From: a virus
Virus record (IMG/VR): IMGVR_UViG_3300027782_000272
Location: 1 to 29,480 of that record
DNA: 29,480 nucleotides
Reading direction: 5' to 3' (one strand)
In this document: in pieces, positions 1 to 29,480 of the stretch
Numbering within the stretch: position 1 is the stretch's first letter
How the letters are laid out: every line of letters begins with the position of its first letter
Notes under the pieces: generated by a model
Told to the model about the DNA's origin: nothing
Databases searched by the model: none
The model's input: the letters and a program-made list of their open reading frames with translations, nothing else
Translations under genes and position numbers: made by a program

Positions 1-218
1 TGCATGTTCCCCCACTCCATCGCCGCGTTTGGTTCGCGCTCGTTCGGATCGGCGCAGACCTGTTCGCGTGCAAGCCGTCTAATTAAGCCTGTGGCGCTCG
101 TGGAGAGCTTTCCAGTCGGCGTCAATATGTTCGCCGCTTGGCTGGCCGTGGCGCGTCCTAGTCGGGCCTCATGCCACATAGCGCTGCCTTGTGTGCAGTC
201 GATGATCTTGCATTTCAT
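1..218 (-). CDS. YqaJ / lambda-exonuclease-family recombinase, N-terminal part (cut by window edge)
   Basis: The first 72 codons of a gene running off the left edge. The N-terminus reads as a YqaJ-type viral exonuclease: a beta strand ending IIDCTQGSAMWHEARLGR, then TASQAANILTPTGK and a later AMEWGN. In this family the W-x-x-A-R-x-G-x-x-T-A-S block opens the PD-(D/E)XK nuclease that resects DNA ends to give 3' single strands for an annealing protein. The catalytic Asp and Glu-x-Lys would lie beyond the window. The ATG at 218 overlaps the upstream stop as ATGA and has an unusually good Shine-Dalgarno for this window (GGAGG, 9 bases upstream). Family assignment is by motif resemblance; a recombination role is inferred. 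Confidence 0.72.
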   Translation of the reverse strand, partial: MKCKIIDCTQGSAMWHEARLGRATASQAANILTPTGKLSTSATGLIRRLAREQVCADPNEREPNAAMEWGNM

Positions 219-472
219 GGCTGGTCGCCTCCTTTTCTCGCTTTAATCATTTCGTCAGCAATTGAGTATGACCATTCTGCCAGCTCGCGCTCAGATGCTA
301 TTGTCTCGCTGTTGGTAGCGAACCCATTCAAAGCCGCCGCCGCGAAGTAGTCGCGCAGGGTCATGCCGGGCTCGTGGTGATCTAAGCTGTAAACGTAGCC
401 TCCACAATCAGAATCATAATGCTTGGCCTTATGCGGAAAAGCCGCGCCGCCGTTGTCAATTTTTTTGCTCAT
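215..472 (-). CDS. Small conserved phage protein (PGMTLRDYFAA family)
   Basis: An 85-aa protein. It has the pattern often met in small phage genes: an N-terminal GGAAFPH, then PGMTLRDYFAAAALNG, then a C-terminal helix with ADEMIKAR. Function is unknown. It starts at an ATG that overlaps the preceding stop (ATGA at 469-472) and its own stop overlaps the exonuclease start (ATGA at 215-218), so it is translationally coupled on both sides. No membrane segment or metal-binding motif is visible. Confidence 0.75.
   Translation of the reverse strand: MSKKIDNGGAAFPHKAKHYDSDCGGYVYSLDHHEPGMTLRDYFAAAALNGFATNSETIASERELAEWSYSIADEMIKARKGGDQP
228..232 (-). promoter_or_regulatory. Strong Shine-Dalgarno (GGAGG) of the exonuclease gene
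   Basis: GGAGG on the minus strand, preceded by AAAA and followed by a 9-base spacer to the ATG at 218. It decides between two nearby ATGs in different frames (218 and 213). Most other starts preceded by an intergenic gap in this window lack such a site. Confidence 0.6.
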
Positions 473-867
473 AGTGTTGTTTGTTGTAATGGGTTAATCC
501 GTTTAGCTCTGACCGCGTTTGTTTTGATCCGCAAGCCGTGGACCGTAGCGCCCCCAGCCGGGTTGCGAATCCCGTCCTGTGCAAAAATGACCACTTTCTG
601 ACCAATCCAGTTTTTTGTATCCGCGCCGAACGCCATAGCCAGAGACTTGCGGTTCGTAGCATTTAGAATCATTCGTTTCGGCTTGTCATTGAATCCGACC
701 GAGAAAAAGGATTTCTTCTTGCCGTCCTGCATGACCTCGTTTTCGTGTTCGTAGATTCCGCTGATGACCAGCTCGATCTCGCCTAGTCCTAGGAAGTCCT
801 CGGAGGCTAGGAATTTGTTGTCCAGTTTCATCTGGCTAACTTTGCCGTTAAATTGTTTTTCGCTCAT
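469..867 (-). CDS. Conserved phage protein of unknown function (OB-fold-like)
   Basis: A 132-aa protein. The middle part is rich in beta strands. The segment LNATNRKSLAMAFGADTKNW followed by IGQKVVIFAQ matches a pattern I know from small phage proteins near recombination genes (N-x-T-N at a small helix, then W-x-G-K/Q plus a beta strand). A nucleic-acid-binding OB-like fold is possible but is inference. A later in-frame Met at residue 13 could also start it; the first ATG is preferred because it overlaps the upstream stop (ATGA at 864-867) and has AGGA just upstream. The downstream gene overlaps by ATGA. Confidence 0.7.
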   Translation of the reverse strand: MSEKQFNGKVSQMKLDNKFLASEDFLGLGEIELVISGIYEHENEVMQDGKKKSFFSVGFNDKPKRMILNATNRKSLAMAFGADTKNWIGQKVVIFAQDGIRNPAGGATVHGLRIKTNAVRAKRINPLQQTTL

Positions 868-1142
868 CCTATTGTATTTCTTTTTTCGTGTTCTTCGTTG
901 CGCTGTTCAATCCATTCTTCATCTTTAGCCGAAGTAATCAGTTCCTCGCCCCAGAAAAAGTAAAACCCGGTAAACCATAGCAAGCCCATTGTCGCAATGA
1001 CGCCGGGTATGGCCATATGCGAAAATCCGTTCGTAGCGATTAGATACGTGACCAATCCGCTCAATACTGTCCCGCCAAAAAAGCGAGCCGCGATGCAATA
1101 GGCTTTATCGGCACGACTCCGTTTGTATTCTGATAATTTCAT
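864..1142 (-). CDS. Small membrane protein, two transmembrane segments
   Basis: A 92-aa protein with two hydrophobic stretches, roughly residues 17-36 and 43-64. The N-terminus is basic (KRSRADK) and the charged C-terminal tail is acidic/Glu-rich (DEEWIEQRNEEHEKRN). This suggests a two-pass inner-membrane protein with both ends in the cytoplasm. It is coupled to neighbours by ATGA overlaps at 1139-1142 and 864-867. It could be an exclusion or accessory lysis factor, but its place between a small DNA-binding protein and recombination genes gives no firm role. Confidence 0.65.
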   Translation of the reverse strand: MKLSEYKRSRADKAYCIAARFFGGTVLSGLVTYLIATNGFSHMAIPGVIATMGLLWFTGFYFFWGEELITSAKDEEWIEQRNEEHEKRNTIG

Positions 1143-1318
1143 TGTAGTAGTTTTTCGATGTATTTAGACGGCGTAAGACCGCCCCGTTTGGTTTCGATTT
1201 GCTCCCAAGTTAGCCGGTGCAGGATAATGCTGCGAGCAATCTTGTTGCGTGCCTTTTTAATGCCAGGCTTGCGGCCTGACCCGATGCGTTTGCCGCCGCG
1301 TTGTTTGGTTTGGTTCAT
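1139..1318 (-). CDS. Small basic DNA-binding-like protein (GSGRKPG motif)
   Basis: A 59-aa basic protein. It begins with a Gly/Lys/Arg-rich arm containing GKRIGSGRKPG, an AT-hook-like element seen at the N-terminus of many small phage DNA-binding proteins, followed by predicted helices (LTWEQIETKRGG and PSKYIEKLL). The layout suggests a ribbon-helix-helix or minimal helix-turn-helix regulator. Its stop overlaps the next gene's ATG (ATGA at 1139-1142), which supports that it is real. Function as a regulator is inference. Confidence 0.6.
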   Translation of the reverse strand: MNQTKQRGGKRIGSGRKPGIKKARNKIARSIILHRLTWEQIETKRGGLTPSKYIEKLLQ

Positions 1319-1363
1319 TGTGGTAAAATTATGCGCGTTGCAGCCGCGCCCCTGTTGTTTGAA

Positions 1364-1558
1364 TTAAAATCTTTCAACTTCAACAAGCTCAACTGACTCA
1401 GTAGAGTTTTGCTGGTCTTCTGTAAGTGATTCCCAAAATTCGCGGCGAGCGGTTTTCTGGTCAGGAGCAGTGATTGTTTTTTCAATTTCATGCAATCCGG
1501 CGATTGCCACAAATGTATACGCTGCTGTGTCTGTGCGTCCAAGTGTTAATGTTTTCAT
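1364..1558 (-). CDS. Hypothetical 64-aa protein
   Basis: A 64-aa mildly acidic protein. It has an N-terminal beta-type segment (AAYTFVAIAG) and a C-terminal helical segment with many Glu residues (ESVELVEVE). It is the first gene after a 155-base gap and lies behind a promoter-like A-rich element (1602-1627). The leader to its ATG is A/C-rich, with no Shine-Dalgarno. A competing frame over the same bases (to 1315) looks like a shadow, since it lacks a natural start next to this leader. Not recognised as a known family. Confidence 0.55.
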   Translation of the reverse strand: MKTLTLGRTDTAAYTFVAIAGLHEIEKTITAPDQKTARREFWESLTEDQQNSTESVELVEVERF

Positions 1559-1581
1559 ATTGTGTTGGTGTTGGTTGACGG

Positions 1582-1627
1582 CGCAAATCTAGGCCAAGCA
1601 GTGATAAAAGTAAATATCTTTTTTCAA
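1582..1627 (-). promoter_or_regulatory. Candidate promoter sharing an A-rich element with 26176-26213
   Basis: On the minus strand, TTGAAAAAA-G-ATATTTAC followed three bases later by TATCA (1602-1627). The same element occurs at 26188-26213 with 22 of 26 positions identical. Within it TTTACT can serve as -35, with TAGATT about 17 bases downstream as -10. The A-run upstream resembles an UP element. The next gene starts at 1558. A perfect TATAAT (1631-1636, minus) just upstream is an alternative -10 but has no good -35. Assignment is inferred from sequence only. Confidence 0.45.
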
Positions 1628-1713
1628 CTGATTATATTTTCCCTTATTCTAAGCGGATTCCAAGGCGCAATTTTCCCGTGTAAAAACGTAAAAAACCGAT
1701 CAGAACTGCAATT

Positions 1714-2715
1714 TTAATGCACGTTACCGGCCACAATCATGTGGTTATGCAGCATAAAATCTCCGTCCGCGCGCAGGTCTTGTATGGCAAATCCGTGCGT
1801 CCAGTTGTTGCTGATTGCGTATTCCGGCGATAGGTCGCAGAGACAGCCGGTAGTCCAGCAGCTCGTGACTTTTTTATCACCGGCGCTGATGATTCCGATT
1901 GCGTCGGTATAGTTTGAGTGCTGATGGAAATGGCCGCAGATGCTGGTCGTTCTAAGCCGATCATACAAGCGTTTTGCCGCGCAGACCGGACTAGCTAGGC
2001 CCCGCGGCAATTCGTGGCCGTGCAGGATCAGGAGCTTGCCGGATTTGATCACTTGCTTCGATTTGACTATCTTTATTTTAAGCTCGTCCAGTTTAAGTAG
2101 GGACTCCAAAGAACATTCTGGGACGCTAAGCAAAAGCGGTGCGTTACGTTTCAGATACGCTTCGAGCCGATCGTCATGGTTTCCGAATTTGAAAAACATC
2201 TCCGCTTTAGGAAATGCAGCGCGGATCATAGCAATGCCTTCACGGCACGCTTGCAGCTCACTTTGCAGGTCTCGGCGGCGTGGATCAGGTTCCCATCGTG
2301 AAACGCCGTAGTTCTCGATCGTGTCTCCGTTTAGAACGACTGTATCACACTTGGCCTTAACCCCGTATTCCAGCGCCGTAATAAGCGCCGCTTGGTCATG
2401 AAATGGAAAGTGGATGTCGGATAAGATCAGCACTTTGCGTTTCCCGCTGATGACTACTGGTTCCAGCACTTCCGCGGTCGATTTTGGCATAAGACCTTGC
2501 CATGGAGTTTTGCGAACAAATTTCTCAACCCGCGACCAGCTTCTTTTGTTTTTCATATTACCAGCCGAGCCACGAATGGCGCGGATCAGCGTCCGAGCGT
2601 TTTCAATATCAGGAAACACGGACGGGTTATCCTTGTGCAGCTTTTTTGCGGCCATGTGATTTGATATGTCCGGCATTTTCTCCAACAATTCCAAGGCAAT
2701 TTCTTTTTTAGTCAT
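1714..2715 (-). CDS. Calcineurin-like metallophosphoesterase
   Basis: A 333-aa protein with the ordered metallophosphoesterase motifs: DIH (residues 100-102), GDTIE (about 130-134), GNHDDR, then HGHE and GHFH. These bind the two-metal centre and cover the usual D-x-H, G-D, G-N-H-D/E and G-H-x-H set. The first 60 residues are helical and basic and could be a DNA-contact or regulatory domain. The start at 2715 is chosen because it overlaps the upstream stop (ATGA at 2712-2715); a start further upstream would overlap that gene more. Phage members act on phosphoproteins, nucleotides or nucleic-acid ends; the substrate here is unknown. It is followed by an intergenic gap and so may end an operon. 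Confidence 0.85.
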   Translation of the reverse strand: MTKKEIALELLEKMPDISNHMAAKKLHKDNPSVFPDIENARTLIRAIRGSAGNMKNKRSWSRVEKFVRKTPWQGLMPKSTAEVLEPVVISGKRKVLILSDIHFPFHDQAALITALEYGVKAKCDTVVLNGDTIENYGVSRWEPDPRRRDLQSELQACREGIAMIRAAFPKAEMFFKFGNHDDRLEAYLKRNAPLLLSVPECSLESLLKLDELKIKIVKSKQVIKSGKLLILHGHELPRGLASPVCAAKRLYDRLRTTSICGHFHQHSNYTDAIGIISAGDKKVTSCWTTGCLCDLSPEYAISNNWTHGFAIQDLRADGDFMLHNHMIVAGNVH

Positions 2716-3026
2716 ACGGTTTCGATGTTTATCGTTTTGTTTTGTAGCTTGTCCCAAGCGGGAAAAAAAATGTTCTCAATAGCCCGAACGATCGGCTCCT
2801 CCTCGTATTTTTTAAGGTAGGAAATACCAGCGATGTGCAAAGCCGCGTGTAGCATTTCATGGCGCAGGGTGGCCGCGTATTCCTCGGCGTCATCAATGGA
2901 GCTGCTGATGACTATTTTGCGCTCATCAAAAAGCATCTGACCGTATTCGGCAATGTTGTCCCGGGTCACGGCAAAATCCATTCCGCCAATTTTCACCGTT
3001 AGCAAAACTGGCGTGGGGTTGTTCAT
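2712..3026 (-). CDS. Small zinc metallopeptidase-like protein (HExxH)
   Basis: A 104-aa protein with HEMLH at residues 56-60 and an acidic cluster (EEEP, 75-78) that may supply a third metal ligand, as in ImmA/IrrE-like or SprT-like minimal zincins of phages. The segment before HExxH contains I-V-I-S-S-S and DDAEEYAATLR, which fits a beta strand plus helix ahead of the active-site helix. It starts at 3026 because that ATG overlaps the preceding stop (ATGA at 3023-3026). Proteolytic activity is inferred from the motif. The target is unknown; location between lysis genes and a phosphoesterase gives no clear clue. Confidence 0.75.
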   Translation of the reverse strand: MNNPTPVLLTVKIGGMDFAVTRDNIAEYGQMLFDERKIVISSSIDDAEEYAATLRHEMLHAALHIAGISYLKKYEEEPIVRAIENIFFPAWDKLQNKTINIETV

Positions 3027-3577
3027 GCGTTTGCGATTAAAACGTATGGAACCTTGTCTTGATTGTAGCGGTCCATGAGCATGTATGCCGTGCTGCGGAA
3101 CGATTCCCATTGTGCCGGCGGTATCGTCTGACATCCCAGTGAGCTAGTCCCGTTCACGCCGCCTTTGTGAATGTTAATGGCGATTCCAAAACTAGGCTTG
3201 CCGCTGCGAGTGACGGGTAGTTCCTCGTTCGGTGTGGCTGGTCGAAACGCAGCGTAGCCGAGCGGTGATGCAATCTTGTGCTTGCCTTTTTTGTAAAGGT
3301 GAACTCCAGGCGACAACACGGCGACATCTGGTTTTTGTCGATCCGAGCAGCTTGGATCGGTGTTAGCGTTCCATGATCCGAAAAAATCAGGAGCAATGAT
3401 AAATATTGCGTCGTCGTAAATTCCGCGGTCGTTTTTCCCAGCCTCTCCCATCGTGTCGCGGTAGTAGGCAGGGAAGCCGAGAAAAATAACCTGATATTTC
3501 TCGATTACCCACGTCGGCACCTTCGCAAGAATCTCATGCCGTTTTGCTTGTGGTCGGCTTGTTGGAATTATGCTCAT
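3023..3577 (-). CDS. YkuD / L,D-transpeptidase-like cell-wall enzyme, candidate endolysin
   Basis: A 184-aa protein whose C-terminal half has the YkuD-type active site: INIHKGG (His137) followed by NGTSSLGCQTIPPAQW (Cys149), matching the H...S-x-G-C pattern of L,D-transpeptidase folds. There is no signal peptide or membrane helix. The gene directly follows two small membrane proteins and a lipoprotein in the same operon. This is the place of an endolysin, so it probably attacks or remodels peptidoglycan during lysis. Whether it hydrolyses or transfers cannot be told. Both ends are joined to neighbours by ATGA overlaps. Confidence 0.68.
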   Translation of the reverse strand: MSIIPTSRPQAKRHEILAKVPTWVIEKYQVIFLGFPAYYRDTMGEAGKNDRGIYDDAIFIIAPDFFGSWNANTDPSCSDRQKPDVAVLSPGVHLYKKGKHKIASPLGYAAFRPATPNEELPVTRSGKPSFGIAINIHKGGVNGTSSLGCQTIPPAQWESFRSTAYMLMDRYNQDKVPYVLIANA

Positions 3578-3663
3578 AAAATCTGCGTAAAGATTTCTTG
3601 GTAAATCGTTTCGTCGCCGCTATCAAAATCAGGATCGTCGTCGTCCTGCATGGTTCGGATCAT
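3574..3663 (-). CDS. Micro-gene, 29-aa acidic peptide
   Basis: A 29-aa ORF with an Asp run (QDDDDPDFDSGDE) and a hydrophobic C-terminus. Its start overlaps the lipoprotein stop (TGATG at 3661-3665) and its stop overlaps the next start (ATGA at 3574-3577). This perfect stop-start fit is the main evidence that it is translated. A second ATG at 3651 is possible. Function unknown. Confidence 0.42.
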   Translation of the reverse strand: MIRTMQDDDDPDFDSGDETIYQEIFTQIL

Positions 3664-3794
3664 CACTTGTCGGCGATGATTTGAATCATGGGAATCACTT
3701 CCTTGTCCAAACTGAACGAGGTGCCGTCATGCTGAATGGTGCAGCTTGATAGGATTGTTGCTAGCAAAATGAATGCGAGGTGGTTGATTTTCAT
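3663..3794 (-). CDS. Small lipoprotein, candidate outer-membrane spanin or lysis lipoprotein
   Basis: A 43-aa protein with a basic start, a hydrophobic segment (LAFILLATIL) and a lipobox LSSC, giving a predicted mature lipoprotein of about 25 residues. Small lipoproteins in lysis cassettes are typically Rz1-like o-spanins that join the outer membrane to an inner-membrane partner. The adjacent 53-aa membrane protein could be that partner but is short for an i-spanin. The lipobox implies a diderm host. Mature Pro content is low compared with Rz1, so the spanin role is inference. Confidence 0.62.
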   Translation of the reverse strand: MKINHLAFILLATILSSCTIQHDGTSFSLDKEVIPMIQIIADK

Positions 3795-3800
3795 GGTAGT

Positions 3801-3962
3801 TTATTTTTTCAAGATTCGGTAAAGACTGGCTAGGCCGACGATCAGGCCGACGATTAGACCGCTGATTCGTAGCGAGTATTCGATATTTTCCTGCAATGAC
3901 GTCACCACGCCCAGCATAGGCGTGATGGTCCCAATCGCGCTGTGGTAAAGGTCTTTGTTCAT
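3801..3962 (-). CDS. Small single-pass membrane protein of the lysis cassette
   Basis: A 53-aa protein. An N-terminal soluble or amphipathic region of about 30 residues is followed by one hydrophobic segment (ISGLIVGLIVGLASLY) and a short basic tail (RILKK). It lies between the other small membrane protein and the lipoprotein. The start overlaps the upstream stop (ATGA at 3959-3962). It may be a holin, antiholin or short inner-membrane spanin; sequence alone does not separate these. Confidence 0.58.
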   Translation of the reverse strand: MNKDLYHSAIGTITPMLGVVTSLQENIEYSLRISGLIVGLIVGLASLYRILKK

Positions 3963-4107
3963 TTAGCGTCAGCGGCTTTGATTAGGCCAGCTCCGGCCAC
4001 GACGGCAGCGAAAGCTGCGGCAAGGTCTGGGTTGTCGCCGGTCAGTAGCTGAATGGCTACGTTGGCGACTGTTGCGACGATTGTCAGTATTCCGAGTAGG
4101 GTGGTCT

Positions 4108-4111
<4 letters not shown>
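3959..4111 (-). CDS. Small membrane protein, candidate holin
   Basis: A 50-aa protein with two hydrophobic stretches, roughly residues 4-23 ([19 protein letters not shown]) and 29-45 (Ala/Val/Gly-rich), and a short charged tail (KAADAK). Small two-pass proteins of this type ahead of a cell-wall enzyme are common class II holins. Coupled by ATGA to the gene before (4108-4111) and after (3959-3962). Identity as the holin is inferred from size, topology and position. Confidence 0.55.
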
Positions 4112-4626
<515 letters not shown>

Positions 4627-4636
4627 AGATTTGTCG

Positions 4637-5374
4637 TTAGATTCCGAGCCGTCCGCGCCCGTGATTAAATAAACTGGTTATGTTGTCATTTGTCAATGCT
4701 TTATCAAAAATGGCTATGTTGGCAATGCTGCCCTGCATATACCATCCGGCAGGAAATGACACATATGATCCGATTCTAGCAAGCGGTGATGCAGGTGACG
4801 CCGTTGTTGCTGGAACTGTGTAGGTAAACGTCAGGGTTTGTTGTACGCCGTTAATAAACAATTTCAGCCTGTTTGCATTGCCCGTTTGCGTGCCGTCAAA
4901 AACCAAAGCGTAATGAAAATAGCCAGCCGGGATTGTGTAGATGACCGTGCCGCTGCCATCTGCGTTATTATTGATTTGGCTTAAAAGCGTTGTTGCGGTT
5001 GTTGCCACAAAAATATCTGTTGTGAATGCACTAGTCGCGCCATACGTAAATGGCGCACGCTGTCCTGCGGTGGTTTTGATAAATGCCGAGCAGCTGAAAC
5101 CAGATTTGCCGCTGAGTTTTGTGCCACTTGCAATGGATGCAAGATCAATGTATTGACTTGATGCCGACGCAAAAACAAATGCGCCGCCATCTGTCGTGGT
5201 AAATGTCACGCCGTTCGTCAGTGTGCCGCCATTGCCTGCGCCGCCTATGTCCGTTACTGTCGTGCCTGTGCCGGGATAACACGCCGCCACGCTAGCGTCA
5301 TACCAAGCCAGCGGCAACAACTGGGCCGGACTGAATGCCGCGCCGCACAAGATCATGTTTCTAGCAGCAAACAT
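4637..5374 (-). CDS. LamG / concanavalin-like lectin-domain protein, candidate receptor-binding tail protein
   Basis: A 245-aa protein. After a short lead with [16 protein letters not shown], the core shows the Laminin-G-like jelly-roll pattern: [34 protein letters not shown] and a closing [20 protein letters not shown]. Such domains bind sugars and sit at the tips of phage fibres. The start at 5374 overlaps the fibre gene's stop (TAATG); a longer reading to 5491 would run out of frame through the upstream gene and is rejected. Likely a secreted-free virion adhesin. No signal peptide is present. Confidence 0.8.
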
Positions 5375-6606
5375 TAGGCGGTGTAGTTTTGGATGATCGA
5401 CCCAGTCCACGCCGAGCCGTCGGCGATGAACGATGCAAGGTCGAATTTTGATGCCGTCGTGGTAATGGTCGGAGCGGTCCCGCCTGGCCATTTTACGCTG
5501 GTAAATGTGCCGGTGAATCCTCCTGCGCCAGTTAGGATTTTTAAAATAAAAGATTGCCCAGCCGTTGCGGTCGGCATGGTGAAAGTGCAGTTGCCTGTCA
5601 GTGTTACGGTTTGGAATGTTCCAGTTGCAAGCGATATGGTTACGGCTGTGCCGCTGTTTCCGATTGCGACCGTGGCTTCGGTGTAGCCGGTCAGTGTCGG
5701 ATTGGTGCCAAACATTGCCGCGCCCGTTCCGGTTTCATCCGTCAACGCCGCTGCTAGGTTCGCGCTGGTCGGAGTTGCTAGGAATGCTGCGACGTTTGTT
5801 CCGAGTCCGCTGATTCCGGTCGTGACGGGCAGTCCTGTGCAGTTTGTTAGCGTGCCGGTCAATGGCGTTCCGAGCGCGCCGCCGTCATAAATAAGCGTCA
5901 CGGCGCTGCCTGTGCCGTTCTTGAACTGTGGCGCTCCTGTCGTGCTTGAGAACCATGCAGACCGTCCAGCGGCAATCGTCGGCGTTGTGCCGTTTTTGGT
6001 CAAGAAATGCCCAGCCTCGGATGTGCCGGGATTGCTGAAAAAATGTCCCGTGCTTGTCGTGTTGACGGTTATGCTGATGTTACCAGCCGATGCGCCCCAT
6101 GTGAGAACTGCCGTGCCTGCGCTGTTCTTAAGGGATGCGCCTGCTGTTGCGTCGTATGCGGCAAAATTCCAAGCCTTGACGGATGCGCTAGAGTCTTGTA
6201 CTTCAATGTTGGCATTTACCCCCTGCGTGTAAATGGTTGCGTTTGCCCCATCTGTGTAAATATACGCGTTAGTTCCACTCGTATAAATTACGCCGCCTGT
6301 TGCGGTAGTGTATAAAGCACCGGCGAGAATATCTCCAAATGCAGCTCCGCCGGATGCGTCACGACGGACGATTGCGTTAGCTGTCGCAACCGATGTCGGC
6401 GTTTCCCACTCTGTGGCGTAATCGGTCGAGCTGGTTTTTTTTAAGATGTTGTTTGCGACTCCACCTGCTGCTAATCCGGCTCCGTTGGTGCCGTTTGTGC
6501 CGTCCTGAGCTTCGACAAGTGTAATCGTCACGGCTTCTTCGTTGAGCGTGGCGCTGACAACCACGTCTGGATCGTTCTCGGCAACTGTAAGTGTGATTGT
6601 GTCCAT
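5374..6606 (-). CDS. Tail fibre / adhesin-like structural protein
   Basis: A 410-aa protein rich in Gly, Ala, Thr and Ser. The first 35 residues form a small beta domain, then a short collagen-like GTNGTNGAG, then EWETPTSVATANAIVRRDASGG, wording I know from phage fibre proteins that hold repeated D-A-S-G-G type blocks. The middle repeats short beta segments (YTSGTNAYIYTDGANATIYT). The C-terminus (SVKWPGGTAPTITTTASK and a final WTGSIIQNYTA) resembles the tip domain of many fibres. It starts one base after the upstream stop and overlaps the LamG gene by TAATG. Confidence 0.8.
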   Translation of the reverse strand: MDTITLTVAENDPDVVVSATLNEEAVTITLVEAQDGTNGTNGAGLAAGGVANNILKKTSSTDYATEWETPTSVATANAIVRRDASGGAAFGDILAGALYTTATGGVIYTSGTNAYIYTDGANATIYTQGVNANIEVQDSSASVKAWNFAAYDATAGASLKNSAGTAVLTWGASAGNISITVNTTSTGHFFSNPGTSEAGHFLTKNGTTPTIAAGRSAWFSSTTGAPQFKNGTGSAVTLIYDGGALGTPLTGTLTNCTGLPVTTGISGLGTNVAAFLATPTSANLAAALTDETGTGAAMFGTNPTLTGYTEATVAIGNSGTAVTISLATGTFQTVTLTGNCTFTMPTATAGQSFILKILTGAGGFTGTFTSVKWPGGTAPTITTTASKFDLASFIADGSAWTGSIIQNYTA

Positions 6607-6607
6607 G

Positions 6608-6952
6608 TTAGGTGCGCGTCGGATCGTTCAGAATTTCAAGCGTTCCTGCTAAGTAGGTTTTAATCTTGCCAGCGACGGATGTGGTTTCGATGCTCCAATA
6701 CCAAGCGCCGACCGCTAACGTCATCGGAGTGATTGCCGTCACGGTAAAATCATAGAGATTCGCATCGTTGATTACGATTCCGGATGTGCTTGTTAGGGAC
6801 AAGCCAAGATTGCCGTCTGTGTCTCGAAACATCATTCGGACACTAGCAAGGTTGCTGTCAAAAATCGTGCCTGTTGACGAATAGACGCACGACAAGCCAT
6901 TCCAGGTGTCGCCGTAAACAACGGGTGTTAGATTAAATTTGCCGGGTCTCAT
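6608..6952 (-). CDS. Small baseplate/fibre-attachment-like protein (BppU N-terminal type)
   Basis: A 114-aa beta-rich protein. The pattern VVYGDTWNGLSC, SVRMMFRDTDG, LSLTSTSGI, then GAWYWSIETTSVAGKIKTYL and a final hydrophilic end matches the small immunoglobulin-like proteins found beside fibres, similar to BppU N-terminal domains. It probably docks a fibre to the baseplate. Overlaps the upstream gene by ATGA (6949-6952) and is followed by the fibre after one base. Role is inferred from pattern and position. Confidence 0.65.
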   Translation of the reverse strand: MRPGKFNLTPVVYGDTWNGLSCVYSSTGTIFDSNLASVRMMFRDTDGNLGLSLTSTSGIVINDANLYDFTVTAITPMTLAVGAWYWSIETTSVAGKIKTYLAGTLEILNDPTRT

Positions 6953-7803
6953 GTGGATTTGCCTAGAACGGTAACGGTTGTGTTGGTTCCTGCCGCTGTG
7001 GATGTGATCACAAGGTCGGCGGTCAATAGCGTTCCAGTTATGCCGCTGCTGTTCCAGAATTTAGACGGCGTGGTTAGAACTTGCGTGCCGTTGCCGGCCG
7101 TAGCTGATCCGCTTGTGTTGTTGATTTCCAGCGAATAAAGCGTTGCCATGCTGATTAAAGTGACGCCTTCAAAATCCTTGCCGTCTCCGTCTGTAATGCG
7201 CACGCCGGATGATACTACGCCAGCAGTCGTGTTTGCGCTTGTTGCAGCCGCGGTGATTCCAAGTCCAGCCGGAATGGCAAGATTTGTGTTAGCTTCGTTT
7301 GCGTATTTATAGCCGTTCGCATCCGACTTGCGCGTGATGATAATGTTTGCTCCTGAGCTTGTCACGGTCCAGACGGCTGCGATTGCGGTGTTTGCCGCTA
7401 ATCCTGCTGCAAGTGCCGCTGCGACAAGCGTGGCGGTGTTGCTGGCCGTTGTAAGTGGGACAACTACGGTTAGAGGTGATCCGGTTGTGGCGGTCGAAGT
7501 AAATATCAGCGAACAGTTGCCGTTTGATGTTGCTCCAGATGCCGCGACAACCGTAGCCGTTTCAACCTGCGCCGTCCCAGCCACGTATGCAGCCGATCCG
7601 GTCGCTACGCCTGATTGCAGGTCGATCGTTGCGGTTCCACCTGACGCGACAAATTCGATTCCGATTGCGTAACCGATGTCTGCTGTTGTAAATTGGACTG
7701 CTGTTTGACTTGCGCCAATTTGAACAATTCCCGTGACAAGTGCTGACGTTGCCTGTCCTTGGCAGTTGCTCCCCGTAATCGTTTGTGCCGCTGAAATTGC
7801 CAT
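6949..7803 (-). CDS. Ala/Thr-rich virion surface protein (unknown family)
   Basis: A 284-aa protein with unusually high Ala, Thr, Ser and Gly content, few charges and many short beta segments, as in phage decoration, fibre or bacterial-Ig-like proteins. It starts at an ATG only 6 bases after a TAAAAT box (see promoter at 7810-7837), with a 39-base gap from the upstream gene. It opens the adhesin block with three coupled genes behind it. No catalytic motif is visible. Confidence 0.65.
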   Translation of the reverse strand: MAISAAQTITGSNCQGQATSALVTGIVQIGASQTAVQFTTADIGYAIGIEFVASGGTATIDLQSGVATGSAAYVAGTAQVETATVVAASGATSNGNCSLIFTSTATTGSPLTVVVPLTTASNTATLVAAALAAGLAANTAIAAVWTVTSSGANIIITRKSDANGYKYANEANTNLAIPAGLGITAAATSANTTAGVVSSGVRITDGDGKDFEGVTLISMATLYSLEINNTSGSATAGNGTQVLTTPSKFWNSSGITGTLLTADLVITSTAAGTNTTVTVLGKST

Positions 7804-7809
7804 GTCGTC

Positions 7810-7837
7810 ATTTTATGTTAGATTTTGCTTAAGTCAA
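7810..7837 (-). promoter_or_regulatory. Candidate leaderless promoter E (adhesin block)
   Basis: Minus strand: TTGACT (7832-7837), 16-base spacer, TAAAAT (7810-7815), then 6 bases to the ATG at 7803. The spacer ends in the half-site TCTAACA (7816-7822), directly next to the -10. Start of transcription would fall at or within a base or two of the ATG. It lies in a real intergenic gap. Confidence 0.6.
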
Positions 7838-7842
7838 ACTAT

Positions 7843-8442
7843 TCAATGCAAGAACTGATGCGGCCAAATTGTTGTTGATTCCGGATTGTTTGTAACAATT
7901 TTTGCGCAATTCAAAACGCGCCACCATTCCATTAAATAAGGCCGCACGTTGCTTTCGCTGCGGTCTAGGTCGTATTGCATTTCATCGCTGGTTTGCGGAA
8001 TAGCCCTGTCGCCGATAAAAGAAATTACAGATTGCCGGTTTTTGTCGCATAGCGTAGCGACTTTTCCTGTTGTGATCGCTAGCTCATTATCTAGCTTTTG
8101 ATAGAAAAGCACGTCCGGAATAGTGTCTCCAAAGTGTGAACGATAAATAACGCCAAGCTCTAACGGCTCTTGCTGTGGCAATTGCATCGCCGAAAATATC
8201 ATGTGGACGTTTTCGCGGTATCGGCTTTGGTCAATTTTTAGATCAAGTAAGAATCCATAGCGATTCCCCGCTTCTGAATTTGTCATTTTTAAGCCTGGAA
8301 TACCGTTAGGAAAAACGCTTTCAAAATAGCACGGACATTCCGGCCCATTTGCCCAGTCGATATCCGGCACGACACTTGCAGACATGCATTTTGCCAGCAT
8401 TAAAACACGCGATCCCAATCCGTTTAATAATGCCACTTTCAT
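7843..8442 (-). CDS. Possible sugar transferase (GLGSR motif), unproven
   Basis: A 199-aa protein. It begins MKVALLNGLGSRVLMLAKCM, recalling the GLGNR loop at the start of fucosyltransferase-like GT-B enzymes (NodZ/family 11 type), where the Arg contacts the sugar nucleotide. The end (PYLMEWWRVLNCAKIVTNNP) resembles the part of such enzymes that reads which residues are exposed. At 199 residues it is shorter than the usual 270-300, so it may be a reduced form or a different fold. ATG at 8442 is preferred over a TTG at 8451 that would run into the previous gene. Lies between distal tail and adhesin genes. Confidence 0.5.
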   Translation of the reverse strand: MKVALLNGLGSRVLMLAKCMSASVVPDIDWANGPECPCYFESVFPNGIPGLKMTNSEAGNRYGFLLDLKIDQSRYRENVHMIFSAMQLPQQEPLELGVIYRSHFGDTIPDVLFYQKLDNELAITTGKVATLCDKNRQSVISFIGDRAIPQTSDEMQYDLDRSESNVRPYLMEWWRVLNCAKIVTNNPESTTIWPHQFLH

Positions 8443-8443
8443 T

Positions 8444-9172
8444 TTAAGCAATGTATGTAACCGTGTCGGAATCTAGTTGACCAATAGCAGATGGTTTTGT
8501 GTCGGTTGATTCAAACCTGCCAATGTAATCTCCGTTGCGAAAAACTAAAAAGTGATACGAAACGTGCGATATTGTGCCACCTGAAATGTGATCGACATTA
8601 ACGCGCAGGTCTAGGTTGCCACCTCGATGTCTTAGGTAAATGTGACTTCCTGCAAGGTGATACTCAAGGTGCGCGGTATTTCCTCCAGTAGAAGGAGAAT
8701 AATAAGCGATTTTATACCAAAACTCTCCATTGTACCGATTAATTGGATCAGGATTAAATGATACGTAGTCGGAAGCACTAACCTCAAGTGTGCGAGCTGT
8801 TACCACGCCATCAGGACTAATGACGCATTTGATGTAAATAAATTGGCCTTCTGTAATTGATACTTCGGTTCTATCGCCGCCCAACGTGCCTATGCCGGTC
8901 GGGTAATAAACATTCATGCAATCCGTGTTATTAATACCTCCTTCAGTATCAACGACAAATCCATCTGTAATTACAAACTTGTCTTCTGCAATTAAGATCG
9001 GCCAAAAAGGTGGAATTGTATCTCCAGTCTTTGAAATCGACGGATCAATCGTGCCGCGATTTTTTAGACGCTCGAGCGCAGTTCGGATTTGATTTGCCCA
9101 TGCCGCCGTGACTGGTTGCCCAGCCCGAGTTATTGGAGGCAAAACAATCGGTATGTTAGTTGGTCGTCCCAT
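8444..9172 (-). CDS. Distal tail / fibre-related structural protein
   Basis: A 242-aa beta-rich protein. The N-terminus (ITRAGQPVTAAWANQIRTAL) is a short helix that resembles the attachment end of many small tail proteins. The centre has ITEGQFIYIKCVISPDG and a His-rich, beta-strand C-terminus. The start at 9172 overlaps the upstream stop (TAATG). It probably belongs to the tail tip or a short fibre; not recognised further. Confidence 0.6.
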   Translation of the reverse strand: MGRPTNIPIVLPPITRAGQPVTAAWANQIRTALERLKNRGTIDPSISKTGDTIPPFWPILIAEDKFVITDGFVVDTEGGINNTDCMNVYYPTGIGTLGGDRTEVSITEGQFIYIKCVISPDGVVTARTLEVSASDYVSFNPDPINRYNGEFWYKIAYYSPSTGGNTAHLEYHLAGSHIYLRHRGGNLDLRVNVDHISGGTISHVSYHFLVFRNGDYIGRFESTDTKPSAIGQLDSDTVTYIA

Positions 9173-10011
9173 TATGGTTTGGTGTATAAAGTCGCGTCCC
9201 ACTCCTGACCAGGCGGAGACATGGTCCATGTGATTGCGTATTCGCTAGTTGTTTCCGTGCCTTGCTTTGTCTGGCTGTCAGATATGCTTGATAACTTCCA
9301 GTTGCGTCCAGCAATAACCGGCGGATCTCCGTCTGGGTTCGGATCAATCCATCCGAGATAGTCCAGATAAATCTGATCGACTCCGCCTTGATTGGTTGCG
9401 CTGTGGGTCCATTCGACCTGTGATGTCTCCCACGTTTCGCGCTTGTCCCTAACAATGATCTTAAACCATTTTATAGAGTCTTCGTTAGTAATTGTTCCTA
9501 CTTCTGTGCCTAACAGATTTTTAATGTAATAGGTGTTAACTGTGGAATTTTTATCATCTCTTGCATACTTACCACTAAGGCACCCGCTAATCAAAAACTT
9601 GTCAACTTCCGCTACGTTTGCGACGTATTCCGGATGCGTCATAATAGGCGCTTCTGATAGGGTCGCATTGTATGCGTATGTCCCGCTGTCGTCGTTTTTG
9701 TCAAACTCCCAATCGGCTGAGTATCCGGTGTAATTGACTAGAATTTTAGTTAATCCGCCTGGCTCATGTTCATGGCTAACTGAATCGACCGTCAGGAAAT
9801 TCCACTTTGCCGATAGGTTCGGATAAAGCGCGGTGACAGACTGGCCTTTTTGGAATGCCGTCTGAATCGGCGTGGAATCAAAATCAAATTTGCGACAAGT
9901 AAATGTCTGCGTGCCTGACCATTTTCCCTTGTCGTCAAATCCGGCTTTGAAATCTGGGCCGGGTATCCATGTGTAAGGCTGTATTCCGTAGATGTTAGTT
10001 ATGCTGCTCAT
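9172..10011 (-). CDS. Distal tail protein of unknown family
   Basis: A 279-aa protein just downstream of the tape measure, where siphoviruses encode distal tail (Dit-like) proteins. It is beta-rich with many aromatic residues (TYTWIPGPDF-like N-terminus, WKLSSISDS, ITWTMSPPGQEWDATLY). No enzyme motif. The ATG overlaps the tape-measure stop (ATGA at 10008-10011), with a GGAGG 12 bases upstream. Function is from position. Confidence 0.6.
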   Translation of the reverse strand: MSSITNIYGIQPYTWIPGPDFKAGFDDKGKWSGTQTFTCRKFDFDSTPIQTAFQKGQSVTALYPNLSAKWNFLTVDSVSHEHEPGGLTKILVNYTGYSADWEFDKNDDSGTYAYNATLSEAPIMTHPEYVANVAEVDKFLISGCLSGKYARDDKNSTVNTYYIKNLLGTEVGTITNEDSIKWFKIIVRDKRETWETSQVEWTHSATNQGGVDQIYLDYLGWIDPNPDGDPPVIAGRNWKLSSISDSQTKQGTETTSEYAITWTMSPPGQEWDATLYTKP

Positions 10012-11243
10012 TGAAACGCTGCGCCTCCTTCCTCGCGATAAATTTGCTCCATGATTTTCAGCGTGCTTTGTTGCACGTTGAGACTGTCAATCAAAGGCTT
10101 TACGATGTCGCTGGTGAAATTTGTTTTTGGATTATTTGCGGATGTTGTCGATTTGAACATGCTCATTAAATCGTCGCCAGTTGATCTGGGCGAAACGTAT
10201 TTAAGCAACTTCGGGTCGATCGGCTCAATCAAGCCGCTTTCTTTTTGCGCTTTGCTCATCAACTGACCCAGCGCCGTTCCTTCAAAGAATTTAGTCAATC
10301 CACTTGCTATTGATTCGCCCAATGCGCTGCCAAGCTCATCAATTTTATTTGTAAGCCATGTCCATATCTCTTTGATTGACGCTTCAAATCCGATGTCGCC
10401 GTAATGACTAAAAAGCGTTTTAACGGACTCTCCAAATTTTTGCAATGATTCTCCAGCTTTGCCAATTTCGTCAAAGATTTTTTGCAATTGAACTGCTGCT
10501 GTTTCGCCTATATCGGCTCCAAAAATTCCTACCAATAGATTTCTGAACAGTTTCATTTTGACCAAATCCATCATTCCGATTACGTCGCCAAGATGCTCAA
10601 ATCCTTTTGCTTGTTCAATTGTCATCTTGCCAAACTCGCCCAAATCTTTACCGGCCTGTTCCATTGTGGCTGGAAAATTATCACGAAATGCTTGTAATAA
10701 TCTTTGTCCGCTTTTTCCAAAAAGAGTTTGTAGGATTTGTTCAATATATGGAGCTGTGACAGGATCGTTAAGCGCGTTGAAAATAGCTTCGATTTGATCA
10801 ACTGGCTTCAAGTTCATTATATCCGATACTGCAATGCCCAGCTTGTCAAATACTTCTAAGATCGGACCTTTAGTTCCGCTTACAGCTTCGTCCTTTGCAT
10901 CGGCAATTGCTTTTTGTAACGTGTAAATTGTTTTGCCAGTGTCAACGCTTTCAATCCCAGCTAATCTAAAAGCCTCTTGTAGTAATTGCAGTTTCTCAAT
11001 AGACTCTCCGGTTTTGGTTGATAAATCTACAAGGTCGCCGGTGTAATCCATAAACATGCCTGGAACTGTCGCTAATTGCTGTACAAGTGATCCTAGAATA
11101 TCCGTTCCAATTTCTCCCACTTTCCGAGCTGCGCCGATGCCGACCTCTTTGGAAAACTTGCCAAACATCCCGCCGATGTTTTTCAATCCGCCCTTTACGG
11201 CGCTCCCGTCAAATCCTACTTTAACTGTGGTATCAATCGACAT
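10008..11243 (-). CDS. Tail tape measure protein (short)
   Basis: A 411-aa protein with the usual tape-measure make-up. An N-terminal helical part (AARKVGEIGTDILGSLVQQL) is followed by VDLSTKTGESIEKLQLLQEAFRLAGI, then a central region with hydrophobic segments (LFRNLLVGIFGADIGE) and long helices rich in Gly, Lys and Phe. Residues LQLLQEAFRLAGI are typical of the conserved block of this family. At about 0.15 nm per residue this predicts a tail near 60 nm. It starts inside the end of the frameshifted chaperone extension (11233-11243). Length is short next to lambda gpH (853 aa). Confidence 0.85.
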   Translation of the reverse strand: MSIDTTVKVGFDGSAVKGGLKNIGGMFGKFSKEVGIGAARKVGEIGTDILGSLVQQLATVPGMFMDYTGDLVDLSTKTGESIEKLQLLQEAFRLAGIESVDTGKTIYTLQKAIADAKDEAVSGTKGPILEVFDKLGIAVSDIMNLKPVDQIEAIFNALNDPVTAPYIEQILQTLFGKSGQRLLQAFRDNFPATMEQAGKDLGEFGKMTIEQAKGFEHLGDVIGMMDLVKMKLFRNLLVGIFGADIGETAAVQLQKIFDEIGKAGESLQKFGESVKTLFSHYGDIGFEASIKEIWTWLTNKIDELGSALGESIASGLTKFFEGTALGQLMSKAQKESGLIEPIDPKLLKYVSPRSTGDDLMSMFKSTTSANNPKTNFTSDIVKPLIDSLNVQQSTLKIMEQIYREEGGAAFQ

Positions 11244-11837
11244 AATCCAATTCCTTCCTTGCTAACATTTCAAATTTATCTTCCAGCTCCGGGCTGATCT
11301 CCATTTGACTTATCCACCTGTAGCGATTGCCCAGCGAGATTCCGTTTGCCATCATGATTTGTAACAGTTTACTCATGTCCATTTCCCAAATTAAGTAATC
11401 CGATGCTAAGTTATGTTTAAACGCAAATAGTTCGACCGATGCTAGCCAGTGTGGGTTTGCGCTTGGCGCTCCTGCTTTCCCGTTTCCTCGCTTTCTGCTC
11501 CGCTTAGTCTAACCGATGTGATCCGTTCGACAAGCCCCTCGATGACGGCCGGCAACTGTTCTTCCCAGTCCAGCATAAAATCCATGACGGACTTGTGACG
11601 GTCGGCTCTGTTCATTTTGCGCAACTGGCCGATCAGGTCTTGATCGGCATAGCAAACTAAAGCCACCTCGTGCATGGCGTGCGCCTGTGACTGGTCGGCC
11701 TCGATGTCGGAAAATAAAACATTGCCCCAAGTCTTCAGTAGCTCATAACGACCAGCCGATAAAACAAGCTCTCTGCCGTTTAGAATTAGCGGATCTCCGG
11801 TCCATGCGTTTGCCAATATGTTGTGTCTGTTTTTCAT
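11233..11837 (-). CDS. Tail assembly chaperone, -1 frameshift fusion (G-T-like)
   Basis: If ribosomes shift back one base at the heptamer 11475-11481, the first 121 residues join an 80-residue extension that ends at TGA 11233-11235, giving about 201 aa. The extension has no good start of its own over most of its length, is free of stops and reads HWLASVELFAFKHNLASDYL then WEMDMSKLLQIMMANG, a pattern typical of the T part of tail chaperones. It bridges the otherwise empty 200 bases before the tape measure. In lambda, the ratio of G to G-T is set by this same signal. Frameshifting itself is inferred. Confidence 0.78.
11442..11837 (-). CDS. Tail assembly chaperone, short (G-like) form
   Basis: A 131-aa protein located between the tail-tube candidate and the tape measure, as lambda G is. 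It is helical with CYADQDLIGQLRKMNRADRH and a Glu-rich C-terminus. Near its 3' end, codons read ACG GGA AAG, which carries the slippery heptamer G GGA AAG. The ordinary product ends with TAG at 11442. The ATG overlaps the upstream stop (ATGA at 11834-11837). Confidence 0.75.
   Translation of the reverse strand: MKNRHNILANAWTGDPLILNGRELVLSAGRYELLKTWGNVLFSDIEADQSQAHAMHEVALVCYADQDLIGQLRKMNRADRHKSVMDFMLDWEEQLPAVIEGLVERITSVRLSGAESEETGKQERQAQTHTG
11475..11481 (-). promoter_or_regulatory. Programmed -1 frameshift slippery site G GGA AAG
   Basis: The heptamer GGGAAAG stands in the correct phase (first G is the third base of codon ACG; then GGA, AAG). It is the same heptamer that lambda uses between G and T. 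The -1 frame downstream is open for 80 codons up to 11236; the 0 frame stops after 10 codons. No clear stimulatory hairpin was searched quantitatively. Confidence 0.8.
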
Positions 11838-12406
11838 CCTTGTAGTCTGCTTAAAAATTCGTTTCTGACGGTCTTAGAGAGCTTTGTGTCAATCAATGCG
11901 GATCCACTCTCGGTTTGCATGAAAACGCTTCTCCGTGCATTGTGGAACAAATCCAAGCACGTCTTGCGGTTTGCGACAAAAGCCAAAATGTAGCTTTCCG
12001 GATTTGATGGTAGCGCGCTGACAAATGATGGAATGTCTGAGATTCCGCGCAGACCTGGCAAAGCGATTCCTTTTTTGCTTAGATAGTCCACCGCGTAATC
12101 CAGCCATTCGCCGATCGACATGGACGGCGCTGGTCGGCCGGAAATGAACTTGCAGATTTCGGCAAATGGGTGGCTGTCGATTAGGCTCCTTGCGCCCGTC
12201 CAATGATCAACGCAAGCCTGTGACGTGTGCTTTCCATCGTCGCTTGCCGGTTCCAATGCAAAGCGTGCATAAACTCTTTCGCTTGTTTCGCTGCTGATAA
12301 GATTGACCGGCGAATCCTTTTTAAGCGGGATTGCACAAGCCATAAGAGCGCTGACCAGATTGATGTCGCCCGATTGTGTTGCGTTGTTGCCGTTGTAATT
12401 TTCCAT
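11834..12406 (-). CDS. Tail region protein of unknown function
   Basis: A 190-aa mostly helical protein between the tail-tube candidate and the G-like chaperone. It contains GEWLDYAVDYLSKKG and FVANRKTCLDLFHNARRSV. There is no recognised motif. It may be a second chaperone-type or tail-length factor. Start codon lies 13 bases after the upstream stop, without a clear Shine-Dalgarno; stop overlaps the next ATG. Confidence 0.6.
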   Translation of the reverse strand: MENYNGNNATQSGDINLVSALMACAIPLKKDSPVNLISSETSERVYARFALEPASDDGKHTSQACVDHWTGARSLIDSHPFAEICKFISGRPAPSMSIGEWLDYAVDYLSKKGIALPGLRGISDIPSFVSALPSNPESYILAFVANRKTCLDLFHNARRSVFMQTESGSALIDTKLSKTVRNEFLSRLQG

Positions 12407-12419
12407 TTTCTTGTAAAGG

Positions 12420-12854
12420 TTAGGTCAATGCGACTACGGTCCCGGCCGCCACGAATGGCAGGTAAACGCCGCTCATTGATCCTTCTTCGAATCCTGTTGC
12501 GGTCGGCTTAATGCTGTTGCCAGTGATGATGATGCTTGCTCCGGTTGCCGAGGCGATGCTGTCGCCAAGTCCTTCGTTAAGTCTGGTTCGGCTGTTGCTG
12601 GTTGTGTTGGCCAAAGTGATGACGCTGCCGATGTGATCGACCAGTCCAGTCCCTTTGGTTTTGATGATGCCGTCAACGCTGATGTCTTTTTTTGGATTGT
12701 AAACGGCAAGTCCGACGTCGCAGCCGATGTGATCCGGTGCCATGACGGTTTCACTAGTTCCGTCAAAACTGACAGATCCAACAAAAAGCCCGGTTGCTGT
12801 CGCATCATCCGCTAGTCCAAATTGTGCCGTGCCGTAAACTGTTGCTAAACTCAT
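12420..12854 (-). CDS. Candidate major tail (tube) protein
   Basis: A 144-aa Gly/Ala/Thr-rich beta protein with low charge (FGLADDATATGLFVGSVSF, VDGIIKTKGTGL). It sits right after the tail-terminator-like gene and before the chaperones, where siphoviruses put the tube subunit. The size fits small tube proteins. Alternatively it is a head-tail or decoration protein. The start overlaps the upstream stop (ATGA at 12851-12854). Confidence 0.55.
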   Translation of the reverse strand: MSLATVYGTAQFGLADDATATGLFVGSVSFDGTSETVMAPDHIGCDVGLAVYNPKKDISVDGIIKTKGTGLVDHIGSVITLANTTSNSRTRLNEGLGDSIASATGASIIITGNSIKPTATGFEEGSMSGVYLPFVAAGTVVALT

Positions 12855-13309
12855 CGTAGTAGTGGTTGTTGATTTGAGAGACTGGCTGTGATCGTTAAAT
12901 CGAATGTGTCAATCCTGCGCTCGTCTCTAACAGAAATGATACCAGAACTTGTTAGATTGTCAAATACCTGCAAATTGTTAGACGCGCTCATGTAATCGAT
13001 TGACATTCTATTTGCTAAAATCTCATAAAGCGCCTGGCTCATTTCCTGACTGGTTGCGTAGGTGGTGCCGTGCGATGCCGATTCCTCCGGCACGGTGTGC
13101 AGCTCGGCGGTTAGTGATACTTCCATGACGCCGAATAGCCTGACTCCGTTTTGCTCAACCATCGTCGATCCTTGGTCGATGATTACGATCAGCGGCAAAA
13201 CCACGTCATCGGTTTCTCCGTTTAGAACTACTTGCACGCCGTCGAGAACGTCGTAGGCGCGCGCTTGGTCTTCGATCCATGTCTTAAGAGCTTGTTTTAC
13301 TTGGTTCAT
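12851..13309 (-). CDS. Tail terminator-like protein (gpU / DUF3168 type)
   Basis: A 152-aa protein. The layout (N-terminal helix with VKQALKTWIEDQA; strands VQVVLNGETDDVVLPLIVI; a strand with FGVMEVSLTAELHTV; a helix SQEMSQALYEILANRM; final strands RRIDTFDLTITASL) matches tail terminator and tail-completion proteins that cap the tube at the head side. The order, between a basic neck protein and the tube candidate, agrees. ATG overlaps the upstream stop (ATGA at 13306-13309). Confidence 0.65.
   Translation of the reverse strand: MNQVKQALKTWIEDQARAYDVLDGVQVVLNGETDDVVLPLIVIIDQGSTMVEQNGVRLFGVMEVSLTAELHTVPEESASHGTTYATSQEMSQALYEILANRMSIDYMSASNNLQVFDNLTSSGIISVRDERRIDTFDLTITASLSNQQPLLR
12936..12963 (-). 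promoter_or_regulatory. Candidate promoter C inside the tail-terminator gene
   Basis: Minus strand: TTGACA (12958-12963), 16-base spacer, TATCAT (12936-12941), the best -35/-10 pair in the structural region. It shares the 15-mer TTGACAATCTAACAA with site B (18662-18689), and is followed by TTCTGTTAGAG as in B, but about 12 bases further on. It would start transcription about 75 bases before the tail-tube candidate at 12854. Half-sites at 12926-12932, 12950-12956 and 12976-12982. Confidence 0.45.
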
Positions 13310-13989
13310 TTCTTGCTGGTTTTGAGTGCTTTCTTATACCATTTGACGGTATTTTTCAGGGCCAGATTGACCGATTCACTAATAGCAGTTTTTTTCAAAA
13401 CGTATTGATCCGCGACGTAATCGACCGTAGATGTGACTTTTGCGGACGGACTGAATCCGTTTTGCGCTGCGACGGCTTTGCCCAGGCTTGCCCATTTCTG
13501 AGCATATCCAAGATAGTTCTTGCCGATGTTGATCCGGCTGGTTCCTTTTTGTTTGCTGGCAATTTGCATCGCCGCGCCCAGCCATGATCCTTTAGCTTTG
13601 CCGACGCTGACAGATTTCATTTTGATAGCCTTGCGGAAATTTGTTAGGCTGACCGATTTGCGGCCAGATTTAAGTCGTCTTACTCTTGCGTGTCGGTCTT
13701 TGCGGTTCTCGTCGATCCAATCAACGCATTCTTGCGCTGTTTGCAGGTCCAGCTTTTTGCTTGCGCGCGGCAATATATTAACAACTTTTTGCGCGTCGGC
13801 TGTAATTGCTTGTATTTGCTTTTTTTTAGTTCCTGATTTGCCTTTTATTTCAGTGTAAAAAGCAAGCTCTCGTGCTGATTGAACTCCCCACCTAGTGACG
13901 GCCTGAGCTGAGTTCTCCCCAAACATCTTGCTGTATTTTTTCAGCGACGCTTCTAGCTTGGCGGTGTCGTTTTTCATTACCAGCTTCAT
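13306..13989 (-). CDS. Basic tail-completion / neck protein
   Basis: A 227-aa, very Lys-rich protein. It begins KLVMKNDTAKLEASLKKYSK, similar in style to HK97 gp10-like and gpZ-like head-tail joining proteins whose N-terminal helix is followed by a basic core (GRKSVSLTNFRKAIKMKSV). It lies in the gpZ position. ATG at 13989 overlaps the preceding stop (ATGA). A later Met at residue 5 is possible. Role inferred from order and composition. Confidence 0.6.
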   Translation of the reverse strand: MKLVMKNDTAKLEASLKKYSKMFGENSAQAVTRWGVQSARELAFYTEIKGKSGTKKKQIQAITADAQKVVNILPRASKKLDLQTAQECVDWIDENRKDRHARVRRLKSGRKSVSLTNFRKAIKMKSVSVGKAKGSWLGAAMQIASKQKGTSRINIGKNYLGYAQKWASLGKAVAAQNGFSPSAKVTSTVDYVADQYVLKKTAISESVNLALKNTVKWYKKALKTSKK

Positions 13990-14318
13990 GCCCGTTCTCG
14001 ATCTTTCAAGGAAATTGAAACAAACGATGCGCCGATATTTACGCTGTCAACGCGCAAGGATAGGCCGCGCGCCGTTGCTAGTTTGCCGACATAATACAAG
14101 CCGGATTGTGTATAGGACGCATCCCAGTCTGATCGGCGGACGACGCAATCAAGCGCAATGTCCGTGTCCATTCCGATCTCGGCAAACTCTCGCGTGCTTC
14201 TGGTATCGTTCATCACGGCATTGACCGCGGTGCCGCCGTTGACCGTCAAAGGTTCGTTTCCGATTACTGCAAAGGCATTCTCGGATGCGGATGACAGAAA
14301 CGATGTGAGAGCGCTCAT
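13986..14318 (-). CDS. Head-tail joining protein candidate (gpFII position)
   Basis: A 110-aa protein with an N-terminal helix (FLSSASENAFAVIG) and a beta-rich remainder ending FVSISLKDRERA. Size and place fit lambda gpFII-like attachment proteins. It starts the neck-tail operon 6 bases after a TAGAGT box (promoter D). The stop overlaps the next start. Family not confirmed. Confidence 0.55.
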   Translation of the reverse strand: MSALTSFLSSASENAFAVIGNEPLTVNGGTAVNAVMNDTRSTREFAEIGMDTDIALDCVVRRSDWDASYTQSGLYYVGKLATARGLSLRVDSVNIGASFVSISLKDRERA

Positions 14319-14320
14319 GA

Positions 14321-14896
14321 TTAAACTCTAACAGATTCGGGGGCCGCTGTCAATGCGGCGTCATGCCGGTAAGTGCAAAGCGTTTTGTCAATGTGCAGCG
14401 ATGTTTTAATTCTTGCCCGAGCTTGTCTAGACCAGATAATATCCTCGCCGTAATTAGATTCTCCAAACTGGCAGGTTTTGACTAGTTCCCGTTTCCATAC
14501 GCAAACATGCCACGGCGCTCGAAGCGTAATTCCGTTAGGCTGAAAAGGCTCATCGCAATTATTCAGACCAAAAATGACTTTGGAAAATGCGCCGTTGTAA
14601 TAGCTGTTTTGCTCAAATGTAATTACGTCTGGGCCTTGCTGAATTGCCAACAAGATTTCCGATACGTAATCCGGTTCAATGTCGTCGTCATCGTCCACAA
14701 ATGCAATGTATTCGCCTCGTGCAATGTCTAACAAAGACTGCCGTTTTGCGCCGATTGTTCGCGTGCGGTTGTCAGCAAACGACAAATGCTCAACTGCTAA
14801 ATCATTGCTTTGTTTTGCAATCTTTTCGGACAGCTTTGAGAGTTGCTCTTTTCGGCTTGTAATCGTCGGGGTCAGGATGCTGAGTTGTATGTGCAT
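14321..14896 (-). CDS. GT2-family glycosyltransferase
   Basis: A 191-aa protein with a GT-A fold start (QLSILTPTITSR), then GAKRQSLLDIARGEYIAFVD and the metal-binding run DDDDD (residues about 71-75), followed by a conserved C-terminal acceptor region with GESNYGEDIIW (the ED that acts as base in GT2 enzymes). It uses a nucleotide sugar; the acceptor is unknown. Its first 32 codons overlap the 58-aa gene in another frame; the overlap is needed because the N-terminal beta strand is essential. Lies between capsid and tail genes, so it may glycosylate virion or host surface. Confidence 0.78.
   Translation of the reverse strand: MHIQLSILTPTITSRKEQLSKLSEKIAKQSNDLAVEHLSFADNRTRTIGAKRQSLLDIARGEYIAFVDDDDDIEPDYVSEILLAIQQGPDVITFEQNSYYNGAFSKVIFGLNNCDEPFQPNGITLRAPWHVCVWKRELVKTCQFGESNYGEDIIWSRQARARIKTSLHIDKTLCTYRHDAALTAAPESVRV
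14325..14353 (-). promoter_or_regulatory. Candidate leaderless promoter D (neck-tail genes)
   Basis: Minus strand: TTGACA (14348-14353), 17-base spacer, TAGAGT (14325-14330), then 6 bases to the ATG at 14318. The 13-mer TCTGTTAGAGTTT covering the -10 is identical to that at site B. It overlaps the 3' end of the upstream glycosyltransferase gene, so part of the sequence is also coding. The -10 is a weak match (4 of 6). Confidence 0.5.
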
Positions 14897-14978
14897 ATTT
14901 TCTAAAGATTAAGTCGTAATTCGTTCTGTATTTATCGTGGTTAACCGGTCGTGGTGTGTCTCCTTTTCCTGCGCTCAT
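14802..14978 (-). CDS. Small conserved phage protein (MSxGKGDTPRPV family)
   Basis: A 58-aa protein with the family signature MSAGKGDTPRPVNHDKYRTN followed by YDLIFRK, known from many phage genomes as a hypothetical protein. Function unknown. The start at 14978 overlaps the stop of the 741-aa gene (ATGA at 14975-14978). Its 3' half overlaps the next glycosyltransferase start by 95 bases in another frame, which is long for this window. Confidence 0.75.
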   Translation of the reverse strand: MSAGKGDTPRPVNHDKYRTNYDLIFRKYAHTTQHPDPDDYKPKRATLKAVRKDCKTKQ

Positions 14979-17200
14979 TTCCTTTTCCAGTAGTTGTTGT
15001 GCGTGATAAGCTCCCATGCGTTAGCGTCGGAATGCTCCTTGACCGCTTTTGCCACTTCGCCCCAGGTCCAGTCATGGCCGGAAAAAATACCGTCTGGTTT
15101 AACTTTTGGATACCATGCCGCTAGGTCTTTAACAACCGAATTATAATCGTGCGCGGCGTCAATCCAGATGCCGTTGATTGATCCATTTTCAAATTGCAAT
15201 GCTGCCTCTGCGCTGTCTTGGCAAATGGCGGTAATCATGCCGTCCACTTTGGCCACTTTGATGTTGTCCAGAAATTGATTCAAAATGCTTCCACCATGAT
15301 CGGCGACAATTGCCACATGTGCAGGTTGGTTTTTTTCTCCTTCCCACGTATCAACGCAAATGATTTTGACATTGTTTTTTTCTAAATCCTGCAAGCGTTG
15401 CGCAAGGTAGATAATCGACTTACCAAGCCACGATCCAACTTCAACAAACGTGTCTCCGTCTTTCAATGCCCTTGCAACATTGTCGTAATGGTCGCGGTAG
15501 TCTAGCCATCCGTGGAAGTCTTCGCTAACTGCGATTCCTTGTTCAAATCGTCGCATGGTTCCTTTTCCCATAATGTAACGGTAATCTTCGTTAGACCTAG
15601 CATAGATTGCATCCATTTCACCTTTTCCAAAAATAGGATGCAAATGTTCAAAAATAGTATCTCTAGCTTCAATAACAACTCCGTCATCATATGCTTTTTT
15701 TGTAAAGTAATCGTCGCTGTAAACGCTGAAAAATTCAGGGTGGAACATAAAGCCCTGCTGCTGGTATCGCTTGCGGGTCAGAATAGCCATGCACAACAAG
15801 TTGTCCGTTCGATGCCCGTCGCTGATTGCTAGGACCTTTGACTCGCTAGTGTCACCGATTGCGTCGATGATAATCTGATCCCAATGCATCGGAGGATTCC
15901 AGTCATCGGAAAGCTGGATCAAGATTTCACCTTGCGCTTTCTCTGCCGCTGCGTTCCATGCCGCTACGCTTCCGGCGCTGCCATTTGTAACGACGTGGTT
16001 GTGGACCGCCAATAAAGCGCCGTGCATGTCGTCGCCGTCCAGTCCGAAAATGTGCTCAATTGCGTCGGGGTTTTTAGCTTTGTTAAACCATAGCCGCCGC
16101 GCTTCGACCGCTTGCTTGCATCGGCCCCGTGTGGCGTGGATCAGTGAGATTTTTTTGCCGCTGCGAATGAAATGGTTTGTTTCGATTGCGTCGGCTTGGT
16201 CGTAAAATCCATTTGCGCGCAATGCCATTCCGTGCAGTTGGTAGCCGAGATAGCCGCTGTATTTCCTGCGAACATTCCAGGCGCTCGATCCGCCGTCTTG
16301 AGCCAGCATTGCCGTTGTAATGGCCAGCGCGTCTTTGTTGCGTCCAAGTCCGATGTAGCAAAGGCAAAGCTCACCGTAGGCCTCCTTGCGCGCAGGATCG
16401 ACCGATAGCGCTTGCAGGTTCATTTGCAATCTCATGTCCACGTTGTCGGACATTTGCCCGGCTGCGATGAAAAGCTCGTATTTCTCAGCCGTGCCGATTG
16501 TTGGATCATCGCTTTTTAGCAGGTCGCAAACGACATTTGCCGCGTCGTTAATTCTGCCGACTGCTCGAAGCGACTGGAACAAATGGAATCTATGCGAAGA
16601 TGTCGGATTTTTAATGCTTTCCAAGATTCTCAAATTGCGCTCGTCGTTGCGCTCTCTTGTTCCTTCTGGCCGGTGCAAAATCACCGCGCCGTCCACGCTG
16701 GCTATTTTTGGATCTTCTGAAAATTGCAAAAACTCATGGATTGGCGATGTCCATGCGGCGTGCTTTTTGCGGATGATTCTTTCCCGTTGTACCGTAAGCT
16801 GATCTTCGGGAACGTGATAAGCAAACTGTATGCCGTCGAAATTGTTTGGCATTAAATCAATCGTTTCACGGATGCGCTTAATTGACTCAGGATCAATCAC
16901 GTCGTCAGTGTCGGCCCACATGATAAGTTCATGCGCGGCGTTGTCAAAAGACTGCTGGCGAGCTGCTGCGAAGTTGTCAACGTGCGGCCAAGATGATTTA
17001 CTTGTCTCGTTGAAATACTCAGGTGCGATTTTTGCTCCTAGTCGTTCTGCAATTTCAATCGTTCGGTCTGGCTCTTGATTGCCGATAGCTCGAACAATTA
17101 CGATCTCATCAGCCAGCGGCTTGAAGGATTTAATAAAACGGGCAATGTAGTTTTCCACATTGCCCACGATGACGCATAAACTCAGCTTTTCATTTTTCAT
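14975..17200 (-). CDS. Glycosyltransferase-TPR-glycosyltransferase-methyltransferase fusion
   Basis: A 741-aa protein with four parts. Residues 1-150: GT2 domain starting LSLCVIVGNVENYIARFIKS, with MWADTDD (DTDD at 97-100) as metal site. Residues about 190-345: helical, TPR-like repeats. Residues about 349-550: a second GT-A-like domain beginning ISLIHATRGR, with LDGDD (387-391) and LSDDW (430-434). Residues about 570-741: class I SAM methyltransferase with FVEVGSWLGKS (585-595), CVDTWEGE and IWIDAAHDY (678-686), like Methyltransf_24. It may build and methylate a glycan on virion or host. Placed directly after the capsid gene, separated by a stem-loop. No Shine-Dalgarno. Confidence 0.85.
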   Translation of the reverse strand: MKNEKLSLCVIVGNVENYIARFIKSFKPLADEIVIVRAIGNQEPDRTIEIAERLGAKIAPEYFNETSKSSWPHVDNFAAARQQSFDNAAHELIMWADTDDVIDPESIKRIRETIDLMPNNFDGIQFAYHVPEDQLTVQRERIIRKKHAAWTSPIHEFLQFSEDPKIASVDGAVILHRPEGTRERNDERNLRILESIKNPTSSHRFHLFQSLRAVGRINDAANVVCDLLKSDDPTIGTAEKYELFIAAGQMSDNVDMRLQMNLQALSVDPARKEAYGELCLCYIGLGRNKDALAITTAMLAQDGGSSAWNVRRKYSGYLGYQLHGMALRANGFYDQADAIETNHFIRSGKKISLIHATRGRCKQAVEARRLWFNKAKNPDAIEHIFGLDGDDMHGALLAVHNHVVTNGSAGSVAAWNAAAEKAQGEILIQLSDDWNPPMHWDQIIIDAIGDTSESKVLAISDGHRTDNLLCMAILTRKRYQQQGFMFHPEFFSVYSDDYFTKKAYDDGVVIEARDTIFEHLHPIFGKGEMDAIYARSNEDYRYIMGKGTMRRFEQGIAVSEDFHGWLDYRDHYDNVARALKDGDTFVEVGSWLGKSIIYLAQRLQDLEKNNVKIICVDTWEGEKNQPAHVAIVADHGGSILNQFLDNIKVAKVDGMITAICQDSAEAALQFENGSINGIWIDAAHDYNSVVKDLAAWYPKVKPDGIFSGHDWTWGEVAKAVKEHSDANAWELITHNNYWKRK

Positions 17201-17219
17201 ATTTTTTTAGTAAAGATTT

Positions 17220-17249
17220 TCGGGAGCCGCTATTTCTAACGGCTCCCGA
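17220..17249 (-). terminator. Strong stem-loop after the major capsid gene
   Basis: Perfect inverted repeat of 10-base arms (17220-17229 and 17240-17249, core CGGGAGCCG / CGGCTCCCG) with a 10-base loop. It lies 22 bases past the capsid stop and 19 bases before the next ATG. The arm is followed by only a mixed A/T stretch, not a clean T run, so it may be a partial terminator or an mRNA-stabilising end that raises capsid mRNA relative to the glycosyltransferase gene. Confidence 0.75.
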
Positions 17250-17270
17250 TGCTATGAACACAAACAGAAA

Positions 17271-18167
17271 TCAGGTTGTCGGGGTCGTGAACAATTTCAA
17301 GGCACCAGTCACCGCGGCACTGTAGCCGTAGAGCATGTGCATGTTGGCGAAGTATTGGCCGGATGCGCGGGAGTAGTGGCGAGTGTAGAGAGCAGACAAG
17401 CCGCTTTCGTCGTCAACCATTTCCTCGATGGCGATGTAGTCTTCGGCCGGCAGGTATTGACCCAACGAGCGCGAAGCAAAGGCAATCGCTTCTTGGCCGC
17501 ATGCAAATCCAACGATCGAAGCGGAGTTGCCTGGGATGATGTCGGACGAATAGACATTCATTCCGAACAGTCGGCCAAGGTCGCCGTCTTTGATTGCTTG
17601 ATTGTCGCCGCGGTTGAAATAGTTCACAAGGTTGGTGTCACCCAGCAAAGCGCCTTCAATCACCATGTTTCCGATGAAGGAATACTCACCGCGCGCTCCT
17701 GCTTGGCGAAGCTGTTTGCGAGCTTCGATCAGTTGCGTTTTGGTGTAATTGGCCGATGCGGTTGTGATGATAGCCGATCCGAAGTTAGCGGTTGTCAGCA
17801 AGCTCCACATGTCTGCAAGCACGGTTGCGCCCATCGACTTGCCGAGTTGGTAAGCCCACTTGTCCCAGCGTCCTGCGTTGCTGGATTCGGCAAGTTGTTG
17901 ATGCGTAAGGCTCACTGGTGTGATCTTGCGCTTGTCGAGAGTGACGGTGATCGCTGATAGCAATCCGCCGGTCTGCTCCATAACAGTCGCGGACTGCGTG
18001 AAAGTCGTGGTCGTGGCGGCTCCGAAAAGAGGAACTACAACGGCGCTGCCTTGTGTGTTCACGTCAGAACTGATGTCAGTTGCAAACGCGCGGATTGGGG
18101 TGAGCATTTCGACAAGTTGCTGGAAAGCGGTTTGTGCGAAAATAGTGTCGTTGAATACAGTAGCCAT
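17271..18167 (-). CDS. Major capsid protein
   Basis: A 298-aa protein. It reads as a HK97-fold coat: an N-terminal arm (TAFQQLVEMLTPIRAFATDIS), a long stretch of beta and helix with VTLDKRKITPVSLTHQQLAES, a spine helix (TKTQLIEARKQLRQAG), the P-domain loop (FIGNMVIEGALLGD) and a C-terminal region with GLSALYTRHYSRASGQYFAN. No delta domain is visible, in keeping with the separate scaffold in the gene before. The start is preceded by an A/C-rich leader (CAACTAACTAAACCAAC) with no Shine-Dalgarno; this must be a highly expressed gene. Followed by a stem-loop. Confidence 0.85.
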   Translation of the reverse strand: MATVFNDTIFAQTAFQQLVEMLTPIRAFATDISSDVNTQGSAVVVPLFGAATTTTFTQSATVMEQTGGLLSAITVTLDKRKITPVSLTHQQLAESSNAGRWDKWAYQLGKSMGATVLADMWSLLTTANFGSAIITTASANYTKTQLIEARKQLRQAGARGEYSFIGNMVIEGALLGDTNLVNYFNRGDNQAIKDGDLGRLFGMNVYSSDIIPGNSASIVGFACGQEAIAFASRSLGQYLPAEDYIAIEEMVDDESGLSALYTRHYSRASGQYFANMHMLYGYSAAVTGALKLFTTPTT

Positions 18168-18204
18168 GTTGGTTTAGTTAGTTGAGTTGTTGATTGTTGA
18201 AAAT

Positions 18205-18654
18205 TTACTTGGTCAGTTGGGCCTGAATTTCTTTCTTATGCTTTTTGACGTAAGATGTTTTTTCAGCCGGTGAAAGGTTTTTAATGTGCTCGATGTGGTC
18301 GAACGATTGTGATCCGTTTTCGATGTCGAGCGGTTTGACGATTCCAGCCGATGCGGCAAGTGCTACGGCCTGCAATGGGATTGATGTTTCAAGCTCGGTC
18401 ACCTTGGCTTGTAGTGCATCAATGTCTAACTTGGCTTGGGCGATTGCCAGATCCTTTTCAGTCACGGCGTTTTCGGCTGTGGCTAGATCAATCTTCACAA
18501 GCGCCAATTCGGAAATGGCATTTTTGGCTTCAAGCAATTCGGCTTGATGCGCGCCAAGTTCGCTTTCGTGATTGGCAATGATGTTTTCAAGAGCGCTGAT
18601 TTTTTCAATCGACTCTTGCGCGGATGGATTTGTTAGACGGTCGAGCAAGCTCAT
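18205..18654 (-). CDS. Nested scaffold protein (internal start at Met197 of the protease)
   Basis: An in-frame ATG at 18654 gives a 149-aa product containing only the coiled-coil and basic tail. In lambda, scaffold Nu3 is likewise the C-terminal part of the protease gene, made from an internal start. Here the start is exactly 7 bases downstream of a TAGAGT box and about 30 bases from a TTGACA (promoter B), so a separate leaderless mRNA could supply scaffold in excess. No Shine-Dalgarno stands ahead. The protein is predicted, not proven. Confidence 0.55.
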   Translation of the reverse strand: MSLLDRLTNPSAQESIEKISALENIIANHESELGAHQAELLEAKNAISELALVKIDLATAENAVTEKDLAIAQAKLDIDALQAKVTELETSIPLQAVALAASAGIVKPLDIENGSQSFDHIEHIKNLSPAEKTSYVKKHKKEIQAQLTK

Positions 18655-19242
18655 GCCGGAAACTCTAACAGAATTTGTTAGATTGTCAATCATCCGGTTT
18701 GCAAAGCCTAGATCAATGCATTTTTCGGCGTTCATCCATGTTTCATCCTTCATCATTTCGCGGATATCATCGACTGGCTTGCCTGTGCGCGCTGCGTAAA
18801 TTGCCGCAATTTCTGAACTAAGTTCTTCGCACATGTTTGCCGCTTTGGATAGTTCTTTAGCATTTCCAAATAGACCCATGCTGACATCGTGAATCATCAT
18901 CCGACCAGTTGGCAGCATGATAATTTCATCGCAAGCCATGCACATGACGCTTGCCATTGACGCGGCAAGACTGACCGTAGCTGTGACGTAAACGCCTTTT
19001 GCTCGGAGCTGCATGATCTTCGAATGGATCAGGTAGCCGTCAAATACGTTTCCGCCTGGTGAATGCACATTGATGTTCAACGTGTCCACGGGTGTTTCCA
19101 TGCTGTTTGTGAATCGACCTTCCGCGTCAACAATGTTGAAAGCGTAATCAATCTCGCTCATCAGTTGCCGACGTGAATATTCGTCAATCTGATCGTCTAA
19201 TGTAAGCGACGCCGCCTTGTTTTCAATCGTTAAGAATTTCAT
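18205..19242 (-). CDS. ClpP-type prohead protease fused to scaffold
   Basis: A 345-aa protein. Residues 50-185 are a ClpP/S14-like protease: NVHSPGGNVFDGYLI, then SLAASMAS with Ser95 as nucleophile, MMIHD with His118, and KDETWM with Asp166. Residues 197-290 form a long Ala/Glu/Leu coiled coil and the end is basic (TSYVKKHKKEIQAQL), as a coat-binding tail of scaffolds. This is the lambda C/Nu3 design: the protease matures the prohead and the C-terminal scaffold shapes it. The first 20 bases overlap the portal gene end. A promoter and an in-frame Met197 inside suggest that the scaffold is also made alone. Confidence 0.85.
   Translation of the reverse strand: MKFLTIENKAASLTLDDQIDEYSRRQLMSEIDYAFNIVDAEGRFTNSMETPVDTLNINVHSPGGNVFDGYLIHSKIMQLRAKGVYVTATVSLAASMASVMCMACDEIIMLPTGRMMIHDVSMGLFGNAKELSKAANMCEELSSEIAAIYAARTGKPVDDIREMMKDETWMNAEKCIDLGFANRMIDNLTNSVRVSGMSLLDRLTNPSAQESIEKISALENIIANHESELGAHQAELLEAKNAISELALVKIDLATAENAVTEKDLAIAQAKLDIDALQAKVTELETSIPLQAVALAASAGIVKPLDIENGSQSFDHIEHIKNLSPAEKTSYVKKHKKEIQAQLTK
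18662..18689 (-). promoter_or_regulatory. Candidate leaderless promoter B, inside the protease gene
   Basis: Minus strand: TTGACA (18684-18689), 16-base spacer, TAGAGT (18662-18667), then 7 bases to the ATG at 18654. A perfect palindrome with 7-base arms, TCTAACA at 18664-18670 and TGTTAGA at 18676-18682, 5 bases apart, fills the spacer. The sequence also codes for DNLTNSVRV, so coding constraint is an alternative source of the pattern, but the spacing to Met197 is the same as at sites A, D and E. Confidence 0.5.
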
Positions 19243-20731
19243 CCTCTTTGTATGTTTGGTTTGATTTGTCGTCCATCGGCTCAGGCTCTCTCATTTCGTT
19301 TGGAGTTAGCATGGCCATTTCTCTTTCCTCGATCTCGATTTCATAACCGGATTCTTTAGATACTTCTTCGGCAACTCTGGCCGCAATCACTTTGCGCATT
19401 GCGACGCTGTGCGCGCGTTTTGTGTAAAATTCTTCTTCGGTCATGCCGCGCGCCTCCGTGATCTCGGCGGTGTTGCGTAGTCCTGCGCGCCATTCGTTGA
19501 CCTCCATAGAGCTTTCTCGGCCATCGTCAACCGATAGTCTTGGCGGTGTCGAGAACGTCCAAGCAAACGGATGGTCCAGCAAAGGCACGCGGTTTGCTTC
19601 TTGAAAGCATGAATAGGCCCAGCTGAAAGCGTTCAGGGCCGCGCGTTTCAATAGCCGCTGACGTTGCGCAACAAAGCGCCGACATTTGACGATCTCGGCC
19701 CGTGAATCCGTGCCTTGTCCTGCGCCCTTCCAAATCTGATAGGACCAGACTGGAGTTAAGCTCATCCGAATCATGCGGTCTTGGAAGTTCTCCCAAATCT
19801 CGCCGGGTGTTTCGTGTTTGACTTGCTCGATCTTGTCGCCGCTGCCTGACTGCATGTAAACGATACCAGGAGCGGGATTGTTTAGGACGAATCCGCCGTC
19901 AACGCCGGTGCCGTAAATCGTTGACGGGTCGTCTAAGTCAGGGCCGCCGGTGTCGTTAAAAACAGTCAGGTGCAAACGCGATACGATTTGTTGCCGGATG
20001 CGCTCGTCCTCGGTTGCGGCAAGGCAAGCGGTGATGTCGAGCAAGGCGTGGGCAAATGCTGGGACGCCGCGAGATTGATCGCAGAAGTCCGGATCGTAGA
20101 TGTGGATTACGTTTGCCGCATCAATGTCAATGAAGGTTGTCATGTTCTCACCGGTCAGAATGCGGTAGGCTGCTGGCCGTCCGTTGTAATACTGAATCAC
20201 CCCGTCGTTGATCTTGTAGCCTTTGTATGCTCCGGTGCTGACGGTTCGGTAGTCTCCGCAATTTCCGACCCGATGCGCTGGGACGATTTGCAACTTAGGA
20301 AAGCCATCGTTTGATTTTACTTTGACCCAGAAAATGTCGCCGTCGCGATCCAGCGCGATGCTGGTCAGCTCTAGCAATTTGTGCCAATCAAAGACGCCGC
20401 CGCGTTCGGTGCAGTTCGGATACCATGCCTTGCGCATGAATGTCGCGATTGTCTTGCCGTCTGCAAAATCCGATTCGCCGACATAGGCTGGAAGGAATGC
20501 ATCACCTACTGAATAGTCTGCTTTCTGATCGACCGCGCCCTTGATGACGCCTACGTTACTGTAAAGCCTCGATGACAAGCTACGCAAGCGCACGTTGTCC
20601 AACGGACTAACCAGCTTGTCAAAGTCGGCATTTTTGATCGGATATACAACGCCTCGAGCGCGGTTGTATTCTGCCGCGTGCATGTAGCGCTGCGGAGCGT
20701 ATGGCTGGCCGTATTCGTTTAGGATAGACAT
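19223..20731 (-). CDS. Portal protein (lambda gpB / Phage_portal_2 type)
   Basis: A 502-aa protein. The N-terminus (YMHAAEYNRARG), LRSLSSRLYSNVGVIKGAVDQKADYSVG and the block IALDRDGDIFWVKVKSNDG then IVPAHRVGN are characteristic of lambda-type portals. It forms the dodecameric ring at the packaging vertex. It follows the large terminase and the gpW-position gene, with a 2-base gap from the latter. Its end overlaps the protease start by 20 bases. Length is close to lambda gpB (533). Confidence 0.9.
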   Translation of the reverse strand: MSILNEYGQPYAPQRYMHAAEYNRARGVVYPIKNADFDKLVSPLDNVRLRSLSSRLYSNVGVIKGAVDQKADYSVGDAFLPAYVGESDFADGKTIATFMRKAWYPNCTERGGVFDWHKLLELTSIALDRDGDIFWVKVKSNDGFPKLQIVPAHRVGNCGDYRTVSTGAYKGYKINDGVIQYYNGRPAAYRILTGENMTTFIDIDAANVIHIYDPDFCDQSRGVPAFAHALLDITACLAATEDERIRQQIVSRLHLTVFNDTGGPDLDDPSTIYGTGVDGGFVLNNPAPGIVYMQSGSGDKIEQVKHETPGEIWENFQDRMIRMSLTPVWSYQIWKGAGQGTDSRAEIVKCRRFVAQRQRLLKRAALNAFSWAYSCFQEANRVPLLDHPFAWTFSTPPRLSVDDGRESSMEVNEWRAGLRNTAEITEARGMTEEEFYTKRAHSVAMRKVIAARVAEEVSKESGYEIEIEEREMAMLTPNEMREPEPMDDKSNQTYKEDEILND

Positions 20732-20733
20732 AA

Positions 20734-21012
20734 TTAGAAAACGGTTGTCGAAGTTGACCGCAAAGCGCCGCCATTATCATCGAATCGTAAAATGATGGAC
20801 AGCATAGCCAAGCGCTGATCCTGTGTCATACCCTTGCCGTCCGCGACAAAGCTGTTTCCATTGCTGTTGCCTTGAATGATTTTCATTCCGGCGCTTGGAT
20901 CGCTGGCAATTAAGAGCGCCAATGATGCAGCTTCGGCTCGGATTTGTGCAAGCGCTTGCTCGTTGTTTTTTAGGATGTTGTAAATCCTGCGCGCTTGGTC
21001 ATAGACGGCCAT
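20734..21012 (-). CDS. Small protein in the gpW position
   Basis: A 92-aa protein between large terminase and portal. The N-terminal helix (YDQARRIYNILKNNEQALAQ) and a short beta part after GMKIIQGNSNGNSFVADGKG with a MTQDQRLAML helix resemble the helix-hairpin-helix layout of gpW, including the typical MTQ-x-x-R turn. gpW fills the head-tail connector. It begins 7 bases after a TAACAT box (promoter A). Identity is from position and weak resemblance. Confidence 0.55.
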   Translation of the reverse strand: MAVYDQARRIYNILKNNEQALAQIRAEAASLALLIASDPSAGMKIIQGNSNGNSFVADGKGMTQDQRLAMLSIILRFDDNGGALRSTSTTVF

Positions 21013-21019
21013 GCCGAAT

Positions 21020-21048
21020 ATGTTAGACCCACTCTAACAGATTGTCAA
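21020..21048 (-). promoter_or_regulatory. Candidate leaderless promoter A with palindromic operator
   Basis: Minus strand: TTGACA (21043-21048), 17-base spacer, TAACAT (21020-21025), then 7 bases to the ATG at 21012. A perfect palindrome, TGTTAGA (21021-21027 on plus) and TCTAACA (21033-21039), 5 bases apart, covers the spacer and the -10. This is the one member of the family lying wholly in noncoding DNA (21013-21084) with a full palindrome, so its structure is not due to codons. Confidence 0.65.
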
Positions 21049-21084
21049 TTTTCAGCAAATTCTAAACTTCTGCCAATCGTTGCA

Positions 21085-22863
21085 TTATTCATCGCCGCCT
21101 TCGAATAGCCGATAGATGCACGCGACCCCAACTTGATAAACTAGGCAATCCCAAAGGTGATTCTCTTTGCTTTTTGTTACCCAGATGCTTTCCTCTTGGC
21201 CCGTCTTGCGTTGTTTGCTCATCTCTCGCCGTTCTGCTCGGACGTGCTTTTTGAATGCCGGTGATACGTCGCTTGGAACTTCAAAGCGCGCGCCGTCGCC
21301 TGACAGTAACCGGCTGGCAATGTCTTTGACTGGATTTGTCGCGATAAAAACAAACTGCACAATGGCGCCCGATGTCGATCTTGCTCGTGTAGTTTTAGAA
21401 AACAATCGTTCAATTTTTTTCCCTTGTTTGTTGACGTGCGTATAGCTCCGCCTAATTCCGTCCCCTTTGATTCCGCGCCATCCGTGCTTGGCTAGCAGGT
21501 TAAACACTCGCGGCTGGTCGTAGCCGATGTCCAGCCAGACGTCATACGGTTTGATTTTGTAGCGTTCTTGGATCTCGCAGATTCCGATTTCATCAGCGCC
21601 GTCTCCTTGAATAAATCCTTCCCATAGAATTTTAGATCCACCGCCAGCCGTCCATGATTGAACGATTGCCCAGAAATGGAAGCCTTGCACGTCAACAGTC
21701 ATGAATCGCGCTGGTCGAGCGTGTTCACCCATGCCGATGATTGTTTCTCCTTCGATGGTATCGGCAAACTCGTTTTCCATCTTTGAATAGGCGCCGACCT
21801 CGATCTCCTTGTGATCGTCGGCTAGGTCTTCGGCCCAGAACTTAGCGCGGCGCTTTTGCCACCATTGCCGGAAATTATCAACGACGCCGGATTTCAACAT
21901 CCTGCGCGCTTCAAGGAATCCCAGAACTTCCGCGGACCACGGTATCCACCATACCGCAAGGGAATCGACATGGAATCCACGGATTCCGTCCAGCCCGGTG
22001 TTGGTTTTCAAATATCCGCCGTTGCCATTTTTGATGTTTGATGATGCAAGCTCCCGCCGGATTGATACGGTGTCGGCAAACGTTGCTCGGCAATTTTTGC
22101 ATTCCATCTTAGCCGTCCTGCTGCTGGCCTGTTCGTCCACATGATCGTCAACGGTGATAAGATCAAATCGTAGAAAGTCCCATGAATAGGCTTGCTCGGT
22201 TTTGCAGCTTTTGCATTTCCATCCAAATTCTGACATGTCGGATTTCTTCCATTCTTGATCCAGCTCCGATCCTTCAAAGCCGCCTTGTGAAACGAGATAG
22301 ACCTTTCGGTTCCATCGGTTGTGGTGCCGCGCCATGAACTCCCTGACAAGTCCATGATTCCACCGCCATACCTCGTCGCCGTATAGCCAGCGGCAAGATT
22401 TTTCTTGGAAGTTGGAAAGGTTTGCGCCGCCGAGGACCAGCGCCATGTGGGAAAAAATGATTTCCATTTTACGCGCGCTGCTCCGGTCGTCTGGGAATAG
22501 TGCCGCGCATGGTTCGCAGGATTTCAGCGTGGGTAACAATCGCGTCTCGGCCCAGAACTTGGCGTCGGTGTCAGTCTGGGATGCGTAGAGAAAATTGCCG
22601 GGGTTTTCCGATACGACAAATGGAATCAGCGCCTCGGCCAGCGTGGTTTTTCCGCTGCCGGTCGGAGCAATCACGACGACTTGCCGCGTGTCGTAGTCTG
22701 CCGCGCATTCTAACGGAGCTTGCCACCACGGAGTTTGAGAGCAATCGAAAGAATTTGAGCGCTCACTGTTCTGAATTTTCACGTATTGCTCGGCCCATTT
22801 CCACGGGTGTAGCTTGGTTGGCGGTCTGAATCCAAGGCAGCTAAATTTGATCGTGGCGCTCAT
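21085..22863 (-). CDS. Terminase large subunit (GpA family)
   Basis: A 592-aa packaging motor. Walker A APTGSGKT at residues 66-73; Walker B RWLYGDE at 158-164; a zinc-ribbon-like insert with CKSC and CKNC pairs at about 214-260; and a C-terminal nuclease half with MTVDVQGFHFWAIVQSW and YDVWLDIGYD as acidic metal sites. The combination is the lambda gpA family. It cuts concatemers and drives DNA into the prohead. Start overlaps the small terminase stop (ATGA at 22860-22863). Length slightly below lambda gpA (641). Confidence 0.93.
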   Translation of the reverse strand: MSATIKFSCLGFRPPTKLHPWKWAEQYVKIQNSERSNSFDCSQTPWWQAPLECAADYDTRQVVVIAPTGSGKTTLAEALIPFVVSENPGNFLYASQTDTDAKFWAETRLLPTLKSCEPCAALFPDDRSSARKMEIIFSHMALVLGGANLSNFQEKSCRWLYGDEVWRWNHGLVREFMARHHNRWNRKVYLVSQGGFEGSELDQEWKKSDMSEFGWKCKSCKTEQAYSWDFLRFDLITVDDHVDEQASSRTAKMECKNCRATFADTVSIRRELASSNIKNGNGGYLKTNTGLDGIRGFHVDSLAVWWIPWSAEVLGFLEARRMLKSGVVDNFRQWWQKRRAKFWAEDLADDHKEIEVGAYSKMENEFADTIEGETIIGMGEHARPARFMTVDVQGFHFWAIVQSWTAGGGSKILWEGFIQGDGADEIGICEIQERYKIKPYDVWLDIGYDQPRVFNLLAKHGWRGIKGDGIRRSYTHVNKQGKKIERLFSKTTRARSTSGAIVQFVFIATNPVKDIASRLLSGDGARFEVPSDVSPAFKKHVRAERREMSKQRKTGQEESIWVTKSKENHLWDCLVYQVGVACIYRLFEGGDE

Positions 22864-23387
22864 TGGTAAAGTTTGTGCTGGGCGTTGCTCAGATTGGTTA
22901 GAATCCGCGTCATTTCTTCATGGATTATGCTTTGAATCTTGGCTGCGGTCAGTCCTTCTAGGCGTGGTGAAAAGTCGTTGCTGAACTTCAGCAGCTCAGA
23001 CCTGGCCGCCGATGCAATCCGGATCATGTCTTCTTTGACTTCGCCGGCCGGCAATAGTTCGCGCGTCTGCATTCTGACCTGCAATCCGACTTTTAACGCT
23101 TTTAGCTTCTCGTGGTAAATCTTGATATTGTCGATGTCCATGCTGCCAATCAGAAGCCGTTCGATTTGCTCGATGCTTTGTTCGGTCGTTTCGTTAGCTA
23201 GCAATGCCTGATCTTGCTCGGATTCCGGCTTGATCTTGGCGTCCTTAGCTATCCGGTGCCGACGTCCGCCTAGATGCTTTTTCAAGTCGTCTTCATTCCA
23301 GATGTTCACTCCGGCATTTTGCGCGCTGTTCAAAACGTCGCGGGTGATTCCGTGCTTTTTGCAGACTTCGACTTTGGTTTGTTTCAT
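22860..23387 (-). CDS. Terminase small subunit candidate (Nu1-like)
   Basis: A 175-aa protein. The N-terminus (VEVCKKHGITRDVLNSAQNA then GVNIWNEDDLKKHLG) is a winged-helix/MerR-like reader such as the lambda Nu1 DNA-binding part, in which the wing precedes the D-D-L-K-K helix. The C-terminal half is a long helix rich in Glu and Arg that would bind the large subunit. It lies directly before TerL with an ATGA overlap. The start at 23387 is 7 bases after the upstream stop. Confidence 0.7.
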   Translation of the reverse strand: MKQTKVEVCKKHGITRDVLNSAQNAGVNIWNEDDLKKHLGGRRHRIAKDAKIKPESEQDQALLANETTEQSIEQIERLLIGSMDIDNIKIYHEKLKALKVGLQVRMQTRELLPAGEVKEDMIRIASAARSELLKFSNDFSPRLEGLTAAKIQSIIHEEMTRILTNLSNAQHKLYQ

Positions 23388-23394
23388 GTTGTTT

Positions 23395-23742
23395 TTAGTT
23401 TTTGCCGGCAATCGCGTTGCAAAGGTTTCTGAATTGATCGTCGAGATCGTATCGTTTGCGGGCCTCGGCGGTTGATTTAACGACTGCATGAAAAGTCAAT
23501 CCCGTAGCTTCGGCAGCGTATTTTCTTTCAACGCCGGAAGCAACAATGACATGCGCCAGGGCGAGTTTAACTGTGCGCATTGACCTCCGGCTTTGTTTGT
23601 CCGTGATTTGCTCGTAACGGTAGCCGGTGACGTTGCAACAGTTTTGAACTAGTCCTTGAACTCTGACCATCATGGACAAGTATTTCAATTTAACTCTGCG
23701 GCCTCGTTTGGGTTTGTATGGTAGTGTGATTTCGTTTTTCAT
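23395..23742 (-). CDS. Stand-alone DnaA domain IV-like DNA-binding protein (1)
   Basis: A 115-aa basic protein. From residue 38 on it resembles the DNA-binding C-terminal domain of DnaA: VTGYRYEQITDKQSRRSMRT, then LALAHVIVASGVERKYAAEA, then LTFHAVVKSTAEARKRYDLD, ending DDQFRNLCNAI. In DnaA these are the basic R-rich loop, the two helices of the helix-turn-helix and the recognition helix with T-V-L-H-A. There is no AAA+ ATPase part. It may bind DnaA boxes or a phage site and act in late control (it precedes the terminase genes) or replication. Inference from motif order. Confidence 0.6.
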   Translation of the reverse strand: MKNEITLPYKPKRGRRVKLKYLSMMVRVQGLVQNCCNVTGYRYEQITDKQSRRSMRTVKLALAHVIVASGVERKYAAEATGLTFHAVVKSTAEARKRYDLDDQFRNLCNAIAGKN

Positions 23743-23871
23743 TTTTTGATTGCTTTGGGAATTAACTCCCGCCGATTGCGCTTAAACATTTGCAATCGAC
23801 AGGAGCCTGTTTACCCGGTCCGCCACACGGCGGTGAGATTTGTTCGGTCGTGTCCAAGTCATTTTGTTAAT
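23743..23871 (-). other. Short intergenic region with two coupled micro-ORFs
   Basis: Two overlapping minus-strand micro-ORFs fill this 129-base gap: a 26-codon one (23782-23862, starting MTWTRPNKSHRR) and a 16-codon one (23739-23789, MFKRNRRELIPKAIKK). The second starts within the last codons of the first, and its stop overlaps the next gene's ATG as ATGA. Both are basic. They could be leader peptides for translational coupling, or chance. No promoter or terminator was seen. Confidence 0.35.
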
Positions 23872-24066
23872 TCATTCATTTTCCCTGCGGTCGTCAGAAG
23901 TGCATTCTGCGGTATTTCGCAAAAGATTCCTTGCCGGGGGTGTATAACGCAACAAAACGGCACCAATCTTACCGCTCTGTGACTGCATCCAGCCCAGTTG
24001 CGTCAGGATGCCCACCAAGCCCGTTTCAGACCGTTTGCCTGTGTTTATATCAAACCCTAACGTCAT
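23872..24066 (-). CDS. Hypothetical 64-aa basic protein
   Basis: A 64-aa protein (MTLGFDINTGKRSETGLVGI...). The N-terminal half has small glycine-rich turns, the C-terminus is hydrophilic (CTSDDRRENE). Start chosen at 24066, where the ATG overlaps the preceding stop (ATGA at 24063-24066); an upstream start would extend far into the neighbour. Family not recognised. Confidence 0.5.
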   Translation of the reverse strand: MTLGFDINTGKRSETGLVGILTQLGWMQSQSGKIGAVLLRYTPPARNLLRNTAECTSDDRRENE

Positions 24067-24323
24067 GGCCCCGTTTCGTTCGTAGCTAGCTGCCACGGTT
24101 CATATCCGTTTGCCTGTGCCATTAGGTCCGCGTCCAACGGTATCGCGCCATGCCCGAGCAGGTGCATCACCGATACGGTCTGACCCGTCTCCTGCGTGCC
24201 GATCAGCGCGCCCTTGACGCTATAAACCGGTTCGGACTCTTTGCGCTGTATCACCTCAAACACTTGGAAGCGCATTGAGCTAATAAACGGTTGTTTATGA
24301 TAGACCTTTAAAAAAGTTCTCAT
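24063..24323 (-). CDS. Hypothetical 86-aa protein
   Basis: An 86-aa protein with alternating beta segments (MRFQVFEVIQ, PVYSVKGALIG, TVSVMHLLGHGAIPL) and a C-terminal DADLMAQANGYEPW. No motif recognised. Coupled on both sides by ATGA overlaps (24320-24323; 24063-24066). Confidence 0.6.
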   Translation of the reverse strand: MRTFLKVYHKQPFISSMRFQVFEVIQRKESEPVYSVKGALIGTQETGQTVSVMHLLGHGAIPLDADLMAQANGYEPWQLATNETGP

Positions 24324-24472
24324 GTCCGTATAGTATAGGTTGGAGCGGTAACGTCAAAACAATTCGCAAGCTGACTGATTGTAGCTATCCATTGAACTGC
24401 CGATTCGTAGCAGTTCAATGTGATAACAAGCCGCTCTGATTCGTAAACGCTGGCTGGCTGGTCTGTGTGCAT
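24320..24472 (-). CDS. Hypothetical 50-aa protein
   Basis: A 50-aa ORF starting MHTDQPASVYESERLVITLN with SAVQWIATISQLANCFDVTA. It begins two bases after the upstream stop and its stop overlaps the next start (ATGA). The spacing leaves no non-coding gap, supporting it as a gene. Alternating polar/hydrophobic residues suggest a small alpha-beta fold. Unknown. Confidence 0.55.
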   Translation of the reverse strand: MHTDQPASVYESERLVITLNCYESAVQWIATISQLANCFDVTAPTYTIRT

Positions 24473-24474
24473 TT

Positions 24475-24957
24475 TTACATAACCTGCTCCGTTTCATCCA
24501 TTGCAGCGATGATAGACGCAACTTCATTCAATGCTGCGTATTTGCGCCTAAACGCGCCAATATCAATTTTGCATTGCGCCAATAATTGCGCGCGGTATCT
24601 GGAGCTGTTCATGACTTGATCCAAGCTAACATATGCGCCGCGTTCTTCCGTTTCGGTGATGTTCTCGTCGTTTCTGTGCGGTATGACAGTTTCAATTTGT
24701 ACATTGTGCCAAGCCCTGACCGTCACGCATTTGTCCTCGGTGACGTGGTATTGCACTTTAATGCGCCGGATAAGCCCAGCCGCTTGAATTTTGCGGTATT
24801 CGTTCGCCGCGATGGTGTCTTCCCATTGAAAATAGTTGTGCAATGGTGAATTTTTATTTTCGGCATGTTTCAAAACAATTTCAGCCGTGATGCTTCCATG
24901 CTTTGCTGCGATTTTCTCTAGTTCTTCTTTTAGTGTCAATTTCAGTGTTTCAGTCAT
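24475..24957 (-). CDS. Conserved phage protein (SPLHNYFQWEDTIAANEYR family)
   Basis: A 160-aa protein. The N-terminal segment GSITAEIVLKHAENKNSPLH followed by NYFQWEDTIAANEYR and then IRRIKVQYHV matches a family frequently seen in phages (S-P-L-H-x-x-F-x-W-D-D, A-A-x-x-Y-R). Function unknown; the C-terminal helix is rich in Ala and Gln. Start at 24957 is chosen over one at 24993, which would overlap the upstream gene and lacks the A/C-rich leader seen here (AACACAAACAATACAAAAT). Confidence 0.75.
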   Translation of the reverse strand: MTETLKLTLKEELEKIAAKHGSITAEIVLKHAENKNSPLHNYFQWEDTIAANEYRKIQAAGLIRRIKVQYHVTEDKCVTVRAWHNVQIETVIPHRNDENITETEERGAYVSLDQVMNSSRYRAQLLAQCKIDIGAFRRKYAALNEVASIIAAMDETEQVM

Positions 24958-24974
24958 ATTTTGTATTGTTTGTG

Positions 24975-25280
24975 TTAAAAAATTACTGGCCATTTATACC
25001 CCGCTCTCCAGTCGCGGTTTGTGCTATGCGTTTCCTGCCTTGCCGCGCCTCGCCGAGCCGCGCCGTGCCTCGCCTGCCTTGCCAAGCCGCGCCTCGCCGG
25101 GCCTAGCCTCGCCTGCGTTGCCACGCCGAGCCTAGCCTTGCCGTGCCCGGCCTTGCCATGCCACGCCTGCGTTGCCTCGCCTTGCCACGCCGGGCGCATC
25201 CTAGCCTGCCTTGCCTTGCCCTGCCCAGCCTTGCCCTGCCCAGCCTGCGTTGCAATTTGTGCTTGTGCTTGTGCTTGCAT
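24975..25280 (-). CDS. Low-complexity basic protein encoded by the GCCNN array
   Basis: A 101-aa ORF. It starts MQAQAQAQIATQAGQGKAG, continues as Ala/Gly/Arg/Lys/Gln pseudo-repeats of five residues (GKAGQ, GKARQ and so on; the 5-base unit repeats in phase every five codons) and ends with an ordinary tail, NRDWRAGYKWPVIF, and a stop 17 bases before the next ATG. The normal tail and the gap-free fit support translation, but such arrays keep several frames open by chance. If made, it is very basic and would bind nucleic acid. A longer reading from a TTG at 25325 overlaps the preceding stop. Confidence 0.4.
   Translation of the reverse strand: MQAQAQAQIATQAGQGKAGQGKARQARMRPAWQGEATQAWHGKAGHGKARLGVATQARLGPARRGLARQARHGAARRGAARQETHSTNRDWRAGYKWPVIF
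25031..25252. repeat. Degenerate pentanucleotide array (GCCNN)n
   Basis: About 220 bases made almost entirely of 5-base units GCCNN on plus (GGCNN on minus), with NN varied and a few 4- or 9-base irregular units. The segment GCCTGCGTT recurs at 25111-25119, 25165-25173 and 25243-25251. It has far more C on plus than the surroundings. A short GCTTGT-type hexanucleotide run follows at 25258-25279. It is unlike any other part of the window except the Pro-Glu tract. Confidence 0.92.
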
Positions 25281-25288
25281 TGTCGTTT

Positions 25289-25310
25289 CCCGCTGATTAC
25301 CCGCAGCGGG
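25289..25310. promoter_or_regulatory. Stem-loop upstream of the repeat ORF
   Basis: Inverted repeat CCCGCTG (25289-25295) and CAGCGGG (25304-25310) with an 8-base loop, 9 bases before the ATG at 25280. A longer alternative pairing (TTTCCCG with CGGGAAA, 25286-25292 and 25312-25318) competes. No T run follows, so it may be a translational control hairpin rather than a terminator. Confidence 0.55.
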
Positions 25311-25321
25311 ACGGGAAATTG

Positions 25322-25957
25322 TCAATCTAGTCGAAATGTCCCCCAGCCCATTCCTGCGCTCATCTTGCTGTCTGGCCTGCCCTCGCCAATTCCGACTTGC
25401 GCGCCGACTCTTGTCATTAGGTTTGCGGCGTCTGTTGCGCTGAACTGGTCTGCGTCGTATTGAACTTTAACCATTGCCGACCACGGCCAAAATTTAGCTC
25501 GAACGCGCAAATCGCAAACGCCGGTCGCATTGCGAGCGTGCATAAGATGCGGTTCTGGTTTGCCGTCAATTTTGATCAATGGCACGCCGTCCACTTTATC
25601 GAATCCGTCCGGCAAAATAAACACTGACATTTTGGCTAGCGTCATTTTAAATCCGACCAATCTGCAAGCCGAGATCATTGCGTTTCTGAATGCCGATGCC
25701 GGGATGCCGTTAAATCCGCAATCGCTGACGTGTTGCGCTTGCCGAAAGTCCTCATCGAAGTCGCGCGCTTCTTTTGCTTTTTTCTTGTTGGCTTGGCTTC
25801 CGGCTTCGTGCTTTGCTTTCATCGCATTGATTGCTTTTTCCGAAAAGCGCAACTGAATGTATGGCGCCGTGCCTATTATTTTAAACTCAGCGGTATGGAT
25901 TTTTGGCGCTGTAATTTGCACCGTTTCTACATTATTTTTTTCATCTGTTTTTTTCAT
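25322..25957 (-). CDS. Unrecognised 211-aa phage protein (possible RAMP-like fold)
   Basis: A 211-aa protein. Beta segments early (AEFKIIGTAPYIQLRF), a Lys-rich linker (residues about 48-62), then GIPASAFRNAMISACRLVGF, strand-helix elements, and a C-terminal Gly-rich loop QVGIGEGRPDSKMSAGMGWG. The helix-then-strand order with a late Gly loop recalls RAMP/Cas7-like RNA-binding proteins, but no catalytic residues can be named and the match is only impressionistic. It starts after a 44-base CA-rich leader with no Shine-Dalgarno and is followed by the repeat ORF. Confidence 0.6.
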   Translation of the reverse strand: MKKTDEKNNVETVQITAPKIHTAEFKIIGTAPYIQLRFSEKAINAMKAKHEAGSQANKKKAKEARDFDEDFRQAQHVSDCGFNGIPASAFRNAMISACRLVGFKMTLAKMSVFILPDGFDKVDGVPLIKIDGKPEPHLMHARNATGVCDLRVRAKFWPWSAMVKVQYDADQFSATDAANLMTRVGAQVGIGEGRPDSKMSAGMGWGTFRLD

Positions 25958-26001
25958 ATTCTGTCTGTGTTTGTGTGTGTTTGTGTTTGTCTTAAAAAAT
26001 C

Positions 26002-26166
26002 CTATAAATCCTCGATATAATCCGCCAATTCCCTCAGCGTCCCGAAAAAGTCCGTAGCCAAATAATCCTGATCCAGCGCCGACATAAGCTGATAATGCCC
26101 AGCCTCGATGCGAACGATCGCAATGCCTTTGTTCAAGGCTTGGATAATTAGAGCTTTGTAGGTCAT
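26002..26166 (-). CDS. Hypothetical 54-aa protein
   Basis: A 54-aa ORF (MTYKALIIQALNKGIAIVRI...), alpha-beta in pattern, ending in an acidic helix (ELADYIEDL). It starts 6 bases after a TAAGAT box (promoter F), fits the gap exactly and heads the following operon. Not recognised. Confidence 0.6.
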   Translation of the reverse strand: MTYKALIIQALNKGIAIVRIEAGHYQLMSALDQDYLATDFFGTLRELADYIEDL

Positions 26167-26175
26167 GCGTGTATC

Positions 26176-26213
26176 TTACTATCTCTTTGATACTTGTAAA
26201 TATATTTTTTCAA
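26176..26213 (-). promoter_or_regulatory. Candidate promoter F with A-rich element and inverted repeat
   Basis: Minus strand: the 26-base A-rich element (26188-26213; TTGAAAAAA, ATATTTAC, TATCA) shared with 1602-1627. TTTACA in it serves as -35, then 16 bases, TAAGAT as -10 ending at about 26173, then 6 bases to the ATG at 26166. A small inverted repeat GTATC / GATAC (13-base spacer) lies in the spacer. The geometry again predicts a leaderless mRNA. The element overlaps the stop of the upstream gene. Confidence 0.55.
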
Positions 26214-26485
26214 TTATTTTCATCCGGCCTGATCCCGGTTAATTTAGCCAAGACCGCCGCGATCTGCTGTGCTTGCCCGACCTTAGCCACGTTGTGCATA
26301 ACGCTGGCGTGATTGACATGGAACACGTCGGCAATGCGCTGCAAGGCCCATCCGGACTGTCTAAGCATGTATTGGGCCAAAGCGCGCGCATCGGCGATGT
26401 GTTGGATACGCGACTGACCCATGATCTGCTCGGGCGTGCAGCTCATTTCGGTTGCGATTGTTTCGATTAGTGTTTTCGTTTTCAT
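26210..26485 (-). CDS. Stand-alone DnaA domain IV-like DNA-binding protein (2)
   Basis: A 91-aa protein nearly all of which is DnaA domain IV-like: CTPEQIMGQSRIQHIADARA, LAQYMLRQSGWALQRIADVF and NHASVMHNVAKVGQ. The last piece matches the D-H-T-T-V-L-H-A recognition block of DnaA (N-H-A-S-V-M-H-N). There is no ATPase domain. It can be expected to bind DnaA-box-like DNA, perhaps competing with host DnaA or acting as a phage regulator. Start overlaps the preceding stop (ATGA at 26482-26485). Confidence 0.7.
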   Translation of the reverse strand: MKTKTLIETIATEMSCTPEQIMGQSRIQHIADARALAQYMLRQSGWALQRIADVFHVNHASVMHNVAKVGQAQQIAAVLAKLTGIRPDENN

Positions 26486-26775
26486 GTTTGGTTGTCCTGT
26501 GCTGGGGTGTTCTGCTGAATTATTTCACCGAGGTTCCAAGCCGCCCTTGCTAAAGAACACTCTGGTTCATGTCCTTTCGAGCAATGACCATAGCATACGA
26601 TGCACCGAGATTCTTTCTCGTTACCTTTCCATTCGACTTCTCGCAAGACATCGCGAGCAAGAATCAATGCAGAACAAGGCGCAGAAGCCAATGACCTCAG
26701 TCGGTCGTGTATCCACCATCTCAGGTCGGCGGGAGCGTTGGCGTTGATCCAGTCTGTTGCTTGTTTGTCGGTCAT
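26482..26775 (-). CDS. Small Cys-rich protein
   Basis: A 97-aa protein. It has an N-terminal helix (ATDWINANAPADLRWWIHDR) and then CIVCYGHCSKGHEPECSLAR, which has a C-x-x-C-x-x-x-C...C cluster able to bind zinc. Unknown family. ATGA overlaps on both sides. Confidence 0.65.
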   Translation of the reverse strand: MTDKQATDWINANAPADLRWWIHDRLRSLASAPCSALILARDVLREVEWKGNEKESRCIVCYGHCSKGHEPECSLARAAWNLGEIIQQNTPAQDNQT

Positions 26776-27140
26776 GGCTTTGTCGCGTTGATGATGGACT
26801 CCAAGTAGAGCAACGTCCGTTCCTCGTCGGCAGGATCAAAGCTCACGTCAAGTATTGCAAAGCTTTGTGGGTTTTCGCGGAAGTGGTAGAGTTCCACGCT
26901 TCCTCGCATCGTCGCAGTCACAGGACGAGTGCTATGGTTGAAAAGCGGCCAGTAAGCGCACTTCTCAATCGTCCACTTGGTATTTCTAACTAGTCTTCGG
27001 AGTGCTACGCGTAACCGCTTGCTGTCCTCCTTATTGTTGGTTTCGATGGCCGTTTTTATGCAAGCCCTGCGATTCAACTTCTTCCAGTCGTCGTTAATGA
27101 GTTCGGTGTATTCTTCAAGCAGTTGTTGGTCTGTTTTCAT
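26772..27140 (-). CDS. Hypothetical 122-aa protein
   Basis: A 122-aa protein. Helical first half with many basic residues (LRVALRRLVRNTKWTIEKC), then a beta part (FAILDVSFDPADEERTLLYL). No motif recognised. It begins inside the 3' end of the small upstream ORF and its stop overlaps the next start (ATGA at 26772-26775). Confidence 0.6.
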   Translation of the reverse strand: MKTDQQLLEEYTELINDDWKKLNRRACIKTAIETNNKEDSKRLRVALRRLVRNTKWTIEKCAYWPLFNHSTRPVTATMRGSVELYHFRENPQSFAILDVSFDPADEERTLLYLESIINATKP

Positions 27141-27225
27141 AGTTTTGGGGTAATTCGGGCTGATTCAGAGAACAATTTGTGAGAGGCAAAGCCGAGGAAG
27201 TCTTTTTTGTTTTTCGGGCTTTCAT
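27115..27225 (-). CDS. Hypothetical 36-aa micro-gene
   Basis: A 36-aa ORF (MKARKTKKTSSALPLTNCSL...) starting at an ATG that overlaps the previous stop (ATGA at 27222-27225) and filling the 81-base gap before the next gene, whose 5' end it overlaps by 26 bases. The perfect ATGA fit favours it; the low-complexity sequence and the overlap count against it. Confidence 0.35.
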   Translation of the reverse strand: MKARKTKKTSSALPLTNCSLNQPELPQNYENRPTTA

Positions 27226-27728
27226 GGTTGGCGTGGCTCCACATTGACGTTCGGCAGAGAATTGATGTGATCCGCTACCTCTTGAGATGTTCCTCGAATG
27301 TCCTGCTTTTCGCGTTTGTCGTTGTAATATGTGACTTGGCACATCCGATCCATGCAGCCAATCGTGAGGCGCACGGTTCCAAAATAAGATTGCCGAACAA
27401 GTCGCGGCAGATCAACCTCCGTCGGCGGGGTCTGTGCTATTGCGTTCGTCCAATAGCCTCTTACTTCCTCATCCCATCGTCGCAGGAAACTATCTTCGCC
27501 ATCATCCCCGCTCAATAGCCAGTCCACCCGTTGCGCCATTTCTTGCGCTTGTCTGAGCGTGTGCGCTGCCTCCTTGAACTTTTCGATGATTGCCGGCGGG
27601 TATTTGTTACCTTTTTTCCCGCCCCACTCGTTTGGTGTTTGGTCATTGTTGCTTTCAATGACTTCATCTATTTCGACTGCGATGTCATTAATTCGGTATT
27701 GCGCGTAGTTAAAATGTCCTCCACTCAT
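27222..27728 (-). CDS. MSGGHFNY-family phage protein
   Basis: A 168-aa protein beginning MSGGHFNYAQYRINDIAVEI, the signature of a family common in phages. It is helical with IIEKFKEAAHTLRQAQEMAQ and DEEVRGYWTNAIAQ. Function unknown. The start at 27728 is chosen because the family signature begins there; an earlier ATG at 27788 is in frame but lies inside the 45-aa gene. Confidence 0.8.
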   Translation of the reverse strand: MSGGHFNYAQYRINDIAVEIDEVIESNNDQTPNEWGGKKGNKYPPAIIEKFKEAAHTLRQAQEMAQRVDWLLSGDDGEDSFLRRWDEEVRGYWTNAIAQTPPTEVDLPRLVRQSYFGTVRLTIGCMDRMCQVTYYNDKREKQDIRGTSQEVADHINSLPNVNVEPRQP

Positions 27729-27729
27729 A

Positions 27730-27867
27730 TTATTCAGTTTCGTTTTGGTTGCAATCATCCCCATCATAATCATCCCGCTCCGCCTCATCGTCCCCGATGC
27801 ATAATGGGCAGGTTGTGGTCGAGCTGGGCCAGTTGGTGCTTCCGCAGATGTGGCAGGGTGATTTCAT
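27730..27867 (-). CDS. Small zinc-ribbon-like protein (45 aa)
   Basis: A 45-aa protein with two C-x-x-C knuckles (CHIC at residues 5-8 and CPLC at 20-23) and an acidic tail (DDEAERDDYDGDDC). A minimal zinc ribbon. The ATG overlaps the preceding stop (ATGA at 27864-27867) and its TAA is one base before the next start. Exact fit with no gap makes it convincing. Possible DNA, RNA or protein-binding adaptor. Confidence 0.72.
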   Translation of the reverse strand: MKSPCHICGSTNWPSSTTTCPLCIGDDEAERDDYDGDDCNQNETE

Positions 27868-28247
27868 TTCGGTTCGGGTTGGGTTAGGGTTAGGGATTTG
27901 AGGGCCATCTTGGCAATACCCTCCATGCGTCCAAGCTCGTAGGCGTAATCTGTTTCGGGTAGGTCTTGCACATTGTTATTGGCAATCCGATTCAAAACCC
28001 CAGCTAGCCTGTCCCGCTGCTCCAAAGTAATCTCAAACTTTTGTGCAAGCTCATTGTTATAGGCATCGCCTGATTTGAGTGTTTCCTTGTGTTGGTTGAG
28101 CATCAGTTCAAGATTCATAATCCTTTTCGCTGGTTCTTCGTATCCAGTTCCAAGGCAGTCGGGACAATCGTAGTCGTGTCCTTGGTGGTGGGCATCCCCC
28201 GTCCCGTTGCATTCTTCACAGGGTTTTAGTTTAAATAATTCACTCAT
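27864..28247 (-). CDS. DnaJ-type zinc-finger/coiled-coil protein
   Basis: A 127-aa protein. The first 35 residues hold CEECNGTG and CPDCLGTG, repeats of the DnaJ Cys-rich type (C-x-x-C-x-G-x-G) that bind one zinc. A long helix follows (LMLNQHKETLKSG..., EQRDRLAGVLNRIAN) and the end is SLTLTQPEPK. The helix and end are shared with the next gene (28244-28579). No J-domain. ATGA overlaps on both sides. Confidence 0.7.
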   Translation of the reverse strand: MSELFKLKPCEECNGTGDAHHQGHDYDCPDCLGTGYEEPAKRIMNLELMLNQHKETLKSGDAYNNELAQKFEITLEQRDRLAGVLNRIANNNVQDLPETDYAYELGRMEGIAKMALKSLTLTQPEPK

Positions 28248-28579
28248 GGCTTTAGGGTTAGGGATTGGAGTGCTTCGTTGGCAATAGTTCTAACTGCATC
28301 CATGCGGTCTGGCAGTGTAATTACCCAATCGCAATCAGCTAGTTTCCGCAAAGCCTCAGCCATCCTGTCCCGCTGCTCGGTCATGGCGGTTAGTTCTAAT
28401 TGCACCTTTTTCGCATAATCCCAGATTGTCCCGTTCGGGTCCATCATCTCGCAGCCAAGGTCCTTGTTTTGCTGGATGTATTTCGCTTTCCATTCGTCCC
28501 GCTGCTTGGTGACGGCAATAAGTCTTTCGTTAATTTGAAGAATGCTGCGTGCTGCGGCTATAAGGTCAGAATAATTCAT
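28244..28579 (-). CDS. Coiled-coil protein related to the adjacent zinc-finger protein
   Basis: A 111-aa helical protein starting MNYSDLIAAARSILQ, with two Q-R-D repeats (TKQRDEWKAKY and TEQRDRMAEALRKLAD) and an end ALQSLTLKP. The helix and the end match the downstream neighbour, so the two look like a duplication. Start at 28579 is chosen for the leader AACCAAACCGAATAAACAAA, which resembles the one before the ATPase. Function unknown. Confidence 0.65.
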   Translation of the reverse strand: MNYSDLIAAARSILQINERLIAVTKQRDEWKAKYIQQNKDLGCEMMDPNGTIWDYAKKVQLELTAMTEQRDRMAEALRKLADCDWVITLPDRMDAVRTIANEALQSLTLKP

Positions 28580-28584
28580 TTTGT

Positions 28585-29298
28585 TTATTCGGTTTGGTTT
28601 AATGTTTTTCTGTAGCTGGCCCAGTTGCACTCGATCCCGCCGCCAGTCTCCCTGATCCGGCTGATTATGCTCGGACTGAGCTGTGCGGCGAAGTCCTGCC
28701 TGGTCACGTTTGTGATGAGCATGGTCGGGAGCATTGCGTCGTATCGTTTGTCCATGATGTGGGTTAATTTATCGTCTTCGTATTTTGTTTCTCCGCGGAC
28801 GTGCGCTTCGTCGATCACAAGAAACGCCGCTGATGACAACTTGTCAATAATATATTTTTCGCTTTTTTCCTTCGGCCGGCCGTAACCGTTTTTCAGGTCG
28901 ATGAAAATCTCCATCGCTTTGCAGTAAATCGCCGGGCGGTATTCCGGATGTGATTGCATCGCCCATTCCTTACGCGGCTTCTCCGAGTTCGGGAATCTGG
29001 CGTGCTTAGACAGTTCACACGCTAGCTGGGTCTTGCCGGTTCCGCGCCGACCGTATGCGATTACGATCCCGCCCGATTCGACTATATCCAGCGCCGTCTG
29101 ATACGCTGTTTGCCATTCGTAGCCGTACAATTCGTCAGGATGCTCATGACGGGCAGGAAAGCCAATTCTGGGAACGGTATAGCCAATCGGCGTTGAAACG
29201 GTCGTGGCGGGGGTGTGTGGCGCTGGTTTGCGTATTACTAGGTCGTCTAGGTCTGGCATTGATCCCATTATTTTTGATAATGCTGTGTTTGTGTTCAT
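28585..29298 (-). CDS. DnaC/IstB-like AAA+ ATPase (helicase-loader type)
   Basis: A 237-aa protein. Walker A GRRGTGKT at residues 83-90, Walker B FLVIDEAH at 159-166, a sensor-like TMLITNVTRQDF and an Arg-finger-like region ISRIRETGGG at the end. This is the DnaC/IstB type AAA+ core, used by phages to load the replicative helicase. N-terminal 50 residues are disordered and Pro-rich. The start is preceded by an A/C-rich leader without a Shine-Dalgarno. It indicates a DNA-replication module to the right. Confidence 0.85.
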   Translation of the reverse strand: MNTNTALSKIMGSMPDLDDLVIRKPAPHTPATTVSTPIGYTVPRIGFPARHEHPDELYGYEWQTAYQTALDIVESGGIVIAYGRRGTGKTQLACELSKHARFPNSEKPRKEWAMQSHPEYRPAIYCKAMEIFIDLKNGYGRPKEKSEKYIIDKLSSAAFLVIDEAHVRGETKYEDDKLTHIMDKRYDAMLPTMLITNVTRQDFAAQLSPSIISRIRETGGGIECNWASYRKTLNQTE

Positions 29299-29319
29299 TT
29301 TGTTCGGTTTGGTTCTGGT

Positions 29320-29480
29320 TTATTGTGTATAGGCAAATTCAAAGTCGATCACGGCGCCTTCTGGGTCGTTTGCGTGCCGGTCGTGGTGGGTTGTGGTTGG
29401 TTTGGATGCGGCTGGTTCGTAAATCCCAGCGTATCCACCTGCGAGAGAATACTTCAAGGCCTCGATCGCCCTTCGCTCTC
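29320..29480 (-). CDS. 3' end of an unknown gene (cut by window edge)
   Basis: An open minus-strand frame from the right edge to TAA at 29320-29322, 52 residues. It includes AIEALKYSLAGGYAGIYEPA and an acidic end DPEGAVIDFEFAYTQ. The start is outside the window. The frame is open throughout and stops 22 bases ahead of the ATPase start. The product is not recognisable from the tail alone. Confidence 0.5.
   Translation of the reverse strand, partial: ERRAIEALKYSLAGGYAGIYEPAASKPTTTHHDRHANDPEGAVIDFEFAYTQ

What the first reader, a model, noticed from the sequence alone, without database searches (positions are those of the whole stretch)
7803..21048. A family of leaderless-type promoters ahead of structural genes
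Four minus-strand sites pair TTGACA or TTGACT with a TANNNT box at 16-17 bases, and the box ends just 6-7 bases before an ATG: A (TAACAT, ATG 21012), B (TAGAGT, ATG 18654), D (TAGAGT, ATG 14318), E (TAAAAT, ATG 7803). A fifth of different make-up (TTTACA, 16, TAAGAT, 6, ATG 26166) has the same geometry. This places +1 at or next to the start codon. Established knowledge: a -10 box 6-7 bases upstream of ATG marks leaderless genes in some bacteria. Few starts with intergenic leaders here have a Shine-Dalgarno. Leaderless late genes, if true, would be unusual for a phage. B and D have weak -10 matches and partly overlap coding sequence.
Basis: partly seen in the sequence, partly recalled or inferred. 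Interest (0 to 1): 0.82.

Follow-up and report, generated by a model that had tools for sequence, protein, structure and literature searches.

The report
Leaderless late-gene promoters in Verrucomicrobia-type phage
This phage, whose relatives infect Verrucomicrobia bacteria, carries promoters placed exactly 6-7 bases before the start codons of structural genes and conserved there in near and distant relatives, so these genes are probably read from messenger RNAs that begin at the start codon; one such promoter sits inside the capsid protease gene and would make the scaffold protein separately.

Summary
Sites A, B, D and E have the stated boxes, spacers (17, 16, 17, 16) and distances to ATG (7, 7, 6, 6). 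The geometry occurs 6 times in the window; 300 shuffles gave a mean of 0.04 and a maximum of 1. In close IMG/VR relatives all four sites keep -35, -10, spacing and ATG distance. At B, and at C (a further site, with no adjacent ATG), synonymous codon changes are the lowest of any window in the gene. In a distant relative (28-47% identical proteins) A, B, C and D recur in place; the 40-bp B block is 80% identical against 32-42% in its flanks. The family lies with Verrucomicrobiota, where Akkermansia has about 10% leaderless transcription starts. Best reading: host sigma70-type promoters making leaderless mRNAs. B starts inside the protease gene, at the junction with its helical C-terminal part, and would give a separate Nu3-like scaffold. 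A dyad CTAAC-N7/8-GTTAG in these promoters is a candidate operator. No RNA 5' end has been mapped. Leaderless late phage mRNAs are known from Thermus phage phiYS40, so this is a new variant of a known kind.

The parts
21010..21048 (-). Promoter A and leaderless start of the 92-aa gene 20734-21012 (between TerL and portal): TTGACA, 17 nt, TAACAT, 7 nt, ATG
   Evidence: Conserved in all 15 relatives that cover the site although the TerL gene just upstream is only 27-28% identical in most of them; present with 6-nt distance in G298
18652..18689 (-). Promoter B and internal in-frame leaderless start, codon 197 of the protease ORF: TTGACA, 16 nt, TAGAGT, 7 nt, ATG
   Evidence: Synonymous difference 0.117 against 0.327 in the rest, lowest of 309 windows; 40-bp block 80% identical in G298 against 32%/42% in flanks
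18205..18654 (-). Nested ORF, 149 aa (MSLLDRL...), predicted scaffold protein
   Evidence: AlphaFold model: ClpP/SppA-like N-terminal part, low confidence 167-197, one long helix 208-298; internal Met also in the promoter-less L020-L024 group
18205..19242 (-). Head maturation protease with C-terminal scaffold part, 345 aa
   Evidence: PF00574, phrog_94
12936..12963 (-). Promoter C (leadered): TTGACA, 16 nt, TATCAT, inside gene 12851-13309; next start ATG 12854 is 81 nt downstream
   Evidence: Synonymous difference 0.033 against 0.293, lowest of 124 windows; TTGACA-16-TATCTT inside the orthologous gene of G298
14316..14353 (-). Promoter D and leaderless start of the 110-aa gene 13986-14318: TTGACA, 17 nt, TAGAGT, 6 nt, ATG
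   Evidence: Conserved in all eight relatives listed while the stop of the upstream gene moves; TTGCAA-16-TAGGAT-6-ATG in G298
7801..7837 (-). Promoter E and leaderless start of the 284-aa gene 6949-7803: TTGACT, 16 nt, TAAAAT, 6 nt, ATG
   Evidence: In G001, G002, G004 and L009 a perfect TTGACA at 17 nt with identical TAAAAT GACGAC ATG; G003 has TTGACT at 16 nt
26164..26200 (-). Promoter G (second type): TTTACA, 16 nt, TAAGAT, 6 nt, ATG of a 54-aa ORF
   Evidence: 87% identical over 67 bp to G001 30229-30295; the match ends about 10 nt after the ATG and the downstream ORFs differ
24321..24357 (-). Weaker candidate: TTGACG, 16 nt, TACTAT, 6 nt, ATG 24323 (86-aa ORF)
   Evidence: Geometry only; region not covered by the relatives aligned
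18665..18681 (-). Candidate operator inside promoter B: CTAACAAATTCTGTTAG (CTAAC-N7-GTTAG)
   Evidence: One of only two such dyads in the window, the other (GTTAG-N7-CTAAC) lying in promoter A; the only three in G298 are at A, B and D

Best explanation
These are real sigma70-type promoters, read by the host RNA polymerase of a Verrucomicrobiota bacterium, spread through the late operon and placed so that transcription starts at or within about one base of the start codon. The mRNAs made from A, B, D, E and probably G are therefore leaderless and translated without a Shine-Dalgarno sequence, as part of the host phylum's own genes are. B additionally splits one gene into two products: the full-length protease-scaffold fusion from upstream mRNA, and the scaffold part alone from its own leaderless mRNA. 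C is the leadered member of the set. Shown: sequence, statistics, conservation of position and spacing, DNA-level constraint inside coding sequence. Inferred: use by host sigma70, start point, leaderless translation, separate scaffold product.
For: Geometry far above chance and sharply peaked at 6-7 nt. All four sites conserved in relatives; A stays intact although the TerL beside it is only 27-28% identical. Synonymous-site depression at B and C. At B a residue changes from I to L by a codon that still keeps TTGAC. At D the upstream stop codon moves while box and ATG stay. G298, with 28-47% identical proteins, has A, B, C and D in the same places; the B block is 80% identical with flanks at 32-42%. 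At G the promoter plus ATG is conserved before unrelated ORFs. The phage is SD-scarce. Portal relatives in bacterial genomes are all Verrucomicrobiota. In 141 genomes of the class of IMCC26134 the exact architecture occurs 621 times at 6-7 nt, 447 at 9-10 and 227 at 12-13, with 36-40 for the reversed pattern. Akkermansia has 10% leaderless TSSs against 0.4% in E. coli (PMC4782308).
Against: No 5' end is mapped. The -10 boxes of B and D are weak; in G298 the B hexamer is TAGTTC, so not TANNNT, and the D -35 is TTGCAA. The actual host is unknown; in a 400-kb sample of the proxy host IMCC26134 there was no TANNNT peak at 6-7 nt, and exact matches there are rare. In the host class the excess at 6-7 nt over 9-10 nt is modest. 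Transcripts from upstream may also pass through these ATGs. The L020-L024 group (MCP 86% identical) and P8625 lack such promoters.
Confidence: 0.85

Rival explanations
1. The conserved blocks are mainly operators: a phage regulator binds the TCTAAC/GTTAG dyad between -35 and -10 and switches these promoters, so the sequence is conserved for the regulator as much as for RNA polymerase. This adds to the best explanation more than it competes with it.
For: Heptamer TGTTAGA/TCTAACA occurs 12 times in the window where about 3.6 are expected, most copies at A, B, C, D and E. The only two dyads in the window are at A and B; the only three in G298 are at A, B and D. In the G298 B site the dyad is kept while the -10 hexamer is degraded.
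Against: The half-sites partly coincide with the -10 (TCTAACAT, GTTAGAGT), which inflates the association. Half-site orientation and spacing vary (A is inverted in the window lineage, N11 in the G001 lineage). CTAAC is also common and strand-biased in G298 (64 against 10). No regulator was identified.
Confidence: 0.4
2. Ordinary internal promoters of the late operon whose mRNAs are not translated from the first AUG; the close ATG is a by-product of compact gene packing.
For: Site C is such a promoter, with 81 nt to the next start. Some starts have A/C-rich leaders, e.g. 1558 and 12854.
Against: 24 pooled distances at 6-7 nt and few elsewhere. The distance is kept when flanks diverge, and at G when the downstream gene differs.
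Confidence: 0.08
3. Chance matches to a promoter consensus in coding DNA.
For: General sigma70-like matches are only slightly above shuffles (29 against 20.7).
Against: The specific geometry is far above shuffles and conserved at the DNA level in coding sequence and across 28-47% protein identity.
Confidence: 0.01
4. B serves only as a protein linker whose amino acids are conserved, with no separate scaffold product.
For: The linker residues around NLTNSVRV are themselves conserved within the close relatives.
Against: Synonymous sites are depressed. G298 keeps the DNA block at 80% while the whole protein is 31% identical.
Confidence: 0.1

Closest known systems
Leaderless genes of bacteria with a TANNNT box adjacent to the ORF (Zheng et al. 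2011, PMC3160421; Deinococcus-Thermus, PMC12340547)
   Same: TANNNT box ending 6-7 nt before ATG, no Shine-Dalgarno
   Different: Here a strong -35 TTGACA is present and the genes are phage late genes; Verrucomicrobia is not mentioned in either paper's text
Akkermansia muciniphila leaderless transcripts (Cappable-seq, PMC4782308)
   Same: Same phylum as the likely host; 10% of mapped TSSs at annotated gene starts
   Different: Bacterial genes, mapped by experiment; no phage studied
Thermus phage phiYS40 leaderless middle/late mRNAs (review PMC3594737)
   Same: Most middle/late phage transcripts lack a leader
   Different: Thermus host; nested scaffold start and dyad element not described in what I read; primary paper not read here
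Shigella virF, VirF21 (PMC5101355)
   Same: Gene-internal promoter makes a leaderless mRNA for an in-frame shorter protein, as proposed for B
   Different: A bacterial regulator gene, experimentally shown; no relation by descent
Lambda C/Nu3 protease-scaffold pair (established knowledge; PMC3224144 for the protein roles)
   Same: In-frame scaffold nested in the 3' part of the protease gene
   Different: Here the nested start has its own conserved promoter; in lambda the nested start is used on the polycistronic mRNA (from memory)
Verrucomicrobia phage P8625 (NC_029047, PMC4642752)
   Same: Closest cultured relative found: terminase, portal, protease and head protein in the same order, portal about 27% identical
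   Different: No promoter of this geometry found in it

Membership tests
Leaderless gene | TANNNT box about 12 bp (first T) upstream of the start, i.e. ending 6-7 nt before it | tested here: met
   A, B, D, E, G and 24323 in the window; conserved in relatives
Leaderless gene | No Shine-Dalgarno at the start | tested here: met
   None at A, B, D, E, G
Leaderless gene | Mapped mRNA 5' end at the start codon | not testable with these tools
   No RNA data for this phage
Sigma70-type promoter | -35 TTGACA-like and -10 TANNNT at 16-18 nt | tested here: met
   E has a perfect TTGACA in most relatives
Sigma70-type promoter | Constraint on the boxes independent of coding | tested here: met
   Synonymous-site tests at B and C; at D weaker (7 of 173 windows as low)
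Lambda Nu3-type nested scaffold gene | In-frame start in the 3' part of the protease gene, at the boundary to a helical scaffold part | tested here: met
   Codon 197; model boundary near 190-207, helix 208-298 (mean pLDDT 65)
Lambda Nu3-type nested scaffold gene | Separate shorter protein made and present in procapsids | not testable with these tools
   Needs proteomics
Host-phylum leaderless architecture | Same geometry enriched in Verrucomicrobiota genomes | tested here: met
   621 / 447 / 227 at 6-7 / 9-10 / 12-13 nt in 141 genomes
Host-phylum leaderless architecture | TANNNT peak at 6-7 nt in the genome of the proxy host IMCC26134 | tested here: not met
   400-kb sample, 218 starts, no peak

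The most novel reading that the evidence does not exclude
A phage late regulon built of leaderless promoters under one phage-encoded regulator that binds CTAAC-N7/8-GTTAG between -35 and -10, in which the scaffold-to-protease ratio is set by a leaderless promoter inside the protease gene instead of an internal ribosome-binding site.
Probability: 0.35. Interest if true: 0.75.

Novelty: new variant of a known kind. Interest (0 to 1): 0.62.

Why it matters
It gives a set of precisely located, testable leaderless late promoters in phages of a phylum with little experimental transcription data, and an example where a nested structural gene has its own promoter within coding sequence. Gene finders that rely on Shine-Dalgarno sites may misplace or miss such starts (18654 would be missed by ordinary annotation). 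It also suggests that phages follow the initiation habits of SD-scarce hosts.

Tried and rejected
Shared TGTTAGA heptamer as a stand-alone repeat element: rejected as the main reading because the -35 and ATG distance are conserved with it. Host IMCC26134 as a direct model for the promoters: not supported. Identifying 12420-12854 as the major tail protein: AlphaFold model useless (mean pLDDT 30), no PDB relative by sequence. Showing the 92-aa gene to be gpW-like: no credible PDB match; left as a guess from gene order. Regulator search among early proteins: only a DnaA C-terminal HTH protein (26210-26485, PF08299) and weak hits; none assigned. E. coli as yardstick for the genome pattern count: record not held. 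A second IMG/VR pattern scan for D-like sites gave several contigs not examined further; the two checked had no hits. Among the other contigs matched only G298 encodes a recognisable relative at the start codon; the rest begin unrelated or very short ORFs.
Full report
What the window is. The window is a 29,480-base virus record with the late operon on the minus strand: small and large terminase subunits, a 92-aa gene, portal, ClpP-type head protease, major head protein, glycosyltransferase genes, further small genes, a tape measure and tail genes. Its only annotated relative for the portal among 50,697 phage records is Verrucomicrobia phage P8625, about 27% identical. A search of one genome for each of 84,980 species for the portal found six relatives, all in Verrucomicrobiota: IMCC26134, Opitutae and Opitutales assemblies, an Akkermansia assembly and a Verrucomicrobium. 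The host is therefore most likely a member of that phylum; the species is unknown.

The observation. All four sites have the boxes, spacers and distances stated, and so does the fifth at 26166. The whole geometry occurs 6 times in the window against a mean of 0.04 and a maximum of 1 in 300 dinucleotide shuffles. The general promoter scan is not remarkable (29 against 20.7); it is the fixed distance to a start codon that stands out.

Conservation in close relatives. A scan of IMG/VR with the protease gave 29 loci, about 15 of them close relatives (72-99% protease identity). In every close relative aligned over a site, the -35, spacer, -10 and ATG distance are kept. Site E, imperfect in the window (TTGACT), is a perfect TTGACA at 17 nt in G001, G002, G004 and L009. 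At A the large terminase beside the promoter is only 27-28% identical in most relatives, yet the promoter is intact.

Constraint inside coding sequence. B lies in the middle of the protease ORF. Over 13 sequences, synonymous differences in codons 185-197 are 0.117 against 0.327 elsewhere, the lowest of 309 windows. At D the effect is weaker (7 of 173 windows as low), but the stop codon of the upstream gene moves while the box and ATG stay. These are comparisons over overlapping windows of one gene each, with related sequences, so ranks and not probabilities are given.

A distant relative. A pattern search found contig G298, whose proteins are 28-47% identical to those of the window. It has promoter A (TTGACA-17-TAGTTT-6-ATG), B (TTGACA, 35 nt from the start of the -35 to the internal ATG exactly as in the window, but hexamer TAGTTC), C (TTGACA-16-TATCTT, no ATG) and D (TTGCAA-16-TAGGAT-6-ATG) at the orthologous places. 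The 40-bp B block is 80% identical to the window's, its flanks 32% and 42%. The A blocks differ by one base in ATG distance, so ungapped identity there is uninformative (0.30).

Natural contrasts. The L020-L024 group has a major head protein 86% identical but a protease 42% identical; it keeps an internal Met (MASILDRF) but no promoter before it. P8625 and the Verrucomicrobiota genome loci examined (L043, L044, L046, L047) have no site of this geometry. The arrangement is thus a property of one phage lineage and not of all its kin.

A second promoter type. Site G (TTTACA-16-TAAGAT-6-ATG) is 87% identical over 67 bp to a place in G001; the match ends about 10 nt after the ATG and the ORFs that follow are unrelated. 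A similar copy lies before a third ORF in G001. A promoter and start codon that travel together in front of different genes fit leaderless use well.

Host side. In 141 genomes of the class of IMCC26134 the exact pattern TTGACA-16/17-TANNNT-ATG occurs 621 times at 6-7 nt, 447 at 9-10 and 227 at 12-13, with 36-40 for the reversed pattern (sums were made by copying the tool's counts into a script). The concentration close to the ATG supports leaderless or nearly leaderless genes in this class, led by a dozen genomes, most of them of 2-3 Mb. IMCC26134 itself does not show it. Experiment elsewhere: Akkermansia muciniphila has 10% of mapped starts at annotated gene starts, E. coli 0.4% (PMC4782308). 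Akkermansia and IMCC26134 are named as SD-scarce (PMC10783764), and the phage is SD-scarce too.

How it most likely works. Host sigma70 holoenzyme binds TTGACA and the TANNNT box and starts 7-8 bases downstream of the box, at the A of the ATG or next to it; ribosomes initiate on the 5'-terminal AUG. The genes concerned are the 92-aa gene between terminase and portal, the scaffold, a 110-aa gene after the head genes and a 284-aa tail-region gene. At B the start falls at the boundary between the ClpP-like part and a long helix (208-298) in a model of moderate confidence (mean pLDDT 65), which is where a separate scaffold would begin. The VirF21 case shows that a gene-internal promoter with a leaderless mRNA can make a shorter in-frame protein (PMC5101355). 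None of these steps has been shown for this phage.

The dyad. CTAAC-N7-GTTAG lies in B of the window and of all five close relatives examined; the window's only other dyad is GTTAG-N7-CTAAC in A; the only three in G298 are at A, B and D. This suggests a shared regulator. It overlaps the -10, varies in spacing and orientation, and CTAAC is strand-biased in G298, so it remains a hypothesis.

Verdict.

Noticed in passing
window 24983-25253: GC-rich array of about 39-nt units (GCCTTGCC...) overlapping short ORFs (family D2).
   Followed up: no
window 4075-4338: Array of 12-nt units such as TGGTTCTGGCTC, mostly within ORF 4108-4626 (family D1).
   Followed up: no
window 14321-17200: A 741-aa ORF with two glycosyltransferase-like parts and a methyltransferase-like C-terminus, then a second glycosyltransferase gene, placed between the major head protein and the next structural genes.
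   Followed up: no
window 21012-22863: Mosaic junction: TerL is 27-28% identical to that of G001-type relatives whose portal is about 85% identical; the junction lies next to promoter A.
   Followed up: partly
window 26210-26485: 91-aa protein matching the DnaA C-terminal helix-turn-helix domain (PF08299, E 1.4e-12) without an ATPase domain.
   Followed up: no
L122 and L123 (contig G298): Strong strand bias of TCTAAC (40 on the late-gene strand, 1 on the other), unexplained.
   Followed up: partly
window about 1558-1640, minus strand: TTTACT-17-TAGATT promoter-like site with an A/C-rich leader before ATG 1558; sequence just upstream of it is related to that of the leaderless site at G001 21143.
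   Followed up: partly

Follow-up and report, generated by a model that had tools for sequence, protein, structure and literature searches.

Predicted leaderless late promoters and a lineage-specific 7-mer in an uncultured phage and its relatives

In phage lambda, the scaffold Nu3 starts at an in-frame internal ATG of gene C and corresponds to the C-terminal part of the head protease which that gene encodes. The Arc operator has arms in the spacing TAGA-N5-TCTA, and the late or structural promoter sets of phages of 30-45 kb consist of several similar promoters across one late operon. In M. tuberculosis, the promoter -10 is a TANNNT whose centre lies 7-12 bases upstream of the start site, and many of these promoters are leaderless (PMC3898074). 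We found no description in the literature of phage promoters such as those proposed here. Like the leaderless promoters of M. tuberculosis, our sites have a TANNNT centred about 9 bases before an ATG start with no Shine-Dalgarno sequence, but the phage differs in its strict TTGACA -35, constant distance, restriction to a few late genes and lineage-specific 7-mer, and its start points are predicted. As in the 30-45 kb phages, several similar sites lie across one late operon, whereas here each is set on a start codon and the signal is common to about 50 diverged phages, in two registers. The conserved in-frame internal start of a nested scaffold recalls lambda C/Nu3, although in this case a promoter-like site within the protease gene precedes it. 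Finally, one site (A) has arms in the order TAGA-N5-TCTA between the -35 and -10, as in operators of the Arc/Mnt type, but this form is limited to that site in the window and its closest relatives, and no ribbon-helix-helix protein was established.

The window, i.e. the whole stretch of DNA analysed, spans 29,480 bases and constitutes a single-contig virus record of IMG/VR; all of its assignable genes (terminase, portal, head protease, capsid and tape measure) are carried on the minus strand. Four late-gene starts are preceded by the same frame, in the order TTGAC[AT], 16-17 bases, TAnnnT, 6-7 bases and ATG (sites A, B, C and E), and a fifth site (D) has the first two elements at the same spacing. 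The -35 is TTGACA at A-D and TTGACT at E, and a TAnnnT -10 stands at promoter spacing (16 or 17 bases) at all five. The strict pattern matches the window exactly four times, each time on the coding strand, compared with 0.2 expected, and a promoter scan of 19.5 kb that was blind to this finding placed A-E among its six best sites, again all on the coding strand.

Table 1. Predicted promoters and the late genes that they precede (minus strand; each promoter frame begins at its higher coordinate)
Feature	Coordinates	Strand	Composition or assignment	7-mer copies	Context
Predicted promoter A	21020..21048	minus	TTGACA (21043-21048), 17-base spacer, TAACAT (21020-21025), 7 bases, ATG 21012	21033-21039, 21021-21027	-10 contained in 7-mer (TC-TAACAT)
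Predicted promoter B	18662..18689	minus	TTGACA (18684-18689), 16-base spacer, TAGAGT (18662-18667), 7 bases, internal ATG 18654	18676-18682, 18664-18670	TG precedes -10; inside head-protease gene, ATG in frame
Predicted promoter C	14325..14353	minus	TTGACA (14348-14353), 17-base spacer, TG-T-TAGAGT (-10 14325-14330), 6 bases, ATG 14318	14327-14333 (single)	
Promoter-like site D	12936..12963	minus	TTGACA (12958-12963), 16 bases, TATCAT (12936-12941)	12976-12982, 12950-12956, 12926-12932 (flanking)	Inside 152-aa gene, about 80 bases ahead of next ATG (12854)
Predicted promoter E	7810..7837	minus	TTGACT (7832-7837), 16 bases, TAAAAT (7810-7815), 6 bases, ATG 7803	7816-7822	7-mer adjoins -10
92-aa ORF	20734..21012	minus	No family match in PHROGs		Downstream of A, between terminase and portal; position of head-tail joining protein
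Head maturation protease gene, 345 aa	18205..19242	minus	PHROG head maturation protease, E=8.5e-52		
Nested in-frame ORF, 149 aa, probable scaffold	18205..18654	minus			Conserved start ATG
Late gene, 110 aa	13986..14318	minus	52 homologues, majority with TTGACA box		Downstream of C
144-aa gene, probable major tail protein	12420..12854	minus	No PHROG match; identity from gene order only		Downstream of D
284-aa virion-type gene	6949..7803	minus	No PHROG match		Downstream of E

In leaderless genes 5-8 bases are expected between the end of the -10 and the start codon, and the distances at A, B, C and E are 7, 7, 6 and 6 bases respectively, whereas that at D is far longer. With such an arrangement transcription would be expected to start on or next to the start codon, so that the mRNAs of A, B, C and E would be leaderless. 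Shine-Dalgarno-like tetramers precede 4 of the 46 genes of the phage, compared with 4.4 expected at random positions, which fits initiation free of Shine-Dalgarno sequences, and none was found at A, B, C or E. We consider it reasonably probable that A, B, C and E are late promoters of leaderless genes and D one with a leader, and that the 7-mer TGTTAGA/TCTAACA is a lineage-specific element of the -10 region and spacer. The activity of these predicted promoters, their start points and the form of polymerase reading them we infer. At A and E the element would be TCTAACA, lying inside the -10 or immediately upstream of it, and B and C would use the 7-mer as an extended -10, TG-T-TAGAGT (TAGACT in relatives). 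A further TCTAAC, next to the -35 at B, D and the A of relatives, may contact RNA polymerase or a regulator. Read as late leaderless promoters, the sites account for the spacing, the -10, the missing Shine-Dalgarno sequences and the nested scaffold start in this lineage. Three findings stand against a plain promoter reading: the TAnnnT -10 is often missing in diverged relatives though TTGACA stays before the same genes, TTGACA is only 13-17 bases from the ATG in many relatives, and a -10 role gives no account of the TCTAAC copies that adjoin the -35 at A, B and D.

Promoter B would give the scaffold part of the head-protease gene a transcript of its own. The nested ATG is kept in all close homologues and in most homologues of 32-42% identity, and the 149-aa ORF is the probable scaffold part of the protease. 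In addition, B (18689-18664) and D (12963-12926) share the stretch TTGACAATCTAACAA[AG]TTCTG on the minus strand, read in one and the same frame (DNLT[NS]S) although the two proteins are unrelated; at D a further 12 bases come ahead of GTTAGA.

To follow these sites in close relatives, we compared 14 loci at 72-99% protein identity together with five longer contigs. The strict pattern found A, B, C and E in every relative contig covering them, compared with 0.05-0.2 matches expected per contig, and the sole further match was on the opposite strand of L044. The first-pass annotation had offered a 'repeated promoter element' as one reading of the 7-mer, and this part is borne out, as a fixed promoter geometry before late genes is conserved in every close relative. 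In an alignment of 14 sites, no column was invariant except those of TTGAC and the final T of the -10. Site A is kept in L003, L004-L015, L021 and L039-L045 with the same distance (30) from TTGACA to ATG, and E reads TTGACA-17-TAAAAT in L048-L050, TTGACA being the form at E in most relatives. In the intermediate relative L072, C reads TTGACT-16-TAGGAT-6-ATG and the 7-mer is absent.

The palindromes are kept far less faithfully. At A, one arm is mutated in L002, a near-identical relative; relatives of 80% identity or less have a different arrangement, and in most relatives the palindrome is replaced by TGTTAGA-AA-TTGACAA-TCTAAC-N8-TCTAACAT. At B the arms TCTAAC/GTTAGA are kept in relatives, L008 excepted, but the third base of codon 189, which is the seventh base of one arm, varies freely, so that the conserved word at B is TCTAAC and not the full palindrome. 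Synonymous difference over the nine codons of B was 0.09 compared with 0.35 expected (P=5e-5), the neighbouring codons being also somewhat low, and at D it was 0.07 compared with 0.28 (P=2e-4). No enrichment of the 7-mer was found outside the lineage of the window; the 7-mer belongs to that lineage only, and what is conserved among the close relatives is the frame TTGAC[AT]/TAnnnT/ATG.

An exact search returned the 12 copies of the 7-mer (either strand) counted previously, at the positions given then and confined to the stretch from 6.9 to 21.1 kb. Dinucleotide shuffles gave 2.26 +/- 1.59 copies (0 of 100 reached 12) and synonymous-codon shuffles, which keep the non-coding copies fixed, 5.1 +/- 1.4 (0 of 1000). 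With words of low-complexity or periodic stretches set aside, it is the best of all 7-mers, with a Markov P of 7.5e-6, which becomes about 0.05 once corrected for about 7000 words. By itself the count is borderline, and the case is carried by conservation. Neither did codon-preserving shuffles match the count nor was the motif absent outside coding regions in relatives, the two outcomes that had been named as telling against it. The low-complexity GGCAAGGCAAGGC-like repeats at 24975-25325, reading GQGKAGQGKA / ARQARLG, and the PEPEPEP region at 4108-4626 compete with the 7-mer in these statistics.

Both of the 19-base 7-5-7 palindromes reported (21021-21039 and 18664-18682) are exact. However, they had been taken as one type, and their arms are swapped, TGTTAGA-N5-TCTAACA in one and TCTAACA-N5-TGTTAGA in the other; being inside-out to each other, they are not one dyad occurring twice, and a dimeric protein would see different sites. 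They do fill the spacer between -35 and -10, as described, but also overlap the -10 (18662-18667 and 21020-21025). Similarly, of the two single half-sites said to abut the -10, that at 7816-7822 does so, but that at 14327-14333 overlaps it (TG-T-TAGAGT).

Homologues of five late genes were then traced via IMG/VR and Verrucomicrobia phage P8625, giving 197 gene instances in about 55 records. The distance from TTGAC[AT] to ATG was 13-17 bases in 70, 26-31 in 81 and 18-25 in only 2, so that 151 of the 197 genes have the box in one of two registers, although the records of similar phages are not independent and these counts overstate the number of separate events. One hundred permuted hexamers gave a mean of 0.8 per class, and the largest control at 26-31 bases, TGACAT with 23, overlaps the box itself. 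The box is absent from capsid, portal and terminase genes, one lineage excepted. The register of one gene differs between lineages, and both registers occur in L083, L116-L119, L126 and L136; further examples of the two registers are seen in L075, L078, L084, L090 and P8625 (L102). A -10 and a start cannot both be fitted ahead of the ATG within 13-17 bases, so TTGACA cannot be the -35 of the genes in that class, and across the family it may share a function other than that of a plain -35; an RNA-level signal or a different polymerase form is possible in the wider family.

The sole cultured match to the capsid protein is that of P8625 (NC_029047.1), at 26% identity. In P8625, TTGACA occurs at four sites (4637, 5412, 10736 and 15558), each 29-30 bases from an ATG, and its Shine-Dalgarno sequences are not above random. 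It thus resembles the window phage in carrying TTGACA before four genes free of Shine-Dalgarno sequences, but has GTATCC/GGATAC in place of TGTTAGA/TCTAACA, the spacers at 5412 and 10736 containing the inverted repeat GTATCC-N7-GGATAC and that at 15558 a degenerate copy. Promoters are not discussed in the P8625 paper. No DNA-level relatives were found among cultured phages, nor host-genome matches by terminase. Two MAG contigs named Acidobacteria match the E protein, of which one, L107 (JAPKZA010000114.1, 609-1502; Acidobacteria-binned, Lac Pavin), is a small contig that has site E intact and an E protein 83% identical; it either points to a host or is a phage contig placed in the wrong bin. 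Phages with this signal possibly infect Verrucomicrobia.

A broader proposal, which we rate at somewhat less than an even chance, is that a phage family free of Shine-Dalgarno sequences uses one signal, TTTGAC[AT], for the same five late genes, at 13-17 or 26-31 bases from the ATG, with the register switched in evolution and an undescribed factor or polymerase form reading both; each lineage would have its own secondary word (TCTAAC/GTTAGA here, GTATCC/GGATAC in P8625, TTCGCC or CCATAG elsewhere). One group of relatives has TTGAC[AT]TTCGCC. If the four sites of the window are leaderless late promoters, they would amount to a compact rule for structural-gene expression free of Shine-Dalgarno sequences in uncultured phages, one that also gives a nested scaffold its own transcript. 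The two-register TTGACA box is a strong, countable signal, carried by a cultured phage, and offers a means of recognising where late genes truly start in many metagenomic phages.

Searches for a polymerase of this kind gave nothing in its favour. A single-subunit (T7-type) RNA polymerase (PF00940) had no match in 25 records, of which most are fragments and for which the control genomes were also silent; candidate matches for a conserved phage sigma-region-4 protein were unrelated helix-turn-helix proteins, and no polymerase or sigma gene supporting a different polymerase form was found in the phages searched.

In the 13-17 class, TTTGACA is accompanied by a GC-rich stretch of 6 bases and, at 2-4 bases from the ATG, by a CCATAG-like box (L016, L060, L065, L084, L088, L090, L091, L093, L096 and L099), an arrangement that resembles a single-subunit polymerase promoter in length. 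CCATAG could be read as stop codons of upstream genes in only 1 of 19 cases, and a later start codon 15 bases on was rejected by reading, as the codons there are not starts.

It is less likely that a phage late activator or repressor binds the TGTTAGA/TCTAACA half-sites in the spacer and -10 region, over the promoters, the operator reading that had been put forward initially, and we regard this as unlikely overall. Half-sites do occur beyond what a -10 needs: TCTAACA stands upstream of the -10 at E, and B, D and the A of relatives have TTGACAATCTAAC. It is these last TCTAAC copies, next to the -35, that make the strongest remaining case for a bound regulator, and they leave room for a binding protein. 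Moreover, two of the four TTGACA sites of P8625 carry another inverted repeat at the corresponding position and a third a degenerate copy, a pattern that a cognate regulator of drifting specificity would be expected to leave. Against this, the orientation and spacing of the arms vary among sites, C and E (14.3 and 7.8 kb) have a single arm, so that the same palindrome is not found at each promoter, the dyad at A is not kept in L002 or in relatives of 80% identity or less, and most other lineages share no palindrome; one shared dyad operator can be rejected on these grounds. Nor was a cognate protein identified, although the phage encodes candidates. The regulator suggested at 26210-26485 (minus, 91 aa) does have a DNA-binding domain (Bac_DnaA_C, E=1.4e-12), but of replication type, a stand-alone DnaA domain IV, and the 1139-1318 protein (59 residues, conserved in relatives) may or may not have a ribbon-helix-helix fold, its predicted model being all-helical with a pTM of 0.43.

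We think it improbable that UUGACA, 13-17 or 26-31 bases before AUG, is an RNA-level translation or processing signal in these Shine-Dalgarno-free phages. The same genes, and one phage, do show both registers, this phage and P8625 are both without Shine-Dalgarno signals, and hairpins adjoin the ATG in some 26-31 spacers, mostly before the probable major tail gene. However, TAnnnT stands at promoter spacing at all four sites of this lineage, UUGACA has no known complementary partner, and hairpins between TTGACA and ATG are not general, reaching P<=0.05 in only 16% of spacers, and were rejected as a rule. Perfect hairpins of differing sequence (e.g. AAGTTTGAACCTTCAAACTT) lie directly before the ATG at L083:4778, in L119 and at L094:4625, upstream of the 123-124 aa tail gene.

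Pure chance with codon usage, whereby Leu-Leu-Asp (TTG-TTA-GAY) or Leu-Thr (CTA-ACA) codons produce the 7-mer, as they do in the coding copies at 14733, 6932 and 18637 and several in relatives, might be entertained given the borderline word count, but is excluded for practical purposes, since position, geometry and synonymous bases are conserved at sites A-E.

The window also has a strong promoter-like TTGACA-16-TATCAT without the 7-mer at 16947-16920 (minus), within a 741-aa gene (14975-17200, minus) between the capsid and tail genes. The first two parts of its product match glycosyltransferase families and its C-terminus a family named as DNA methyltransferase.

Follow-up and report, generated by a model that had tools for sequence, protein, structure and literature searches.

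A virus locus with a Cas7-like RAMP gene and an adjoining GGC/NN array: very probably a phage VIPR system, with a reading frame that may be translated through its guides

Our analysis concerns a virus record of 29480 bases (the window), which may be a fragment, and within it a stretch of minus-strand DNA in which a gene for a RAMP protein, an array of GGC triplets separated by variable dinucleotides and a probable accessory gene follow one another (Table 1). A preliminary description of this DNA had reported an array of GCCNN units, which is GGC on the minus strand, with an open reading frame running through it, and both are real. Between 24975 and 25330 there are 40 GGC triplets, 39 of which belong to the array; 33 of the 39 GGC-to-GGC gaps in this interval measure exactly 5 bases, and the remaining gaps measure 4 (twice), 9 (twice), 15 (once) and 48 bases (once, at the exit from the array). 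The longest unbroken run at exact spacing holds 10 GGC, a length that none of 2000 mononucleotide shuffles approached beyond 5, and 13 of the 16 possible dinucleotides are used as NN over the 33 units of the array. While the period of 5 was correctly described, the array is not a plain pentanucleotide run. It consists of five blocks (39, 39, 54, 39 and about 39 nt, with 7, 7, 10, 7 and 7 NN respectively), and the closing unit of every block has 4 bases (GGCAA-GGCA or GGCAA-CGCA, followed by GGC). Because the block starts are offset by multiples of 3, the translation displays an amino-acid repeat of 13 or 18 residues. The reading frame through the array terminates near the point where the following gene begins.

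Table 1 Features of the array locus in the window
Feature	Position	Strand	Basis or remark
vipr, Cas7/Csm3-like RAMP protein, 211 aa, phrog_4652	25322..25957	minus	profile, AlphaFold2, Foldseek, VIA-align
Array ORF, 116 codons	24975..25325	minus	TTG start overlapping the vipr TGA stop; leader frame open in the clade
Leader hairpin, 3' of the vipr stop and ahead of guide block 1	25289..25310	minus	predicted fold
vrRNA guide array, (GGCNN)n, five blocks	25037..25245	minus	GGC spacing; arrays in 24/24 relatives
Guide blocks 1-5	25245-25207, 25206-25168, 25167-25114, 25113-25075, 25074-25036	minus	
vrRNA 3' tail, pseudoknot	24983..25025	minus	covariation, 11 sequences
Pseudoknot stem 1	25017-25014 with 25004-25001	minus	
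Pseudoknot stem 2	25012-25008 with 24989-24985	minus	
Probable accessory gene vap, phrog_15946	24475..24993	minus	E 2e-24; relatives favour a start at 24957 over 24993

The protein encoded upstream of the array was identified by profile and by structure. A profile built from 71 family members matched PDB entry 36pp chain D, annotated as "SUSP1 Vipr protein", with an E value of 9.9e-42, while the window protein alone reached an E value of 0.03 against the same chain. The AlphaFold2 model of the window protein has a mean pLDDT of 92.8, and its best Foldseek rows are Csm3/Cas7 structures (E 5.2e-05). Alignment of the model with the Csm3 fold by VIA-align gave a Z score of 11.7 over 147 residues with an rmsd of 3.4. 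Entry 36pp itself was not among the Foldseek or VIA-align rows, the structure library apparently predating its release. A glycine-rich C-terminal loop is conserved in the 71-member alignment of the family.

The preliminary description knew of no named element with this pattern, a statement that no longer holds now that VIPR has been described in a preprint from April 2026 (PMC13142463). As presented in its main text, VIPR is an RNA-guided system of phages, related to CRISPR, with a RAMP protein, Vipr, and vrRNAs, each composed of alternating GGY and NN plus a structured 3' tail and carrying 9 to 16 repeats. DNA is recognised by the NN pairs, with one base skipped between pairs. The vrRNAs are located in long intergenic regions beside vipr, and accessory genes (vap1 to vap6) lie in the operon. 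The same text describes a pseudoknot tail in the SUSP1 clade and a Vipr with RRM core, G-loop and thumb, names "staggered arrays with overlapping vrRNAs", and has RNA binding, transcriptional repression and phage-phage conflict as shown or proposed for VIPR. In our literature search on GGC/NN arrays this preprint alone dealt with the subject, and Rfam gave no gathering-score match in 12 array loci, its matches in the vicinity of the array being at chance level.

The window agrees with that account in its RAMP protein (36pp_D match, Csm3-like fold and G-rich loop), in an RNA whose GGC is fixed while its NN are near-random and differ between close relatives, in a structured 3' tail with a pseudoknot, and in the intergenic position of the guides flanking vipr, which is found in 24/24 relatives. 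With the system of Escherichia phage SUSP1 (VIPR type II in the preprint) it shares a RAMP Vipr, an adjoining (GGY NN)n RNA, hypervariable NN, a structured tail at the 3' end that includes a pseudoknot, a neighbouring gene of probable accessory role and the phage-borne state. This comparison was made on Felixounavirus VpaE1 (L349), a phage of SUSP1 type, whose guides are mostly GGT with one tail per guide, whereas those of the window are GGC and stand as five blocks under one tail. The window further differs from VpaE1 in blocks that are joined by GGCAH-SGCA, in an array placed between vipr and the accessory gene, and in the open frame through its guides. The staggered arrays of the preprint likewise hold several guides per array, a likeness that is drawn by name only. 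The backbone proteins of class 1 CRISPR systems (Csm3 and Cas7) share with Vipr the fold, the glycine-rich C-terminal loop and the expected binding of one subunit per RNA segment; unlike those systems, the window has a single small protein, a 5-nt unit with a gapped code, and no CRISPR repeats. Several observations count against the VIPR reading, among them the fruitless target search and the high-entropy array records without Vipr that are described below. The whole array has 39 GGC, and most of its single blocks, which hold 7 to 10 NN, fall short of the preprint's 9 to 16 repeats; in addition, the accessory protein of the window has no detectable similarity to the vipr neighbour in VpaE1. 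Membership of the locus in VIPR is nonetheless near certain, and we hold with high confidence that a phage VIPR system, with guide array, proposed targeting and tail, is the best explanation of the whole. The basis for this obtained here comprises Vipr homology and fold, the GGC/NN array, NN hypervariability, the covarying tail and gene order.

Relatives of the locus were fetched with the upstream protein (25322-25957) alone and without use of the array, which yielded 24 loci (L124-L147). The preliminary description had named absence of the array from close relatives, or a frame broken in them, as grounds for abandoning it. A (GGCNN)n array occupies the same slot after vipr in 24/24 relatives, and a relative of the downstream gene follows wherever the contig continues (in L125 and L134 the contig end falls inside the array). 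The frame is open in 15 of the 19 arrays tested, and on this check the preliminary description stands. Near-identical flanks are common among these relatives, yet NN content and block number differ. Since block lengths among them are 39, 44, 49 and 54, reading frame and repeat register diverge. A block of 44 or 49 nt moves the codons into another phase; unit register and frame are consequently not kept together, a point on which the earlier account falls short, and the peptide is not the conserved thing. The joint between blocks is conserved as GGCAH-SGCA, as the last NN is AA, AT or AC in 86 of 100 distinct blocks, while the penultimate NN is varied. Stretches shared between arrays start near a joint in 2 of 15 cases and end near one in 6 of 15, compared with 42% for random positions. 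Among the vipr genes in L001-L147, a count that includes 78 loci chosen for possessing an array, the array lies within about 500 bp of vipr for 91/102 and within 3 kb for 102/102.

The end of the open reading frame, which had been taken for a normal-looking protein tail, does lie within the open frame but is in fact the 3' pseudoknot of the vrRNA. In 11 clade sequences, chosen for gap-free alignment from a first alignment that also held seven tails of greater divergence, 98.0% of cells are paired and both sides have changed in 6 of the 9 pairs. The covariation score is 0.614, as compared with 0.139 for shuffled alignments, of which 0/500 reached it, and with no more than 0.067 for slid pairings. 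Other candidate tail types accompany arrays elsewhere. In L019, L093, L107 and L004, minihelices resembling tRNA (an acceptor-like stem and a T-arm with GTTCGA) lie just 3' of the arrays, and ARAGORN called doubtful tRNAs in L093 and L107; these minihelices are possible vrRNA tails or processing sites of tRNA-like form. Another class, a nested CAAAC-hairpin-GTTTG, follows the arrays in L020 (2219-2260), L030, L039 and L087 and recurs between successive arrays.

The gene beyond the tail looks like a VIPR accessory gene. Its family adjoins vipr in 33 loci and is directly downstream in 32. The comparison with relatives suggests that vap would begin at 24957 rather than at 24993, since the pseudoknot covers 24993 and the vap ATG of relatives lies beyond the array end by 56 to 74 bases. 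In the model of the accessory protein, a front resembling a winged helix is combined with a long helix; structural matches are weak, and Foldseek gave no significant match for it.

A scan of DNA alone for eight GGC at spacing 5 returned at least 120 viral stretches. Among 250 distinct chains of at least eight GGC, 239 have an NN entropy of at least 1.8 bits; purines are favoured at the first N, no base is favoured at the second, and TA is under-used, while matches in bacterial genomes are mostly low-entropy microsatellites. Where genes flank the 203 high-entropy viral arrays on both sides, both are sense in 132, both antisense in 10, convergent in 19 and divergent in 3, and the other arrays of this set miss a gene on one or both sides (genes from an amino-acid-scored caller). 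Clustering of the proteins at these pattern-picked loci gave one dominant family, that of the gene upstream of the array in the window. Among the matches listed, this Vipr family is found in 78/120 loci by BLAST and in 85/120 by profile. Divided by entropy, and again among the matches listed, Vipr lies at the locus in 85/114 high-entropy array loci and elsewhere in the record in 3 more, and in 0/6 low-entropy array loci. The other 26 of the 114 high-entropy records, for example L005, L009, L027, L075 and L091, have no Vipr homolog among the matches listed; they may be fragments, carry a more distant Vipr, or hold orphan guide arrays as in satellites. Searching with tblastn, the window protein retrieved 33 phage records and a divergent family member 130. 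Array and Vipr occur as a pair in 5/5 isolated-phage regions inspected (Mycobacterium phages Quico, Clifton and ByChance, Gordonia phage UmaThurman and cyanophage Cy-LDV1). A guide stretch with NN AT TC AT GC TT AG AT TG GC is common to Quico, Clifton and ByChance (L282, L285, L286), whose neighbouring guides differ. A separate tblastn search also brought up pentapeptide-repeat genes from phages of Salmonella and Acinetobacter; of these, Acba_23, the one inspected, is not a GGCNN array.

The open frame through the guides has properties of its own in the window's clade. In 12/20 clade arrays a start codon follows the vipr stop at a distance of 1 base, and in the window it overlaps that stop (13/20 together), and the array-ORF stop overlaps the vap start as ATGA in 6/20 arrays (L129, L132, L135, L145, L146 and L147). 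Counted by frame, stops inside 22 arrays number 29, 5 and 25, the low frame being the leader frame in most. In 17 non-redundant arrays there are 4 leader-frame stops, compared with 17 and 25 in the other frames; pentamer shuffles of the same arrays gave a mean of 15.3, and 0/3000 were as low as 4. The deficit has P values of 0.005 and 0.001 in two separate array sets, figures to be read with the knowledge that the test was framed after the pattern was first seen and that clade arrays share ancestry. Among the 19 arrays tested, a leader-frame stop falls inside the array in L133, L138, L128 and L140, in the last two only 4 nt before the array end. Identical arrays (L136, L139, L142), arrays truncated by the end of their contig (L125, L134) and an array lacking a leader start (L127) had been removed ahead of the frame tests, and L133 and L144 were removed too for the non-redundant run. 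The GGCNN code suits translation, as only NN = TA can give a stop. After removal of duplicate blocks, TA makes up 2/249 NN in the stop-capable phase and 28/520 otherwise (odds ratio 0.14, p 0.001; about 0.02 when multiplied by 16 dinucleotides), in a count that left out L125, L127, L136, L139 and L142 and included L134. In clade arrays and the window, CG was found in 0/249 NN in the stop-capable phase and 12/520 otherwise, a difference (p 0.012) that would not survive correction.

Translation through the array is probable in the window's clade only, and we somewhat favour the fuller reading in which the guide array is also a translated frame: ribosomes would restart at the vipr stop, read the guides and stop at the vap start, thereby limiting guide content, with tandem guides under one tail, GGCAH-SGCA joints and block-wise gain and loss. 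The alternative that the locus is a VIPR array whose open leader frame reflects chance and shared ancestry, with no translation, is unlikely, though it deserves serious weight. It draws on the wider set, where 183/202 other arrays are open compared with a permuted mean of 186.1, so that no open-frame excess appears, and on six independent vipr-array-vap loci, all open (6/6) with 5.3 expected, a comparison without power. It is opposed by the TA depletion in the stop-capable phase, which persists after deduplication, by the P values obtained from two separate array sets, and by the overlap of the array-ORF start and stop with vipr and vap. A true protein gene, with a basic AxxGx-repeat peptide as product and the repeats as protein repeats, is much harder to credit. 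Although the frame is open in the window as well as in the 15 clade arrays mentioned (leader frame), and the annotators of UmaThurman placed a gene over its array, variation falls on the NN that alter amino acids and spares synonymous sites, for instance the third base of GGC codons, the 44- and 49-nt blocks change the residue register, and the 3' end encodes the covarying pseudoknot. The protein-coding repeat was rejected on the grounds that register and frame separate in relatives.

Expansion of a simple pentanucleotide microsatellite by slippage can practically be dismissed. Period-5 GGC arrays do occur in bacterial genomes, but there they are mostly of low entropy, whereas NN entropy in the viral arrays is near its maximum and the association with Vipr is restricted to high-entropy arrays. 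Identical neighbours are not in excess either: adjacent NN are identical in 171/2182 cases in the 239 high-entropy viral chains, compared with an expectation of 160 under pooled composition and of 194 when NN are shuffled within chains. The preliminary description had suggested from variable NN at fixed GCC spacing that simple slippage was not the cause and that selection acts on the spacing, and on both points we concur, its interpretation as a whole being partly supported. Sites of TRAP, an RNA-binding ring, are triplets with two-base spacers and resemble GGCNN, and the targets of diversity-generating retroelements are hypervariable in a manner resembling the NN of the array. On these likenesses a TRAP-like array or a retroelement target might be proposed, as might a CRISPR array; we give these identities almost no credence. 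The partner protein is a RAMP and not TRAP, the 29480-base record, possibly a fragment, contains no reverse transcriptase (RVT_1), and the unit is 5 nt, whereas CRISPR arrays have spacers between direct repeats that measure at least about 20 nt. PADLOC, applied to 10 proteins from 24478-29298, found no cas family and no defence-family match beyond two marginal ones. A TRAP-like site, R-loop or Ig-switch-like pentamers and an RNA polymerase pause tract were dropped on finding the RAMP partner.

Under the VIPR interpretation, the operon would be transcribed on the minus strand into an array RNA of alternating GGC and NN. Subunits of the Cas7-like Vipr might line this RNA, one per 5-nt unit, with GGC held and NN exposed, and the NN pairs would read double-stranded DNA with one base skipped between pairs, as the main text of PMC13142463 has it. 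Each block of about 7 to 10 NN may be a separate guide silencing its own target, the likeliest being a gene of a competing phage. The 3' pseudoknot would be a handle capping the guide RNA. Ribosomes leaving vipr would presumably restart at its stop and translate the guides as far as the accessory gene; were they to do so, in-frame UAG would be selected against.

No natural target was found for any guide searched, and in the pools searched a skip of 1 was no better than other skips. With 9 NN, block 3 of the window had 0 matches in viral_contigs; with 8 NN it had 6, and the skipped base was at codon position 3 in 0/5 of those within called genes. The guide common to L140-L142 had 12 matches, with codon position 3 in 6/10 within called genes, or in 4/8 when two identical pairs were merged, and there was no homologous cluster beyond those pairs. 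Block 4 of the window had no match at up to 1 mismatch in 31 related records. The guide common to the three mycobacteriophages had 2 matches, in DNA of 37% and 49% GC, which we read as chance.

The window is an independent VIPR member recognised from sequence alone, and GGC/NN arrays and Vipr occur together across many phages. Isolates on the laboratory hosts Mycobacterium smegmatis and Gordonia are gained, making VIPR testable there. Two features go beyond what the main text of the preprint states and are possibly new: several guide blocks in tandem that are linked by a short joint and share one tail, and selection that keeps a frame open across the guides. The tandem-block form may already be described among the array forms of the preprint. 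Translation of the array, if it occurs, would bring guide choice, ribosome traffic and ribonucleoprotein assembly into competition on one RNA, a constraint absent from the main text of PMC13142463. Elsewhere on the minus strand of the window, 4108-4626 encodes a protein with a long Pro-Glu-Pro-Gln repeat tail derived from a 12-base tandem repeat (4111-4307), and 26210-26485 a small protein with the C-terminal helix-turn-helix of DnaA (Bac_DnaA_C, E 1.4e-12) and without the remaining DnaA. Two proteins encoded at 14321-17200 on the same strand, close to structural genes, resemble glycosyltransferases by eye.
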